Shown: one piece after another, positions 1 through 64,000 of the stretch
Layout: every line of letters starts with the position of its first letter
Position numbering within the stretch: the stretch's first letter is position 1
From: Pseudacidovorax sp. NFM-22
GTDB lineage: Bacteria; Pseudomonadota; Gammaproteobacteria; Burkholderiales; Burkholderiaceae_C
DNA: 64,000 nt
NCBI RefSeq assembly: GCF_021401245.1
Contig: NZ_JACBFY010000002.1
Location: forward strand, 1,054,001 to 1,118,000
Direction of reading: 5' to 3'
Made by a program: the position numbers and the translations under genes
Notes under the pieces: generated by a model
What the model was told of the DNA's origin: nothing
Seen by the model: the letters and a program-made list of their open reading frames with translations, nothing else
The model's database searches: none

Positions 1-374
1 AACTGCGTGGCCCGATCCGGCTGGGCCGCGCGGCATCGACCACCTCCGCCGAAACCGACACGGCAGGACATCCCAGCACGCCCGACGGCCGCTACTTCGT
101 CGTGCGCGGCCGGCTGTGGCGCAAGGCCAATCCAGGCCTGCCGCAAGAGGAACGCGACGCCCTGGTGCGGCAACTGATGGACGCCCGCCGCGCCCTGCGC
201 GGCCGCCGCTCCGAAGCCGAACGCCGGGCCGCGCGCGAGCAGGTGGACCAGACCAAGCGCGCCCTGGGTGAGCGCGGGCCCGTGTGGTGGACCGACGGCG
301 CGCCCGACTTCAACCGCCGCATGGCCCGCAACACGCCCTACCGCGACTGGTTCGCCGCGTTGCCGGAAGGTTGA
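1..374 (+). CDS. Conserved hypothetical protein, 5' end cut off
   Basis: The reading frame is open from the left edge to the TGA at 372-374, so the start lies outside the window or is a non-ATG codon near it; the first internal start is a GTG at 102. The visible part is small, soluble, rich in Arg and Ala, and ends in MARNTPYRDWFAAL. From memory, similar short proteins with a GRYxVVRGRLWR block and a WWTDGAPDFN block are widespread in proteobacteria without an assigned function. It converges on the MFS gene and overlaps its 3' end by 37 bases. No function is proposed. Confidence 0.6.
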   Translation, partial: LRGPIRLGRAASTTSAETDTAGHPSTPDGRYFVVRGRLWRKANPGLPQEERDALVRQLMDARRALRGRRSEAERRAAREQVDQTKRALGERGPVWWTDGAPDFNRRMARNTPYRDWFAALPEG

Positions 375-1525
375 GCCGGACGCAGCCCCAGCCACAGCAG
401 CGCCGCGGCGATCAGCGCCAGCGGCAGCAGCGAGCCCAGGTTCAGCAGCGTCCACCCGCGCGTGGTGACCAGCGCACCCGACGCGAAGGAGGTGCCCGCC
501 AGCACGGCGAACTGCAGGAAGTTCATCGCCCCCTGCGCCCGGTTGCGCTCCTGCGGCGTGTGCGACTGCAGCGAGAGCGTGGTGCTGCCGGTGAACAGGA
601 AGTTCCACCCCACGCCCAGCAGGAAGAGCGCGATGGTGAAGTGGTGCAACTCCACGCCCGACAGCGCGATGGCCACGCACAGCATGTTCAGCACCACGCC
701 CGTGCCCATGATCGGCAGCGTGCCGAAGCGCTGGATCAGGTGGCCGGTGAAGAAGCCGGGCGCGAACATGCCGATCACATGCCACTCCAGCACGAAGGCC
801 GCGTCCGAGAAGGGCAGGCCGCACTGCTGCATGGCCAGCGGCGTGGCCGCCATCAGCAGGTTCATCACGCCATAGGCCAGCGCGCCGCCCATCGCCGCAA
901 CCAGGAAGGTGGGCTGGCGCAGCAACTGCGCCACGCTGCGGCCGGCCGAGGCCGACGAAGCGGCCAGCGGCGGCGGAAAGCGCATCAGGGCCAGCAGGCC
1001 CATGGCCAGCAGCGCGACGACGGCCAGCGCCAGGTAGGCGCCGACGAAGGGCGCGGCCGTCAGGTCGCGCGTGCGGGCAGCCAGGTTGGGCCCGACGATG
1101 GCGCCGATCAGACCGCCCGCCATCACGTACGACACCGCCTTGCTGCGCATGGCCGGCGCGCACAGCTCGGCCGAGGCGAAGCGGTAGAGCTGGCCATTGG
1201 CCGAGTAGTAGCCGGCCAGCAGCGTGGCGGTGCACAGCAGCCAGAACTGCCGCGTCCAGGCCGCGAAGGCACACAGCAGGGCCGAGCCCAGCGCCACCGC
1301 CAATCCCAGCGCAAAGCCGGCCTTGCGCCCGAAGCGCCCCTGCACCCAGGCCACCGGCGCGGTGAACAGCGCGCCGCCCACCACATAGCCCATCACCGGC
1401 AGCGTCGCCATCCAGCCGTAGGGCGCCAGCGCCAGCCCCACCAGGCCGTTGATGGCGATGAAGGTCACGTTGTTGGTGAGGAACAGCCCCTGCAGGGCCG
1501 TCAGCAGCCAGAGGTTGCGGTTCAT
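338..1525 (-). CDS. MFS transporter
   Basis: A protein of 395 residues made almost entirely of hydrophobic segments, about twelve by eye, as expected for the major facilitator superfamily. A basic loop between the early helices (VQGRFGRKAGFALG) matches the family's conserved loop 2-3 motif. It should be an inner-membrane secondary transporter; the substrate is unknown. The open frame extends upstream to 1897, but the ATG at 1525 is preferred because it overlaps the stop of the PanE-like gene (bases 1522-1525 read ATGA on this strand), which indicates translational coupling. The pairing suggests movement of a small acid or alcohol handled by that reductase. Confidence 0.85.
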   Translation of the reverse strand: MNRNLWLLTALQGLFLTNNVTFIAINGLVGLALAPYGWMATLPVMGYVVGGALFTAPVAWVQGRFGRKAGFALGLAVALGSALLCAFAAWTRQFWLLCTATLLAGYYSANGQLYRFASAELCAPAMRSKAVSYVMAGGLIGAIVGPNLAARTRDLTAAPFVGAYLALAVVALLAMGLLALMRFPPPLAASSASAGRSVAQLLRQPTFLVAAMGGALAYGVMNLLMAATPLAMQQCGLPFSDAAFVLEWHVIGMFAPGFFTGHLIQRFGTLPIMGTGVVLNMLCVAIALSGVELHHFTIALFLLGVGWNFLFTGSTTLSLQSHTPQERNRAQGAMNFLQFAVLAGTSFASGALVTTRGWTLLNLGSLLPLALIAAALLWLGLRPAQPSGNAANQSR

Positions 1526-2424
1526 CGTGCCGCCGGTTCTGCTTCGAGCAGCTTCACCAGGCTGTGCAGCAGGCGGTTCAGCGGCACCGGCACGCCCAGC
1601 GCATCGCCGCGGCGCACCACGTAGCCGTTGATGTGGTCGATCTCGGTGGGCTTGCCGCGCATCAGGTCCTGCGCGGTGGAGGAGAACTGCGCCGGCATGG
1701 TGGCCGCGATGGCGTCCACCGCCGCATACGGATCGCCCGGCACTTGAACGCCATCGGCGCGGGCCACCGCCAGGCATTCGTCGGCGATGGCACGCAGCGT
1801 CGGCAGCATGCCCGGCGCCGGGTAGAGCACGCCGTAGGGCTGGCGTGCGATGGCCGACAGCGCGTTGTAGGCGGCGTTGAGGATCAGCTTGGCCCACAGC
1901 GCGCCGATGGCCTGCGCCGACACCTCGGTGGGCACGCCGGCGGCCTCCAGCAGGGCCGCGACATCGGCGCTGCGCGCCGATGGGCCGATCACCAGCTCGC
2001 CCCGGCCGTGGTGGCGCAGGTGGCCGGGGCCTTCCATCTCGGTGGCGACATAGACCACGGCCGGCACCACCGTCTGCTGCGGCAGCACGGCCTGCAGGCG
2101 CTCGGCGTTGTCCACGCCGTTCTGCAGGCTCAAAACCAGCGCACCGGGCGGCAGATGCGCGCGCATCTGTTCGCCCGCGGCCTCGGTGTCGGGCGACTTG
2201 ACGCAGAACAGCACCAGGTCGGCGCCAGCGACGGCCTCGGGCCCGGTCGCGGCTTGCAGCGGCACCTGCTCGTCGAAGCGCGTGGTCTGCATGCGCAGGC
2301 CCCTGGCGCGCACCGCCTCCACATGAGCCTGGCGGCCGATCAGCACCACCGAATGGCCCGCGCGGGCCAGCATGCCCCCGTAGTAGCAGCCGACCGCGCC
2401 GGCGCCCATGACTGCGACCTTCAT
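1522..2424 (-). CDS. 2-dehydropantoate 2-reductase family protein (PanE/ApbA-like)
   Basis: A protein of 300 residues with the family's N-terminal Rossmann motif GAGAVG (about residues 7-12) for NADPH. The catalytic Lys (K179 in WAKLILN) and the C-terminal Glu of the TEIDHINGYVV block (E261) are present. The family reduces 2-oxo acids such as ketopantoate, and many catabolic paralogues exist in Burkholderiales. The MFS neighbour and distance from pantothenate genes make a catabolic or generic 2-oxoacid reductase role as likely as coenzyme A synthesis, so no symbol is given. Its stop overlaps the MFS start by four bases. Confidence 0.85.
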   Translation of the reverse strand: MKVAVMGAGAVGCYYGGMLARAGHSVVLIGRQAHVEAVRARGLRMQTTRFDEQVPLQAATGPEAVAGADLVLFCVKSPDTEAAGEQMRAHLPPGALVLSLQNGVDNAERLQAVLPQQTVVPAVVYVATEMEGPGHLRHHGRGELVIGPSARSADVAALLEAAGVPTEVSAQAIGALWAKLILNAAYNALSAIARQPYGVLYPAPGMLPTLRAIADECLAVARADGVQVPGDPYAAVDAIAATMPAQFSSTAQDLMRGKPTEIDHINGYVVRRGDALGVPVPLNRLLHSLVKLLEAEPAAR

Positions 2425-2443
2425 CCTTCGCTCCTTCGCATCC

Positions 2444-3382
2444 TCAGAAAACGGACAGCCCGGTGCGGGCCACGAACAGTTCGAGGGCCTTCATGCCCAG
2501 GTGCGAGTTGCCCGTGGCATCGAGCGCGGGCGACCATACGCACAGCGTCAGCCGGTCGGGCACCACGGCCACGATGCCGCCGCCCACGCCACTCTTGCAG
2601 GGCAGGCCGATGCGGAAGGCGAACTCGCCCGCCGCGTCGTAGGTGCCGCAGGTGAGCATCAGCGCATTGATGCGACGCGCCTGCCGCTCGGTCACCACCT
2701 GCTCGTCGGCATTGGCAGGATGGGCGCCGTCGCGGGCCAGGTAGCTGGCGGCGCGGGCCAACTGGCGGCAACTCAGGGCCAGCGCGCACTGGTGGAAGTA
2801 CAGGTCCAGCACCTCGGCCACCGGATGGTCCAGCTTGCCGAAGCTCTTCATGAAATGGGCCAGGGCCAGGTTGCGGTGGCCAGTGGCCGCCTCGGAGGCG
2901 GCGACCTCCTCGTCGAAGACGACCGGCTCGCCCGCCAGGTGGCTCAGGAAGCCGCGCAGCGTGCCCCGCGCATCGGCGCCGTACAGCTCGACGATGCGGT
3001 CAGCCACGGCGATGGCGCCGGCATTGATGAAAGGGTTGCGCGGCTTGCCCTGCTCGCTCTCCAGCTGCACCAGCGAGTTGAAGGGATTGCCCGAGGGCTC
3101 CCGGCCGATGCGCGCCCACAGCTCGGCCTCGGGCATGTGCCGCATGGCCAGCGTGAGCGAGAAGAGCTTGGAGATGCTCTGAATCGAGAAGGGCACATCG
3201 CCATCGCCTGCCACGGCCTCGTGGCCGTCGCAGGTGCGCAGCGCGATGCCGAAGCGGCGGGCGTCCACGCGGGCCAGAGCGGGGATGTAGCTGGCGACCT
3301 TGCCCTCGCGCCCGGCCTCGGGCTGCAGGGTGTGGACGATGTCGTCGAGGACGGCCTGGAAGTCGACGGAGGTGGTCATCAA
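2444..3382 (-). CDS. glsA: Glutaminase
   Basis: A protein of 312 residues, the normal length for serine-dependent bacterial glutaminases (glutamine to glutamate plus ammonia, cytoplasmic). The S-x-x-K catalytic pair is visible as S69 and K72 in FSIQSISK, and the NPFINAGAIA and GLPCKSGVGGG blocks are typical of the family. Two adjacent Met codons occur at the start; the upstream one is used. The gene lies 79 bases behind the EamA permease on the same strand, with an AT-rich palindrome between them that may control it. The PanE/MFS pair is on the opposite flank. Confidence 0.93.
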   Translation of the reverse strand: MMTTSVDFQAVLDDIVHTLQPEAGREGKVASYIPALARVDARRFGIALRTCDGHEAVAGDGDVPFSIQSISKLFSLTLAMRHMPEAELWARIGREPSGNPFNSLVQLESEQGKPRNPFINAGAIAVADRIVELYGADARGTLRGFLSHLAGEPVVFDEEVAASEAATGHRNLALAHFMKSFGKLDHPVAEVLDLYFHQCALALSCRQLARAASYLARDGAHPANADEQVVTERQARRINALMLTCGTYDAAGEFAFRIGLPCKSGVGGGIVAVVPDRLTLCVWSPALDATGNSHLGMKALELFVARTGLSVF

Positions 3383-3423
3383 TATGAAGCTGGGGGTTGT
3401 GGTGGCGCGGTCGTCAGCTCCTG

Positions 3424-3450
3424 CAAATCGAAGAAATTTTCTTCAATTTG
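3424..3450. promoter_or_regulatory. AT-rich palindrome upstream of glsA, candidate operator
   Basis: Two 13-base arms around a single central base match at 12 of 13 positions; the core reads GAAGAAA-T-TTTCTTC. It is strikingly AT-rich for this genome and lies 42 bases upstream of the glsA ATG, inside the short gap behind the EamA gene. The size and AT core resemble sites of Lrp/AsnC-type regulators, but the match to the Lrp consensus is partial and no such regulator gene is in the window. Confidence 0.5.
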
Positions 3451-3461
3451 CACGGCCGGGC

Positions 3462-4352
3462 TCAGCCCCGTCGGTTGAGCAGCACCAGCCCCACCGACAC
3501 GCCCGCCAGTGCGGCCACCAGCTGCGCCGTCAGCGGCTCGCGCAGCAGCAGCACACCGAACAGCAGCGCGAACAGCGGCGTGAGGAAGGTGAAGGGCGAG
3601 ATGCGGGTGGCCGGGTAGTGCCGCAGCAGCCACATCCAGGCCAGGTAGCTGGCGAAGGCGCCGATGAAGGTCTGGGCCGCGATGGAGGTCCAGGCATAGG
3701 CCGAATAGCCCAGGCCCCAGGTCTCGCCGCGCACCAGCGAGGCCACAGGCACCACCACGGCGGTGACGGCCAGTTGGTAGAACAGCGTCTTCTCGGCACT
3801 GGCCGTGGCCAGCCGGCTGCTGCGGATCACCAGCGTGGTCAGGCCCCACAGCAGGCCGGCCAGCAGGGCCAGCGCGTCGCCCCGCAACTGCCCGGGCTGG
3901 GCATGGCCCAGGCTTTCGCTGAAGGCCACCACCACGGCCGCGAAGGCCAGGGCCAGGCCGATCCACTGCACGCCCCGCAGCCGTTCGGCCGGCACCAGCC
4001 GCGGCAGCAGCAGGGCCACGAAGAAGGGCGAGGTGTAGAGGAAGACGGTGAGCCGCGAGGCGGTGGTCAGCTGCAGGCCCAGATAGATGCAGATGAACTC
4101 GCCGGAAAACAGCAGCCCTGCCAGCAGCCCGGCCGCCAGCGTCCCGTCGCGCCGGAACAGCGCCACGCCGCGCACCGCGCACCACAGCAGCAGCAGCACG
4201 GTGGCCCCCACCATGCGCAGCGTGGCCTGCCACATGGGCGGTACTTCGGCCACGGTGGTCTTGATGAGGATCTGCTGCAGGCCCCAGAACGCACAGCAGG
4301 CGACGAGGATCAGGAGGGCACGGGTGTCGAGGTGGTCTTTGCGATCGGTCAT
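3462..4352 (-). CDS. EamA/DMT-family transporter
   Basis: A protein of 296 residues with about ten hydrophobic segments arranged as two EamA repeats. The hallmark FWGLQQILIK start and a glycine-rich end of the second repeat (LRHYPATRISPFTFLTPLFA...LREPLT) are visible. Members are inner-membrane exporters of metabolites or amino acids. It is transcribed toward glsA with a 79-base gap, so the two may share a transcript, or glsA may use its own promoter at the palindrome in the gap. The substrate is unknown; linkage to glutaminase hints at amino acid homeostasis. Confidence 0.85.
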   Translation of the reverse strand: MTDRKDHLDTRALLILVACCAFWGLQQILIKTTVAEVPPMWQATLRMVGATVLLLLWCAVRGVALFRRDGTLAAGLLAGLLFSGEFICIYLGLQLTTASRLTVFLYTSPFFVALLLPRLVPAERLRGVQWIGLALAFAAVVVAFSESLGHAQPGQLRGDALALLAGLLWGLTTLVIRSSRLATASAEKTLFYQLAVTAVVVPVASLVRGETWGLGYSAYAWTSIAAQTFIGAFASYLAWMWLLRHYPATRISPFTFLTPLFALLFGVLLLREPLTAQLVAALAGVSVGLVLLNRRG

Positions 4353-4413
4353 GCAGCGGGCGGTGTTGTCTCGGCGGTCTTCTGGGGTCAGCCGCCGATC
4401 CTAGCCCGCGGGG

Positions 4414-5829
4414 CTAAATGCTGCTGGGCGCGTGCAGGGCCTGCGCGCGGTGCGCGTCCGACGTGGCATGCACCCGCTGGATGGGCGCGCGCGCCACGTC
4501 GCGCCGGGCGATGGCGGCCACCTCGCGCATCAGCGCCCGGGCGTCCCAGTCCACCGGCCAGCCCTGCCACAGCCGCAGCGCGCCCTGCACGAAGACGGCG
4601 TCGATCTGGTCGCGGTTGGCAAAGCGCACCAGCTCCCAGCCCAGGTCCCAGCTGGGCACGAACTCGGGCACGTCCACGTCCAGCAGCAGGAAGTCGGCCG
4701 CATGGCCGGCCTCGATGCGGCCGGTGATGTGGCCCAGGCCCGCGGCGCGCGCGCCTTCGTGCGCGGCATGGTCCAGCCAGGTCCAGCCACCGCCGCAGGA
4801 GGAGTCGCCCTTGGCGATGCCCTGCGTCAGGCGCTGCGCCATCTCTGCCGCGTCCATCAGCCGCAGCGCATCGGCGCGGGTGCCGTCCGTGCCCAGGCCG
4901 AAGGGCACGCCCAGCATCTGCAGGAGGCCGGCGTCGAGCACGGCATTGCCCTTCCAGGCGCTGGCCACGGGGTTGTAGGCCACGGCGGCGCCGCTGTCCC
5001 GCAACAGGCCCAGCTCGCGCGGCGTGAGCAGCGTGGCGTGGGCGAGCAGCCCGCTCTCGTTGAGGGCGCCCACGGCATGCAGCAGTTCCAGCGGACGCAG
5101 GCCGCGCGCCACCAGCGAGCGCTCGACGGCGGCCAGGTGCTCGTTCACATGGGTCTGGAAGCGCGCGCCGGCCTCGCGGGTGAGCGCCGCGACGTCGTGC
5201 AGCATGCGGTCGGTGGCGGCCTCGGGGATGGAGATGGCCAATGACGGATGCACCAGCGGGTCGTGCTCGTGCGCCGCCAGGAAGCCCGCCGCGCGGTCGA
5301 GGATGCGGCGCGCGCCAGCCTCGCCCTCGGTGTTGTCGGCGTCGTTGCAGATCAGGCCCAGCACGCAGCGGATGCCCACCTCGCGCGCAGCCCGCGCCAC
5401 GCCGCCCAGGCCCTCTTCGGAACGCGTGCCGGCATCGACCACGGTGGTGAAGCCGCCGCGCAGCGACTCCAGCGCGGCCAGCTTGGTCGACAGGTAGGCG
5501 GCGTGCTCGTCCAGCACGCCTTCCATCGGCACCCAGATGCGGCGGAAGATCTCCGAGGGCTCGCCGAAGGCCAGCGACTTGCCGAAGGCCTGCGTGAGGT
5601 GGGTGTGGGTGTCGATGAGGCCCGGCATCAGCAGATGGCCGGGCATGTCCTGCACCGGCAGGCCGGGATGCGCGGCGCGCACCTCGTCGACGGGGCCAAC
5701 CTGCGTGAAGCGGCCGTGTTGCACGGCCACGGCCAGGCCCTGCTTCATGCCGTCCGGCTGCAGCAGCTGGCCGGGGGCGATCAGGAGGGGCGCGTCGCCG
5801 GCGGCTTGGAGGGATTCGGGAGAGAGCAT
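4414..5829 (-). CDS. Amidohydrolase (chlorohydrolase/heterocycle deaminase type)
   Basis: A protein of 471 residues of the metal-dependent amidohydrolase superfamily, in the subgroup with cytosine, guanine, SAH and s-triazine hydrolases. The metal ligands are visible in order: HxH in DTHTHL, His in QTHVNEH, His in AHATLLTPREL and Asp in GLGTDGTRAD. It should hydrolyse an amino or chloro group from a heterocyclic compound in the cytoplasm. It is the last gene of a Bug/TauE/amidohydrolase operon divergent from a GntR regulator, so its substrate is probably what the Bug protein binds. The substrate cannot be named from sequence. Confidence 0.85.
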   Translation of the reverse strand: MLSPESLQAAGDAPLLIAPGQLLQPDGMKQGLAVAVQHGRFTQVGPVDEVRAAHPGLPVQDMPGHLLMPGLIDTHTHLTQAFGKSLAFGEPSEIFRRIWVPMEGVLDEHAAYLSTKLAALESLRGGFTTVVDAGTRSEEGLGGVARAAREVGIRCVLGLICNDADNTEGEAGARRILDRAAGFLAAHEHDPLVHPSLAISIPEAATDRMLHDVAALTREAGARFQTHVNEHLAAVERSLVARGLRPLELLHAVGALNESGLLAHATLLTPRELGLLRDSGAAVAYNPVASAWKGNAVLDAGLLQMLGVPFGLGTDGTRADALRLMDAAEMAQRLTQGIAKGDSSCGGGWTWLDHAAHEGARAAGLGHITGRIEAGHAADFLLLDVDVPEFVPSWDLGWELVRFANRDQIDAVFVQGALRLWQGWPVDWDARALMREVAAIARRDVARAPIQRVHATSDAHRAQALHAPSSI

Positions 5830-5857
5830 GGAACGGCAAGGCCTGCGACGGCCGCTT

Positions 5858-6607
5858 TCACTTCAGGATCAACACGGCAAACCAGCCGCCGGTGGCGAGC
5901 AGCAGCACGGCCACGGCCCGCTGCAGTTGTGCGACCGGCAGGCGCCGCGCCGCGCGCTGGCCGGCCAGGCTGCCGATCATCAGCAGCAGGCCGCACATCA
6001 ACGCCAGGCGCCAGTCGAGCCGGCCGGCCAGCGCATGCACGGTGCTGGCCGAGATGGCCACGGGCAGTTGCACCGCTTGCGCCGCCGCCACCGCGAAGAC
6101 CAGCGGCTGGCGCAGCAGCATCAAAAGCGGCAGCAGCAGCACCGGGCCGCCGGTACCGGTCAATGCGGAGCCGAGGCCCACGACGGCGCCCAGAGCGGTC
6201 AGCGGCGCGGCACCGAGCATGGGCGCCGACGCCGCACTGGCCCCGGCCGAAGGCCGCAGCCCGCGCCAGCCTGCCAGCAGCACCAGTGCCGTCACGCCGG
6301 CGAGCAGCACCTGCACCGGCAGCCAGCGCACCACCAGCGCGCCGACCACGGCCCCGCCCAGCGCACCCGCCAGCAAGGGCAAGCAACGCCGTGCCAGTTC
6401 GGGCCGCTGCCGCAGCGGCCCCAGTGCCACCAGCGCCGGCAGAAAGAAGGCCAGCGACGAGGCCGCGATGGCCTGCGGCGCCACGATGCCGCCCAGCGTG
6501 GTCAGCAGCGGCACCACCAGCACGCCACCGATGCCCGTTGCGCCGATCAACGCGCCGGCCACCAGCAGCAGCGGCGCGACGATCCAGGCGTGGGCGATCA
6601 GCGGCAT
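5858..6607 (-). CDS. TauE/SafE-family membrane transporter
   Basis: A protein of 249 residues with about eight hydrophobic segments and the two glycine-rich repeats of the TauE/SafE family (GATGIGGVLVVPLL near the N-terminus, GSALTGTGGPVLLLPLL in the second half). The family exports or imports sulfite, sulfoacetate and other small organic anions. It sits between the Bug protein (13-base gap) and the amidohydrolase (28-base gap), so it is probably cotranscribed and may move the substrate or product of that pathway. Confidence 0.87.
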   Translation of the reverse strand: MPLIAHAWIVAPLLLVAGALIGATGIGGVLVVPLLTTLGGIVAPQAIAASSLAFFLPALVALGPLRQRPELARRCLPLLAGALGGAVVGALVVRWLPVQVLLAGVTALVLLAGWRGLRPSAGASAASAPMLGAAPLTALGAVVGLGSALTGTGGPVLLLPLLMLLRQPLVFAVAAAQAVQLPVAISASTVHALAGRLDWRLALMCGLLLMIGSLAGQRAARRLPVAQLQRAVAVLLLATGGWFAVLILK

Positions 6608-6620
6608 GCGGTGCTTCTGT

Positions 6621-7640
6621 TCATTCAGCCTTGATGCCGGCCTTGGTGACCACGTCCTGAATGGTCTGGCGCTCCTTCTTCAGGTAGTCGCCGAAGGCCG
6701 GGCCGGTGGTCACGACGGGGCGCACGGCGATCTCGCCCAGGCGGCGCACCACCTCGGGGTCCTTCATCGTGGTCTGGATGGCCTCGGCCAGCTTCGCGGC
6801 GACCGGCGCCGGCACGTTGGCGGGCGCCAGGATGCCCAGCCATGAGTCGAGCTCGAAGCCCTTGAGCGCCGGCGTCTCGGCCAGGGCCGGCACCTGCGGC
6901 GCGATGGGCGCGCGGGCGGCGGAGGTGACGCCCAGGCCCTTGACCTTGCCGTCCTTGATGAAGGGCAGCGCCAGCGACAGCGGCAGCACCGCCAGGTCCA
7001 GCTGGCCGCCGGCCACGTCGGTCAGCACCTGCGGGCCCGACTTGTAGGGCACATGCACGATGTCGATGCCGGCGCGCTGCTTGATGAGCTCGGCCGTCAC
7101 GTGCAGCGAAGTGCCCACGCCGTCGGTGCCGAAGTTCAGCTGCGCCGGATGAGCCTTGGCATAGGCGATCAGCTCGGCCGTGTTCTGTGCCGGCAGCTGC
7201 GGCTTGCCCACCAGCACGAAGGGCGAGAAGCCGACGGTGGCGATGGGCGCGAAGTCCTTGAAGGTGTCGTAGCGCACGGCCGAGGGCGCCACCAGCGGCG
7301 CCACGTTGAGCGGGCTGGCCACGGCGAACAGCAGGGTATAGCCGTCGGCCGGCGCGCGGGCGGCCTTCTGCGTGCCGATGGTGCCGGCGGCGCCGGCCAC
7401 GTTGTCGATCACCACGGGCTGGCCGAGCACCTCGCCCAGCTTGGCGTTGATGAGGCGGGCCGTCGCATCGACGCCGCCGCCGGCCGCGAACGGTACGATC
7501 AGCGTGACCGGTTTGGCCGGCCAGGCCTGGGCCTGTGCGGCGCCGGGCAATGCGGCCAGGGCCATGCCCGCCGCCAGGGCGGCAGCCAGGGTGCGGCGGG
7601 TGAAGCTCAGGGAATGGGCGGTGCGGGCAGGACGGGCCAT
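6621..7640 (-). CDS. Tripartite tricarboxylate transporter substrate-binding protein (Bug/TctC family)
   Basis: A protein of 339 residues with an N-terminal signal peptide that carries twin arginines (SFTRRTLAAAL) and ends near AQA-QA, followed by the Bug signature WPAKPVTLIVPFAAGGGVD. Bug proteins are periplasmic binding proteins, hugely expanded in Burkholderiales and often without TctA/TctB partners, as here. It is the first gene of the operon with TauE and the amidohydrolase. It diverges from the GntR regulator across a 98-base gap that carries a candidate operator. Confidence 0.92.
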   Translation of the reverse strand: MARPARTAHSLSFTRRTLAAALAAGMALAALPGAAQAQAWPAKPVTLIVPFAAGGGVDATARLINAKLGEVLGQPVVIDNVAGAAGTIGTQKAARAPADGYTLLFAVASPLNVAPLVAPSAVRYDTFKDFAPIATVGFSPFVLVGKPQLPAQNTAELIAYAKAHPAQLNFGTDGVGTSLHVTAELIKQRAGIDIVHVPYKSGPQVLTDVAGGQLDLAVLPLSLALPFIKDGKVKGLGVTSAARAPIAPQVPALAETPALKGFELDSWLGILAPANVPAPVAAKLAEAIQTTMKDPEVVRRLGEIAVRPVVTTGPAFGDYLKKERQTIQDVVTKAGIKAE

Positions 7641-7704
7641 GGTCGTTCCTCGTTCGGTGGCGTTGAAGGATGGAAGAGCACCTTGACGGTGCGAGAATCT
7701 ACTC

Positions 7705-7725
7705 GTTATGACAAGTTATAACAAG
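7705..7725. promoter_or_regulatory. Candidate GntR operator
   Basis: In the 98-base divergent gap there is a tandem decamer TTATGACAAG-TTATAACAAG (7706-7725), overlapping an inverted GTTAT...ATAAC pair (7705-7709 and 7718-7722). GntR-type repressors usually bind such short dyads between their own gene and the controlled operon. The site would regulate both the Bug operon and the regulator. Confidence 0.5.
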
Positions 7726-7738
7726 CGATGCAAGCGGC

Positions 7739-8485
7739 ATGCCAGCCATGCGGAAGGGCCGCGCCTTGGCTGAGATTCCCCAGTCGCTGCACGCCCGCCT
7801 GCGCGATGAGTTGCGTGCCTCCATCCTCGACGCCCGACTGAAACCGGGCGACAAGCTGCCCTCCGAATCCGAGCTGCAGGCGGCCCATGGCGTCAGCCGC
7901 ATCACCGTGCGCCAGGCGCTCGGCGCGCTGCAGGCCGAGGGCCTGATCGTCAAGCTGCACGGAAAGGGTGCATTCGTCTCGCACCCGAAAGCGGCGCAGA
8001 GCCTCAATCGCCTGCAGGGCCTGAACGAGGCGCTGGCCGCCGAGGCGCGCGCGGTCAGCAACAAGCGCCTGGCCTGGCGCGAGGTGCGGGCGCCGGCCGC
8101 CGTGGCGCAGAAGCTGGGCCTGCCGGGCAACACCACCGTCTACCACCTGCAGACCGTGCGCTACCTGGCGCGCGAGCCGCTGTCGGTCAACAACTCCTGG
8201 CTGCTGGCCACGCTGGGCGAGCGCCTGTCGCGGGTGGACTTCTCCCAGCGCGACCTGATCGACGTGTTCGAGCACGAGGGCGGCGTCGCCGTCGGGCGCG
8301 CCGACCTGGAGATCGGCGCTGGCACCGCCCGCGCGGCGGATGCCCGCCTGCTCAAGCTCGAAACCGGCGCGCCCGTGCTGGAGGTGGAACGCGTCGTGCA
8401 TGACCAGACCGGCACGCCGGTGCATGTGGAAAGCGCCGTCTACCGCGCCGACACCTTCCGCTACCGGCTGAGCCTGCAACGCTAG
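7739..8485 (+). CDS. GntR-family transcriptional regulator (HutC/UTRA subfamily)
   Basis: A protein of 248 residues. The N-terminal winged helix carries the GntR signature (KLPSESELQAAHGVSRITVRQALGAL, about residues 40-66), followed by a C-terminal UTRA effector domain of about 150 residues. It probably represses the divergent Bug/TauE/amidohydrolase operon until a small ligand binds. Starts at 7739 and 7748 are both possible; the longer is given. The oxygenase gene follows 79 bases downstream on the same strand and could be cotranscribed. Confidence 0.88.
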   Translation: MPAMRKGRALAEIPQSLHARLRDELRASILDARLKPGDKLPSESELQAAHGVSRITVRQALGALQAEGLIVKLHGKGAFVSHPKAAQSLNRLQGLNEALAAEARAVSNKRLAWREVRAPAAVAQKLGLPGNTTVYHLQTVRYLAREPLSVNNSWLLATLGERLSRVDFSQRDLIDVFEHEGGVAVGRADLEIGAGTARAADARLLKLETGAPVLEVERVVHDQTGTPVHVESAVYRADTFRYRLSLQR

Positions 8486-8564
8486 ACGGGCCCGCCAACC
8501 TGCCTGCGTGGCCCCCCGCGTCACGATTGCCTGCCGACCTTCCTCAACGCCTTTGCCCGTCGCC

Positions 8565-9503
8565 ATGACCGCTGCCTCCACCATCCCCGTCATCGACATC
8601 GCCGCCCTCGCCTCGCCCGACGCCGACGCGCGCCGCCGCGTGGCGGCCGAGGTGGGCGCCGCCTGCCGCGACATCGGCTTCTTCGCCATCACCGGCCACG
8701 GCGTGCCGGCCGAAGTGATCGACGGCGCCTTCGCCGCCAGCCGCGCGTTCTTTGCCCAGCCGGTGGCCGACAAGGCCGCGCTGGCCTATGCCACGCTCAG
8801 TCACAACCGTGGCTACGTGGGCATGGGCGTGGAGGCGCTGGACGAGAAGCGCGGCGCCGACCAGAAGGAGGCCTTCAACCTCATCTGGACCGACGAGGCC
8901 ACGCGCCCGCCCAATGCCTGGCCCGCCCTGCCCGGCTGGCGCGCGCCGGTGCAGGCCTACTTCGATGCGGTCTTCGCCGCCGCCACGCGGCTGCATGCGG
9001 CCTTCGCGCTGGACCTGGGCCTGCCCGAGGACTTCTTCGCCGACAAGATCGACCAGCCCCTGGCCACGCTGCGCCTGCTGCACTATCCCGCCGGCGCGGC
9101 GGCCGACGCCGGCGTGGGGGCCGGGGCCCACACCGACTACGGCAACGTCACCCTGCTGGCCACCGACGGTGTCTCGGGCCTGCAGGTGCAGGGCCGTGCC
9201 CGCGACGAATGGATCGACGTGCCGCCGCTGCCCGGCGCCTTCGTCTGCAACATCGGCGACTGCCTGATGCGCTGGACCAACGACGTCTACCTGTCGACGC
9301 CCCACCGGGTCGTACGGCCGGCGGCCGAGCGCTACTCGATCGCCTTCTTCCTCGACCCCAACCCCGATGCGCTGGTCAGCGCCATCCCCAGCTGCGTGCC
9401 GCCGGGCGAGACGCCGCGGCATGCGCCCGTCACGACGCAGGCCTACCTGCAGGCCCGTTTCGCGGCCACCTACGGTGCTGCCGCGACCGTGCCGGCGGCT
9501 TGA
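8565..9503 (+). CDS. Isopenicillin N synthase-like 2-oxoglutarate/Fe(II) oxygenase
   Basis: A protein of 312 residues with the DIOX N-terminal domain (IPVIDIAALASPD..., GFFAITGHGVPAEVID) and a C-terminal jelly roll. The iron triad is visible as H189 and D191 in HTDYGNVT and H247 in STPHRVV, with an R-x-S motif (ERYSIAF) for the 2-oxoglutarate or carboxylate. An upstream GTG at 8508 is in frame, but the ATG at 8565 gives the normal N-terminus. Bacterial members oxidise small metabolites, often purines or aromatic compounds; the substrate here is unknown. It lies downstream of the GntR gene. Confidence 0.87.
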   Translation: MTAASTIPVIDIAALASPDADARRRVAAEVGAACRDIGFFAITGHGVPAEVIDGAFAASRAFFAQPVADKAALAYATLSHNRGYVGMGVEALDEKRGADQKEAFNLIWTDEATRPPNAWPALPGWRAPVQAYFDAVFAAATRLHAAFALDLGLPEDFFADKIDQPLATLRLLHYPAGAAADAGVGAGAHTDYGNVTLLATDGVSGLQVQGRARDEWIDVPPLPGAFVCNIGDCLMRWTNDVYLSTPHRVVRPAAERYSIAFFLDPNPDALVSAIPSCVPPGETPRHAPVTTQAYLQARFAATYGAAATVPAA

Positions 9504-9668
9504 CAGGCGCATGCGTCGGCTGCCGCCGGGCCGCAGCGGCGCGGCCTGGCTCCAGCCCCTCCCGCGGGGGCTGACGCTGCCGAGCGCAGCGGCGCGGGCC
9601 GCGGCCGGCCACCGCGGCCGGCCGGCACGCGGCATGATGCGGCACCTTCTTCGACACGGTCCCCTGTC

Positions 9669-11066
9669 ATGACGCCTGCGCTCCACGCCCTGTTCGACGC
9701 CCAGCACGCCGCGAGCCGCGCCCAGCCGGAGGCGGCGCTCCCGCTGCGCCGCGATCGCCTGCTACGGATGCGCGGCCTGCTCCAGCAGCATGGCGCGGCG
9801 CTCGCCCAGGCGGTGCAGGCCGACTTCGGCGTGCGTTCCGCTCCACTGACCGAGATCGCCGACATGCTGCTGCTGCGCGAGGGCGTGGCCGACGCGCTGC
9901 GGCACCTGCGCGCCTGGTCCCGCCCGCGGCGGGTGCGCACGCCGCTCACGCTGCAGCCGGCACGCGCCTGGATCCAGCGCCAGCCGCTGGGCGTGGTGGG
10001 CGTGCTCTCGCCCTGGAACTATCCCCTGCTGCTTTCGCTGGGCCCGGCCGCCTCGGCGCTGGCAGCGGGCAACCGGGTGATGCTCAAGCCCAGCGAGCGC
10101 ACGCCGCGCACCTCGGCGCTCACGGCCGAGCTGGTGGCGCGCCACTTCGAGGCCGACGAGTTCTGCGTCATCAACGGCGACGCCGCGCTGGCGGCGGAAT
10201 TCGCCGGACTGCCCTTCGACCATCTCTTCTTCACCGGCTCCACCGCCGTGGGCCGCCACGTGGCCGCGGCGGCGGCGGCCAACCTCACGCCCACCACGCT
10301 GGAGCTGGGTGGCAAGTCGCCCTGCGTCATCGACCCGTCCTGCCGCATCGACGAGGCGGCGGCACGCATCGCCCACGGCAAGCTGCTCAACGCGGGGCAG
10401 ACCTGCATCGCGCCCGACTACCTGCTCGCGCCGGCAGCGATGCACACGGCGCTGGCGGACGCGCTCGAGCGGGCCGTGCAGCGCATGTTCCCGGCCGTGG
10501 GCGGCAATCCCGACTACACGGCGCTGATCGATGCCCGCCATGCCGAGCGGCTGGAACGCCTGGTGGCCGAGGCCGTTGCGCGCGGCGCCCGCGTGCGGGT
10601 GCTGGGCACCGACGGCGTCGACGCGCGGCAGATGGCGCTGCGCCTGGTGCTGGGCGTCACGCCCGACATGGCTCTGATGCAGGAAGAGATCTTCGGGCCG
10701 GTGCTGCCCCTGCTGGCCTGCGAGGACGCCCCGCAGGCGGTGCGCTTCATCAACGACCGTCCGCGGCCCCTGGCGCTGTACTGGTTCGGCGAGGACCGCG
10801 CGGCGCGCGATGTGTTGTTGCAGCAGACCACCAGCGGCGGCGTGACCGTCAATGACACGCTGGTGCACATTGCCCATCCCCGTCTTCCCTTCGGCGGCGT
10901 GGGCGACAGCGGCTGGGGTGCCTCGCATGGCGAGGCCGGCTTCCTGCGCTTCACGCACGAGAAGGCGGTGCTGGCGCAGTCGCGCTGGTCGCTGGGCGGT
11001 CTGCTGCATCCGCCCTACGGGCCGCGCACCGAGCGGCTGCTGGCCGCGATGCGCCGGCGCGGCTGA
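9669..11066 (+). CDS. Aldehyde dehydrogenase (ALDH3/coniferyl aldehyde dehydrogenase type)
   Basis: A protein of 465 residues of the aldehyde dehydrogenase superfamily. The catalytic Cys is C246 in NAGQTCIAPDY and the general base is E212 in TLELGGKSP; GQTCIAPDY and the short N-terminus are typical of class 3 enzymes such as CalB. It oxidises aldehydes to acids with NAD(P). A 165-base GC-rich gap with several small hairpins separates it from the oxygenase, so an operon is possible but not shown. The oxygenase could supply the aldehyde; that is only inference. Confidence 0.88.
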   Translation: MTPALHALFDAQHAASRAQPEAALPLRRDRLLRMRGLLQQHGAALAQAVQADFGVRSAPLTEIADMLLLREGVADALRHLRAWSRPRRVRTPLTLQPARAWIQRQPLGVVGVLSPWNYPLLLSLGPAASALAAGNRVMLKPSERTPRTSALTAELVARHFEADEFCVINGDAALAAEFAGLPFDHLFFTGSTAVGRHVAAAAAANLTPTTLELGGKSPCVIDPSCRIDEAAARIAHGKLLNAGQTCIAPDYLLAPAAMHTALADALERAVQRMFPAVGGNPDYTALIDARHAERLERLVAEAVARGARVRVLGTDGVDARQMALRLVLGVTPDMALMQEEIFGPVLPLLACEDAPQAVRFINDRPRPLALYWFGEDRAARDVLLQQTTSGGVTVNDTLVHIAHPRLPFGGVGDSGWGASHGEAGFLRFTHEKAVLAQSRWSLGGLLHPPYGPRTERLLAAMRRRG

Positions 11067-11133
11067 CGCCGGCCCGGACGCCAGCCAGGACGCCGGCCGG
11101 CGTTTCACTGCAGCTTTTGGAGCCCCGGGGGCC

Positions 11134-11157
11134 GTTCAGGCTGAGCCTGTCGAAGCC
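11134..11157. repeat. REP-like element with CTGAGCCTGTCGAAG core
   Basis: This copy reads GTTCAGGCTGAGCCTGTCG and continues AAGCC. Near-identical cores occur at 24829-24854 and 39081-39124 and a diverged one at 14090-14114, all between genes. The element is a short dispersed extragenic repeat common in Burkholderiales and other GC-rich genomes. Confidence 0.8.
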
Positions 11158-11195
11158 CGCTCCAAAGGCGCCTTCGCCCGACCCTCGACGCCCTG

Positions 11196-11241
11196 GGGAT
11201 GCGCTTCACCAATCGGCGCGCGCATCCGTGAAGCGCATCCC
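11196..11241. terminator. Perfect 14-base inverted repeat between convergent genes
   Basis: Arms at 11196-11209 (GGGATGCGCTTCAC) and 11228-11241 are exact reverse complements around an 18-base loop. The right arm touches the TAG stop of the flavin reductase, and the aldehyde dehydrogenase converges from the left. There is no T-tract, so it is a terminator-like or RNA-stabilising hairpin that could serve both strands rather than a classical intrinsic terminator. Confidence 0.5.
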
Positions 11242-11750
11242 TAGAGCGGATGTTCGGTATAGAAGCGCCCGCCGTGGAACAGCAGCGGCGCCACACCGGC
11301 CCGGTGGGCGCAGCGCTCCACCTCGCCCACGAAGATGACGTGGTCGCCCTCTTCATAACGGCTGCGGTTGAAGCATTCGAAGCTGGCCACGCAGCCCTCC
11401 AGCACGGGCGCGCCGGCCACGCCCGGTGCCCAGTCCACGCCCTCCCAGCGGTCCACCCCGCGTGCGGCGAAGCGCTCGGCCAGCGCCTTCTGGCTGGCGG
11501 CCAGGATGTTGACCGCGTAGTGCGAGCCCGCGCTGAGGTCGGGCATCGAACCCGCGCTGCGCGCCAGGCTCCACAGCACCAGCGGCGGCGTCAGCGACAC
11601 CGAGTTGAAGGAGTTGGCCGTGAAGCCCACCAGCCGTCCATCCGCGGCCCGCGCCGTGATGATGGTCACGCCGGTGGCGAACATGCCCAGGGCGGCGCGG
11701 AACTCGGCGGCGGAAAAGTCGGGCGCTTGGGCCTGGAGGGGTGCGGTCAC
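11241..11750 (-). CDS. Flavin reductase family protein
   Basis: A protein of 169 residues with the split-barrel FMN-binding fold of flavin reductases: FRAALGMFATGVTIITA, GFTANSFNSVSLTPPLVLWSL, YAVNILA and a C-terminal GDHVIFVGEV block are all typical of HpaC/DszD-like proteins. Such enzymes supply reduced flavin to two-component monooxygenases. No ATG occurs at the right place; a GTG at 11750 is the likely start, since the open frame upstream overlaps the next gene. No partner monooxygenase is adjacent. Confidence 0.85.
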   Translation of the reverse strand: MTAPLQAQAPDFSAAEFRAALGMFATGVTIITARAADGRLVGFTANSFNSVSLTPPLVLWSLARSAGSMPDLSAGSHYAVNILAASQKALAERFAARGVDRWEGVDWAPGVAGAPVLEGCVASFECFNRSRYEEGDHVIFVGEVERCAHRAGVAPLLFHGGRFYTEHPL

Positions 11751-11842
11751 GGAAGAGGGCCTGGTGGCGGGAGGCGGTCGGCCGGCATTGTCCCGCAGGC
11801 CGCTTGCCGGGGGCGGTGACAGGGTCGGGCAGGCCCGGCGCC

Positions 11843-13072
11843 TCACCCGAAGAACCAGTAGCAGACGGCGACCGCGGCGCCGACACCGGCCAACTCGGCC
11901 AGCAACGCGCAGCCCACCGCGTGCCGCGCCCGCTGGATGCCCACCGCCCCGAAGTACACCGCCAGCACGTAGAAGGTCGTCTCGGTGCTGCCCTGGATGG
12001 TGGCGGCCACCAGGGCGGGGAAGCTGTCCACGCCGTGGGTCTTCATGGTCTCGATCAGCAGCGCCCGCGCCGCACTGCCCGAGAAGGGCTTGACCAGCGC
12101 GGTCGGCAGCGCATCGACGAAGCGCGTGTCCCAGCCCGTCTGCGCCACGCACCAGCGGATGCCGTCCAGCAGCAGGTCCAGCGCGCCCGAGGCCCGCAGC
12201 AGGCCGATGGCGCAGAGCATGGCCACCAGGTAGGGCAGCAGGCCCTTGGCCACGTCGAAGCCTTCATTGGCGCCCTCGACGAAGCGGTCGTACACCGCCA
12301 CCCGCCTGAGCGCACCGACCACGAGGAAGGCGATGACGACGCCGAACAGCACCAGGTTGCCCGTCAGCGACGAGAGCTGCGCCAGCGCCTGCGCCGACAG
12401 CGTGGCCAGCAGCGCCATGAAGCCCGCCAGCAGCGCCGCGCCGGGCAGCAGGTAGGCCAGCACCACCGGGTCCCACAGCTTCAGGCGCTGCACCAGCGCC
12501 ACCGACAACAGCCCCACCAGCGTCGACGCGCTGGTCGCCAGCAGGATGGGCAGGAAGACCAGCGTCGGATCGGCCGCGCCCTGCTGCGCGCGGTACATGA
12601 AGATGGTCACCGGCAGCAGCGTGAGCGAGGACGCGTTGAGCACCAGGAACAGGATCTGCGCGTTGCTGGCCGTGTCGGGCCGTGGGTTGAGCGTCTGCAG
12701 CTCGCGCATGGCCTTCAGGCCGATGGGCGTGGCCGCGTTGTCCAGGCCCAGCGCATTGGCGGCGAAGTTCATGGTGATGAGGCCCAGCGCCGGATGGCCC
12801 GCCGGCACCTCGGGCATCAGCCGCCGGAACAGCGGTCCCAGCGCCCGCGCCAGCAGCGCCACCAGGCCGGCCGCCTCGGCGATGCGCAGAAAGCCCAGCC
12901 ACAGCGTGAGCGTGCCGAAGAGCAGCAGCATGATCTCCACCGACAGCCTGGCCATGGCGAACAGCGCCTCGACCATGGCGGCGAAGACCGTCGCGTCGCC
13001 ACCCACCAGCCAGCGCGAAAAGCCCGCCACGGCGGCGACGAGGAAGAAGGACAGCCACAGGCCGTTGAGCAT
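11843..13072 (-). CDS. Nucleoside recognition domain protein, SpmA-SpmB fusion
   Basis: A protein of 409 residues of which nearly all is hydrophobic. The first half contains the SpmA-like block NFAANALGLDNAATPIGLKAM (about residues 98-118) and the second half the SpmB-like block with PLPTALVKPFSGSAAR-type sequence and GSTETTFYVLAVYFGAVG. In Bacillus these are separate spore maturation proteins; in non-sporulating proteobacteria a fused form is common and its role is unknown, perhaps small-molecule transport across the inner membrane. It stands alone between the flavin reductase and a crotonase gene. Confidence 0.88.
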   Translation of the reverse strand: MLNGLWLSFFLVAAVAGFSRWLVGGDATVFAAMVEALFAMARLSVEIMLLLFGTLTLWLGFLRIAEAAGLVALLARALGPLFRRLMPEVPAGHPALGLITMNFAANALGLDNAATPIGLKAMRELQTLNPRPDTASNAQILFLVLNASSLTLLPVTIFMYRAQQGAADPTLVFLPILLATSASTLVGLLSVALVQRLKLWDPVVLAYLLPGAALLAGFMALLATLSAQALAQLSSLTGNLVLFGVVIAFLVVGALRRVAVYDRFVEGANEGFDVAKGLLPYLVAMLCAIGLLRASGALDLLLDGIRWCVAQTGWDTRFVDALPTALVKPFSGSAARALLIETMKTHGVDSFPALVAATIQGSTETTFYVLAVYFGAVGIQRARHAVGCALLAELAGVGAAVAVCYWFFG

Positions 13073-13186
13073 GGGTGGGAGGCGCGCCGGGGGCGGAGGA
13101 TAGGCAGGAGCGGGGCATCATAGGAGGCGCCTTGGCCTCTGGGCCTCTGGGCCTATGACGCAGCGGCCCTCGGCGCTGCGCCAGGC

Positions 13187-14014
13187 TCAGGCCGGGTCGC
13201 TGGCCGGCGGCGCCTCGCCGAAGCGCCCGTGCCGCCCCGCCCCCGCCGCAAAGCGCGCAGCGCCCGCCTCACCTTCGGCAAAGAACACCGGCACGCCGTT
13301 CGCGCCCTCCTGCCGCAGTGCCTCGTCCAGCGGCAGGTCCCACTGCGCATAGGCGGAGCGGCGGTCGGCCCGCATGCATTGCTGGGGAAAGGCCGCCAGC
13401 TCGCGCGCCCAGGCCTGGGCGGCGGTGAGGGCGCTGCCGCGCGGCACGACGCGGTTGACCAGGCCCATGGCCAGCGCCTCGTCGGCAGGCACGGGCCGGC
13501 CGCTGAGGATCAGGTCCATCGCCCGGCCCATGCCGATCAGGCGCGGCAGCCGCACGGTGCCGCCGTCGATCAGCGGCACGCCCCAGCGGCGGCAGAAGAC
13601 GCCCATCACGGCGTCGTCGGCGGCCACGCGCAGGTCGGCCAGCAGGGCCAGCTCCAGCCCGCCGGCCACGGCATAGCCCTCGATGGCGGCGATCAGCGGC
13701 TTGGCCAGCGCCATGCGCGTCGGGCCCATGGGGCCGGGGCCCTCCCCGCGGGCATCCAGCGCATTGCGCGCTTCGGGGTCGGTGGCGGCCGCCAGGTCGG
13801 CGCCGGCGCAGAAGTGGCCGCCCGCGCCGGTGAGCACCGCCACGCGCAGCGCGTCGTCGGCCTCGAAGCGTTCGAAGGCATGTCGCAGCGCTTCGGCGGT
13901 GGCGCCGTCGACCGCGTTGCGCTTGTGCGGGCGGTCGAGGGTGATGGTGCAGACGGGGCCGTCGGCGGCGTAGTGCACGCTGGCTGGCGGCGGGGATGAC
14001 GAGCGATCGGTCAT
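13187..14014 (-). CDS. Enoyl-CoA hydratase/isomerase family protein (crotonase fold)
   Basis: A protein of 275 residues with the crotonase core: HFCAGADLAA forms the oxyanion pocket and GGLELALLADLRV carries the first catalytic Glu (E121). The second Glu expected 20 residues later is a Cys (C141, in VFCRRWGVP), so simple hydration of enoyl-CoA is doubtful and an altered reaction is likely. The ATG at 14014 is chosen; the frame runs further upstream without support. It is transcribed in the same direction as, and just downstream of, the LuxR-type regulator. Confidence 0.85.
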   Translation of the reverse strand: MTDRSSSPPPASVHYAADGPVCTITLDRPHKRNAVDGATAEALRHAFERFEADDALRVAVLTGAGGHFCAGADLAAATDPEARNALDARGEGPGPMGPTRMALAKPLIAAIEGYAVAGGLELALLADLRVAADDAVMGVFCRRWGVPLIDGGTVRLPRLIGMGRAMDLILSGRPVPADEALAMGLVNRVVPRGSALTAAQAWARELAAFPQQCMRADRRSAYAQWDLPLDEALRQEGANGVPVFFAEGEAGAARFAAGAGRHGRFGEAPPASDPA

Positions 14015-14089
14015 GGGCAGGACTCCTGTTCGAAAAGGACCGCGGCCGGCGCCGTGCTGATGGTGGCACCCGGCAAGAAGACTTGTTCC

Positions 14090-14114
14090 GTTCGCCCTGA
14101 GCCCGTCGAAGGGC
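14090..14114. repeat. Diverged REP-like element
   Basis: GTTCGCCCTGAGCCCGTCG followed by AAGGGC between the crotonase and the LuxR-type gene. It shares the CTGAGCC-GTCGAAG framework of the copies at 11134, 24829 and 39081, and GCCCT/AGGGC ends form a short stem. Confidence 0.65.
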
Positions 14115-14170
14115 AGAGCGGCGCGCCTGCCATGCGTTCGCATTCCCATGAGCGCGTCCTCGGCGACGCC

Positions 14171-16843
14171 CTACCGCACCACCCCCGCCTGCCGCGCCAG
14201 CGCCACGGCCTGCGTGCGGCTGCGGGCGCCGAGCTTGAGGTTGATGTTGCGCAGGTGCGTGCGCACGGTGCTGTCCGAGACGAACAGTTTCTCGGCCATG
14301 GCCGCGTTGGAGTAGCCGGCGGCCAGCAGCTCCAGCACGCGGATCTCCTTGCGGGTCAGCGGCTCGGCCAGCGGTGCGGGCGGGGCGTCGCCGGCGGCGG
14401 ACTCGTCCTCGTGCACCTCGCCGAAGGCGGCGGCCAGGCGCGCCACATGGTCGGCATAGATGGGCCCGGCCTCGTCCAGCCGGGCACGGTCGGCCTGCAG
14501 GGCGCGCAGCAGCGGCGCCAAGGCAGGTCCCTCGTCCAGCAGCAGCCGCACGAAACCTTCGCGCGCCGTCTCGGCCAGCACGACGGCCAGCACCGCCTGC
14601 GCCTCCGCCGCGGCACCTGCGCGCGCCTGGGCCAGCGCCAGCAGCACGCGCAGCTTGAGCGCCCGGTGCCGCCGGGCCAGCGTGTCGGCCTCGGCGATGG
14701 CGGGGGCCAGCGCCTGCCGCACGGCCTCGGCGTCGCCGAAGCGCAGCTGCCAGCGCCAGCGGCCGATGGCGATGTCGTCCACCGGGTGGGCCGGCAGGTT
14801 GAGGCGGCGCACGCGGTCCCACACGGCGGCATCGTCGGCGCGCTCCAGCATGTCGGCAGCGGCATCGCGGTTGCCCTGCAGCATCAGCAGGCGCGCATGC
14901 TCCAGCTTGGCGCTGGCCACCACGCGCGGCAGCTGGCGGTCGTGGCCCAGGTATTCCAGCTCGGTCAGCAGCTGGAAGGCGCTGTCCACGTCGCCCTGCA
15001 GGAAGGCGATGCGCGCGCGCATGCGGTAGGCCGCGATCACGTGGTCGGGCAGCCCGACGTCGCGGGCCAGCGGCAGGTACACGCTCAGCAGGTGCTCGGC
15101 GCCGGCCAGGTCGTCGCCTTCGTACAGCACGCCGGCATGCAGCACGCCGGCCCAGGCATTGCCCTGCGTGGGGTTGTACGAGGCGCTGCGCGGCGTGGCG
15201 GACAGGGCCACGCGAAAGCGCGCGGCGGCCTGGCGCAGCCGGCCCTCGGCCAGGTCGAGCACGCCTTCCATGGCCTCGGTGTACATGCGGTTGAAGATGC
15301 TGCCGGCCTGGCTGCGGCGCGCGGCGTCGAGCAGGCGATGGGCCTCGTGCTGCTCGCCCATCACCGAAACGATGTAGGCCATGGCATTGGCCAGCGCGCT
15401 GTCGGCGAAGGCGCGGCAGGTGGGCAGCCGCCGCAGGTTGGCATGGCCGACGGGGTAGGCGTCCTCGGGATGGTCCATCATGGCCAGCAGCAGCGGCTGC
15501 AGGCCGTTGACGTGGGCGCGCACGGCGGCGTCCTCGCTGGTCTCGCAGCCGCTGGCCTGCAGCCGCTGCAGCGCCTGCCAGGGTCCGCGGGTGAAGCATT
15601 CGGCCCAGGTGGCCACCATCTGCAGCAGCGGCTGGCCGGCCAGCTGCTCGGGCGGCAGCGCGGCGAACCAGCGGTCGAGCAGGCGCATGCGGCCTTCCTC
15701 CAGAAAGCGCTCGGCATGGCGCGCGAGCAGGGCCAGCGCATGCGGATGGTCCCCGCCATCGATGGCATGGTCGATGGCGGGCACCGGCCGGCCCTGGGCC
15801 TCGTACCAGCCCGAGGCCGCCAGGTGCAGCCGTGCCACGTCGCCGGGCCGCTCGCGCGCCAGCTGGCCGCGCAGGAAGTCGGCGAACAGGCTGTGGTAGC
15901 GGTAGCTGCGGGCATCGCTGGCCAGCGGCGCCAGGAAGAGATGGCCGGCCTCCAGCTGCGCCAGCAGCGCCGCGCAGTCGGCCCGCGGCGCCACGGCGGC
16001 GCAGACCTGCGCGTCGAGCACGCGCAGCACGCTGGTGCGCAGCAGGAAGTCGCGCACCTCCTCGCTCTGCTGGGCGAGCACGTCCTCGGCCAGGTAATCG
16101 GCCACGGCGCGGTCGGAGCCCGAGAAGCGCTCGACGAAGTCGCTGCCCGCGGCGCCATGCCGTTGCAGTGCCAGCGAGGCCAGCCACAGCGCGCCGGCCC
16201 AGCCCTCGGTCTTGGCCAGCAGGCGCTCCAGCGTGTCGCGCGGCAGGGCTTCGCCACGCAGGCGGAAGAACTCCTCCGCCTCGGCGGCCGAAAAGCGCAG
16301 CAGGGCGGCATCGATCTCCAGCAACTGGCCGCGGGCCCGCAGCCGGCCCAGGCCCAGGTCGGGCAAGCTGCGCGAGCCGATCACCAACTGGCCCTGGCGC
16401 GGCAGGCCGTCGAGCAGCTGCCGCACCAGCCCGATGACGGCAGGCGACTGCAGCACCTCGAAGTCGTCGAGAAAGAGCGCGAAGGGCAGTGCGTCATGAC
16501 CCAGGGCCGCGATCGGGTCACCCAGGCCGCTGCCCGGGGCGGGCTCGATGCCCAGCGCCTGCACCGCCGCGCCCAGGCCCTGCAGGAAACGCGGCACGTC
16601 GTTGTCTGCGCTATCCAGGGTGAGCCAGGCGGTGGCGATGCCCTCGGCCTCGAAGCGGTCCCGCATCTGGCGCATCGCCGTGGTCTTGCCGAAACCGGCC
16701 GGCGCGCGCACCAGCAGCAGCCGCGCGCGGGCCGCCTCGTGCACCTGCCGCGCGATGGCTTGCCGCAGCACCTGCGCCGCGGGTGGCGCGGGCGGGCTGA
16801 GCTTGGCGGGCTGGACGGGCACGGAAGGCGACGGGGCGGACAT
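14171..16843 (-). CDS. LuxR-family regulator of the MalT/LAL type
   Basis: A protein of 890 residues. An N-terminal STAND ATPase domain carries the Walker A motif APAGFGKTT (K53), the middle is a long helical repeat region, and the last 65 residues form a LuxR helix-turn-helix (LTRKEIRVLELLAAGYSNAAMAEKLFVSDSTVRTHL). MalT-type proteins are ATP-dependent activators that bind an inducer in the central region. It is divergent from the FadB-like gene across a 148-base gap holding one of four TCGTC-N6-GACGA sites, and is the best candidate activator of the acyl-CoA locus. The ATG at 16843 avoids overlap with that gene. Confidence 0.9.
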   Translation of the reverse strand: MSAPSPSVPVQPAKLSPPAPPAAQVLRQAIARQVHEAARARLLLVRAPAGFGKTTAMRQMRDRFEAEGIATAWLTLDSADNDVPRFLQGLGAAVQALGIEPAPGSGLGDPIAALGHDALPFALFLDDFEVLQSPAVIGLVRQLLDGLPRQGQLVIGSRSLPDLGLGRLRARGQLLEIDAALLRFSAAEAEEFFRLRGEALPRDTLERLLAKTEGWAGALWLASLALQRHGAAGSDFVERFSGSDRAVADYLAEDVLAQQSEEVRDFLLRTSVLRVLDAQVCAAVAPRADCAALLAQLEAGHLFLAPLASDARSYRYHSLFADFLRGQLARERPGDVARLHLAASGWYEAQGRPVPAIDHAIDGGDHPHALALLARHAERFLEEGRMRLLDRWFAALPPEQLAGQPLLQMVATWAECFTRGPWQALQRLQASGCETSEDAAVRAHVNGLQPLLLAMMDHPEDAYPVGHANLRRLPTCRAFADSALANAMAYIVSVMGEQHEAHRLLDAARRSQAGSIFNRMYTEAMEGVLDLAEGRLRQAAARFRVALSATPRSASYNPTQGNAWAGVLHAGVLYEGDDLAGAEHLLSVYLPLARDVGLPDHVIAAYRMRARIAFLQGDVDSAFQLLTELEYLGHDRQLPRVVASAKLEHARLLMLQGNRDAAADMLERADDAAVWDRVRRLNLPAHPVDDIAIGRWRWQLRFGDAEAVRQALAPAIAEADTLARRHRALKLRVLLALAQARAGAAAEAQAVLAVVLAETAREGFVRLLLDEGPALAPLLRALQADRARLDEAGPIYADHVARLAAAFGEVHEDESAAGDAPPAPLAEPLTRKEIRVLELLAAGYSNAAMAEKLFVSDSTVRTHLRNINLKLGARSRTQAVALARQAGVVR

Positions 16844-16905
16844 GGGACGAGGCGGCGCGCGTGGCGCGGAGTGACAAGGGGCCGCGCGGTGGCGGCCGGC
16901 CACTT

Positions 16906-16950
16906 TCGTCGGTTTGGACGATGGCCGCAAGAAGGGGCGATTCCTAGACT
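16906..16950 (+). promoter_or_regulatory. Candidate activator site and promoter of the FadB-like gene (site 1 of 4)
   Basis: A dyad TCGTC-GGTTTG-GACGA spans 16906-16921, preceded by CACTT. GCGATTCCTA follows at 16937-16946 and a -10-like TAGACT at 16945-16950. The dyad centre would be about 43 bases upstream of the start of transcription, the classical class II position for LuxR-type activators. It also lies in front of the divergent regulator gene. Confidence 0.65.
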
Positions 16951-16991
16951 GCCCCCGGCTTTCAGGCCCGAGACACCCAGGAGACAACACC

Positions 16992-19142
16992 GTGTTCGAA
17001 GGAAACAGCATCCGCCTGCAACCCCTGGCCGACGGGCTGGTGGAGCTCGTCTTCGACCGCCGCGGCGAGGCCATCAACAAGTTCGACGCCCGTACCGTCG
17101 CCGAGCTGCGCGAGGCGGTGGCCGTGCTCGCGGCCGACACCGGGCTGCAGGGCGTGCTGATCACCAGCCCCAAGGACGTGTTCATCGTCGGCGCCGACAT
17201 CACCGAATTCGGCGCCACCTTCCAGCAGAGCGCCGAGGCCATCACGGCCGGCGTGCGCCGCAGCAACGATGTCTTCGTCGCGCTGGAAGACCTGCCCGTG
17301 CCCACCGTGGCCGCCATCAACGGCTATGCGCTGGGCGGCGGGCTGGAGCTGGCGCTGGCCGCCACGCTGCGGGTCATGTCCACCGCCGCCCAGGTGGGCG
17401 TGCCCGAGGTCAAGCTCGGCCTCTTTCCCGGCTTCGGCGGCACGGTGCGGCTGGCCCGCGTGGCGGGGCTGGCGACGGCCATGCGCTGGGTCGCCACCGG
17501 CACGCCGGCCGATGCGCGCACCGCCCAGGCCGCGGGCGTGGTCGATGCCGTGGCCGAGCCCGAGGCGCTGCGCGACGCGGCCCTCGCCTTGTTGCGCCGC
17601 TGTGTCGCCGGCGAGGTGGACTGGCGCGCCCAGGTCGCGCGCAAGCACGCGGCGTTGCCCGGCGATGCCGAGGCCTTCGCGGCCACGGCGCAGCAGGTGT
17701 TGGCCGAGCTGGCTCCGCGCCTCGGCCGCCACCAGCCCGCCGCGCCCATGGCCCTGGCCATGATGGCCGAGGGCGCCTCGCAGCCGCGCGACGAGGCCCT
17801 GCGGCTGGAGGCCGAGGCCTTCGGCCGCGTCGCACGCACGCAGGCGGCGGCCTCGCTGGTGCGTACCTTCCTCAACGAACAGGCCGTGCGCAAGGCGGCG
17901 AAGAAGCAGGCCGCCGGTGCAAAGGCGCCGCCCCGGGCCGCCGTGCTCGGCGCCGGCATCATGGGTGGCGGCATCGCCTTCAGCAGCGCGCTGGCCGGCA
18001 TTCCCGTGCGCATGAAGGACATCCGCGCCGACCAGCTCGATCTGGGCATGACCGAGGCCGCCAAACAGCTCGGCCGCCGCGTGCAGACCGGCCGCCTCGC
18101 GCAGGCCAAGGCCGACGCGGTGCTGGCCGCCATCACGCCGCAGCTGGACGATGCGGGCCTGGACGCGGCGGACCTGGTGGTCGAGGCCATCGTCGAGCGT
18201 CTGGAGGTCAAGCAGCAGGTGCTGGCCGCGCTGGAGCCGCAGCTGCGGCCCGATGCGCTGATCGCCACCAACACCTCCAGCCTGCGCCTGGCCGACATCG
18301 CCAAGCCGCTGGCCCGGCCGCAGAACCTGGTCGGCCTGCATTTCTTCAACCCCGTGCCGGCCATGCCGCTGGTCGAGGTCGTGCGCGGGCCGCAGACCAG
18401 CGACACCGCCGTGGCCGCCGCGGTGGCCTATGCCCTGGCCATGAAGAAGACGCCCATCGTGGTGGCCGACGGCCCGGGCTTCCTGGTCAACCGCGTGCTC
18501 ACCGCCTACTTCAATGCCTTCAACGAACTGGTGGCCGAGGGCGTGGATTTCACCGCCATCGACCGCGCCATGGAGGCCTTCGGCTGGCCCATGGGCCCGG
18601 CCTGGCTCAACGACGTGGTGGGCATGGACACGGGCGCCCATGTGGGCGACGTGATCACCGCCGGCCATCCCGGGCGCATGCGCGCCATCGACGCCAACCC
18701 GGTGCACCGCATGGTGCGCGCCGGCCGCCTCGGCCAGAAGAGCGGCGCCGGCTTCTACCGCTACGAACGCGACGCCGCCGGCAAGCCCCGCCGCAGCGCC
18801 GACCCCGCCGCCCAGGCCCTGCTGGCCGACCTGTCGCCCGGCGGCTTCACGCCCATGGCCGACGAAGCCATCGTGGAGCGGCTGATGCTGCCTTTGCTGG
18901 CCGAGGCCATCGCCGCGCTGGAGGAAGGCAGCGTCGCCAGCGCCGCCGAGCTGGACATGGCCCTGCTGCTGGGCGTGGGCTTTCCGGCCTGGCTGGGCGG
19001 GCCGCTGCAGTACGCCGACTGGCTGGGTGCGGCCGAGTTGCTGCGACGGCTGGAGGCCCATGCCGCGCACGGCCCCGCCTATGCGCCGCCCGAACTGCTG
19101 CGGCAGATGGCGGCGCAGCAGCGGCGCTTCCACCCGCTCTGA
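16992..19142 (+). CDS. 3-hydroxyacyl-CoA dehydrogenase/enoyl-CoA hydratase (FadB-type multifunctional enzyme)
   Basis: A protein of 716 residues, the usual length of FadB alpha subunits. The N-terminal crotonase domain has both catalytic Glu residues (E119 in GGGLELAL and E139 in VPEVKLG, the same numbering as E. coli FadB). The central NAD domain starts with AVLGAGIMGGGIAF, and the dehydrogenase His is in GLHFFNPVPAMPLVE. It catalyses hydration and oxidation in beta-oxidation. The start is a GTG behind AGGAGACAAC; no ATG fits. The thiolase partner lies 4.3 kb downstream with an identical operator. Confidence 0.93.
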   Translation: MFEGNSIRLQPLADGLVELVFDRRGEAINKFDARTVAELREAVAVLAADTGLQGVLITSPKDVFIVGADITEFGATFQQSAEAITAGVRRSNDVFVALEDLPVPTVAAINGYALGGGLELALAATLRVMSTAAQVGVPEVKLGLFPGFGGTVRLARVAGLATAMRWVATGTPADARTAQAAGVVDAVAEPEALRDAALALLRRCVAGEVDWRAQVARKHAALPGDAEAFAATAQQVLAELAPRLGRHQPAAPMALAMMAEGASQPRDEALRLEAEAFGRVARTQAAASLVRTFLNEQAVRKAAKKQAAGAKAPPRAAVLGAGIMGGGIAFSSALAGIPVRMKDIRADQLDLGMTEAAKQLGRRVQTGRLAQAKADAVLAAITPQLDDAGLDAADLVVEAIVERLEVKQQVLAALEPQLRPDALIATNTSSLRLADIAKPLARPQNLVGLHFFNPVPAMPLVEVVRGPQTSDTAVAAAVAYALAMKKTPIVVADGPGFLVNRVLTAYFNAFNELVAEGVDFTAIDRAMEAFGWPMGPAWLNDVVGMDTGAHVGDVITAGHPGRMRAIDANPVHRMVRAGRLGQKSGAGFYRYERDAAGKPRRSADPAAQALLADLSPGGFTPMADEAIVERLMLPLLAEAIAALEEGSVASAAELDMALLLGVGFPAWLGGPLQYADWLGAAELLRRLEAHAAHGPAYAPPELLRQMAAQQRRFHPL

Positions 19143-19204
19143 ACACACGCCTTCGCCTGCCGCCACTGCAGGCGCCCTTCACCACGACACAGGAGAGTCC
19201 CCTC

Positions 19205-19999
<795 letters not shown>

Positions 20000-20014
20000 C
20001 CGGCGCTTCAGTGC

Positions 20015-20431
20015 TCAGGATGGCGCAAAGGGGTTGAACACCTCCACGGCCAGCGCCTTGAAGTCCGCCACGTTGCGGGTGGCCACGGTCAGGCCATGGA
20101 CCTGGGCGGTGGCGGCGATCATGGCATCTTCGTAGAGCGTGTCGGACTTCCGGTGCATCAGCCGCGCCCAGGCCCGGAAGGCCGCGGCGTCCATGGGCAG
20201 GACGTTGTAGGCGCTGGCGATCTGCGCCAGCCATGCCTCGATCTCCTGGGCCTTGGCTGCGTCCTGTTCCTTCGTCAGCTCGATGCCGGCCTGGATCTCG
20301 CCGAGCGTCACCGCCGAAAGATGCAGCTGCGCATCGTCCAGGGACTTCAGCCAGGCGACCACCCCGCCGTGCGGGCGCAGGCGGCGCAGTTCGGAGACGA
20401 CGTTGGTGTCGAGCAGGTAGCCCTGCGTCAC
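20015..20431 (-). CDS. vapC: Type II toxin, PIN domain (VapC/FitB-like)
   Basis: A protein of 138 residues with the PIN-domain start YLLDTNVVSELRR, a central acidic site (SAVTLGEIQAGIE) and the C-terminal acidic motif DTLYEDAMIAATA. VapC toxins are metal-dependent ribonucleases, usually cleaving tRNA or rRNA. The start is a GTG that overlaps the antitoxin stop by four bases (20428-20431 read GTGA on this strand). It is a compact accessory module inside the acyl-CoA locus. Confidence 0.88.
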   Translation of the reverse strand: MTQGYLLDTNVVSELRRLRPHGGVVAWLKSLDDAQLHLSAVTLGEIQAGIELTKEQDAAKAQEIEAWLAQIASAYNVLPMDAAAFRAWARLMHRKSDTLYEDAMIAATAQVHGLTVATRNVADFKALAVEVFNPFAPS

Positions 20432-20685
20432 CGCTGCGGCTCCACCTTGCGCCTGCGCGCCTGGCCGCGCGCGGGCACCAGCAGATCGGTGCGGCCGACG
20501 TCCGACAGCAGCAACTGCTTGAGCGACGGACGTGCCGCCGACTGCAGCCGGCGCCATTCCTGCACCGGCACCAGCACGGCCGCCTCAGCGCCGCGGCGGG
20601 TCACCATCTGCGGGCCTTGCTCGAGGCAGGCGTCGAGGAATTCGCTGAACCGCGCCTTGGCGTCCTGAACGGGCCATGTGTGCAT
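20428..20685 (-). CDS. Type II antitoxin, Phd/YefM family
   Basis: A protein of 85 residues starting MHTWPVQDAKARFSEFLDACLEQGPQ, the standard Phd/YefM N-terminal DNA-binding fold (VTRRGAEAAVLVPVQEW), with a basic tail of about 30 residues that would wrap the VapC toxin. It is encoded upstream of and overlaps the toxin, the usual order. A small dyad 25 bases upstream of its start is a likely autoregulatory operator. Confidence 0.88.
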   Translation of the reverse strand: MHTWPVQDAKARFSEFLDACLEQGPQMVTRRGAEAAVLVPVQEWRRLQSAARPSLKQLLLSDVGRTDLLVPARGQARRRKVEPQR

Positions 20686-20709
20686 CGAAAAGCTCCCTGT
20701 TGAACTGGT

Positions 20710-20724
20710 CAGACAACTAGTCTG
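20710..20724. promoter_or_regulatory. Candidate operator of the toxin-antitoxin pair
   Basis: CAGAC-AACTA-GTCTG is a perfect dyad with five-base arms and spacer, with partial extension (TC and TCA) on both sides. It lies 25-39 bases upstream of the antitoxin ATG, where Phd-type antitoxins bind to repress their own promoter. Confidence 0.5.
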
Positions 20725-20831
20725 TCAGCGGAGCGGCGCACTGTCAAACGACCGACCTCGCGGCCCGTTTCTCGGCGGGACTTTCGCCCATCGGCGGGCG
20801 GCCGGCCCGGAGTCCGGATCGATCCCCTTCA

Positions 20832-20853
20832 AATCGTTGGAATCCAAACGATT
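20832..20853. promoter_or_regulatory. Candidate MarR operator
   Basis: Perfect seven-base arms AATCGTT (20832-20838) and AACGATT (20847-20853) enclose eight bases, 17 bases upstream of the MarR start. The spacing and AT-rich arms are typical of MarR autoregulatory sites overlapping the promoter. Confidence 0.6.
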
Positions 20854-20870
20854 CGCCTATCATCCACCCC

Positions 20871-21329
20871 ATGGACGACGACTCCCCCGCCCTGCCCCGC
20901 CAGCGCTTCGGCATGCGCTTCGTCGTGCTCGCCCGCCGCTGGCGCCGGGCGCTGGACGCGCAACTCGCCGCCCTGGGCCTGACCGATGCGGGCTGGCCGC
21001 CGCTGATGTACCTGGCCGAGGCAGGCGGGGGGCTCACGCAGCGGGAGCTGGCCGAGCGCATCGGCATCGACGGCTCCAGCCTGGTGCGGCTGCTGGACCA
21101 GCATGCCCGCGCCGGCTGGATCGAGCGCCGCGACGATCCGCAGGACCGCCGCACCTGGCGGCTTTTCCTGACCCGCGACGGGCGCGCGGTGGTGCGGCGC
21201 ATCCAGACGGTGCTGGACCGGGTGGAAGGCCGCATGCTCGCCGGGCTGGACGACGCGCAGCTGCAGGCGCTGCTCGATGGCTTCGACCGCATCGGCGAAG
21301 GCATCGCGGCCATGGAGTCCGGGGCATGA
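20871..21329 (+). CDS. MarR-family transcriptional regulator
   Basis: A protein of 152 residues with the winged helix of MarR proteins (LTQRELAERIGIDGSSLVRLLDQHARAGWIERRDDPQDRRTW, about residues 55-95), including the D-x-R wing motif. MarR proteins are repressors released by phenolic or other small ligands. Its stop overlaps the start of the FUSC efflux gene (ATGA at 21326-21329), so the two form a coupled operon and the pump is the obvious target. A dyad just upstream is the probable operator. Confidence 0.9.
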   Translation: MDDDSPALPRQRFGMRFVVLARRWRRALDAQLAALGLTDAGWPPLMYLAEAGGGLTQRELAERIGIDGSSLVRLLDQHARAGWIERRDDPQDRRTWRLFLTRDGRAVVRRIQTVLDRVEGRMLAGLDDAQLQALLDGFDRIGEGIAAMESGA

Positions 21330-23311
21330 CGGCCCGCCCGGGCGTTCCGGCCGCCGGCGCTCCTTCCTTCGACCGCCTCGCGCGCCGCCTCGGTTTCGAG
21401 CCCGCTCGCCTCGCCTTCACCCTGCGCACCGCGGCGGGCTCGGGCGTGGCGCTGCTGCTGGCAGGCCTGCTGGGCCTGGACCATCCCCAATGGGCGGCCA
21501 TGACCGTGTGGATCGCGGCGCAGCCGCTGCGCGGCCACCTGATCGAGAAGAGCCTGTTCCGCCTGCTGGGCACGGCCGCCGGTGCCGCCTATGGCGTGGC
21601 GCTGGTGGCCCTGGGCCAGGGCTCGCCGGCGGTGCTGGTGCCCGGGCTGGCGCTGTGGGCCGGGCTGTGCGCCGGCGCGGGGCAGCTGCTGCGCGGCTTC
21701 GCGAGCTATGGCACGCTGCTGGCCGGCTACTCGGCGGCGATGGTGGCGTTGCTCGATGCCAGCCATCCCACGCACATCGCCGCCTTCGGGCTGGACCGGC
21801 TGCTGACCATCGGCCTGGGTGTGGTGGTGGCACTGGCCGTGAGCCTGCGCTTCGCGGCCCGGCCGCCGGCCGATGCGCTGCACCTGCGCACGCGCACGCT
21901 CTGCCTGGAGCGGCTGCGCGAACTGGCCGCCTGGGCGCGCACCGGGGCGCTGCCGGCGCACACGGCGCGCGACACCCAGCTGGCGGAACTGGCACGGCTG
22001 GAGGAAGGGCTGGAGCTGCAGGTGGCCGGCCGCCTCGATTCCCGCCGCGAGGTGCGCGCGCTGCGCCAGGCGCTGACCGCCCAGGTCGGCCTGCTGCTGT
22101 GGTGGCCGGGGGCGCAGGCGCCCGCACGCGCCGATGGCGCCGCGCTGGCCGATGCCCTGCAGGCCACCCTCGATGCCGCCGCCGCCGGCCGGTCGGTGGG
22201 CCCTTCGCTCCTTCAGGCCGCCACGGTCGCCGAAGCGCAGGACGCCGAACTGGCTGCGGTGCTGCGTCGCCTTGGCGCGGCGGCTGGCAGCATCGAAAGC
22301 CCTGCCGGTGGCGCAGGCGCGCGGGAGCCCAGCGCCGCGCCATCCGGCGCACAGCCGCCGGCCGCCTTCGAGCCGACCGTCGTGCTGCACCGCGACTGGA
22401 TCGCCGCCCGCGAGACCTTCCTGCGCTCCGTGCTCACGCTCGGCCTCATCGGTGCGCTGTGGCTGGCGACCGGCTGGGCCGCGGCGCCGCTGCTCATGCT
22501 CGGCGTGGCGGTGATGACCACGCTCTTTTCCACCGCCGACGACCCGGCGCGGATCATGCGCTCGGTCTTCTGCGGCCAATTGCTCGGTGCCGCCGCGGCG
22601 CTGGCGGTGCAGGCCCTGCTCTGGCCGTGGGTGGACGGCGCGCTCGGGCGATTGCTGATGTGCCTGCCGCTGGTGCTGGCCGGCGCCTTCGTGCTGGCGC
22701 ATCCGCGCACGGCGCGCTTCGGCTTCGACTTCAACCTCGTTGGCCTGCTGCTCCTGCAGCCCATGCATGCCCGGGCGTTCTCCTGGCCGACGGGGCTGGC
22801 CGAGGCGGCCGCCGTGGTGGCCGGGCCGCTGGTGGCGCTGGCGGCCTTCCGCCTCGTCTTTCCGCCGGGCGGGCGGCGTCGCTATGCGCAACTGTCGGCG
22901 CTGATGCAGGCGGAGGTCGCGGCCATGGCCGCGCAGCCGCAGGCCTGGCGACGGGCCGAGGTGTGGCGGGCCCGGTTGCAGCACCGCGTGCTGCGCCTGG
23001 TCCGCTGCGCCGATGCGGCCGGCCTGGCGCCGGAGCACGGCGCACGCCAAGGCCTGGCCGTGCTGGCCACCGGACAGGCGGTGCTCGCGCTCGGGCAGCT
23101 GCTGGCGCAGGACACGCTGCCGCCTGCCGACCGTCGCCGTGCGCAGGCCTGGCTGCGTCGGCTGGCCCGGCCCATGCGCAGTCCGGCCCAGGCCCACCGC
23201 CGGGGCCGCCTGCTGGCGCGCGATGCGTTGCGGCTCGGCCCCCCGCCCGCCCGGCATGCGCCGGCCTCGGCGCTGCAGCACGCCGCCCGGGTGCTGGCGC
23301 GGGCCGTCTGA
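21326..23311 (+). CDS. FUSC-family inner-membrane efflux protein
   Basis: A protein of 661 residues with two clusters of hydrophobic segments, one in the first 180 residues and one at about 375-520, separated by a long soluble domain, the layout of fusaric acid resistance/AaeB proteins. These pump aromatic acids or other toxic carboxylates, usually with a membrane fusion protein and outer membrane factor; neither is adjacent. The ATG at 21326 overlaps the MarR stop. Control by the MarR protein is inferred from the coupling. Confidence 0.85.
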   Translation: MTARPGVPAAGAPSFDRLARRLGFEPARLAFTLRTAAGSGVALLLAGLLGLDHPQWAAMTVWIAAQPLRGHLIEKSLFRLLGTAAGAAYGVALVALGQGSPAVLVPGLALWAGLCAGAGQLLRGFASYGTLLAGYSAAMVALLDASHPTHIAAFGLDRLLTIGLGVVVALAVSLRFAARPPADALHLRTRTLCLERLRELAAWARTGALPAHTARDTQLAELARLEEGLELQVAGRLDSRREVRALRQALTAQVGLLLWWPGAQAPARADGAALADALQATLDAAAAGRSVGPSLLQAATVAEAQDAELAAVLRRLGAAAGSIESPAGGAGAREPSAAPSGAQPPAAFEPTVVLHRDWIAARETFLRSVLTLGLIGALWLATGWAAAPLLMLGVAVMTTLFSTADDPARIMRSVFCGQLLGAAAALAVQALLWPWVDGALGRLLMCLPLVLAGAFVLAHPRTARFGFDFNLVGLLLLQPMHARAFSWPTGLAEAAAVVAGPLVALAAFRLVFPPGGRRRYAQLSALMQAEVAAMAAQPQAWRRAEVWRARLQHRVLRLVRCADAAGLAPEHGARQGLAVLATGQAVLALGQLLAQDTLPPADRRRAQAWLRRLARPMRSPAQAHRRGRLLARDALRLGPPPARHAPASALQHAARVLARAV

Positions 23312-23342
23312 GGGGGCCGCCGCGGTCCGCGGCCCTCGAAAT

Positions 23343-23387
23343 TCGTCGCTTCGGACGAGCGACGCCGCCGCCTTCGCCGCCCAGAAT
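23343..23387 (+). promoter_or_regulatory. Candidate activator site and promoter of the thiolase (site 2 of 4)
   Basis: The dyad TCGTC-GCTTCG-GACGA at 23343-23358 is followed by a -10-like CAGAAT at 23382-23387, the same offset as in front of the FadB-like gene. The thiolase ATG is 44 bases downstream of the -10-like hexamer. Confidence 0.62.
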
Positions 23388-23430
23388 CCACGCGGACTTC
23401 CGACGAACCGCATTGGAGACTGGAGACCCC

Positions 23431-24615
23431 ATGGCAGAAGCATTCATCGTCGCCGCCACCCGCACCGCCGGCGGCAAGCGCGGCGGCCGACTCTCGGGCT
23501 GGCACCCGGTGGACCTCGCAGCACAGGTGATCGACGAACTGGTGCGCCGCGCCGATGCCGACCCCGCCCTGGTCGAGGACGTGATCATGGGCTGCGTCAG
23601 CCAGGTGGGCCAGCAGGCCACCAACGTGGCGCGCAATGCGGTGCTGGCCTCGTCGCTGCCCGAGTCGGTGCCCGGCACCTCGGTCGACCGGCAGTGCGGC
23701 TCCTCGCAGCAGGCGCTGCATTTCGCGGCCCAGGCCGTGATGAGCGGCAGCATGGACGTGGTGATCGCCGCGGGCGTGGAGAGCATGTCCCGCGTGCCGA
23801 TGTTCACGCCCAACGCCCTGCCGCTGAAGGCGGGCCTGGGCGGCTACATGAGCCCGGCCATGCAGAAGCGCTACCCCGGCGTGGAGTTCAGCCAGTTCAT
23901 GGGCGCCGAGATGATGGCCAAGAAGTACGGCCTCTCGAAGGAGCAGCTCGACGTCTACGCGCTGCAGAGCCACCAGCGTGCCGTCGCGGCCACCAACGAG
24001 GGCCGCTTCGCTAAAGAGATCCTGGCAGTCGAAGCCCGCAGCGCCGAAGGCGGCGCCGAGGGCGAGGGCCAGCCGCACACGGTCGACGAAGGCATCCGCT
24101 TCAACGCCACGCTGGAGGGCATCGCCGGCGTCAAGCTGATCCAGGAGGGCGGCCGCTGCACGGCGGCCACCGCCAGCCAGATCTGCGACGGCGCCACGGG
24201 CGTGATGGTCGTCAACGAGCGCGGCCTCAAGGCGCTGGGCGTCAAGCCGCTCGCCCGCATCCACCACATGACCATGATCGGCCACGACCCGGTGATCATG
24301 CTCGAGGCGCCCATCCCCGCCACGCAGCGCGCGCTGCAGAAGGCGGGCATGAAGATCGACGACATCGACCTGTTCGAGGTCAACGAGGCCTTCGCGCCCG
24401 TGCCCCTGGCCTGGCTGCAGGTGACGGGCGCCGACCCGGCGCGCCTCAACGTCAACGGCGGCGCCATCGCCCTGGGCCATCCGCTGGGCGCCTCGGGCAC
24501 CAAGCTGATGACCACGCTCATCCATGCCCTGCACGACCGCGGCGGCCGCTACGGTCTGCAGACCATGTGCGAAGGCGGCGGCATGGCCAACGTGACCATC
24601 GTCGAGCGGCTCTGA
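23431..24615 (+). CDS. Acetyl-CoA C-acyltransferase (thiolase)
   Basis: A protein of 394 residues, normal for degradative thiolases. The nucleophilic Cys is C89 in DRQCGSSQQ, the catalytic His is H350 in LGHPLGASG, and the second Cys is C380 in TMCEGGGMAN. It releases acetyl- or propionyl-CoA from 3-ketoacyl-CoA in the last step of beta-oxidation. The ATG follows GGAGAC. It has its own promoter with the shared dyad and probably acts with the FadB-like protein encoded upstream; a long hairpin repeat begins directly after its stop. Confidence 0.93.
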   Translation: MAEAFIVAATRTAGGKRGGRLSGWHPVDLAAQVIDELVRRADADPALVEDVIMGCVSQVGQQATNVARNAVLASSLPESVPGTSVDRQCGSSQQALHFAAQAVMSGSMDVVIAAGVESMSRVPMFTPNALPLKAGLGGYMSPAMQKRYPGVEFSQFMGAEMMAKKYGLSKEQLDVYALQSHQRAVAATNEGRFAKEILAVEARSAEGGAEGEGQPHTVDEGIRFNATLEGIAGVKLIQEGGRCTAATASQICDGATGVMVVNERGLKALGVKPLARIHHMTMIGHDPVIMLEAPIPATQRALQKAGMKIDDIDLFEVNEAFAPVPLAWLQVTGADPARLNVNGGAIALGHPLGASGTKLMTTLIHALHDRGGRYGLQTMCEGGGMANVTIVERL

Positions 24616-24775
24616 GAAGGTGTGAACGAACCCGCCATGTCCGCTCGTTCTGCCAAAACACGCCCACTCTGCGTTGCAAATGCTCGCCATAGCCCGAGCT
24701 ATGGCTGCGCTTTGCGCCTGGATTGGCCGCGTTTTCGCAGCCCGCTCGGCCACGCCGGATTCATTCACACCTTCT
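24615..24775. repeat. Long-hairpin extragenic repeat after a stop codon
   Basis: Twelve-base arms AGAAGGTGTGAA (24615-24626) and its exact complement (24764-24775) enclose about 140 bases, and inner segments around GAGCTATGG and GCCATAGC pair as well. The element begins on the last base of the thiolase stop. Shortened relatives lie after two other stop codons, at 45571-45594 and 49591-49657. Confidence 0.7.
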
Positions 24776-24828
24776 GAGCCGCGGCCGGGCCATCTCCACG
24801 GGAGATGCACGCTCGGTGACCCTGGATC

Positions 24829-24854
24829 GTTCAGGCTGAGCCTGTCGAAGCCCG
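24829..24854. repeat. REP-like element with CTGAGCCTGTCGAAG core
   Basis: A copy of the element at 11134, identical over GTTCAGGCTGAGCCTGTCG and the following bases, lying 55 bases upstream of the ABC ATPase gene in the gap after the long hairpin. Confidence 0.8.
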
Positions 24855-24908
24855 GGCGCGGAGTGGCGCGCGCCGGCCCTTCCATCACAACACCAGGGCA
24901 GGACTTCC

Positions 24909-25734
24909 ATGACCCAGGACTTCGGAGACAGACACGCCGCCGCCGCCGAACCCCTGCTGCGCATCGAGGGGCTGTCGGTGCGCTTCGGCGGCATCGTGGC
25001 GCTGGACGGCGTGGGCTTCGACGTGGCCGCCGGCCAGGTCTGCGGCCTGATCGGGCCCAATGGCGCGGGCAAGAGCACGCTGTTCAATTGCCTTTCGCGG
25101 CTGTATGGCTGGCAGGCCGGGCGCATCGAATTCGCCGGTCGCTCGCTGGCCACGCTGCCGCGCCACCGCATGGCGGCGCTGGGCATCGGCCGCACCTTCC
25201 AGAACCTGGCGCTCTTCGCCAGCATGACGGTGCGCGAGAACGTGCGCGTGGGCACGCACACGCACCAGCATGCGGGCTTCCTGCGCGACGCGCTGCGCCT
25301 GCCCGGCGTGCGGCAACTGGAGGCCGAAGCCGAGGCGCGCACCGAGGAGTTCATCACCCTGCTCGACCTGGGCGCCGTGGCCGACCGCCGCGTCGGCGAC
25401 CTGCCCTTCGGCACCCAGAAGCGGGTGGAGCTGGCCCGCGCCCTGGCCGCGCGTCCCCGGCTGCTGCTGCTGGACGAGCCGGCCTGCGGCCTCAACCACG
25501 AGGAGCTGGAAGGCCTGGGCGACCTGATCCTCGCGCTACGTGCGCGGCTGGGCCTGACGGTGCTGCTGGTGGAGCACCACATGGGCCTGGTCATGCGGGT
25601 GAGCGACAAGGTGGTCGCCCTCAACTTCGGCCGCAAGATCGCCGAGGGCACGCCCGAGGCGGTGCGCCGCCATCCCGAGGTGATCCGTGCCTACCTGGGC
25701 GACGACGGCGGTGCTGCCGAGACGGAGGTGCGCC

Positions 25735-25751
<17 letters not shown>
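24909..25751 (+). CDS. Branched-chain amino acid-type ABC transporter ATP-binding protein (LivG-like)
   Basis: A protein of 280 residues with Walker A GPNGAGKST, a LivG-type Q-loop (GRTFQNLALF), a degenerate signature (LPFGTQKRVELARAL) and Walker B LLLLDEPACGL. It is one of two ATPases of a hydrophobic amino acid uptake (HAAT) importer, with LivF, LivH, LivM and a binding protein encoded 3.6 kb downstream. In this locus it more likely serves import of organic acids than leucine. The LivF start overlaps its last 17 bases. Confidence 0.92.
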
Positions 25752-26460
<709 letters not shown>

Positions 26461-26467
26461 GTACACC

Positions 26468-27340
26468 ATGGACGCATTTCTGCACCAGCTCTTCGCCGGC
26501 CTGGCCACCGGCGGCATCTACGCCACCGTCGCGCTGGCGCTGGTGATGATCTACCAGGCCACGCACCACATCAATTTCGCCCAGGGCGAGATGGCGATGT
26601 TCTCCACCTTCATCGCCTGGTCGCTGATGCAGGCGGGGCTGCCCTACTGGGCGGCCTTCTTCGCCACGGTGGCGCTGTCCTTCGTGGTGGGCGCGGCGGT
26701 GGAGTTCGCCATCATCCGGCCGATGCACAAGGCCACCGACCTGGCGCAGGTGGTGGTCTTCATCGGGCTGCTGGTGGTCTTCCACAGCCTGGCGGGCTGG
26801 CTCTTCGGCTACACGATCAAGGAATTTCCCAGCCCCTTCCCCAAGGATGCCTGGTACGCCAGTGCCCTGATGTCCGCGCACGAGGTGGGCGCCATCGCCG
26901 TCGCGCTGGCCCTGGTGGCGCTGCTCTTCGCCTTCTTCCGCCTCACGCCGCTGGGCCTGGCCATGCGGGCTGCGGCGCAGAACCCGGCCTCGTCGCGGCT
27001 GGTGGGCATCTCGGTGGGCCGCATGCTGATGTTGGGCTGGGGCCTGGCCGGCGCCATCGGCGCGGTGGCCGGGATGATGGTGGCGCCGGTGGTCTTCCTC
27101 GATCCGCACATGATGACCGGCGTGCTGCTCTATGCCTTTGCCGGCGCGCTGCTGGGCGGCATCGACAACCCGGTGGGCGCGGTGGTCGGCGGCTTCCTGG
27201 TGGGCGTGCTGGAGAACCTGATGGGCAGCTATGTGGTGGGCACCGAGCTCAAGCTCTCGGTGGCGCTGGTGCTGATCGTGGGCGTGCTCATCGTGCGCCC
27301 GGCCGGCCTGATGGGGCGGCGCATCGTGAAGAGGGTCTGA
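26468..27340 (+). CDS. ABC transporter permease (LivH-like)
   Basis: A protein of 290 residues with about eight hydrophobic segments and the LivH features GLATGGIYATVALALVMIYQATHHINFAQGEMAM at the N-terminus (paraphrased: the family's conserved start) and GALLGGIDNPVGAVVGGFLVG near the C-terminus. It is an inner-membrane channel subunit of the HAAT-type importer, read in one operon with the two ATPases and LivM. Confidence 0.92.
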   Translation: MDAFLHQLFAGLATGGIYATVALALVMIYQATHHINFAQGEMAMFSTFIAWSLMQAGLPYWAAFFATVALSFVVGAAVEFAIIRPMHKATDLAQVVVFIGLLVVFHSLAGWLFGYTIKEFPSPFPKDAWYASALMSAHEVGAIAVALALVALLFAFFRLTPLGLAMRAAAQNPASSRLVGISVGRMLMLGWGLAGAIGAVAGMMVAPVVFLDPHMMTGVLLYAFAGALLGGIDNPVGAVVGGFLVGVLENLMGSYVVGTELKLSVALVLIVGVLIVRPAGLMGRRIVKRV

Positions 27341-27345
27341 ACGTC

Positions 27346-28353
27346 ATGTCCACCGTGCTCACTTCCGAGGCCGTGCCGCTGAAGGCGGCGCCCGCGAGGC
27401 GGCGGCTCTCGCCCTCGTCCGTCTTCGCGCTGGCGTTGATCGTGGCCGGCGTGGCCCTGGCCTTCATCGCGCAGGGCTACCAGCTCTTCCAGGCCACCAT
27501 GGTGCTGGCCTATGCGGTGGCGCTGGTGGGGCTGAACATCCTCACCGGCTACAACGGCCAGATCTCGCTGGGCCATGGCGCCTTCTTCGCCATCGGCGCC
27601 TATGCGGCCGGCATCCTCATGGACCGCGCGGGCGTGCCCTACTGGCTGGCGGTGCCGGCCGCGGGCGTCGTGAGCCTGGGGGTGGGCTACCTCTTCGGGC
27701 GACCGGCGCTCAAGCTCGAAGGCCTGTACCTGGCGCTGGCCACCTTCGCGCTGGGCGTGGCCATGCCGCAGCTGCTCAAGTACAAGCATCTGGAGGCGTG
27801 GACCGGCGGCGTGGGCGGCATCGTGCTGACCAAGCCCGAGGCGCCCTGGGGCCTGCCGCTGGATGCCGACCAGTGGTTCTACCTCTATGCGCTGGCCGTG
27901 GCGGTGCTGCTGTTCTGGGGCGCGCGCAACCTGATCGACAGCGGCAGCGGCTTGGCGCTGCGGGCCATCCGCGACCACGGCATGGCGGCCGAGGCCATGG
28001 GGGTGAACAACGCGCATGCCAAGTCCATGGCCTTCGCCGTCTCCGCCGGCTACACCGGCGTGGGCGGCGCGCTGGCGGCCATCGCGGTGCAGTTCGTGGC
28101 GCCGGATTCCTTCACCTTCTTCCTGTCGATCTCGCTGCTGGTGGGCATCGTGGTGGGCGGCGTGGGCACGTTGTGGGGGGCGCTGTTCGGCGCGCTGTTC
28201 ATCCTCTTCGTGCCGGGGCTGGCCGAGCAGGTGTCCAAGTCCGCGCCCTGGGCCGTGTATGGCGTGGTGCTGATCCTCTGCATGTTCGTGATGCCCGGCG
28301 GGGTGATGGGGCTGCTGCACCGGCTGCGGGCCCGGCTCGCCCGCGGTGGCTGA
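27346..28353 (+). CDS. ABC transporter permease (LivM-like)
   Basis: A protein of 335 residues, strongly hydrophobic, with the LivM hallmark NILTGYNGQISLGHGAFFAIGAY region near residues 62-84 and an EAMGVNNAHAK-type coupling helix that docks on the ATPase. It forms the second half of the transmembrane channel. The gene starts five bases after livH and is followed after 39 bases by a crotonase gene, so transporter and catabolic enzyme genes share a transcript. Confidence 0.92.
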   Translation: MSTVLTSEAVPLKAAPARRRLSPSSVFALALIVAGVALAFIAQGYQLFQATMVLAYAVALVGLNILTGYNGQISLGHGAFFAIGAYAAGILMDRAGVPYWLAVPAAGVVSLGVGYLFGRPALKLEGLYLALATFALGVAMPQLLKYKHLEAWTGGVGGIVLTKPEAPWGLPLDADQWFYLYALAVAVLLFWGARNLIDSGSGLALRAIRDHGMAAEAMGVNNAHAKSMAFAVSAGYTGVGGALAAIAVQFVAPDSFTFFLSISLLVGIVVGGVGTLWGALFGALFILFVPGLAEQVSKSAPWAVYGVVLILCMFVMPGGVMGLLHRLRARLARGG

Positions 28354-28392
28354 ATCTTCTACGCCTCGACCTTCAACGCCCAAGGAAACTGC

Positions 28393-29217
28393 ATGACCGC
28401 CGACACCGACACCGTGCTCCGCCTGCACCGCCACGACGAGGTGGCCGTGCTCACGCTGTGCAACACCGCGCGCCTGAACCCGCTGGGCATCGGCCTGCAG
28501 CAGCAGCTGCGTGCGCGGCTGGCCGAGCTGGCGGCCGATGCCGGCGTGCGCGCCGTGGTGCTCACCGGCGAGGGCAAGGGCTTCTGCGTGGGGGCCGACC
28601 TGCAGTCCATGGGCGGCGTGCCGGCCGGCGACGGGCGCACGCTGGGCGCGCACACGGCGGACACCATGCATGCGCTGTCCAACCGGCTGATCCTCGACCT
28701 GCAGGCCCTGCCCATGCCGCTGGTCTGCGCCGTCAACGGCGCGGCGGCGGGCGCCGGTGCGGGCCTTGCGCTCGCGGGCGACTTCACGCTCATGGCCCGC
28801 GCGGCCTACTTCTTCCTGCCCTTCCTGCCCCGGCTGGGCATCGTGCCCGACCTGGGCACCACCTGGTTCATCGAACGCCGGCTGGGCCGTGCACGGGCCA
28901 TGGGCCTGGCCCTGCTGGGCGAGCGCCTGTCGGCCCAGCAGGCGCTGGACTGGGGCCTGGTGTGGGGCTGCGTGGACGATGCCGCCCTGCAGGACGAGGC
29001 CCTCACCCTGGCCCACCGCCTGGCCCGCCTGCCCGCGCATGCCGCGATGGAGGCGCGCCGCGCACTGGACGCCGCCGCCACCGGCAGCCTGGCCGACCAG
29101 CTGCACTACGAGGCCGAGCGCCAGCGCGAACTGATCGACGGCGCAGCCTTCGCGGAGGGCGTGCGCGCCTTCGTGCAGAAGCGCGAGCCCGCGTTTCCGC
29201 CGCGCAGCGCAGGCTGA
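28393..29217 (+). CDS. Crotonase-fold isomerase (PaaG-like)
   Basis: A protein of 274 residues. The oxyanion block GFCVGADLQS is normal, but both hydratase Glu positions are lost (G124 in GAGAG and F144). An Asp in GIVPDLGTTW (D153) aligns with the catalytic Asp of PaaG and enoyl-CoA isomerases. It therefore probably shifts a double bond (delta3 to delta2) or isomerises a ring-derived acyl-CoA, rather than hydrating. It lies between the Liv-type permease and binding-protein genes. Confidence 0.87.
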   Translation: MTADTDTVLRLHRHDEVAVLTLCNTARLNPLGIGLQQQLRARLAELAADAGVRAVVLTGEGKGFCVGADLQSMGGVPAGDGRTLGAHTADTMHALSNRLILDLQALPMPLVCAVNGAAAGAGAGLALAGDFTLMARAAYFFLPFLPRLGIVPDLGTTWFIERRLGRARAMGLALLGERLSAQQALDWGLVWGCVDDAALQDEALTLAHRLARLPAHAAMEARRALDAAATGSLADQLHYEAERQRELIDGAAFAEGVRAFVQKREPAFPPRSAG

Positions 29218-29237
29218 TTCCCCATGCGCCCGCCCAA

Positions 29238-29282
29238 TCGTCGGAACCGACGATGGGCACCGGCAGAGGCGATTCCTACCAT
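29238..29282 (+). promoter_or_regulatory. Candidate activator site and promoter of the ABC binding protein (site 3 of 4)
   Basis: The dyad TCGTC-GGAACC-GACGA, a perfect 16-base palindrome, spans 29238-29253. GCGATTCCTA follows at 29269-29278, at exactly the spacing seen at 16937, and a -10-like TACCAT lies at 29277-29282. Confidence 0.68.
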
Positions 29283-29348
29283 CGCCTCGCGACCCCGCAC
29301 CAAGGCCCACACCACACAGAACGGGCCGACGACAACCAGGAGACAACC

Positions 29349-30563
29349 ATGCGCCTTTCCATCGCACGCGGCCTGGGGGCCGCGCTTGCCACCTTCTCGC
29401 TGCTGGCCCTGGCGCCTGCCGCGCAGGCCCAGAAGAAGTACGACACCGGGGCCAGCGACACCGAGATCAAGGTCGGCAACTTCGTGCCCTACTCCGGCCC
29501 GGCCTCGGCCTACGGCACCATCGGCAAGACCCATGCGGCCTACTTCGCCAAGCTCAACGCCGAAGGTGGCATCAACGGCCGCAAGATCACCTACCTGTCG
29601 GCCGACGATGCCTACAACCCCGCCCAGAGCGTGGAGCAGACCCGCAAGCTGGTCGAGCGCGACGGCGTGCTGCTGATGTTCGGCGCGCTGGGCACCTCGC
29701 ACAACCAGGCCGTGCAGCGCTACATGAACCAGCGCAAGGTGCCGCAGCTGTTCGTCTCCACCGGCGCCACGCGCTGGGGCGACCCCAAGAACTTCCCGTG
29801 GACCATGGGCTGGCAGCCCACCTACCAACTCGAAGGTGCGATCTTCGCGCGCCACATCATGGCCACCCGGCCCAATGCCAAGGTCGGCATCCTGATGCAG
29901 AACGACGACTTCGGGAAGGACTACCTCAAGGGCGTGATGGACGGCTTCGGCGACAAGGCCAAGCAGTTCATCGTCAGCCAGCAGACCTACGAGGTGACCG
30001 ACCCGACGGTGGACAGCCAGATGGTCGCGCTCAAGGGCTCGGGCGCCGACACCTTCATCAACATCACCACGCCCAAGTTCGCCGCCCAGTCCATCCGCAA
30101 GGCGGCCGACATCGGCTGGAAGCCGGCCCACTACCTGGTGAGCGTGTCGCTGTCGATCAGCTCGGTCATCAAGCCGGCCGGTGCCGACAACGCGCAGGGC
30201 ATCATCACCGCCACCTACCTGCGCGAGCCCTCCGACCCGAGCAACCAGGGCACGCGCGAACTGGCCGACTACCTGGCCTTCATGAAGCAGTACCACCCGG
30301 CGGGCGACCCGAACGATTCGCTCAACGTCATCGGCTATTCGCAGGCCCAGACGCTGGCCGAGGTGCTGCGCCGCTGCGGCGACGACCTGACCCGCGCCAA
30401 CGTCATGAAGCAGGCCGCCAGCCTGAAGATGGCGCTGCCCATGCTCTACCCCGGCATCACGCTCAGCACCGGCGCCGACGACTTCTTCCCCATCAAGAAG
30501 ATGCAGCCCGTGCGCTTCGACGGCACGCGCTACGTGCCTTTCGGCGAGCTGCTCGGCAGCTGA
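29349..30563 (+). CDS. ABC transporter substrate-binding protein (LivK/HAAT type)
   Basis: A protein of 404 residues with a signal peptide ending at AQA-Q (about residue 27) and a type I periplasmic binding fold (EIKVGNFVPYSGPASAYG, VLLMFGALGTSHNQAVQRYM). It is the periplasmic receptor of the Liv-type importer encoded just upstream. It has its own promoter with the shared dyad, separate from the ATPase/permease genes, and is the first gene of a unit continuing into an acyl-CoA ligase and thioesterase. Confidence 0.92.
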   Translation: MRLSIARGLGAALATFSLLALAPAAQAQKKYDTGASDTEIKVGNFVPYSGPASAYGTIGKTHAAYFAKLNAEGGINGRKITYLSADDAYNPAQSVEQTRKLVERDGVLLMFGALGTSHNQAVQRYMNQRKVPQLFVSTGATRWGDPKNFPWTMGWQPTYQLEGAIFARHIMATRPNAKVGILMQNDDFGKDYLKGVMDGFGDKAKQFIVSQQTYEVTDPTVDSQMVALKGSGADTFINITTPKFAAQSIRKAADIGWKPAHYLVSVSLSISSVIKPAGADNAQGIITATYLREPSDPSNQGTRELADYLAFMKQYHPAGDPNDSLNVIGYSQAQTLAEVLRRCGDDLTRANVMKQAASLKMALPMLYPGITLSTGADDFFPIKKMQPVRFDGTRYVPFGELLGS

Positions 30564-30602
30564 GCCACCACCGCATCGCCACCGCATCCAGGAGACACCG
30601 CC

Positions 30603-32252
30603 ATGTCCGAACCCCTCTTCGGCCTGATGCAGGACCGCCCACTGCTGATCTCGTCGCTCATCGAGCATGCGGCGCGCTTCCATCCGCGCACCGAGATCGT
30701 CTCGCGCCTGCCCGAGGGCGGCACGCACCGCACCGACTGGCTGGGCGTGCGCAACGCCGCCTGCCGCATCGCCAACGCGCTGCAGTCGCTGGGCATCCAG
30801 CGCGGCGATCGCGTGGCCACGCTGGCCTGGAACAGCTGGCGCCACCTGGCGCTGTACTTCGGCGTCTCGGGCACGGGCGCCGTGCTGCACACCGTCAACC
30901 CGCGGCTCTTTCCGGAGCAGATCGAGTACATCGCCAACCATGCCGAAGACCGCGTGCTGTTCTTCGACGTCACCTTCGCGCCGCTGGTGCAGAAGCTGGC
31001 GCCGAAGCTCAAGACCGTGAAGACCTACGTCTGCATGACCTCGCGCGAGCACATGCCCGCGCTGGACCTGCCCGACCTGCGCTGCTGGGACGAGCTGCTC
31101 GCCGCCCAGAGCGAGCACTACGACTGGCCCGACTTCGACGAGCGCACCGCGTCCTCGCTCTGCTACACCTCGGGCACCACCGGCAACCCCAAGGGCGTGC
31201 TCTATTCGCACCGCTCGACGATGCTGCACACGCTGATGGAGCTGGCGCCCGACACCTTCGGCATCAGCTCGCGCGAGACGGTGATGCTGATCGTGCCCAT
31301 GTTCCATGCCAACGGCTGGGGCACGCCCTATGCGGCGGCCATGGTGGGCACGCGGCTGGTGTTCCCGGGGCCGCACATGGACGGCGAGAGCGTCTACACG
31401 CTGATGAAGGACGAGCGGGTCACCTTCTCGCAGGGCGTGCCCACGGTGTGGCTGATGCTCTTCCAGTACCTGGACGCGCATCCCGAGATCGATCCGCGCC
31501 AGCTCGGCGTCAAGATGATCGGCATCGGCGGCGCCGCCGTGCCGCGCGCCATGCTGGAGCGCTTCGAGAAGCAGTTCGGCGCGCAGGTGGTGCAGGGCTG
31601 GGGCATGACCGAGACCAGCCCCATCGGCGTCATCAGCAAGCTGCTGCCCAAGCACGACAGCATGGCCGAGGACGAGCTGGTCAAGGTCAAGCTCAAGCAG
31701 GGCCGCGGCGTGTGGGGCGTGGACCTCAAGCTGGTCGACGACATGGGCGAGGTGCAGCCCTGGGACGGCCAGTCGCGCGGCCACCTGCGCGTGCGCGGTC
31801 CGTGGATCGCCTCGGGTTATTTCAAAGGAGAGGGCGGCTCGCCGATGGACGACGAGGGCTACTTCAACACCGGCGACGTCGCCACCATCGACACCGACGG
31901 CTACCTGCAGCTGGTCGACCGGGCCAAGGACGTGATCAAGTCCGGCGGCGAGTGGATCTCGTCCATCGACGTCGAGAACGCGGCCATGGGCCATCCGGGC
32001 GTGGCCGAGGCGGCCATCATCGGCGTGGCCCATCCCAAGTGGCAGGAGCGTCCGTTGCTGCTGGTGGTGCCGCGCGCGGGCCACCAGCCCACCAAGGAAT
32101 CGGTGCTCGACTTCCTGTCCACCCGCATCGCCAAGTGGTGGCTGCCCGACGACGTGGTGGTGGTGCCCGAGCTGCCCCACACGGCCACGGGCAAGCTGCT
32201 CAAGACGCGGCTGCGCGAGCAGTACCGCGACTACCGGCTGCCCACGGCATGA
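30603..32252 (+). CDS. Acyl-CoA synthetase (medium/long-chain fatty acid-CoA ligase)
   Basis: A protein of 549 residues of the AMP-forming ligase family, with the P-loop YTSGTTGNPKGV, the GWGMTETSP motif, the hinge DRAKDVIKSGGEWIS and the C-terminal Lys in TATGKLLKTRLRE. It activates a carboxylic acid to its CoA thioester with ATP. It follows the binding-protein gene by 39 bases, so uptake and activation are encoded together. The ATG is behind AGGAGAC. The chain-length class resembles medium/long-chain ligases, but specificity cannot be read. Confidence 0.92.
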   Translation: MSEPLFGLMQDRPLLISSLIEHAARFHPRTEIVSRLPEGGTHRTDWLGVRNAACRIANALQSLGIQRGDRVATLAWNSWRHLALYFGVSGTGAVLHTVNPRLFPEQIEYIANHAEDRVLFFDVTFAPLVQKLAPKLKTVKTYVCMTSREHMPALDLPDLRCWDELLAAQSEHYDWPDFDERTASSLCYTSGTTGNPKGVLYSHRSTMLHTLMELAPDTFGISSRETVMLIVPMFHANGWGTPYAAAMVGTRLVFPGPHMDGESVYTLMKDERVTFSQGVPTVWLMLFQYLDAHPEIDPRQLGVKMIGIGGAAVPRAMLERFEKQFGAQVVQGWGMTETSPIGVISKLLPKHDSMAEDELVKVKLKQGRGVWGVDLKLVDDMGEVQPWDGQSRGHLRVRGPWIASGYFKGEGGSPMDDEGYFNTGDVATIDTDGYLQLVDRAKDVIKSGGEWISSIDVENAAMGHPGVAEAAIIGVAHPKWQERPLLLVVPRAGHQPTKESVLDFLSTRIAKWWLPDDVVVVPELPHTATGKLLKTRLREQYRDYRLPTA

Positions 32253-33163
32253 GCGGTGCCGCCGCCCCTCCTCACGAAGCCATGCGCCGGCAGGCCTGGC
32301 GCCCGACGCGCGAGGCCTATGGGTGGCACACGGTCCTGGCGCCGCGCCATGCCGACCTGGACCTGCTGCGGCACCTGAACAATGCCGCGGTGATCGGGCT
32401 GCACATCGAGGCCCGGATGCGCTGGCTCGACGCCGTGCTGCCCCAGGCGGCGCCGGATGGCCTGCGCCTGCGCCCTGCCGGGCTCTGGACGGACTTTCTG
32501 GCCGAAGGCGCCTATCCCGCGGCGCTGGAGGCCGGCGTGGCGCTGCTGTGCGTGGATGCCGAGGCGGCCCACATCGCCACCGCCCTCTTCCAGCAGGGCC
32601 GCTGCATCGGCCTGCAGCACACCGAGCTGGCGGCCTGGCAGGACGGCGAGCGCGTGCCCCTGCCCGCGGCGCTCGTGCAGCAGCTGCGCCTGCACGAGCA
32701 GCCGCGCACCTTGCCTGCGGAGGCGCATGCGGCCTTCGGTGCGCCGGCCACCCAGGCCATCGAGGAACTGCTGGCCACCCGGTATGCCGACGTCGATGCC
32801 GAAGGACTGCTGTCCGACGTGGCGCTGGCCCGCTACCTGGAGCATGGCCGCTCCCGCTGGTGGCTCGATGGCGGCACCGACCCCAGCCGGCTGCCGCTCA
32901 CGGGTGGCGTCGACGTGATGGTGGCCCACATCGCCCTGCGCGTGCACCGCGCCACGCCCGTGCCGGTCACCTGGGGCCTGCGCACCGGCGTGCAGGCGCT
33001 GGGCCGCAGTTCGGTGGTGCTGCGCTGCCGGCTGTTCGACGGCGCGCTGCTGCAGGCCGACAGCGAGGCCGTGCTGGTTGCCATCGACCCCGTCACGCAC
33101 CGGCCGGCGACGCTGCCCGATGCGGTGCGCGAACGCTGGGCCGCGCTGCTGCCGGCGGCCTGA
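32249..33163 (+). CDS. Double hotdog acyl-CoA thioesterase family protein
   Basis: A protein of 304 residues built of two hotdog repeats of about 150 residues. The first has APRHADLDLLRHLNNAAVI and the second ATRYADVDAEGLLSDVALARYLEHGR, each a variant of the 4HBT active-site helix. Such proteins hydrolyse acyl-CoA or aroyl-CoA thioesters. Its ATG overlaps the ligase stop (ATGA at 32249-32252), so ligase and thioesterase are translationally coupled, perhaps to recover CoA from dead-end thioesters. Confidence 0.83.
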   Translation: MSGAAAPPHEAMRRQAWRPTREAYGWHTVLAPRHADLDLLRHLNNAAVIGLHIEARMRWLDAVLPQAAPDGLRLRPAGLWTDFLAEGAYPAALEAGVALLCVDAEAAHIATALFQQGRCIGLQHTELAAWQDGERVPLPAALVQQLRLHEQPRTLPAEAHAAFGAPATQAIEELLATRYADVDAEGLLSDVALARYLEHGRSRWWLDGGTDPSRLPLTGGVDVMVAHIALRVHRATPVPVTWGLRTGVQALGRSSVVLRCRLFDGALLQADSEAVLVAIDPVTHRPATLPDAVRERWAALLPAA

Positions 33164-33181
33164 AGCAGCGGCGCGGCACTT

Positions 33182-33227
33182 TCGTCCGTTCCGACGATTC
33201 CGGGTGCGGCGCCGGCTGCGCCATCAT
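33182..33227 (+). promoter_or_regulatory. Candidate activator site and promoter of the racemase (site 4 of 4)
   Basis: The dyad TCGTC-CGTTCC-GACGA spans 33182-33197 and shares the upstream CACTT with site 1. A weak -10-like CATCAT lies at 33222-33227, one base off the common offset. It is followed by the racemase gene. Confidence 0.58.
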
Positions 33228-33286
33228 CGGGGCAGGGACCGGCGACAAGGCCGGCCCGCGCCATGCACACACAAGGAGACAACGCG

Positions 33287-34369
33287 ATGGCAGGTCCGCT
33301 CCACGGCGTCCGGGTGGTCGAGTTCGCCGGCCTGGGCCCCGGCCCCTTCTGCGCCATGCTGCTGGCCGACCTGGGCGCGGAGGTGCTGCGCATCGTCCGC
33401 CCCGGCGTCGCGCCCGATCCGCAGGACATCACCACCCGCAGCCGCCGCCAGGTGGCCATCGACCTGCGCGGCCCCGACGGCCAGGCGGCGGCGCTGGCCC
33501 TCATCGACAAGGCCGACCTGCTGGTGGAGGGCTTCCGCCCCGGCGTGATGGAACGCCTGGGCCTGGGCCCCGACGACTGCCTGGCCCGCAACCCGCGCCT
33601 GGTCTATGGCCGCATGACGGGCTGGGGCCAGCACGGGCCGCTGGCCAAGGCGGCTGGCCACGACATCAACTACATCGCCATCAGCGGCGCGCTGCATGCC
33701 ATCGGCCGCGCGGGCGAGGCGCCGGTGCCGCCGCTCAACTACGTGGGCGATTTCGGCGGCGGCGGCATGCTGCTGGCCGTGGGCCTGCTGGCCGCGCTGC
33801 ACGAGGCCGGCCGCAGCGGCCGCGGCCAGGTCATCGACGCCGCCATGACCGACGGCACCGCCCTGCTCTCGGCCTTCATGTACGGCTTCAAGGCCAAGGG
33901 CCAGTGGAGCAACCAGCGTGGCGAGAACATGCTGGACGGCGGCGCCCACTTCTACGACACCTATGCCTGCGCCGACGGCAAGTACGTGGCCATCGGTGCC
34001 ATCGAGCCGCAGTTCTATGCCGAGCTGCGCGAGCGCTGCGGCATCCACGATCCGCTCTTCGACGGCCAGATGGACCCGGCCCGCTGGCCCCTGCTCAAGC
34101 TGCGGCTGGCGGATGTGTTCCGCACCCGCACCCGCGACGAATGGTGCGCGCTGCTCGAAGGCACCGACGCCTGCTTCGCCCCGGTGCTGGACTGGGACGA
34201 GGCGCCGCAGCATGCCCACAACCGCGCCCGCGGCACCTTCACCGAGGTCGATGGCGTGGTGCAGCCCGCGCCGGCACCGCGCTTCTCGCGCAGCACGCCC
34301 ACCGAGCCCGCCGCACCGCAGGCCGCCAGCCTGGACGAGGTGCTGGCCGCCTGGGGCGCCAGGGTGTGA
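33287..34369 (+). CDS. Alpha-methylacyl-CoA racemase (CaiB/BaiF family)
   Basis: A protein of 360 residues of the family III CoA-transferase fold. The racemase catalytic pair is in place: H125 in [11 protein letters not shown] and D155 in [11 protein letters not shown], aligning with H126 and D156 of the Mycobacterium enzyme. It interconverts (R)- and (S)-2-methylacyl-CoA so that branched acids can enter beta-oxidation. The ATG at 33287 behind AGGAGACAAC is preferred over 33263. This gene is the strongest hint that the locus handles alpha-methyl-branched acids. Confidence 0.9.
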
Positions 34370-34388
34370 AGGGCGAGAGCAGACCGCG

Positions 34389-35951
34389 ATGACGATGTCC
34401 CTCACCCAATCCATCCACAAGGGCCGGCGCGAGAAGGCGGGCGAGACCGCGGCGATCTGCGGCGACGAGCGCCGCAGCTGGGCCGAGCTGGCGGGCCGCA
34501 TCGAGCGCCTGGCCGGCGCGCTGGCGGCGCTGGGCGTGGTGCCGGGCGACCGCGTGGGCATGATGGCCCTCAATTCGGTGCGCTACCTGGAGTACTTCTA
34601 CGGCTGCTGGTGGGCCGGCGCCGTGGTCAACCCGGTCAACATCCGCTGGAATCCGCACGAGGTCGCCTATTCGCTGGACGACTGCGACACCCGCGTGCTG
34701 ATCGTGGACGATGCCTTCGCCCCGCTGGTGCCGCAGCTGCGCCAGCTGTCGCGCAGCCTGCGCACGGTGATCTTCTGCGGCCGCGGCACGCCGCCCGCGG
34801 GCGCGCTGGACTACGAGGCCCTGCTGGCCGAGGCCGCGCCGCGCGACGACCTGCGCCGCGGCGGCGGCGACCTGGCCGCCGTCATGTACACCGGCGGCAC
34901 CACCGGCCGGCCCAAGGGCGTGATGCTGGGCCACGACAACCTGTACATCAATGCCCTGTCGAACGCGAGCGGGGTGCCGCGCGTGGGGGTCAAGGTGGGG
35001 CTGGTGGTCTCGCCCATGTTCCATGTGGCGGGCTGCGGCCTGTCGCTGCTGATGGCGCAGCGGCTGGTGCCGCAGGTCATCGTGCCGGCCTTCGACGAGG
35101 TGGCCATCATGGCGGCGGTGCAGGCGCACCGGGCCAACGAGATCTTCCTCGTGCCCACCATGATCAAGCGGCTGATCGAGCATCCGCGCTTCGCCGACTT
35201 CGACCTCTCCAGCCTCAAGCTGATGCTCTACGGTGCCGCACCCATCGACGCGACGCTGCTGGCGCAGGCCATGGCCGCCCTGCCCGGCGCCGACTTCGCC
35301 CAGGCCTACGGCATGACCGAACTGGCGCCCACCGTCGTCACCCTCGGCCCCGAGGAGCACCGCCCCGGCCCGCAGCGCGAGCGCCTGCTGCGCGCCGCCG
35401 GCCGGCCGGTGCCCATCGCCGAGGTGCGCATCGTCGACGGCGAAGGCCGCGAGCTGCCGCCCGGCGAGGTCGGCGAGATCACCGCCCGCGGCCCCATGGT
35501 CATGCAGGGCTACTGGAACAAGCCGGCCGAGACGGCCGCGGCGCTGCGGGACGGCTGGATGCACACCGGCGACATGGGCCGGCTCGATGCCGACGGCTAC
35601 CTCTTCGTGGTCGACCGGCTCAAGGACATGATCGTCAGCGGCGGCGAGAACGTGTATTCGGCCGAGGTGGAAAACGCCATCGCCCAGCTGCCGCAGGTGT
35701 CGATGTGCGCCGTCATCGGCGTGCCCGACGAGCGCTGGGGCGAGCGGGTGCATGCGGTGCTGGTGCTGCGCGAGGGCCAGTCGCTGGACGAAGCCGAGGT
35801 CATCGCCCACTGCCGCGCGCACATCGCCGGCTACAAGTGCCCGCGCTCGGTGGAGTTCCGCGCCGCGCTGCCGCTGTCGGCCGCGGGCAAGCTGCAGAAG
35901 TTCGAGCTGCGTGCCCCCTTCTGGGCCGGCCGCAGCCGCAACGTGAACTGA
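34389..35951 (+). CDS. Acyl-CoA synthetase (AMP-forming), second copy
   Basis: A protein of 520 residues with the adenylation P-loop YTGGTTGRPKGVM, the AYGMTELAP motif, the hinge DRLKDMIVSGGENVYS and the terminal Lys in LSAAGKLQKFELR. It resembles the fatty-acid and cyclic-acid ligases of the FadD3/FadK/cyclohexanecarboxylate type and differs clearly from the 30603 ligase. It begins 19 bases after the racemase and probably shares its promoter. Two ligases in one locus suggest either two substrates or reactivation of a shortened intermediate. Confidence 0.91.
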   Translation: MTMSLTQSIHKGRREKAGETAAICGDERRSWAELAGRIERLAGALAALGVVPGDRVGMMALNSVRYLEYFYGCWWAGAVVNPVNIRWNPHEVAYSLDDCDTRVLIVDDAFAPLVPQLRQLSRSLRTVIFCGRGTPPAGALDYEALLAEAAPRDDLRRGGGDLAAVMYTGGTTGRPKGVMLGHDNLYINALSNASGVPRVGVKVGLVVSPMFHVAGCGLSLLMAQRLVPQVIVPAFDEVAIMAAVQAHRANEIFLVPTMIKRLIEHPRFADFDLSSLKLMLYGAAPIDATLLAQAMAALPGADFAQAYGMTELAPTVVTLGPEEHRPGPQRERLLRAAGRPVPIAEVRIVDGEGRELPPGEVGEITARGPMVMQGYWNKPAETAAALRDGWMHTGDMGRLDADGYLFVVDRLKDMIVSGGENVYSAEVENAIAQLPQVSMCAVIGVPDERWGERVHAVLVLREGQSLDEAEVIAHCRAHIAGYKCPRSVEFRAALPLSAAGKLQKFELRAPFWAGRSRNVN

Positions 35952-35986
35952 AGTGAAGCGACCTGTCGACGCCGCGCTGCCAGAGC

Positions 35987-36009
35987 CCCTCTCCCCTCGC
36001 GGGAGAGGG
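35987..36009. repeat. REP-like hairpin
   Basis: Perfect nine-base arms CCCTCTCCC and GGGAGAGGG around CTCGC, followed by AGCAAC. Related CTCTCCC/GGGAGAG elements lie at 56807-56838 and 56884-56915. It may act as a terminator of the racemase/ligase unit, though no T-tract follows. Confidence 0.7.
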
Positions 36010-36066
36010 AGCAACGCCCACGCCGGCGACCCGATCCATCCGACGGCGCGGTTTCATGCCATGCGG

Positions 36067-36083
36067 GTGGCGCGTCGCGCCAC
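36067..36083. promoter_or_regulatory. Short dyad upstream of the acyl-CoA dehydrogenase
   Basis: GTGGCGC-GTC-GCGCCAC is a perfect seven-base dyad 59 bases upstream of the dehydrogenase start. It may be an operator or a small hairpin. The TCGTC-N6-GACGA dyad of the other units is not present in this gap. Confidence 0.4.
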
Positions 36084-36141
36084 GGAGAACTGACTTATCG
36101 CGCGGCCGGTGCGATCGGCTGCGTTCCGAAGGAGACAACAC

Positions 36142-37323
36142 ATGCCCCTGAACCTGACCCGCTCCTGGAGCAACGAAGAGCTGGAGGCGCTGCGCGACAC
36201 CGCCGTGCGTTTCATCGAATCCGAGATGCAGCCGCAGGACGAGGCCGCCCGACATCGCGGCCACGTCGGCCATGCGCTCTGGCGCCGCGCCGGCGAGCTG
36301 GGCCTGCTGTGCACCGACATCCCCGAAGAGTACGGCGGCGGTGGCGGCGACTTCCGGCACGAGGCGGTGATCTATGAAGAGATGGCGCGCCGCGGCCTTT
36401 CCGGCATGAGCAACTCGGTGCACTCCATCGTGGCGCACTACTTCCTCAACCATGGCACCGAGTCGCAGAAGCGCCAGTACCTGCCGCGCATGGCCCGCGG
36501 CGAGCTGATCGGTGCCATCGCCATGACCGAGCCCGGCGCCGGCTCGGACCTGCAGGGCATCCGTACCCGTGCCGAGCGGCAGGGCGACCACTACGTGCTC
36601 AATGGCAGCAAGACCTTCATCACCAACGGCTTCCTGGCCGGCGTGATCCTGGTCGTCTGCAAGACCGACCCCACGCAGGGCGCGCGCGGCACCTCGATCC
36701 TGATCGTGGAGACCGATGCGGCGCCCACGGGCGACGACGCGCCGGGCATGCAGCGCGAGGGCTTCCGCGTGGGCCGCGTGCTCGACAAGATGGGCATGAA
36801 GGCGCAGGACACCTCCGAGCTCTTCTTCGACAACGTGGTGGTGCCGGCCGACGGCCTGCTCGGCGGCCAGGAGGGCCAGGGCTTCTATCAGCTGATGGGC
36901 GACCTGCCCTACGAGCGGCTGATCATCGGCGTCAGTGCCGTCGCCTGCATGGAGGGCGCCTATGCCGCCACGCTGGACTACGTGCGCGAGCGCAAGGCCT
37001 TCGGCAAGCCCATTGCCGAGATGCAGAACACCAAGTTCAAGCTGGCCGAGGTGGCCACGCAGATCATGGTGGGCCGTGCCTTCATGGACCGCTGCGTCGA
37101 ACGCATCGTGGCCGGCGAGCTGGACACCGCCACCGCCTCCATGGCCAAGCTCTGGGGCTCGGAGGCGCAGGGCCGCGTGCTCGACGAGCTGGTGCAGCTG
37201 CATGGCGGCTACGGCTTCATGAACGAATACCTGGTCACGCGCATGTATGCCGACGCGCGGGTGCAGCGCATCTATGGCGGCACCAGCGAGATCATGAAGG
37301 AAGTCATCTCGCGGGCGCTGTGA
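36142..37323 (+). CDS. Acyl-CoA dehydrogenase
   Basis: A protein of 393 residues of the FAD-dependent acyl-CoA dehydrogenase family, with AMTEPGAGSDLQGIRT, FITNG and the C-terminal RIYGGTSEIMKE. The C-terminal Glu used by short- and medium-chain enzymes is Gly here (YGGT). A Glu in LPYERLIIG (E258) is at the position used by long-chain and isovaleryl-CoA dehydrogenases. That points to long or branched substrates. The ATG at 36142 behind AGGAGACAAC is preferred to 36109. The next gene starts three bases after its stop. Confidence 0.92.
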   Translation: MPLNLTRSWSNEELEALRDTAVRFIESEMQPQDEAARHRGHVGHALWRRAGELGLLCTDIPEEYGGGGGDFRHEAVIYEEMARRGLSGMSNSVHSIVAHYFLNHGTESQKRQYLPRMARGELIGAIAMTEPGAGSDLQGIRTRAERQGDHYVLNGSKTFITNGFLAGVILVVCKTDPTQGARGTSILIVETDAAPTGDDAPGMQREGFRVGRVLDKMGMKAQDTSELFFDNVVVPADGLLGGQEGQGFYQLMGDLPYERLIIGVSAVACMEGAYAATLDYVRERKAFGKPIAEMQNTKFKLAEVATQIMVGRAFMDRCVERIVAGELDTATASMAKLWGSEAQGRVLDELVQLHGGYGFMNEYLVTRMYADARVQRIYGGTSEIMKEVISRAL

Positions 37324-37325
37324 CC

Positions 37326-38141
37326 ATGGCCGCCGCCGACGATGTGCTGCAGGTGCGCGAGGAAGCCGGCGTCGCCTGGCTCACGCTCAACCGCCCCGAG
37401 CGCCTGAACGCGCTGGACGACACGCTGGTGCTGGCGCTGCGCCAGTACTTCCAGGGCCTGACGCTGCAGTCTGCCGCCCGCGTGGTGGTGCTGCGCGGCG
37501 CGGGCCGGGCCTTCTGCGCCGGGCTGGATCTGCAGGCGCTGGACCTCGACCGCCTGCCCGATGCCGCCACCATGCTGCAGCGCCAGCGCGGCATCCGCGA
37601 CATCATGGTCGCCATGCGGCGCTGCCCGCAGCCCATCGTGAGTCTGGTGCAGGGCGCGGCCAGCGGCGGCGGCTTCGCGCTGGCGCTGGCCTCGGACATC
37701 CGCCTGGCCACGCCCGATGCCCGCATGAACGCCGCCTTCATCCGCATCGGCCTGTCGGCCTGCGACGTGGGCGTGAGCTACTTCCTGCCGCGCATGGTCG
37801 GCAGCTCGGTGGCCGCCGAATACATGCTGACCGGCCGCTTCATCGACGCGGGGCGCGCCCAGCAACTGGGCCTGGTCAGCCGCGTGGGACCGATGGACGA
37901 GATCGAGGCCGAGGCGCGCAGCCTGTGCGCCGACATGCTGCGCGCCACGCCGCTGGGCCTGGCCCTCACCAAGGACGCGCTGGGCCATGCGGTGGATGCC
38001 ACCAGCCTGGAGGCGGCCATGGCCCTCGAAGACCGCAACCAGGTGCTGTGCACCCAGACGCCCGACTTCCAGGAGGGCGTGCGCGCCTTCCTCGAGCGGC
38101 GCGAACCGCGCTACGGCGCTCCTTTGCCTTCAAACCCATGA
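37326..38141 (+). CDS. Enoyl-CoA hydratase/isomerase family protein
   Basis: A protein of 271 residues of the crotonase fold with AFCAGLDLQAL and GGGFALALASDIRL. Neither hydratase Glu is present (A118 and F138), while D147 in SACDVGVS is near the isomerase Asp position, so an isomerase-like reaction is more likely than hydration. The ATG at 37326 is chosen; a GTG at 37320 overlapping the upstream stop is an alternative. It is tightly packed between the acyl-CoA dehydrogenase and the SDR gene, whose ATG overlaps its stop. Confidence 0.87.
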   Translation: MAAADDVLQVREEAGVAWLTLNRPERLNALDDTLVLALRQYFQGLTLQSAARVVVLRGAGRAFCAGLDLQALDLDRLPDAATMLQRQRGIRDIMVAMRRCPQPIVSLVQGAASGGGFALALASDIRLATPDARMNAAFIRIGLSACDVGVSYFLPRMVGSSVAAEYMLTGRFIDAGRAQQLGLVSRVGPMDEIEAEARSLCADMLRATPLGLALTKDALGHAVDATSLEAAMALEDRNQVLCTQTPDFQEGVRAFLERREPRYGAPLPSNP

Positions 38142-39028
38142 CCCTCGACGACCTCATGTACAAGCCCGGCCTGCTGGCCGGCGAACGCATCCTCGTGACC
38201 GGCGGCGGCACCGGCCTGGGCCGCGTCATGGCCGAGGCCTTCATGATGCTGGGCGCCGAGGTCTACCTCTGCGGCCGCCGCGGCCCGGTGGTGGAAGAGA
38301 CCGCACGCGAGCTGATGGCGGCCCACGGCGGCAAGGCGGCGGGGCATGCCTGCGACGTGCGACAGCCCGAGGCCATCGAGGCCATGCTCGACGCCATCTG
38401 GGCCGACGGCGGTCCGCTCACCGGCCTGGTCAACAACGCGGCCGGCAACTTCGTCAGCCGCACCGAGGACCTGTCGATGCGCGCCTTCGACGCCGTGGCC
38501 AACATCGTGATGCGGGGCAGCTTCAACATGACGCTGGAATGCGGCCGGCGCTGGCTGGCGGCGGGGCAGCGCGGCAGCGTGTTGTCGATCCTCACCACCT
38601 GGGTGTGGAACGGCTCGGCCTTCACCGTGCCCTCGGCCATGGCCAAGTCGGGCGTGCATGCGATGACGCAGTCGCTGGCGGTGGAATGGGGCAACCGCGG
38701 CATCCGCTGCAACGCCATCGCGCCGGGGCTCTTTCCCACCGAGGGCATGAGTGCGCGCCTGAATCCGCAAGGCGGCGAGCACAAGCCCGAGGGCAACCCC
38801 ATGCAGCGCGCCGGCCGCATGCCCGAACTGGCCAACCTGGCGGTCTTCCTGATGAGCCGGCACGCCGAGTACCTCACGGGACAGACGATTGCCATCGATG
38901 GCGGGCAATATCAGGCCACCGGCGGCAACTTCGCCAGCCTGGCCGCCTGGGGCGACCAGGACTGGGCGAAGGCGCGCGAGTCCATCGCCTCCCGCAACGC
39001 CGCGGATCGCGCGCAGCGGACGGCGTAA
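38138..39028 (+). CDS. SDR-family oxidoreductase, 2,4-dienoyl-CoA reductase-like
   Basis: A protein of 296 residues with the nucleotide motif TGGGTGLG and the dienoyl-CoA reductase blocks NNAAGNFVSRTEDLS and VPSAMAKSGVHAMTQSLAVEWG. The usual SDR Tyr four residues before the catalytic Lys (K170) is Ser (S166), as in mitochondrial DECR1. The Tyr that DECR1 uses 15 residues before the Lys is Trp here (W155). The enzyme would reduce dienoyl-CoA formed from unsaturated chains. Its ATG overlaps the previous stop (ATGA), so it belongs to the dehydrogenase operon. Confidence 0.87.
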   Translation: MTLDDLMYKPGLLAGERILVTGGGTGLGRVMAEAFMMLGAEVYLCGRRGPVVEETARELMAAHGGKAAGHACDVRQPEAIEAMLDAIWADGGPLTGLVNNAAGNFVSRTEDLSMRAFDAVANIVMRGSFNMTLECGRRWLAAGQRGSVLSILTTWVWNGSAFTVPSAMAKSGVHAMTQSLAVEWGNRGIRCNAIAPGLFPTEGMSARLNPQGGEHKPEGNPMQRAGRMPELANLAVFLMSRHAEYLTGQTIAIDGGQYQATGGNFASLAAWGDQDWAKARESIASRNAADRAQRTA

Positions 39029-39080
39029 AGCCCGCCGCAGCAATGCCTGACCGCCACCCGTTCGCCCTGCGCTGCCTGTA

Positions 39081-39124
39081 CTGAGCCTGTCGAAGGGCTT
39101 GTGCCCAGGCTTCGACAAGCTCAG
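39081..39124. repeat. Inverted pair of REP-like elements
   Basis: CTGAGCCTGTCGAAG (39081-39095) faces CTTCGACAAGCTCAG (39110-39124), matching at 14 of 15 positions, so transcripts would form a stable hairpin. It is the only paired copy in the window; single copies lie at 11134, 14090 and 24829. It separates the SDR from the last crotonase gene. Confidence 0.8.
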
Positions 39125-39193
39125 CCCGAACGGTCCCTGGCCAACTGACTCGCAGTGGCTCGCCGACGGGCCTTCTACAGGAGACTTTTTTCG

Positions 39194-40000
39194 ATGACTT
39201 CCCCCAACCGCGTGCGGATCGACATGGACGGCGGCGTGGCCGAGGTGACCCTCGCCCGCCCCGACAAGATGAACGCGCTCGACCCGGCCATGTTCGACGC
39301 CCTGCTCGATGCCCTGGCGCGCCTGCAGATCGAGCCCGGCCTGCGCGCCGTGGTGCTGCACGGCGAAGGCCGTGCCTTCTGCGCCGGGCTGGACATGGGC
39401 AGCATGGCCGGCATGGCGGGCGGCGAACCCGCCGGCGGCTTCACCGACCTGCTGCCGCGCACCCACGGCATCGCCAATCGCTTCCAGCAGGTCTGCTGGG
39501 GCTGGCAGGAACTGCCGGTGCCGGTCATCGCCGCGGTGCACGGCGTGGCCTACGGCGGCGGTTTGCAGCTGGCGGCGGGCGCGGACATGCGCCTGGTGGC
39601 GGCCGATGCGCGCCTGTCGGTGCTGGAGATCAAGTGGGGCCTGGTGCCCGACATGGCGGGCTGCGCGTTGCTGGCGCCCCTGGTGCGCGGCGACCGGCTG
39701 CGCGAGCTGGTCTACACCGGCCGCGTGGTGGGCGGCGCCGAGGCCGCCGAGCTGGGCCTGGCGACGCGGGTCAGCGCCGATCCGCTGACTGAAGCGCGTG
39801 CATTGGCGCGTCAGATCGCCACCAGCAGCCCCAGCGCCATCCGCGCGGCCAAGCGGCTGATGCGCCTGACGGCCCACGCCACGCCGGAGGAACTGCTGCT
39901 GGCCGAAGCCCGCGAGCAGCAGGCGCTCATCGGCAGCCCGCAGCAGGTGGAAGCCGTCCGTGCGGGAATGGAAAAGCGCCCGGCGAGGTTCGAGGACTGA
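39194..40000 (+). CDS. Crotonase-fold protein, dienoyl-CoA isomerase-like
   Basis: A protein of 268 residues with the oxyanion block AFCAGLDMGSM. The three acidic positions of delta3,5-delta2,4-dienoyl-CoA isomerase (D176, E196, D204 in ECH1) correspond at the same spacing to Q125, E145 and D153 (GGGLQLA, VLEIKWG, VPDMAG), so two of three are kept. This suggests a dienoyl isomerase and fits the dienoyl-CoA reductase-like gene upstream. The ATG at 39194 behind AGGAGAC is chosen over 39155. Confidence 0.86.
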   Translation: MTSPNRVRIDMDGGVAEVTLARPDKMNALDPAMFDALLDALARLQIEPGLRAVVLHGEGRAFCAGLDMGSMAGMAGGEPAGGFTDLLPRTHGIANRFQQVCWGWQELPVPVIAAVHGVAYGGGLQLAAGADMRLVAADARLSVLEIKWGLVPDMAGCALLAPLVRGDRLRELVYTGRVVGGAEAAELGLATRVSADPLTEARALARQIATSSPSAIRAAKRLMRLTAHATPEELLLAEAREQQALIGSPQQVEAVRAGMEKRPARFED

Positions 40001-40062
40001 TCTCCTTCGCGCTTCGCCGCTCGGAGCGCTCCCGGCCGATCCGCAGGGTGGCGTCCCGCCGC

Positions 40063-40269
40063 TCAGCGGCCCGACTTGTTTCGCACGCCGCTGACGCCGG
40101 CGTCGATGGTGCCGAACACCTCCACCCCGCTGCCGCCGGTGGAGGCCGTGCTGCCACCGCTGGCGGTGCCGCCGCCGCTCGCGCAGCCGGTGACCAGGAC
40201 CGCAAGGCCCAGCATCAGGGCCAGGGTGAAGGTAGCGGGGCGGGCGCCTGGGGCGAATCGTGGGGTCAT
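40063..40269 (-). CDS. Small putative lipoprotein
   Basis: A protein of 68 residues with a lipoprotein signal (LGLAVLVTGC, lipobox Cys about residue 29), then a Gly/Ser/Thr-rich linker and the end VEVFGTIDAGVSGVRNKSGR. The FGTIDAGVS segment recalls the first beta-strand of trimeric porins of Burkholderiales, which start YGxxDAGV. It may be an outer-membrane-associated lipoprotein. It lies just downstream of the phosphoesterase gene on the same strand. The function is unknown. Confidence 0.6.
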   Translation of the reverse strand: MTPRFAPGARPATFTLALMLGLAVLVTGCASGGGTASGGSTASTGGSGVEVFGTIDAGVSGVRNKSGR

Positions 40270-40316
40270 CGAATGCTTCCTTGGATGAGGGTGGCCGGCA
40301 GCAGGTGGCGGCCGCT

Positions 40317-41144
40317 TCATGGTCGACTCCGCGGCTGCGCAGGCAGTTCCACGCAGCCCAGCGGCAGGAAGCCGGCCTGCTCGCCCTTCTCCTCGTAGCC
40401 CCGCGGGTTGGCGACGACGCGGCAGCCCGACTTCACATAGTCGAAGGCGCAGTGCAGATGGCCGTGCAGCCAGACGTCGGCCAGGGGCAGCAGTTCGTCC
40501 AGCGCATTGCAGAAGCCGGCAGTGCCCGGCGCCAGGCCGTAGCGCGGATCGGCGCTGGCCAGCGAGGGCGCGAAGTGAGTGATGGCTACCGTCACACCGT
40601 CGAAGGGCTGGGCCAGCGCCTTCCGCAGCCACTCCTGGCAAGCCAGGGCCTGCGCACGCAGCTCGGCCGCCATGAAGGGCTGGCCGCCGCGCGTGGTGGC
40701 GGCCTTGGCCAGGTAGAAATCGGCGGAGCGCATGGCCTTGCCGCGCTTGCGGACACGGGCGACCGTGTCGTCCTGTGGCGTGGCCAGGGCATCGAAGTCG
40801 GCCCAGAGCGTGGTGCCGACGAAGCGCACGCCGGCGTGCACATGCGTCTCACGCTCCAGCCAGACGATGCCGAGCGCCTCGCAGTGTTCGCGCAGACGGG
40901 CATGGGTCTCGTCGAAATCGAGGCCGTCGTACTCGTGGTTGCCGGGCACGTAGATCACCGGCACCGGCCAGCCCCGCTTCGGGGAAAAGCGGCCGAGGCC
41001 GAAATCCCGGTCGGTCAGCTGCGAGCCGCGCTGGTAGGAACCCACGTCCCCGGCCAGTACCAGCAGCTCGGCACTGGGCGCGGGATGGGCGACGAATTCG
41101 GGATAGGTCTCGAGGTGCAGGTCCGACAGCAGCTGGATCTTCAT
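40317..41144 (-). CDS. Calcineurin-like metallophosphoesterase
   Basis: A protein of 275 residues with the metallophosphoesterase motifs in order: SDLHLE, GDVG, GNHEYD, a His in THFAPS and GHLHCAFDY. These bind two metals and hydrolyse phosphoesters; the substrate is unknown. The ATG at 41144 is preferred to an in-frame GTG at 41150. The lipoprotein gene follows after 47 bases. It diverges from the small gene at 41290. Confidence 0.9.
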   Translation of the reverse strand: MKIQLLSDLHLETYPEFVAHPAPSAELLVLAGDVGSYQRGSQLTDRDFGLGRFSPKRGWPVPVIYVPGNHEYDGLDFDETHARLREHCEALGIVWLERETHVHAGVRFVGTTLWADFDALATPQDDTVARVRKRGKAMRSADFYLAKAATTRGGQPFMAAELRAQALACQEWLRKALAQPFDGVTVAITHFAPSLASADPRYGLAPGTAGFCNALDELLPLADVWLHGHLHCAFDYVKSGCRVVANPRGYEEKGEQAGFLPLGCVELPAQPRSRP

Positions 41145-41228
41145 GCGCACCAGTGTAGAAATTCACTGCCCATGTCGCGGTCGCGCCGGCACCATGCGTG
41201 GAATGCATGGAGATGAGGTTGTGAAAAC

Positions 41229-41242
41229 TAGGGAAAACCCTA
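41229..41242. promoter_or_regulatory. TAGGG-AAAA-CCCTA palindrome upstream of a small gene
   Basis: A perfect dyad with five-base arms, followed by TTCTTC, 47 bases upstream of the 57-residue ORF. A close variant, GGGGCAAACCCTAATATTC, lies upstream of the gene at 42630. The LysR-type gene lies between the two small genes. Confidence 0.55.
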
Positions 41243-41289
41243 TTCTTCTACCCATCGTCACACACGCGGCGTGGAGCCGCGAAAACATC

Positions 41290-41463
41290 ATGTCTCCCCT
41301 GCTCACCTTCTGGTCCCGTTGGATGCAACCGACCACCGCGCCCGTGCCCGCCAGCCCCGCCGCCGATCTCTTCGAGTCGGCCGACGCCATGGCCGGGCTG
41401 GATCCCCACCAGGCGCAGGAACTGCGCGAAGCCGCCTCCGCCTGGTTGCGCGTCGTCCGCTGA
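41290..41463 (+). CDS. Small conserved hypothetical protein
   Basis: A protein of 57 residues with a hydrophobic, Trp-rich start (MSPLLTFWSRWMQP), a Pro/Ala linker and a helical end (LDPHQAQELREAASAWLRVVR). The frame is open upstream, but the ATG at 41290 fits best because the TAGGG-AAAA-CCCTA promoter-like element lies 47 bases ahead. It has no recognisable domain. It converges on the LysR-type gene. Confidence 0.55.
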   Translation: MSPLLTFWSRWMQPTTAPVPASPAADLFESADAMAGLDPHQAQELREAASAWLRVVR

Positions 41464-41529
41464 GCCATCGCCCGGCGTACGCCGGATGAGCGCCAGCCGG
41501 ATCGGCGACTGGCCACGGCTGCACGCCGC

Positions 41530-42516
41530 TCAGGCCCGCGGCAGCACGTATTCCGCCAGGGTGCGGGCAAAGGCGTCGCCCGCGGCCCGCACGATCAGGT
41601 CGCGTAGCCACGTGTGGCCCGGCGCTGCCTGCATGCGCCGATGCCACAGCGCATCCACATGCACCAGCGGCAGAGTCAGCGGCAGCTCGCGCACCACCAG
41701 CCCGTCGCTCACGCCGGTGCTGCTCACGAAATGGCGCGGCAGGACTGTCAGCAGGTCCGAATCGGCCACCACCTTGCCGGCCGTGAAGAACTGGTTCACC
41801 GTCAGCACGATGCGCCGGCGACGGCCGATGGCCTCCAGCGCCTCGTCGACGAAGCCCCAGGGCCGGCCGGAGAAGCTCACCAGCAGGTGACGCGCGGCGC
41901 AGAAGGCGTCCAGCGTCAGCTCCTGCGCGGCCAGAGGATGGCCGCTGCGCATCACGCACACATAGCGGCCCACATACAGCCGGTGCGATTCGAAGGGCAC
42001 CGCCTCGCCGGCCTGCGTGCGGGCGGTCAGGTCGGCCATCACGGCCGGAAAGTGGCCAATGGCCAGGTCCGCCGATTCCTTGTCGAGCAGCCCGCGCGGA
42101 TCGCGCGTGTTCAAGGGCACCACCCGCAGCGACACGCCGGGCGCCTCCGCCTCCAGCAGCCGCACGGCGCCGGGGATCAGCTCGGTGGCCGTGGCATCGG
42201 CCATGGCCAGCACGAAGCTGTCGTCCGCCTGCGCCGGCTCGAAGGCCGTGGGCGCGATGGCGTGCTGGATGTGGCGCAAGGCGTCGCGCACCACCGGCCA
42301 CAGGGCCAGGGCCCGCGGCGTGGGCTCGACGCCGCTGCCGGCGCGGTGCACCAGCTCGTCGCCGAGCGTCTCGCGCAGGCGTCGCAGCGCATTGCTGACC
42401 GCCGGCTGGGTCAGCGAGAGGTTGCGGGCGGCGCGGGTGAGGCTGCGCTCCGCCATCACCTCGTCGAAGACGCGCAGCAGGTTCAGGTCGAGTGTGCGAA
42501 AGTTGATGTTCATCAT
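41530..42516 (-). CDS. LysR-family transcriptional regulator
   Basis: A protein of 328 residues with the LysR N-terminal helix-turn-helix (LNLLRVFDEVMAERSLTRAARNLSLTQPAVSNALRRLRE, about residues 11-49) and a two-lobed effector domain resembling the NodD/NahR/LinR group. It diverges from the membrane protein gene at 42630. Its gap holds an ATTC-CAAT-GAAT dyad typical of LysR sites. Two adjacent Met codons occur at the start. Confidence 0.92.
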   Translation of the reverse strand: MMNINFRTLDLNLLRVFDEVMAERSLTRAARNLSLTQPAVSNALRRLRETLGDELVHRAGSGVEPTPRALALWPVVRDALRHIQHAIAPTAFEPAQADDSFVLAMADATATELIPGAVRLLEAEAPGVSLRVVPLNTRDPRGLLDKESADLAIGHFPAVMADLTARTQAGEAVPFESHRLYVGRYVCVMRSGHPLAAQELTLDAFCAARHLLVSFSGRPWGFVDEALEAIGRRRRIVLTVNQFFTAGKVVADSDLLTVLPRHFVSSTGVSDGLVVRELPLTLPLVHVDALWHRRMQAAPGHTWLRDLIVRAAGDAFARTLAEYVLPRA

Positions 42517-42580
42517 TCCAATGAATGAAGAGCATCACCACTATAAAGTGGAAGAACACTGGGGCAAACCCTAATATTCA
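42515..42580. promoter_or_regulatory. Divergent control region of the LysR gene
   Basis: Three elements are stacked: ATTC-CAAT-GAAT (42515-42526), CCACT-ATAA-AGTGG (42538-42551, with a TATAAA that could be a -10 box) and GGGGCAAACCCTAATATTC (42561-42579). The last resembles the palindrome at 41229. They probably serve both the regulator and the gene at 42630. Confidence 0.5.
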
Positions 42581-42629
42581 GTCCATCGGCACTGTTGCCC
42601 ACCGTTTTCTTCCCTAGGAGGGGATTGCC

Positions 42630-43136
42630 ATGACCACCTTCGTCCACGTCGACCAACCCGTCTCCCACCCCGGCGTGCGCCGCGCCGAGGAAACCGCAGC
42701 CTACATCCGCGATGCCGGCCGCAGCTTCAAGGCCCGCGGCGGCGCGCTCATGATGGTCGTCGCCGCCCTGCTGGCCGCTGCGCTGGTGGTGGCCGAGCGC
42801 TTCGTCGCCGAAATCACCGACGGCAGCCTGCTGGCTGCCTGGATGGTGCTGTGGGCCCTGGTGTTCGGCGGCCTGTCGCTGTACGCCGCCGGTGCAGCGC
42901 AGAACCTGGCCATCGGCCTGGTCGAGCGCTGGAACAGCCTGCAGCGTGCCCAGGCCGCTGCCCGCGCCGACGAGCGTTTCCTGGCAGCCGCACACCGCGA
43001 CACCCGCATCATGAACGACCTGCAGGCGGCCATCAGCCGCGCCGAGTCGGTCTCGGCGATCGACAGCGCCGTGCCGGCCCAGACCAAGATGCGCGTGCAT
43101 CAGGCCACCGCCAACCACCTGGCCCGCTACTACTGA
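42630..43136 (+). CDS. Hypothetical membrane protein
   Basis: A protein of 168 residues with two hydrophobic segments (about residues 38-57 and 66-92) between a polar N-terminus and a helical, Ala/Arg-rich C-terminal half. No recognised domain is visible. The ribosome binding site AGGAGG is strong and a clear intrinsic terminator follows the stop, so it is a monocistronic, probably well-expressed gene. It is divergent from the LysR gene. Confidence 0.75.
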   Translation: MTTFVHVDQPVSHPGVRRAEETAAYIRDAGRSFKARGGALMMVVAALLAAALVVAERFVAEITDGSLLAAWMVLWALVFGGLSLYAAGAAQNLAIGLVERWNSLQRAQAAARADERFLAAAHRDTRIMNDLQAAISRAESVSAIDSAVPAQTKMRVHQATANHLARYY

Positions 43137-43180
43137 GCGCAGCCTGGCCCGCCCGCCAAAGGTGGCGAGCACCCATGAAA

Positions 43181-43204
43181 AAACCGCCCTCGGGCGGTTT
43201 TTTT
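43181..43204 (+). terminator. Rho-independent terminator
   Basis: Nine-base arms AAACCGCCC and GGGCGGTTT around TC, followed by TTTT, 45 bases after the stop of the membrane protein gene. This is the clearest intrinsic terminator in the window. Confidence 0.92.
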
Positions 43205-43286
43205 GCGTCTGCTGCCGCGGGGGCTGATGCGCTGGGTGCAGGACAGCGGGCGCAGCCAAGCATCTCGGGCATCCGAATCGAAAGGT

Positions 43287-43487
43287 CGCGGAGCAGGCCA
43301 TGCCAGGGCATCCGCGGAACTGGCTTTGCCGGACGGCGGGCGCCCAACTCCAAGCCGAAGCCGCGAGAGAGCCCGCACACGCCACCAAAGATCAAACGGC
43401 CGCGGAGCAGGCCATGCCAGTGCACCCGCGGAGCTGGCTTTGCCAGGCCGCTGGGTGCGCCCCCCTCCAAGCCGAAGGCGCAAGGGA
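43287..43487. repeat. Two diverged direct repeats, period 114 bases
   Basis: CGCGGAGCAGGCCATGCCAG at 43287 recurs at 43401, followed in both copies by CCGCGGA-CTGGCTTTGCC and CTCCAAGCCGAAG. The non-coding gap of 388 bases after the terminator consists of these two copies and their flanks, up to the pckG stop. Confidence 0.75.
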
Positions 43488-43524
43488 GGGGGGAGCCGCG
43501 AAGCGGCATGGGGGGTGCTTTATT

Positions 43525-45378
43525 TCAAGCCGCCAGGCGCTGCTCGATGGCCGCCTTGGTCTGCGGCAGCTCTTCCGGCAGGTGATGGGCCAGTTGCTCG
43601 AACAGCTCGCTGTGCAGCTTCAGCTCGGCCTGCCAGGCGGCCTTGTCGATGCTGGTGACCTTGTCGAACTGCTCGCGGCTGAAGTCCAGGCCGGTCCAGT
43701 TCAGGTCCTCGTAGCGCGGGCTGACGCCGAAGACATGCTCGTCGCCCTGGCCCTGGCCTTCGATGCGGTCGATCATCCACTTGAGCACGCGCATGTTCTC
43801 GCCGTAGCCGGGCCAGACGAACTTGCCGTCGTCGCCCTTGCGGAACCAGTTGGTGGTGTAGATGTGCGGCAGCTTGGCGCCCGAGGCCTGCAGCTTGCGG
43901 CCCAGGTCCAGCCAGTGCTGGAAGTAGTCGCTCATGTTGTAGCCCATGAAGGGCAGCATGGCGAAGGGGTCGCGGCGCACCACGCCCTGCTGGCCGGCCG
44001 CGGCGGCGGTGGTCTCGCTGCCCATGGTGGCGGCCATGTAGACGCCTTCGGTCCAGTTGCGGGCTTCGGTCACCAGCGGCACCGTGGTGGAACGGCGGCC
44101 GCCGAAGATGAAGGCGTCGATCTTCACGCCCTTGGGGTCGTCCCAGGCCTCGTCCAGCGCGGGGTTGTTGGTGGCGGCCACGGTGAAGCGGGCGTTCGGG
44201 TGGGCGGCCTTGGCGCCGGTCTCGCGGGCGATCTGGGGCGTCCAGTCCTTGCCCTGCCAGTCGATCAGGTGTGCGGGCATGGCCTTGCCGGGGGCGTCGG
44301 CCTCCATGCCTTCCCACCACACGTCGCCGTCGTCGGTCAGCGCGACGTTCGTGAAGATCACGTTCTTGTCGAGGCTGGCCATGCAGTTGGGGTTGGTCTT
44401 GAAGTTGGTGCCCGGTGCCACGCCGAAGTAGCCCGCTTCGGGGTTGATGGCGCGCAGGCTGCCGTCGGCCTGGGGCTTGATCCAGGCGATGTCGTCGCCG
44501 ATGGTCGTGACCTTCCAGCCCTCGAAGCCGGCCGGCGGTACGAGCATCGAGAAGTTGGTCTTGCCGCAGGCGCTGGGGAAGGCGGCGGCCACGTGGTACT
44601 TCTTGCCCTCGGGGCTGGTCACGCCCAGGATGAGCATGTGCTCGGCCAGCCAGCCTTCGTCGCGGCCCATGTTGGAGGCGATGCGCAGCGCGAAGCACTT
44701 CTTGCCCAGCAACGCGTTGCCGCCGTAGCCCGAGCCGTACGACCAGATCTCGCGCGTGGCCGGGTAGTGGACGATGTACTTGGTCTTGTTGCAGGGCCAG
44801 GCCACGTCCTTCTGGCCGGCCTGCAGCGGCGCGCCCACGGTGTGGACGCAGGGCACGAACTCGCCCTCGGCGCCCAGCACGTCGTACACGTCGCGGCCCA
44901 TGCGGGTCATGATCTTCATGTTCACGGCGACGTACGGGCTGTCGGACAGCTCGATGCCGATGTGGGCGATGGGCGAGCCCAGCGGGCCCATGCTGAAGGG
45001 CACCACGTACAGGGTGCGGCCCTTCATGCAGCCGTCGAACAGGGGCTGCAGCGTGGCGCGCATCTCGGCCGGGGCCATCCAGTTGTTGGTGGGGCCGGCG
45101 TCTTCCTTCTTCTCGCTGCAGATGAAGGTGCGGTCCTCGACGCGTGCGACGTCGCTCGGATCGGAGCAGGCGAGGAAGGAGTCGGGGCGCTTGGCCGGGT
45201 TCAGGCGCTTGAAGGTGCCGGCCTCGACGAGCTGGTTGCACAGGGCGTCGTACTCTTCCTGGCTGCCGTCGCACCAGTGGATGCGCTCGGGCTTGCACAG
45301 GGCCGCCATCTCGGCCACCCAGGCGACGAGCTTGGGATTCTTGACGTAGTCGGGGGCCTGCAGATTGCTGGGACTCAT
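43525..45378 (-). CDS. pckG: Phosphoenolpyruvate carboxykinase (GTP)
   Basis: A protein of 617 residues, the usual length. The reactive Cys and P-loop are in [12 protein letters not shown] (C271, K273), and other GTP-type blocks such as [22 protein letters not shown] and [22 protein letters not shown] are clear. It converts oxaloacetate plus GTP to phosphoenolpyruvate for gluconeogenesis, fitting a genome rich in acid and amino acid catabolism. The ATG follows CAGGAG. A small hairpin lies in its leader. Confidence 0.96.
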
Positions 45379-45389
45379 GGTGAACTCCT

Positions 45390-45409
45390 GAAAAGAAAAC
45401 TGTCTTTTC
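45390..45409. promoter_or_regulatory. Leader dyad upstream of pckG
   Basis: GAAAAG (45390-45395) and CTTTTC (45404-45409) form a six-base dyad just upstream of the pckG ribosome binding site; a second pair AACGACG/CGTCGTT lies at 45411-45417 and 45443-45449. They may be an operator or a leader hairpin. Confidence 0.35.
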
Positions 45410-45570
45410 GAACGACGCTCGTCGCGGGGCGCGCGGCGTGAACGTCGTTGGAGAAAACGTCTTCGGTCAGGGATTCCGCGGTCGCGGTCGGCGCAGGCGG
45501 CGGGTAGCGCGCGGCGAGAAGCCCGCGCGTCCGTCGGAAGGCATGGAGGAATCCGGCATGGCGCTCAGGC

Positions 45571-45594
45571 CGGATTCATGCACGCCCTCGGCAC
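45571..45594. repeat. Partial copy of the post-stop hairpin repeat
   Basis: CGGATTCATGCACGCCCTC abuts the stop of the 50-residue gene. It matches the right arm of the element at 24615-24775 (CCGGATTCATTCACACCTTC) and is again adjacent to a TGA stop. Confidence 0.5.
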
Positions 45595-45747
45595 TCAGGC
45601 CAGGTACACCGCGATCGAAGCCAGCAGCAGCATCAGGATGCCGCCAGCAATGGGCAGCACGATCGGCATCAGCGGAACGATGCCTTCCACCGCGTCTTTC
45701 TCGATGATGGCATCGTGGCCGGGCTCGACGGGCGTGGGAGTGGACAT
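45595..45747 (-). CDS. Small single-pass membrane protein
   Basis: A protein of 50 residues with an acidic soluble start (MSTPTPVEPGHDAIIEKDAVEG) and one hydrophobic segment of about 24 residues (VPLMPIVLPIAGGILMLLL) to the end. The ATG at 45747 is preferred to 45798 because AAAGAGAC precedes it. It has no recognised domain. It lies between pckG and the threonine ammonia-lyase gene, all on the same strand. Confidence 0.6.
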   Translation of the reverse strand: MSTPTPVEPGHDAIIEKDAVEGIVPLMPIVLPIAGGILMLLLASIAVYLA

Positions 45748-45878
45748 GGGCGAGCGTCTCTTTTCTAAGCGGACAAGGAGAAAGATGTTAACAAGCACCC
45801 CTTCTCCCAGGAAAGCGAGTGGGACTCGGGGTTTCTCCTGCCGAGGCGCTCCAGCAGTGGGTTTGCGCTATCCCGCGA

Positions 45879-47093
45879 CTAGCGCATTTCCTCGGCCTCG
45901 AAGCCGGCGTTGCGCAGCGCCGCGATGACCGAGGCCAGGTGCTCGCGGCCGCGGGTCTGCAGCACCAGCTCGATGTCCACGTTCTGCGCCGCCAGCAGCG
46001 TGAAGGCGCGCTGGTGGTGCACCTCGTCGATGTTGGCGCCGGCCTCGGCCACGGTGGCGGTGATGCGGGCCAGCATGCCGGGCACGTCGCGCGCGCTCAC
46101 CGTCAGGCGCGCCAGGCGGCCGGCGCGCACCATGCCGCGCTCGATGATCGCGGCCAGCAGCAGCGGATCGATGTTGCCGCCCGAGAGCACCAGCCCCACC
46201 TTGCGCCCGCGGAAGCGCTCCGGATGCCGCAGCAGCGCCGCCAGACCGGCGGCACCTGCGCCTTCCACCAGCGTCTTCTCGATCTCCAGCAGCATCAGCA
46301 CCGACTGCTCGATGTCGCCTTCGTCCACCAGCACCAGGTCGTCCACCATCGACGCGATGATCTCGCGGGTGCGCTCGCCGGGCGTGCCCACGGCGATGCC
46401 TTCGGCGATGGTGCTGGTGCCGGCGATGTGCTGCGTGCCCTTGACGGCGTTGACCATGGCCGGGAAGCGCGCCGTCTGCACGCCCACGATCTGCAGCCCG
46501 GGCCGGCGCGCCCGGCCCACCACCGTCATGCCGGCCAGCAGGCCGCCGCCGCCGACCGAGACGACCAGCGTGTCCAGTTCGGGCACGTCCTCCAGCATCT
46601 CCAGCGCCACCGTGCCCTGGCCCGCGATGATGGCGTCGTCGTCGTAGGGATGCACGAAGGCCAGGCCGTCGCGCTCGGCCAGCTCGTAGGCATGGGCGCG
46701 TGCCGCCTCCAGCGAATCGCCGAACAGCACCACGTTCGCGCCGAAGCCGCGGGTGCGCTCGATCTTCACGCCCGGCGTGAAGCGCGGCATGACGATGGTC
46801 GCGGGAATGCCCAGCCGCTGCGCGTGGTAGGCCACGCCCTGCGCATGGTTGCCGGCCGACATGGCGATCACGCCCTTGGGCGGCACGTCGGCGGCGGCCA
46901 GCTGCGCCATGATGTTGCAGGCACCGCGCTCCTTGAAGGAGGCGGTGAACTGCAGGTTCTCGAACTTGAGGAAGACCTGCGCACCGACGATGTCCGACAG
47001 GGTGCGCGATTCCACACAGGGCGTGCGTAGCACCTGACCCTGGAGGCGCCGGGCGGCCGCTTCGATGTCTTGGAGGGAGACCATGGCCGGCAT
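45879..47093 (-). CDS. Threonine ammonia-lyase (PLP-dependent, with ACT domain)
   Basis: A protein of 404 residues. The PLP Lys is in FTASFKERGA and the phosphate loop is SVGGGGLLAG; a C-terminal ACT-like domain (LARLTVSARDVPGMLARITATVAEAGANI) follows from about residue 325. It deaminates threonine (or serine) to 2-oxobutyrate. The length and single ACT domain match the catabolic/IlvA-related group, so the symbol is left open. ATGs at 47093 and 47084 are both possible. Confidence 0.9.
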   Translation of the reverse strand: MPAMVSLQDIEAAARRLQGQVLRTPCVESRTLSDIVGAQVFLKFENLQFTASFKERGACNIMAQLAAADVPPKGVIAMSAGNHAQGVAYHAQRLGIPATIVMPRFTPGVKIERTRGFGANVVLFGDSLEAARAHAYELAERDGLAFVHPYDDDAIIAGQGTVALEMLEDVPELDTLVVSVGGGGLLAGMTVVGRARRPGLQIVGVQTARFPAMVNAVKGTQHIAGTSTIAEGIAVGTPGERTREIIASMVDDLVLVDEGDIEQSVLMLLEIEKTLVEGAGAAGLAALLRHPERFRGRKVGLVLSGGNIDPLLLAAIIERGMVRAGRLARLTVSARDVPGMLARITATVAEAGANIDEVHHQRAFTLLAAQNVDIELVLQTRGREHLASVIAALRNAGFEAEEMR

Positions 47094-47265
47094 TGTGGCG
47101 CGGCCCTGCAGGCAGGCGTCCGCCGCACGCGCGCCTGCCGCCGAGGGCGCCCCCGCAGCGGGGCCGGCGCCCATGCGCAGCCGACCCGGGCTTTCGCGGC
47201 CCCGCACTTCCGCATTGCATCGGACTGCGCTATGGTCGCCGCTCCATCTCCGAGGAAACCCTGCC

Positions 47266-49590
47266 ATGGCCCGCCGCTCAGGACTCGACGCCAGCACCGC
47301 CCAGCGCGGTGCCGCCTTGCCCTCGCCCGGCCTGCGCGAGGCGCCGGTGCTGGAGCTGATGTGCTCGCACTTCGTCCTCACGCTGGCCGCGCAGCAGGGC
47401 CCGCGCTTCAACGTGCGGCGCGACCTCAACGGCCTGCTCTCGCTCACCGGCCGCCACCTGGTGTGGCCTGCGTCGGTATTGCAGCGGCTGCGGGCCTTCC
47501 TGGCGCGGCGCTGCGAGGGCAACGAGGTCTGGAAGGACGTGCAGACGCTGGACAACCGCGCCCTGCTCGAACGCCACGGCCACTGGCGCGGCCCTTACGA
47601 AGAAGGCACGCTTTTCTTCCACCTCGACGAATACGCCAAGGACCAGCCCAAGGACCTGCTGGCCGTGCTGGCATTGACCCGCGACTGGCTCGCACAGACG
47701 CTGCGCAAGCAGTCCACGCTGGTCGAGAAGAACATCGACGCCCTGGCCGGGCTGCTGCAGCTGAACAAGGCCGAGCGCGCACTGCTGCTCTACGGCACGC
47801 TGGCGCGCTACCAGCGCGACCTGCGCTCGCTGCTGGTGGAGTTCAAGGTCAGCAACGCGCCCGAGGCCTATGCCGCCCTGGCCGAAGTGGCCGGCGTGAG
47901 CCCCAGCGAGGTGGGCGAGGCGCTGCGCGCCGGCTCGCGGCTGGAGCGCATCGGCCTGGTCGAGAACCTCATCTCCGAGCACAACATCACCGACCTGGCC
48001 GACCTGATGAAGGTCAGCGAGAAGCTGCCGCCGGTGCTCATGCGCGAGTACCGCGACCAGAGCGAGCTGATGGCCGTGTTCACGCGGCCTTCCACCAAGA
48101 GCGAACTGGCGCTGGACGACTTCGAATTCGTCGGCGACGAGGCCCGAATGCTGATCACGCTGCTGCGCGCCGCCGTCGCGCGCAAGGAGCCGGGCGTGAA
48201 CGTGCTGCTCTACGGCCCACCCGGCACCGGCAAGACCGAGCTGGCCAAGGTGGTGGCGCAGGCCGCGGGGCTGGAGCTGTTCGAGGTCGAGTACGCCGAC
48301 CGCGACGGCAACTCGCTCTCGGGCCGCGACCGCTACCGCTCGCTGCAGATCGCGCAGGTCTTCCTCAAGGGCAGCGCGCAGTCGGCGCTGCTGTTCGACG
48401 AGGTGGAGGACGTGTTCCCGCCCATCAGCACCGAGGCGGCGCAGTTCATGGCCCGCGCCGAGCAGATCGCCGCGCCGGCCGCCAGCGGCAGCGTCAATGG
48501 CAAGGCCTGGGTCAACCAGATCCTGGAGACCAACCCGGTGCCCACGCTGTGGGTCACCAACCGCATCGAGCAGATCGACCCGGCCTTCCGCCGGCGCTTC
48601 GCCTACCACCTGGAGCTGAAGTCGCCGCCGCCCGGCGCGCGCGAGCAGATCGTGCGCAAGGCCCTGGCCGGTGTCGAGGTGTCCGAGGCCTTTGCCGGCC
48701 GGCTGGCCGAGCGGCGCGGCCTCACGCCGGCGCAGATCCGCACCGCGGTGCGTTTCGCCGGCCTGGCGGCGGAGGGCGGCGCCGATGCCCAAGCGCTGAT
48801 CGAGCGCCAACTGCGTAATGCCGACCAGGCCCTGGGCCGCAGCCCCGGCACGCCTGCCGAGCGGCTGGCCGTGACGACCTGGGACCTGGGCATGCTCAAC
48901 GTCGACACGCGCTTCGAGATCCCGCGCATCGTTGAGGCGCTCAAGGCCCGCGGCCACGGCACGCTGTGCTTCTACGGCGCGCCCGGCACCGGCAAGACGG
49001 CGCTGGCCGAGCACATCGCCCGTGCGCTGGGCCGGCCGCTGATGATCAAGCAGGCCAGCGACCTGATGAGCAAGTACGTCGGCGAGACCGAGCAGCAGAT
49101 GGCCGCCATGTTCCGCGAGGCCGAGGCCGAGAAGGCGGTGCTGCTGCTGGACGAGGCCGACTCCTTCCTGCAGGACCGGCGCGGCGCCCAGCGCACCTAC
49201 GAGGTCACCGAGGTCAACGAGATGCTGCAGGGCATGGAGCGCTACCAGGGCGTCTTCGTCTGCACCACCAACCTGCTCGACCGCATCGACCAGGCGGCGC
49301 TGCGGCGCTTCACCTTCAAGATCCGCTTCAAGCCGCTCACGGCCGAGCAGCGCGAGCGCATGTTCGTCAACGAGGCGCTGGCCGGCCAGGCCGAGGCGCT
49401 CACGCCCGAGGCCGCGGCGCGGCTGGCGCGGCTCGACCAGCTGTGCCCCGGCGACTTCGCCGCCGTGAAGCGGCAGGTGGAGATCCTCGCCGCCGCCTTC
49501 ACGCCCGAGGAATTCCTGGAGCAGTTGGAAGCCGAGCACCGCCTCAAGCCCGAGGTGCGCGAAGCGCGGGGCATGGGCTTCGTCCACTGA
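47266..49590 (+). CDS. Tandem AAA+ ATPase of unknown role
   Basis: A protein of 774 residues. About 290 N-terminal residues are helical without a known domain, followed by two AAA+ modules: Walker A GPPGTGKT at 317-324 with Walker B ALLFDEVED, and Walker A GAPGTGKT at 571-578 with Walker B VLLLDEADSF. The second module has a clear sensor (TTNLLDRIDQAALRRFTFKIRF). It lacks the features of ClpB, FtsH or Lon. It stands alone, divergent from the threonine ammonia-lyase gene. The substrate is unknown. Confidence 0.85.
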   Translation: MARRSGLDASTAQRGAALPSPGLREAPVLELMCSHFVLTLAAQQGPRFNVRRDLNGLLSLTGRHLVWPASVLQRLRAFLARRCEGNEVWKDVQTLDNRALLERHGHWRGPYEEGTLFFHLDEYAKDQPKDLLAVLALTRDWLAQTLRKQSTLVEKNIDALAGLLQLNKAERALLLYGTLARYQRDLRSLLVEFKVSNAPEAYAALAEVAGVSPSEVGEALRAGSRLERIGLVENLISEHNITDLADLMKVSEKLPPVLMREYRDQSELMAVFTRPSTKSELALDDFEFVGDEARMLITLLRAAVARKEPGVNVLLYGPPGTGKTELAKVVAQAAGLELFEVEYADRDGNSLSGRDRYRSLQIAQVFLKGSAQSALLFDEVEDVFPPISTEAAQFMARAEQIAAPAASGSVNGKAWVNQILETNPVPTLWVTNRIEQIDPAFRRRFAYHLELKSPPPGAREQIVRKALAGVEVSEAFAGRLAERRGLTPAQIRTAVRFAGLAAEGGADAQALIERQLRNADQALGRSPGTPAERLAVTTWDLGMLNVDTRFEIPRIVEALKARGHGTLCFYGAPGTGKTALAEHIARALGRPLMIKQASDLMSKYVGETEQQMAAMFREAEAEKAVLLLDEADSFLQDRRGAQRTYEVTEVNEMLQGMERYQGVFVCTTNLLDRIDQAALRRFTFKIRFKPLTAEQRERMFVNEALAGQAEALTPEAAARLARLDQLCPGDFAAVKRQVEILAAAFTPEEFLEQLEAEHRLKPEVREARGMGFVH

Positions 49591-49657
49591 GAAGGGGCGG
49601 GCAAGCCCGCCACGCCCGCTCGGCCCCGCCGGATTCATTCCCACCTCCTGGGCGCGC
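49591..49657. repeat. Shortened copy of the post-stop hairpin repeat
   Basis: GAAGGGGCGGGCAAGCCCGCC follows the AAA+ gene stop directly and GCCGGATTCATTCCCACCTC closes the element. Both ends match the 161-base element after the thiolase, but the middle is missing. Confidence 0.6.
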
Positions 49658-49737
49658 GAACTGTCGCGCGGGGGCGCTAGCATCGACGCCGGCATGCGCG
49701 CCGGGGGGCCGCGTGCCCATCACACCGAGGACGATCC

Positions 49738-51309
49738 ATGATGCGACGAGGGATGGGGGCGCTGCTGGCCGGCGCGATCGTGACCGTGTTGAGTGCCTGT
49801 GGCGGCGGCGGAGGTGGAGGCGGTGGCGGCGCGCTGCCGCTGGCTCTGCCCGCCAGCAGTCCGGCGGCCCCGGCGTCCACGCCCGCCGTCCAGGCCGGCG
49901 ATCCGGACATCGTGGACGTGGCCTCCGTGGCGGGCCGGTGCGCCAAGCCCCGCAGCGGCAGCGCCGACATGGCCGGGACCCTGCTCGACGAGAAGCGCTG
50001 GGTGCGCTCCTGGATCGACGACACCTACCTCTGGTACGACGAGGTGCCCACCCTCCCGGCGGCGAACTACGCGACGCCCATCGACTACTTCGCGGTGCTC
50101 AAGACCTCGGCGCTCACCGCCAGCGGCAAGCCCAAGGACCGCTTCCATTTCACCTACGACACCGCCGCCTACCAGGGCCTGGCAAACAACGGCCAGGAGG
50201 TCGGCTACGGCATCCACTTCGCCTACCTCTCCAGCGTGCCGCCGCGGGACGTGCGCGTGGCCTACGTGGAGCCCAACTCGCCCGCCGCCGCGGACGGGGT
50301 GACGCGCGGCATGCGCCTGCGCACCGTCGACGGCATCGACGTGACCAACGGCAGCAACGTGGATGGCCTCAATGCCGGGCTGGCGCCCCAGAAGGCAGGC
50401 GACGTGCACCAGCTGGGCCTGCGCACCCTGGCCGGCAGTGACGTCACGCTCAGCCTCACGGCCGCCGACATCGCCAGCAGCGCCGTGATGAACGTGAAGA
50501 CCATCGCCACGGCCAGCGGCAACGTGGGTTATCTGCAGTTCAACCAGCACAGCGTGGCGGCCGAGGCGCAGCTGATGGACGCCATCGCCGGCCTGCGCGA
50601 CGCCGCCGTGGCCGACCTGGTGCTGGACATGCGCTACAACGGCGGCGGTCTGCTGGGCATCGCCTCGGAGCTGGCCAGCATGATCGCGCCGGCCGGCAGC
50701 ACGACGGGGCAGACCTTCGAGCGGCTGGTCTATAACCGCAAGAACCCCTTCGGCACGTCCGACGCCGCCAGCCGGGTGCCCTTCTATGCGACGGCGCAGT
50801 ACGGCCCGCGTTCGGGCAGCCCGCTGCCGCGGCTGAACCTGCCGCGCGTGCTGGTGCTGGCCGGTGGCGATACCTGCTCGGCCAGCGAGTCCGTGGTCAA
50901 CGGCCTGCGCGGCATCGGCGTGAACGTGGCGCTGGTGGGCGGCGCCACCTGCGGCAAGCCCTACGGCTTCTATCCGCAGGACAACTGCGGCACCACCTAC
51001 TTCGCCATCCAGTTCCAGGGCGTCAACGCCAAGGGCCAGGGCGACTATGCGGACGGCTTCGCGCCCACCTGCAGCGTGGCGGACGACTTCAGCCATGCGC
51101 TGGGCGATCCGGCGGAAGGAAGACTGGCGGCGGCCCTTGCCTTGCGCCAGGACGGCCGCTGCCCGGTGCCGGCCACGGCGCTGGTGGCCAGCTCGCGTTC
51201 GGCGGCCGCGGGCAGTGGCACCGGCCCTTCGCCCGACCAGGCGGTGCTGGGGCCGCGCGCCCCTTGGCTGGAGAACCGGATCGTGCTGCCGGCGGATCGC
51301 GGGTTCTAG
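49738..51309 (+). CDS. S41-family C-terminal processing peptidase, lipoprotein
   Basis: A protein of 523 residues with a lipoprotein signal (VTVLSACGG, Cys about residue 21) followed by ten glycines and a Pro/Ala/Ser linker. A PDZ-like domain (about 150-250, VEPNSPAAADGVTRGMRL) precedes the peptidase core with LDMRYNGGGL and the Ser motif GGDTCSASESVVNGL. It would act on periplasmic or outer-membrane proteins. It is monocistronic and converges on recQ. Confidence 0.88.
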   Translation: MMRRGMGALLAGAIVTVLSACGGGGGGGGGGALPLALPASSPAAPASTPAVQAGDPDIVDVASVAGRCAKPRSGSADMAGTLLDEKRWVRSWIDDTYLWYDEVPTLPAANYATPIDYFAVLKTSALTASGKPKDRFHFTYDTAAYQGLANNGQEVGYGIHFAYLSSVPPRDVRVAYVEPNSPAAADGVTRGMRLRTVDGIDVTNGSNVDGLNAGLAPQKAGDVHQLGLRTLAGSDVTLSLTAADIASSAVMNVKTIATASGNVGYLQFNQHSVAAEAQLMDAIAGLRDAAVADLVLDMRYNGGGLLGIASELASMIAPAGSTTGQTFERLVYNRKNPFGTSDAASRVPFYATAQYGPRSGSPLPRLNLPRVLVLAGGDTCSASESVVNGLRGIGVNVALVGGATCGKPYGFYPQDNCGTTYFAIQFQGVNAKGQGDYADGFAPTCSVADDFSHALGDPAEGRLAAALALRQDGRCPVPATALVASSRSAAAGSGTGPSPDQAVLGPRAPWLENRIVLPADRGF

Positions 51310-51362
51310 ACGAACACACGCCGGTTGCACGTAGCGGCCAGGATCGAATGGCCGCGGCTCCG

Positions 51363-51380
51363 AGCCTGCCTGCGCAGGCT
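51363..51380. terminator. Hairpin between convergent genes
   Basis: AGCCTGC-CTGC-GCAGGCT forms a perfect seven-base stem in the 140-base gap between the peptidase and recQ. No T-tract follows, so it is only a candidate bidirectional terminator. Confidence 0.35.
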
Positions 51381-51449
51381 TGGACGTGCCCGAAGAGCAG
51401 CCGTCTCTGGCGGCCGCCCGGAGCATGGAAGCGGCTTGGGGGGTTCCTT

Positions 51450-53390
<1,941 letters not shown>

Positions 53391-53587
53391 GGTCGGTGCG
53401 GGCGGTGGCGGGGGGCAGGCGGGCGGGTGGATGGCAGCGACGCGCCGGCGTGGGGCGCGTGCGGCGCGCCTCCCGCGCGCCAGGGCGTCATTGTCTCAGG
53501 CCGACGCGGGAGGGCCGGGGGCGGCGTCAAGCCGGTGGAGGCTGGCACGCCTTCTGCAATCGGATGGGCACTTGCGTCCGCCACTGC

Positions 53588-53599
53588 CTGTATAGACAG
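53588..53599. promoter_or_regulatory. HutC-like operator 1
   Basis: CTGTATAGACAG, one mismatch from a perfect palindrome and identical to the core of the box in front of hutH. It matches the known HutC-type consensus with the TGTATA-ACA core and lies 213 bases upstream of the binding-protein start. Confidence 0.82.
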
Positions 53600-53690
53600 C
53601 ATTTTGGTGCATGGCCGAGGCCGATGCACCGAAGCGGGACCTTCCCCCTTCGCGTGTCTTCTTCCCAATGAAACAGCGCTGCGGGTTGTC

Positions 53691-53702
53691 CTGTATATAC
53701 AG
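53691..53702. promoter_or_regulatory. HutC-like operator 2
   Basis: CTGTATATACAG, a perfect 12-base palindrome of the same type, 98 bases upstream of the binding-protein start and 103 bases from operator 1, a spacing that would allow looping between two bound repressor dimers. Confidence 0.85.
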
Positions 53703-53800
53703 GTATGGCGGCCAGGCTCAGACTGCGCCCCGCTCCCCGGCTGGCGAGGTCGCCCGCACCGATGTCCGTTGTTCCGCCATTCACACCACAGGAGGGCCCC

Positions 53801-54766
53801 ATGGCCAAGACCGTCTTCAAGATCGCATCGCTGGTGGCTGCCGCCACCGCCCTCGCCTGCGCCGCGGGCACCGCCGCCGCGCAGGAGACGAAGATCGCGC
53901 TCGGCATGTCCGGCTGGACGGGCTTCGCCCCGCTCACGCTGGCCGACAAGGCCGGCATCTTCAAGAAGAACGGCCTGGACGTGGAGATCAAGATGATCCC
54001 GCAGAAGGACCGCCACCTGGCCCTGGCCTCGGGCGCCATCCAGTGCGCCGCCACCACGGTGGAGACGCACGTGGCCTGGAACGCCAACGGCGTGCCCATC
54101 GTGCAGATCTTCCAGATGGACAAGTCCTACGGCGCCGACGGCATCGCCGTGCGCAATGACGTCAAGTCCTTCGCCGACCTCAAGGGCAAGACCATCGGCG
54201 TCGATGCGCCCGGCACCGCGCCCTATTTCGGCCTGGCCTGGATGCTCAGCAAGAACGGCATGACGCTCAAGGACGTGAAGACCGTGACGCTGGCGCCGCA
54301 GGCTGCCGCCCAGGCCTTCGTGGCGGGCCAGAACGACGCCGCCATGACCTACGAGCCGTACCTGTCGACGGTGCGCAACGCGCCGCAGTCCGGCAAGATC
54401 CTCGCGACCACGCTCGACTACCCGATGGTGATGGACACCGTGGGCTGCGCGCCCACCTGGCTCAAGGCCAACGCCAAGGCGGCGCAGGCGCTCACCGCGT
54501 CGTACTTCGAGGCGCTGGAGATGATCAAGGCCGAGCCCGCCAAGGCCAACGAGATCATGGGCTCCGCGGTCAAGCAGACCGGCGAAGCGTTTGCCAATTC
54601 GTCCAAGTACCTGCGCTGGCAGGACAAGGCCGCCAACCAGAAGTTCTTCTCCGGCGAGCTGGAGCAGTTCATGAAGGAGTCGGTGCCGATCCTGCTGGAG
54701 GCCGGCGTGATCCGCAAGGCGCCCGAGGACCTCAAGGCCACCTACGACGCGTCGTACATCAAGTAA
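53801..54766 (+). CDS. ABC transporter substrate-binding protein (NitT/TauT type) of the hut locus
   Basis: A protein of 321 residues with a signal peptide ending near AAA-QET and the TauA/SsuA-like start KIALGMSGWTGFAPLTLADKAG (first 20 residues typical of the family). It is the periplasmic receptor of an importer completed by the next two genes. Two HutC-like operators upstream indicate induction by urocanate, so histidine, urocanate or a related compound is the likely substrate, unusual for a family known for nitrate, taurine and sulfonates. Confidence 0.9.
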   Translation: MAKTVFKIASLVAAATALACAAGTAAAQETKIALGMSGWTGFAPLTLADKAGIFKKNGLDVEIKMIPQKDRHLALASGAIQCAATTVETHVAWNANGVPIVQIFQMDKSYGADGIAVRNDVKSFADLKGKTIGVDAPGTAPYFGLAWMLSKNGMTLKDVKTVTLAPQAAAQAFVAGQNDAAMTYEPYLSTVRNAPQSGKILATTLDYPMVMDTVGCAPTWLKANAKAAQALTASYFEALEMIKAEPAKANEIMGSAVKQTGEAFANSSKYLRWQDKAANQKFFSGELEQFMKESVPILLEAGVIRKAPEDLKATYDASYIK

Positions 54767-55582
54767 ATGCCCTTGCGTGAGTCCGCGTCCGTGCCCCGCC
54801 GTTCCGTCATGACCCCGCTCGAGCCCGTCGGCCCGCGCACGCGCTGGCTGCTGGGCGTGGCCTTCTTCGTGCTCTTCGTGGCGGTGTGGGCCTTCTTCAC
54901 GCTGGGCGGCTATGTGTCGCCCACCTTCCTGGCCAGCCCGGTCACGATGGTGAAGGAGGCCGTGCTGCTGTTCACCGAGTACGGCTTCATCGGCGACATC
55001 GGCATGACGGTGTGGCGGGTGTTCGGCGGCTTCCTGCTGGCGGCCGTCATCGCGGTGCCGCTGGGCATCCTGATGGGCGCCTACAAGCCGGTGGAAGCCT
55101 TCCTGGAGCCCTTCGTCTCCTTCTGCCGCTACCTGCCGGCCTCGGCCTTCATTCCGCTCTTGATCCTGTGGGCCGGCATCGGCGAAGCGCAGAAGCTGCT
55201 GGTGATCTTCATCGGCTCGGTGTTCCAGATCATCCTGATGGTGGCGGTGACGGTGGGCAGCGCCCGCAAGGACCTGGTCGAGGCCGCGTACACCCTGGGC
55301 GCCGACGGCGGCGGCATCGTGCGGCGGGTGCTGATCCCGGGCGCGGCGCCGGGCATCGCCGAGACGCTGCGCCTGGTGCTGGGCTGGGCCTGGACCTACG
55401 TGATCGTGGCCGAGCTCATCGGCTCGTCCTCGGGCATCGGCCACATGATCACCGACAGCCAGGCGCTGCTGAACACCGGGCAGATCATCTTCGGCATCAT
55501 CGTCATCGGCCTGATCGGGCTGGTGTCGGACTTCCTGTTCAAGGCCGTCAACCGGCGGCTGTTCGCCTGGGCTTCGCTATGA
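54767..55582 (+). CDS. ABC transporter permease (NitT/TauT type)
   Basis: A protein of 271 residues with about six hydrophobic segments and the permease EAA-type loop (ARKDLVEAAYTLGADGGGIVRRVLIPGAAPGI). The ATG directly follows the TAA of the binding-protein gene; ATG 54809 is an alternative. Its stop overlaps the ATPase start. It forms the channel of the HutC-controlled importer. Confidence 0.91.
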   Translation: MPLRESASVPRRSVMTPLEPVGPRTRWLLGVAFFVLFVAVWAFFTLGGYVSPTFLASPVTMVKEAVLLFTEYGFIGDIGMTVWRVFGGFLLAAVIAVPLGILMGAYKPVEAFLEPFVSFCRYLPASAFIPLLILWAGIGEAQKLLVIFIGSVFQIILMVAVTVGSARKDLVEAAYTLGADGGGIVRRVLIPGAAPGIAETLRLVLGWAWTYVIVAELIGSSSGIGHMITDSQALLNTGQIIFGIIVIGLIGLVSDFLFKAVNRRLFAWASL

Positions 55583-56382
55583 GCGGCAACGTGCAAGAAG
55601 CCGGCGTGCAGCTGGCCATCCGCGGCGTCTCGCGCACCTTCACCGGGGCGCGGGGGCAGTCCACGCAGGCGCTGTTGCCGGTGGACTTCGACGTGCGCGA
55701 GAACGACTTCGTCACCATCCTCGGGCCCTCGGGCTGCGGCAAGTCGACGCTGCTGCGCATCGTGGCGGGGCTGGACTTTCCGACCAGCGGCCAGGTGCTG
55801 CTGGACGGCCGGCCGGTGACCGGGCCGGGCGCGGACCGGGGCATGGTGTTCCAGAGCTACACGCTCTTTCCGTGGCTGGACATCGAGCAGAACATCCGCT
55901 TCGGCCTGCGCGAGCGCGGCCTGCCCGAGGCCGAGCAGAAGGAGCGCGCGGCCTACTTCATCGCCAAGGTCGGGCTGCGGGGCTTCGAGCGGCACTATCC
56001 CAAGCAGCTCTCGGGCGGCATGCAGCAGCGCACGGCCATCGCGCGCGCGCTGGCCAACGACCCCAAGATGCTGCTGATGGACGAGCCCTTCGGCGCGCTG
56101 GACAACCAGACGCGGGTGCTGATGCAGGAGCTGCTGCTGGGCATCTGGGAGGCCGAGCGCAAGACGGTGCTGTTCGTCACGCACGACATCGACGAGGCGA
56201 TCTTCATGGCCAACCGGGTGGCGGTGTTCAGCGCCCGGCCGGGCCGCATCAAGACCGAGATCGCGGTGGACCTGCCGCATCCGCGCCACTACACGCTCAA
56301 GACGACGCCGGAATTCATGGAGCTGAAGGCACGGTTGACGGAAGAGATCCGGGCGGAGTCGATGGCGGCGGCGGAGCACTGA
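55579..56382 (+). CDS. ABC transporter ATP-binding protein (NitT/TauT type)
   Basis: A protein of 267 residues with Walker A GPSGCGKST, Q-loop MVFQSYTLFPW, signature LSGGMQQRTAIARAL and Walker B LLMDEPFGALD, as in SsuB/TauB. The ATG at 55579 overlaps the permease stop (ATGA), giving three tightly coupled genes under the HutC-like sites. After it comes the repeat-rich 1-kb island, so transcription probably ends here. Confidence 0.93.
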   Translation: MSGNVQEAGVQLAIRGVSRTFTGARGQSTQALLPVDFDVRENDFVTILGPSGCGKSTLLRIVAGLDFPTSGQVLLDGRPVTGPGADRGMVFQSYTLFPWLDIEQNIRFGLRERGLPEAEQKERAAYFIAKVGLRGFERHYPKQLSGGMQQRTAIARALANDPKMLLMDEPFGALDNQTRVLMQELLLGIWEAERKTVLFVTHDIDEAIFMANRVAVFSARPGRIKTEIAVDLPHPRHYTLKTTPEFMELKARLTEEIRAESMAAAEH

Positions 56383-56467
56383 GCGATGGTTGTGCGGCGC
56401 AGTCAGGGTGATGTCGGGGGCGGCGCGCGTGGCCGGGGCCGGCTGCCGCGGGCTCATGGCGGGGTGG

Positions 56468-56600
56468 TCGGCCGCGCCGACTCCGCTGCGATGCTCGGCC
56501 GGGGCTCGCGTCGCAGAACTCGCTACGCGCTGGCGCGCTCCGCTCAAACAACTGCGACGAGTCAGTTCACGAAGCACGCCTGTCCTTCGGCAGGCGTGCC
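56468..56600 (+). repeat. Long inverted repeat, left copy
   Basis: This copy contains ACTCGCTACGCGC, CGCTCAAACAACTGC, GAGTCAGTTCACGAAGCA and the hairpin CACGCCTG/CAGGCGTG (56575-56598). A diverged copy in opposite orientation lies at 57037-57166. Confidence 0.75.
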
Positions 56601-56730
56601 TCGCCCCGGCCTGCGCTTCTCGCCACCCCGCAAATCGCCCGCGCCAGCCGGCCCCGGCCCCGCGCGCTGGGGACGTTGCGTCGGTATCGGGGAAGGGGAA
56701 CCGCGTGCCCGGTTTTCTGACCGGGCTTCA

Positions 56731-56784
56731 GCTTCGGCTTCGGCTTCGGCTTCGGCTTCGGCTTCGGCTTCGGCTTCGGCTTCG
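56731..56784. repeat. Hexanucleotide microsatellite, GCTTCG x 9
   Basis: Nine perfect tandem copies of GCTTCG with no variation. In the three + frames it would encode Ala-Ser, Leu-Arg or Phe-Gly repeats, none attached to a credible gene. Confidence 0.95.
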
Positions 56785-56806
56785 GCCTGGCCTCGGGCTT
56801 TCACTC

Positions 56807-56915
56807 CTCTCCCCTCTGGGGAGAGGTTGGGTGAGGGGCCGCCCAGCGCCTCGTTGAGGTCGGACCCTCAGCAGCGCCGCAGGCCCTCACCCCAGCCCTC
56901 TCCCAGAGGGAGAGG
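56807..56915. repeat. Facing pair of REP-like CTCTCCC elements
   Basis: The element at 56807-56838 (CTCTCCCCTCTGGGGAGAGG and TTGGGTGAGGGG) is matched in reverse at 56884-56915 (CCCTCACCCCAGCCC and TCTCCCAGAGGGAGAGGG). Each half also folds on itself. A single relative lies at 35987. Confidence 0.8.
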
Positions 56916-57036
56916 GAGCAACAGCCAGCTTCGGCTGGATCGGCGTGCACGACCGCACGGCCCATTCCAGAGTGGTCGGCAGCCCGTGGGCGGTGGTGCG
57001 CCTGTGGCGCGCCGAGGAGCGCAGCGGAGCCGGCCG

Positions 57037-57166
57037 CAGGCCTGCCGAAGGACAGGCCTGCTTCGTGATCTGACTCGCGGCATTTGTCCGAGCAGAGTGA
57101 ACGCAGTGAACGTCGCGAGTTATGCCGCGGGCCGGTTTCGCGAGCACCGCAGGGGAGTCGGCGCGC
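57037..57166 (-). repeat. Long inverted repeat, right copy
   Basis: The reverse complement contains ACTCGCGACG, GAGTCAGATCACGAAGCA and the hairpin CAGGCCTG/CAGGCCTG (57037-57060), matching the left copy in order. Similarity is imperfect, with substitutions and small indels. Confidence 0.72.
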
Positions 57167-57243
57167 AGCGCCGACCGCGCCACCGAAGCACCGCCGCCCA
57201 CGGGCTGCCGGCCGCTCTGGCGCACCGTCCTGACCATCGCTGC

Positions 57244-57297
57244 GGCAACGGCAACGGCATCGGCATCGGCATCGGCATCGGCATCGGCATCGGCATC
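57244..57297. repeat. Hexanucleotide microsatellite, GGCAAC x 2 then GGCATC x 7
   Basis: Nine tandem hexamers, the last seven perfect GGCATC, followed by two GGCACA units nearby. The array ends 116 bases upstream of hutC. It has the same unit length as the array at 56731 but a different sequence. Confidence 0.95.
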
Positions 57298-57413
57298 GCT
57301 GAAGGCACAGGCACAGGCATGAACATCAAGCGCCAAGCCGTGCACACGCTGATCGACGCTGTCAGCGCCAGCCGCGGCCAGACCCGCAAGCCGCATCACG
57401 ACGGAGGCCGCGC

Positions 57414-58199
57414 ATGACGACGACCGCCGCCAAGGCACCGCGCGACCGACGCCCCGTCAGCGCCCCACCGAGCAACCCGTCCTTGGCCCTCTACGAGCAG
57501 GTCAAGGAACACATCGTCCGCCGCATCCAGAGTGGCGAATGGCCCGCCGGCCACCGCCTGCCGTCGGAACACGAGCTGGTCGCGCAGTTCGGCATCTCGC
57601 GCATGACCGCCAACCGCGCCCTGCGCGAGCTGGTGGACGAAGGCCGCGTCAAGCGCGTGGCCGGCGTGGGCAGCTTCGTCGCCGAGACCAAGCCGCAGTC
57701 CACCCTGCTGCAGATCGCCAACATCGCCAGCGAGATCCGCGGCCGCGGCCACGACTATGGCTTCGAGCTGCTGGCGGCCGAGCGCATCGCCGCGCCCGCC
57801 GACATCGCCGCCTGGCTCGACGTGCGCCTGGGCGAATCGCTCTTCCACTGCCTCTGCCTGCACCTGGAGAACGGCACCCCCGTGCAGCTGGAGGACCGCT
57901 GGGTGAGCCCGCGCATGGTGCCGGCCTTCCTGGACCAGGACTTCTCGCTCATGCCGCCCAGCGAATACCTGGTGCGCCACGTGCCCTTCGACCAGATCGA
58001 GCACCTGGTCGATGCCGTGCTGCCCACGCCCGAGCAGGCCGCGCGCCTGGCCATGGACGTGGGCGAGCCCTGCCTGCTGCTCACCCGCCGCACCTGGTCC
58101 CGCGGCACGCCCATCACGCTGGTGCGCTGCCTGCACCCGGCCTCGCGCTACCGGCTGGGCAGCCGCTTCCGCGCCGACGGCAATCCCGGCTGGGGCTGA
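57414..58199 (+). CDS. hutC: Histidine utilization repressor HutC (GntR family)
   Basis: A protein of 261 residues with the GntR winged helix ([26 protein letters not shown], about residues 45-70) and a UTRA domain that binds urocanate in HutC proteins. Its position directly upstream of hutH and the HutC-like boxes in front of hutH and the ABC transporter make the assignment firm. The start follows ACGGAGG. No HutC-like box was seen directly upstream of hutC. Confidence 0.93.
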
Positions 58200-58239
58200 A
58201 CGCCCCTTGCCCAACCGCTTCGCCTTCGCACGCCACAAC

Positions 58240-58251
58240 CTGTATAGACAA
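58240..58251. promoter_or_regulatory. HutC-like operator in front of hutH
   Basis: CTGTATAGACAA, sharing CTGTATAGACA with operator 1 at 53588. It ends six bases before the hutH ATG, in the 58-base gap after hutC, where bound repressor would block transcription or initiation of hutH and hutU. Confidence 0.85.
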
Positions 58252-58257
58252 CCCGCC

Positions 58258-59805
58258 ATGACCCCCCTGCTGACCCTCCATCCCGGCCAGGTCGACCTGG
58301 CCAGCCTGCGCCGCATCCACCAGGGCGGCCTGACGCTCGCGCTGGATGACAGCGTGCGCGCGGGCATGCAGGCCGCGCAGGCCGCCGTGCAGCGCATCGT
58401 GGACCACGACGACGTGGTCTACGGCATCAACACCGGCTTCGGCAAGCTGGCCAGCACCAGGATCGGCCACGAGCACCTGGCCGAGCTGCAGCGCAACCTG
58501 GTGCTGTCGCACAGCGTGGGCACGGGCGAGCCGCTGGTGGCCGAGGTGGTGCGGCTGGTGATCGCCACCAAGGCGGTGAGCCTGGCGCGCGGGCATTCGG
58601 GCGTGCGGCCGGCGCTGGTCGATGCGCTGCTGGCGATGTTCAATGCCGGCGTCACGCCGCTGATCCCGGCCAAGGGCTCGGTGGGCGCCTCGGGGGACCT
58701 GGCGCCGCTGGCGCACCTGGCCTGCGTGCTCATCGGCGAAGGCCAGGCGCGCCTGGCGGACGGCCGCGTCGTCGGCGGCGCCGAAGCCATGCGCAGCATC
58801 GGCATCGAGCCCTTCGTGCTCGGCCCCAAGGAAGGCCTGGCGCTGCTCAACGGCACGCAGGTCTCGACGGCGCTGGCGCTCGCCGGCCTCTTCGGCGCGG
58901 AGAACGTGTTCGCCTCGGCCCTGATGTCGGGCGCGTTGTCGCTGGAGGCCATCCAGGGTTCCATCAAGCCCTTCGACGCCCGCATCCATGCCGCGCGCGG
59001 CCAGCCGGGGCAGATCGCCGTGGCGGCCGCCGTGCGCACGCTGCTCGAAGGCAGCGCCATCATCCCCAGCCATGCCGACTGCGGTCGCGTGCAGGACCCG
59101 TATTCCATCCGCTGCATCCCGCAGGTGATGGGCGCCTGCCTGGACAACCTGACGCATGCCGCCCGCGTGCTGGTGACCGAGGCCAATGCCGCCTCGGACA
59201 ACCCGCTGCTCTTCTGCGACACCGGCGAGGTCATCTCCGGCGGCAACTTCCACGCCGAGCCGGTGGCCTTCGCGGCCGACATCCTCGCGCTGGCCGTCGC
59301 CGAGGTGGGCGCCATCGCCGAGCGCCGCATCGCGCTGCTGCTGGACACGGGCCTGTCGGGCCTGCCGCCCTTCCTGGTGCGCGACGGTGGGCTCAACTCC
59401 GGCTTCATGATCGCGCAGGTCACGGCCGCGGCCCTGGCCTCGGAGAACAAGTCGCTCGCCCATCCCGCCAGTGTGGACAGCCTGCCCACCTCGGCCAACC
59501 AGGAGGACCATGTGTCCATGGCGACCTTCGCGGCGCGCCGGCTGGGCGAGATGGTCAACAACACCGCGGTCGTCATCGGCATCGAGGCCATGGCCGCCGC
59601 GCAGGGCATCGAACTGAAACGCAACGACACCACGCCGCGCAGCTCGGTCGCCGTCGAAGCCGAGATCGCCCGCATCCGCCGCCAGGTCGCCTTCGTCGAG
59701 CGCGACCGCTACCTGGCGCCGGACATCGAAGCCATGCGCCAGTGGGCACTGGCCGCCGAACTGCCCTCCCCGCTGCTGGCGCTGCTGCCCAGCCACCTCG
59801 CCTGA
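58258..59805 (+). CDS. hutH: Histidine ammonia-lyase
   Basis: A protein of 515 residues. The self-cyclising MIO tripeptide is A144-S145-G146 in [14 protein letters not shown], and YGINTGFG and [12 protein letters not shown] are standard blocks. It converts histidine to urocanate and ammonia, the first step of the hut pathway. A HutC-like box precedes it and hutU follows after 40 bases. Confidence 0.97.
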
Positions 59806-59845
59806 ACCGACCGACCGACACCCCGACCTTTCAAGGAGCACCGCC

Positions 59846-61576
<1,731 letters not shown>

Positions 61577-61625
61577 GCGACTGGCGCGCTCCGGCGCGCG
61601 GGAAGAAAGACGGCGCCACAAAAAC

Positions 61626-61660
61626 CGCCGCCCAGTCCCACCGCGTGGGACCGGGTGGTG
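61626..61660. terminator. Stable hairpin between hutU and the IclR gene
   Basis: An inner seven-base stem GTCCCAC-CGC-GTGGGAC (61635-61651) extends, after one mismatch, by eight more pairs including two wobbles. A run of seven T follows 14 bases later (61675-61681), too far for a typical terminator. It may end the hut transcript or be an operator of the IclR gene. Confidence 0.45.
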
Positions 61661-61693
61661 CACTTCGCGATGGCTTTTTTTGATACTGGACGC

Positions 61694-62455
61694 ATGGCCT
61701 CGCCTGCGCCCCCCGTTGCTGCTGCTGCTGCCGTCCCTGCCGCCGACCGCGTGCTGCAGGTGCTGGCCGTGCTGGCGCGGCAGGGCCGGCCGCTCACGGC
61801 GGCCGAACTGATCGCCCACACGGGGCTCACGCGCAGCACCCTCTATCGCCAGCTGGCGCGCCTGCGCCGCTGGGGCTTCGTGATCGAGCGTGAGGGCAGC
61901 TATGCCCCGGGGCCGCTCAGCCTGCAGATGGCGCTGGGCTTCGACCTGGCCTCAGAGCTCATGCGCCAGGCCCGGCCCACCATGGAAGAGCTGGCCCGCC
62001 AGTCCCACGAGAGCGTCGGCCTGATCGTCGCGGTGAACGACCAGGCCATCTGCCTGGACATGGTCGAGAGCCACCAGTCGCTGCGCTGCTCCTTCGAGAA
62101 GGGCCGCAGCGTGCCGCTGCGCGCGGGCGCCTCGGCCAAGTGCCTGCTGGCCCACCTGCCGCCGGCCGCGCGGGCCGCAGTGCTCGATGCGCAGTACGGC
62201 GCCGGCACCGCCGAGCGTGCCGCCGCCGAGGCCGAGCTGCACGCCATCGGCCAGGCCGGCCATGCGCTGAGCGCCGGCGAGGTGGACGACGGCGTCTGGG
62301 GCTGCAGCGTGCCGCTGATGGGCGCCTCGCACCAGGCGGCCGGCGTGCTCACGCTGATGGCCCCGATCCTGCGTGCGCAGCACCAGGAGGCCGCGCTCGT
62401 GCAGATGACCGTGGTGGCCGCGGCCCGCATCTCGCGCCGGCTGCTGCTGCATTGA
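61694..62455 (+). CDS. IclR-family transcriptional regulator
   Basis: A protein of about 253 residues with an N-terminal winged helix (LTAAELIAHTGLTRSTLYRQLARLRRWGF) and the IclR effector domain (SVGLIVAVNDQAICLDMVE, CSFEKGRSVPLRAGASAKCLLAHLP). The start is uncertain: GTG 61655 lies in the stem of the hairpin, while ATG 61670 and 61694 are both possible. It sits between hutU and an amino acid transporter and may control the latter. Confidence 0.88.
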   Translation: MASPAPPVAAAAAVPAADRVLQVLAVLARQGRPLTAAELIAHTGLTRSTLYRQLARLRRWGFVIEREGSYAPGPLSLQMALGFDLASELMRQARPTMEELARQSHESVGLIVAVNDQAICLDMVESHQSLRCSFEKGRSVPLRAGASAKCLLAHLPPAARAAVLDAQYGAGTAERAAAEAELHAIGQAGHALSAGEVDDGVWGCSVPLMGASHQAAGVLTLMAPILRAQHQEAALVQMTVVAAARISRRLLLH

Positions 62456-62540
62456 GCAGGACCCCACCGCCAGCGAGCCCGCTTCCCCTCTTTCTTGCGC
62501 CTTCCGTTCTTCTCCCTTCCAACGTTCCCGGAGTGCTTCC

Positions 62541-63290
62541 ATGATGTCCCGCCCCCTGCCCCGTCGCCTGCTGCTCGCCCTCGTCGGCACCCTTGCCCTG
62601 GCCGGCACCGCCGCCCATGCCGCCGAGCCGCTGCGCGTGGCCACCGACGCCACCTTCCCGCCCATGGAGTACATCGAGAACGGCAAGCGCACCGGCTTCG
62701 ACACCGAGATGGTCGAGGCCATCGGCAAGCAGCTGGGCCGGCCCGTGGAATGGATCGACATCGACTTCAAGGGCCTGATTCCGGCGCTGGTCTCGCGCCG
62801 CGCCGACATGGCCGTCTCGGCCATCTACATCACCGACGAGCGCCGCAAGGTGGTCGACTTCACCGTGCCCTACTACGCCGGCGGCCTGGTGGTGATGACC
62901 AAGGCGGACAACAGCACCGTCAAGTCGCCCGCCGACCTGGCCGGCCGCAAGGTGAGCGTGCAGGTGGGCACCAAGTCGGTGAGCTTCCTCAAGGAGAAGT
63001 ACCCGCAGGCCCAGCTGCTGGAGGTCGAGAAGAACCAGGAGATGTTCAACCTGGTGGAAGTGGGCCGCAGCGACGCCGCCGTCACCGGCAAGCCCGCCGC
63101 CTACCAGTATGTGCGCACCCGCCCCGGCCTCAAGGTGCTGCCCGAGCAACTGACCACCGAGGAATACGGCATGGCCATCCGCAAGGACACGCCCGAGCTC
63201 ACCAAGGCGGTCAACGACGCCCTGGCCCGCATGAAGGCCGACGGCAGCTACGCCGCGATCGTCCAGAAATGGTTCCCCGCGTCGAAGTGA
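62541..63290 (+). CDS. Polar amino acid ABC transporter substrate-binding protein (HisJ/GlnH type)
   Basis: A protein of 249 residues with a signal peptide ending near AHA-A and the family start LRVATDATFPPMEYIENGKRTG (first part shown), then VDFTVPYYAG. It is a periplasmic receptor for a polar amino acid, most likely histidine or a related compound given the hut genes. The permease follows after 26 bases. It has no HutC-like box; the adjacent IclR protein may regulate it. Confidence 0.92.
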   Translation: MMSRPLPRRLLLALVGTLALAGTAAHAAEPLRVATDATFPPMEYIENGKRTGFDTEMVEAIGKQLGRPVEWIDIDFKGLIPALVSRRADMAVSAIYITDERRKVVDFTVPYYAGGLVVMTKADNSTVKSPADLAGRKVSVQVGTKSVSFLKEKYPQAQLLEVEKNQEMFNLVEVGRSDAAVTGKPAAYQYVRTRPGLKVLPEQLTTEEYGMAIRKDTPELTKAVNDALARMKADGSYAAIVQKWFPASK

Positions 63291-63316
63291 CGCGCGGCTG
63301 ACCACAGGACGCGACG

Positions 63317-63982
63317 ATGGATCTGGATTTCTCGCCGGTCTGGGCCGGCTGGCCCGACCTGCTGCGTGGCACGCTGGTGACGGTGGAGATCACCGCCTGC
63401 GCGCTGCTGCTGGGCTGCGTGCTGGGCCTGGCGGTGGGCATCGGCCGGCTGCGGCCGCAGCGCCGCTGGCTCTACAGCGTGTGCACCGCCTACGTGGCGG
63501 TGATCCGCGGCACGCCGCTGCTCGTGCAGCTGTTCATCCTGTTCTTCGGGCTGCCGCACTTCGGGCTGCTGCTGCCGGCCTTCCTGTGCGGCGTGCTGGG
63601 ACTGGGCGTGTACAGCGGCGCCTATGTGTCGGAGATCGTGCGCGGCGCCATCCAGTCCATCGACCGCGGCCAGACCATGGCCGCCCAGTCGCTGGGCATG
63701 ACGCCGGTCCAGGCGATGCGCCACATCATCCTGCCGCAGGCGGTGGTGCGCATGATCCCGCCGCTGGGCAACGAGTTCATCGCGCTGATCAAGAACTCGG
63801 CCCTGGTCTCGCTGCTGACCATCCACGACGTCATGCACGAGGGCCAGAAGATCATCAGCGTGTCCTACCGCTCGCTGGAGGTGTACCTGGCCATCGCCGC
63901 CGTGTACTTCGCCCTCACCGGCACGGTGACGCTGGTGCTGCGCCATTTCGAGCGCCGGCTGCGTCAGGGCGGGGTGCATTGA
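63317..63982 (+). CDS. Polar amino acid ABC transporter permease (HisM type)
   Basis: A protein of 221 residues with about five hydrophobic segments, the N-terminal GTLVTVEITACALLLGC block of His/Glu/Gln permeases, the RGTPLLVQLFILFFGLP motif and an EAA-type loop (AAQSLGMTPVQAMRHIILPQA). It probably forms a homodimeric or heterodimeric channel with a subunit encoded further right. The partner ATPase is expected immediately downstream. Confidence 0.93.
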   Translation: MDLDFSPVWAGWPDLLRGTLVTVEITACALLLGCVLGLAVGIGRLRPQRRWLYSVCTAYVAVIRGTPLLVQLFILFFGLPHFGLLLPAFLCGVLGLGVYSGAYVSEIVRGAIQSIDRGQTMAAQSLGMTPVQAMRHIILPQAVVRMIPPLGNEFIALIKNSALVSLLTIHDVMHEGQKIISVSYRSLEVYLAIAAVYFALTGTVTLVLRHFERRLRQGGVH

Positions 63983-63983
63983 G

Positions 63984-64000
63984 ATGAAACACCCCCCATG
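63984..64000 (+). CDS. Possible start of the next gene, cut by the window edge
   Basis: An ATG at 63984, one base after the permease stop, or another at 63998 may open the next gene, expected to encode the ATPase of the amino acid transporter. Only 17 bases are visible, so this rests on operon logic alone. Confidence 0.3.

Follow-up and report, generated by a model that had tools for sequence, protein, structure and literature searches.

The window (the whole 64-kb stretch of DNA analyzed here) contains four exact copies of the dyad TCGTC-N6-GACGA, starting at 16906, 23343, 29238 and 33182, and no fifth. The gene for an 890-residue MalT-type (STAND) LuxR regulator of the LAL kind, the proposed activator, occupies 14171..16843 on the minus strand; all other features lie on the plus strand, with genes assigned by profile matches. 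Predicted operator 1 (TCGTCGGTTTGGACGA, 16906..16921) is followed by the -10-like hexamer TAGACT (16945..16950, 23 bases from the dyad), the gene for a FadB-like 3-hydroxyacyl-CoA dehydrogenase/enoyl-CoA hydratase (16992..19142) and that for an SDR oxidoreductase (19205..19999), probably co-transcribed with it. Predicted operator 2 (TCGTCGCTTCGGACGA, 23343..23358), the weakest of the four, precedes the hexamer CAGAAT (23382..23387) and the acetyl-CoA acyltransferase (thiolase) gene (23431..24615). A gap of about 290 bases separates the latter from genes for LivG, LivF, LivH, LivM and an enoyl-CoA hydratase (24909..29217). Their membership of the thiolase operon is suggested by the order in G175 and G242, where a single dyad is followed by thiolase>LivG>LivF>LivH>LivM>ECH. 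Predicted operator 3 (TCGTCGGAACCGACGA, 29238..29253), with the hexamer TACCAT (29277..29282) at the same spacing as site 2, precedes genes for a LivK-type periplasmic binding protein (29349..30563), an acyl-CoA ligase (30603..32252) and a thioesterase-like protein (4HBT_2; 32282..33163). Predicted operator 4 (TCGTCCGTTCCGACGA, 33182..33197) and the hexamer CATCAT (33222..33227, 24 bases between dyad and hexamer) stand before a racemase-like CoA-transferase family III gene (33287..34369). Downstream, at 34395..40000, are genes for an acyl-CoA ligase, an acyl-CoA dehydrogenase, an enoyl-CoA hydratase, an SDR and a second enoyl-CoA hydratase, which we infer to be co-transcribed from operator 4. 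None of the window genes compared with Pfam or NCBIfam encodes an alkane hydroxylase.

A sequence-only reading of this DNA had reported these four dyads, and they recur exactly where it placed them; dinucleotide shuffles of the window yield a mean of 0.05 exact dyads and a maximum of 1. The hexamers also stand where that reading put them, starting 24 bases past the dyad at sites 1-3 and 25 at site 4. The sequence it saw in two sites is GCGATTCCTA, common to sites 1 and 3, and the shared lead is CACTTTCGTC, common to sites 1 and 4. Profile matches agree with its gene identities (FadB-like enzyme, thiolase, ABC binding protein, racemase family, MalT-type LuxR). Allowing up to one mismatch gives 15 matches in the window, the four exact ones included, against 1.46 expected. 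A weight matrix trained on 63 promoters from other loci picks out only operators 1-4 (22.1-29.1 bits on the best strand), the runner-up place scoring 9.8. As for autoregulation of the LAL gene from site 1, the opposite strand has no NANNNT at 22-24 bases.

By its P-loop, MalT-like TPR sensor and C-terminal GerE domain, the predicted product of 14171..16843 is a LAL/STAND LuxR regulator. It matches PF17874 (TPR_MalT) at 88.1 bits (cut-off 45) and PF00196 (GerE) at 61.3 bits (cut-off 23.5), and the P-loop APAGFGKT near the N terminus (A47-PAGF-G52-K53-T54) is invariant in 11 of 11 aligned rows. Its recognition helix reads TVRTHLR, of which RTHLR is common to the clade. Its score against the NCBIfam MalT equivalog is 345.2 bits, under the 537 cut-off for a MalT orthologue.

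Comparison with relatives provides insight into what the dyad accompanies. In the neighborhoods of clade A LAL genes, intergenic positions account for 70 of the 73 exact dyads, with at least one dyad at each of the 23 loci, versus two dyads, neither intergenic, in nine loci of more distant LuxR proteins (group B). A de novo palindrome search of the LAL neighborhoods ranks the dyad first, and catabolic genes recur downstream of dyads across the relatives' loci. A dyad occupies the position of site 1 in 14 of 15 relatives' loci. The motif NANNNT is phased with the dyad in 62 of 67 promoters (0-12 in shifted controls) and TANNNT in 31 of 67 (0-2). No conserved -35 element other than the dyad, which overlaps the -35 position, was found in this promoter set. 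The predicted operator has the form (A/T)TCGTC-SNWWNS-GACGAT, with 22-24 bases between dyad and -10-like hexamer. Its center falls about 43 bases upstream of the predicted start of transcription, the class II geometry proposed from the window, the start being placed by the -10-like hexamers only.

Across genera, the predicted operator demonstrably follows the LAL clade and the recognition helix that goes with it. An A stands at position 18 in 11 of 12 promoters of subclade II versus 2 of 55 in subclade I (p 7e-10), and an AT center occurs in 10 of 12 versus 9 of 55 (p 1.8e-5); of two subclade II dyads outside the counted stretch (C17, 429250 and 432099), one has no A at position 18 and the other no AT center. 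In the 25 genomes that have the clade, the median genome-wide count of TCGTCNNWWNNGACGAT is 5 strand-hits, against 0 in the 225 others, a class that may hide some carriers because LAL presence across the 250 genomes was called from three scored candidates per genome. One carrier, G088, lacks any match to the T-terminated operator form and has two dyads, neither with a called start close by. Outside called genes, LAL carriers with an R-T-H helix in C. metallidurans CH34, C. necator N-1 and a Paracoccaceae plasmid show 3, 4 and 3 exact dyads. Intergenic status, here and elsewhere, is taken from our own gene finder, whose calls near the LAL of C. necator are sparse. In the same out-of-family test, two LALs with TVKSH and TVKWH helices have no exact dyads outside called genes. 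The window FadB is found at E<=1e-150 in 11 of 250 genomes, all with clade A LALs (four candidates scored per genome); in two congeners (G064, G233) a LAL is present and the same search, again with four candidates scored, is empty. Together, the conserved site 1, the 23 versus nine LuxR neighborhoods, the -10 phasing, the co-variation of operator subtype with regulator subclade and the 250-genome counts support the regulon reading, the class II geometry and the candidacy of the LuxR protein.

Scanning the whole 6.4-Mb genome gave a divided answer. The pattern that the sequence-only reading named as refuting, randomly spread and mostly coding hits, is what the bare dyad shows, with 67 matches against 64 for the reversed control and 43 of the 57 examined inside genes; it was dropped as a diagnostic. 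The refined operator, represented by the nine of these 57 dyads that have A/T at both central positions, does not show it. All nine are intergenic, each with a -10-like hexamer 22-24 bases downstream, and all sit on the two contig stretches bearing the two LAL genes: four in the window and five around a second acyl-CoA cluster on another contig, which carries the sole full-length paralogue of the window LAL in this genome. The four-promoter regulon originally proposed was thus too small; judged by these sites, the predicted regulon is nine promoters in two clusters.

We consider it highly probable, from these comparisons, that the dyad repeated before these acid-degradation genes serves as operator for the large LAL sensor protein encoded next to them, in a class II activator regulon. 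An intermediate of a carboxylic-acid breakdown pathway would bind the TPR sensor, and the LAL would swap ADP for ATP and then multimerize. A GerE-domain dimer would bind the palindrome and the protein would contact RNA polymerase, substituting for the -35 element. Genes for uptake (LivFGHMK), CoA activation, racemization and beta-oxidation would be switched on together. The two paralogous LALs would serve one cluster each, through operators with slightly different centers and flanks.

This design resembles known systems in part. AlkS of Pseudomonas putida GPo1 is described as a LuxR/MalT-type activator that acts at a 20-bp inverted repeat on alkBFGHJKL/alkST in response to C6-C10 alkanes (PMC8784404). 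Set side by side by description rather than sequence, both are MalT-type LuxR proteins with an inverted-repeat operator, here predicted, upstream of a catabolic promoter, and an inverted repeat just upstream of the -10 is seen here in the 62 phased promoters; AlkS differs in its 20-bp repeat and alk genes, as against TCGTC/GACGA arms with LivFGHMK and beta-oxidation targets here. MalT of Escherichia coli is reported to combine a STAND NTPase, a TPR-type sensor and a C-terminal DNA-binding domain and to bind promoters cooperatively (PMC4381067). The window LAL has the same STAND architecture, whereas MalT boxes are replaced here by mostly one phased palindrome per promoter, and the pathway is another. 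Acyl-CoA catabolism in the same betaproteobacterial families is described as controlled by FadP (TetR) and LiuR/LiuQ (PMC5343134), of the TetR and MerR families as opposed to LAL. That survey covers 33 regulators, and its main text contains neither LuxR nor MalT as a word (PMC5343134). A described regulon with this operator was not found in the open-access literature searched, and this AlkS-like regulon of a STAND/LAL LuxR protein is, on that search, apparently undescribed.

LAL regulators are regarded as a poorly studied family (PMC3282765). The predicted operator is precise enough to single out a small coherent promoter set in a 6.4-Mb genome, and the paralogue pair is a natural specificity experiment; a LAL homologue also occurs in C. 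metallidurans CH34, at L163:20001-22637, near predicted operators at L163 15096, 18594 and 22698. If the main reading is true, many LuxR-family annotations adjoining acyl-CoA clusters would gain a function and a mode of inducible control, and identifying the inducer would yield a modular inducible promoter. An apparently undescribed control circuit, recurring in many related bacteria, is now open to testing.

A variant of this reading, in which the two paralogous LALs cross-talk fully and run one regulon in place of two insulated ones, is a serious possibility, to which we give somewhat less than even weight. Both clusters have the same arms and both LALs the same VRTHLR helix core; the consistent differences between subtypes at the operator center and position 18 speak for insulation.

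A different protein may have been passed on together with the LAL, which co-inheritance by itself would not reveal. The dyad would then be the operator of another beta-oxidation regulator, such as TetR-family FadP, and the LAL a bystander; in Comamonadaceae, joint control of fatty-acid degradation genes by FadP has been predicted (PMC5343134). We nevertheless judge such an operator assignment improbable: regulators among the protein clusters found in at least three of the 23 loci (typed by Pfam via one member each) are the LAL (22/23) and TetR (3/23; G093, G109b and G177, all subclade II), with no others. A 16-bp palindrome also suits TetR proteins. Against this, operator distribution follows the LAL clade, operator subtype follows the LAL subclade even within one genome, and a center near -43, directly upstream of the -10 and with no conserved -35, is an activator position. 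The same geometry, with near-constant spacing in 62 of 67 promoters, makes it very unlikely that the LAL binds as a repressor, or as repressor and activator both. Repression has a precedent in the Streptomyces LAL SCO6993, reported as a negative regulator (PMC9628970), whereas MalT and AlkS are activators (PMC4381067, PMC8784404).

Similar dyads also occur where the LAL is absent. A clade A LAL was absent at E<=1e-20, with all candidates scored, from G004, G058, G086, G112, G115 and G149 (LAL-less genomes with at least four refined strand-hits) and from four others; in G086, G058 and G105 there are partial matches to different LAL-kind proteins. All four dyads in the stretches examined of G086 and G112 are inside genes. 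In G115, G004 and G127, 11 of 12 are intergenic, often TCGTC(C/T)-N4-GGACGATG, and precede MFS, MMPL, YCF48-like, SDR, amidohydrolase and aldehyde dehydrogenase genes; with both strands tested, nine of the 11 have NANNNT at 22-24 bases on one or both. Each of these three genomes encodes a PAS-LuxR protein of about 375-400 residues with a GerE domain, PAS-like matches and the helix RAHLR. In G004 and G115 its gene lies 2.7-2.8 kb from a dyad; in G127 the distance is about 45 kb, within one contig. The idea that these dyads are another kind of operator was dropped given the phasing and this helix, which fits recognition by this type of GerE helix. Since the same arms, mostly phased, occur in these LAL-less genomes, the arms alone do not name the regulator. 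Like the LAL, the PAS-LuxR protein pairs an R-x-H-L-R helix with phased TCGTC-N6-GACGA dyads in the same genome; it differs in having no STAND NTPase or MalT TPR match and in dyads that adjoin genes for transport, aldehyde dehydrogenase and SDR proteins. Its presumed relatives in kind include TeiR of Comamonas and PimM of Streptomyces. A helix search with the LAL HTH missed this protein, and the helix is readable by pattern in 11 of 19 matches.

That such a GerE protein binds the window dyads is a slim prospect: a search of the window's genome that scored 30 of 30 candidates gives no match to the PAS-LuxR protein at E<=1e-5, and the remaining HTH matches of the LAL there are partial and 36-41% identical. 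The PAS-LuxR case does raise the odds of a recognition code across LuxR builds, which we put at an even chance. The helix core R-(T/A)-H-(L/V)-R would specify TCGTC-N6-GACGA at -43 whether it sits in a PAS-LuxR protein or in a STAND/LAL protein from Beta- or Alphaproteobacteria. Small changes around the core would tune the operator center and the base that follows the arm, letting paralogues with different sensors partition otherwise similar acyl-CoA clusters in one cell.

The near-equal genome-wide counts and the mostly genic bare dyads suggest chance, or a side effect of coding sequence where the genome is GC-rich. This is a negligible explanation and already refuted for the refined operator, whose A/T-centered phased subset is wholly intergenic, clustered and conserved in other genera and families. 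The palindrome CTCCC-N7-GGGAG near the LAL of Cupriavidus sp. EM10 was considered as a second operator and rejected, as its copies resemble terminators and are rich in G+C (CCCCTCTCCC...GGGAGAGGGG); of the four, only one lies within 300 bases of a called start codon.

The exact dyad TCGTC-N6-GACGA occurs at the four places claimed for it in the window (16906, 23343, 29238 and 33182) and at no fifth, with 0.05 occurrences expected. The genes behind the dyads, the -10-like hexamers and their spacing match the sequence-only reading, and the shared strings GCGATTCCTA and CACTTTCGTC are present at the sites as it described; start codons follow the four dyads by 71, 73, 96 and 90 bases. Within the acyl-CoA cluster, a MarR-family regulator gene and, directly 3' of it, a fusaric-acid-resistance-type (FUSC) transporter gene together occupy 20871-23311 (+ strand), and a PIN-domain toxin and Phd/YefM antitoxin pair (20015-20685, - strand) sits between the FadB/SDR operon and these MarR/FUSC genes. 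The window also holds an amidohydrolase gene with a HutI-like N-terminal match (4414-5829) and a gene for an aromatic amino acid lyase (Lyase_aromatic; 58012-59805, + strand).

Across the 6.42 Mb of the window genome (G000), the bare dyad shows no enrichment, with 67 sites versus 64 for the reversed control. We inspected 57 of the 67 singly and left out the remaining 10; 14 are intergenic and 43 lie within predicted genes. The expectation of non-random hits thus fails for the bare dyad and holds for the subset with A/T at both central positions, which comprises nine of the 57 sites, all nine intergenic and all nine with the -10-like pattern NANNNT 22-24 bases past the dyad. The flanking bases of these nine, read by hand, yield exactly the whole-genome count of TCGTCNNWWNNGACGAT (5 forward and 6 reverse), so no other site of that form remains; a T-less site of the operator 2 type could be among the 10 left out. 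A regulon of four promoters, as originally proposed, is therefore too small: four of the nine sites are in the window and five on a second contig, C17, at 429250, 432099, 476762, 483327 and 489570, where the genes that follow encode thiolase, acyl-CoA ligase, acyl-CoA dehydrogenase, LivK and LivH. C17 also encodes (476818-479553) a paralogue of the MalT-type LuxR protein (LAL) of the window (14171-16843, - strand), 48% identical to it and the sole full-length one in the genome, where six other matches span the C-terminal region only. One operator design, in two clusters with two paralogous regulators, is the strongest clue within this genome.

A genome scan for close homologues of the LAL gave 15 loci, some from records with a less exact name and the others from Pseudacidovorax, Xenophilus and Delftia; one Xenophilus strain, E41, apparently accounts for two of the loci. 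The nearest named loci are from Pseudacidovorax, with a regulator 96-98% identical to the window LAL. An exact dyad stands just before the LuxR gene, at the position of site 1, in 14 of the 15, the contig of the fifteenth starting inside that gene; 12 loci carry two or three exact dyads. When a profile from 11 homologues was run against 250 genomes of the family (three candidates scored per genome), 35 genomes gave a match at E<=1e-100, and the scores fall into two groups: 28 close homologues in 25 genomes at roughly 840 bits and above (clade A), and 17 more distant LuxR proteins at 348-483 bits (group B). In 370 genomes spread over the class, with two candidates scored in each, the only clade A scores come from two members of the window's family, G000 and G101; G351 and G437 hold relatives that score lower.

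Neighbourhoods of about 40 kb (26-40 kb) were taken for 21 clade A genes (leaving out the matches of G064, G159, G233 and G199 and a split contig of G103) and for nine of the 17 group B genes; the two loci of the window genome bring clade A to 23 loci. By our own small codon-usage gene finder, 70 of the 73 exact dyads in clade A loci are intergenic, every locus having at least one dyad, and the nine group B loci hold no intergenic dyad and two genic ones. A count of all 5-base arms with spacers of 0-10 in intergenic DNA places TCGTC-N6 first (23 loci, 70 copies), followed at ranks 2 and 3 by frames of the same palindrome; the first unrelated arm is found in 12 loci. In G103, a dyad precedes a DUF1329 gene (L186:4569-5954), and DUF1302/DUF1329 genes lie close to a related LAL in Pseudomonas sp. 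MPC6.

The promoter set consists of the 67 of 70 intergenic clade A dyads that have a start codon called no more than 300 bases away. Their alignment gives the consensus (A/T)TCGTC-SNWWNS-GACGAT, with a T directly past the right arm in 56 promoters and little conservation between the dyad and the -10-like element. NANNNT lies 22-24 bases past the dyad in 62 promoters versus 0-12 in shifted frames, and TANNNT at the dyad-phased position in 31 versus 0-2. If the hexamer spans -12 to -7, the dyad centre would fall at about -42.5 to -44.5. G088 runs counter to the pattern: it encodes a clade A LAL, and its two dyads have neither the T nor a called start nearby. CoA-transferase III, thiolase, FadB-like and LivK-type (two clusters) genes each come first behind eight of the 67 dyads, CoA ligase behind seven, enoyl-CoA hydratase behind five and LivH behind four; the genes behind the remaining 19 dyads fall into other clusters, including a third one of periplasmic-binding proteins (3) and one of acyl-CoA dehydrogenases (2).

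PMC4381067 describes MalT, a STAND protein, as multimerising upon inducer binding and binding promoters cooperatively, and PMC8784404 describes activation by AlkS, a MalT-type LuxR protein, via an inverted repeat. The window protein has P-loop, MalT-type TPR and GerE parts and scores below the NCBIfam MalT cut-off, hence is not MalT by NCBIfam. By analogy with the behaviour of MalT and AlkS, and given these parts, we propose that the inducer-bound and ATP-bound LAL would act as a class II activator at the dyad promoters. What comparison supports well is a predicted activator of the LAL type whose palindromic operator occupies the class II position. Judging by its genes for Liv-type uptake, two CoA ligases, a racemase-like protein, acyl-CoA dehydrogenase, hydratases, FadB and thiolase, the putative inducer would be an alkanoic acid, branched or substituted, or the CoA ester of such an acid. 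Searches of an open-access library, which leaves out most subscription journals, listed no account of operator or regulon; the most pertinent comparative survey (PMC5343134) names FadP, PsrA, FadR, LiuR and LiuQ, and the words LuxR and MalT are absent from its main text.

Several comparisons match the operator to the LuxR protein. Strand-hits of TCGTCNNWWNNGACGAT have a median of 5 (mean 6.4) in the 25 clade A genomes versus 0 (mean 0.8) in the 225 others (p 2e-15, which is not an independent-sample probability because the genomes are related). Subclade II of clade A (C17, G093, G109b and G177) is set apart by a 100/100 fork; 11 of its 12 promoters have A at position 18 versus 2/55 elsewhere, and 10/12 have an AT centre versus 9/55. 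Both subclades are present within G000 and within G109, where A at position 18 is found in 3/3 and 3/3 promoters beside the subclade II gene and in 0/4 and 0/5 beside the other subclade's gene. Beyond the counted stretch of C17, site 429250 combines the AT centre with T at position 18, and site 432099 combines A at position 18 with the centre TA, so that each fits by half; the TT/AA centre is not uniform in subclade I, which counts against the pattern. The helix reads T(V/I)RTHLR in all 23 clade A proteins and T(V/L)K(F/W)H in the nine of group B, which is not a single clade in the tree and has several rows on long branches. The differing helix positions correspond in the alignment to residues of NarL that contact DNA. 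Protein clusters shared by at least 3 of the 23 loci include just two regulators, the LAL and a TetR protein (TetR_C_24; L109:15308-15901 in G109, also in G093 and G177), which three subclade II loci out of four encode. The LuxR protein thus stands as the candidate regulator, since operator tracks clade A, operator subtype tracks subclade and helix tracks operator. The original finding holds and is well supported by comparison, with a predicted regulon larger than first described.

An exception, itself a result against, also adds to the assignment: three genomes carry the same arms without the LAL. G004, G127 and G115 have matches to the refined operator and, with all candidates scored, no clade A LAL. 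Their fetched stretches hold eleven intergenic dyads. Nine of these show NANNNT 22-24 bases away on one strand or both; since both strands were tried, the phasing test is looser here than for the 67 promoters. All three encode a PAS-LuxR type protein (L174:15948-17075 in G115, L235 in G004, L236 in G127; GerE 27.8 bits against a cut-off of 23.5, PAS matches just under cut-off) with the helix NTARAHLRSI; identity to the G115 copy is 68% for the one in G004 and 66% for the one in G127. The distance from this gene to a dyad is 2.7-2.8 kb in G004 and G115; in G127 gene and dyad share a contig and are about 45 kb apart. The arms are therefore not exclusive to LAL proteins, and accompany a GerE helix of the form R-x-H-L-R. 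The PAS-LuxR type has no match in the window genome at E<=1e-5, so the LAL remains the candidate there. Behind the phased dyads of the three genomes lie genes for MFS, MMPL, aldehyde dehydrogenase, SDR and YCF48-like proteins.

Related proteins with an RTH-type helix occur outside the window's family, and they gave a further test of the assignment to the LAL. We used five of the six best plasmid-collection records, dropping H2 as an apparent near-copy of H1. The helix reads TVRTHL or TVRTHV in the proteins of C. metallidurans CH34, C. necator N-1 pBB1 and a Paracoccaceae plasmid, where the exact dyads lying outside called genes number 3, 4 and 3, respectively; no called start lies near the four C. 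necator dyads, whose promoter status is less sure. No exact dyad occurs in the records of Cupriavidus sp. EM10 or Pseudomonas sp. MPC6, whose proteins read TVKSH and TVKWH, respectively. On the Paracoccaceae plasmid pLA6_001 (L165), the alphaproteobacterial LAL is annotated 'PknK', the three dyads precede genes for a nitronate monooxygenase, a TRAP receptor and an acyl-CoA ligase, and a TetR protein annotated KstR is encoded nearby.
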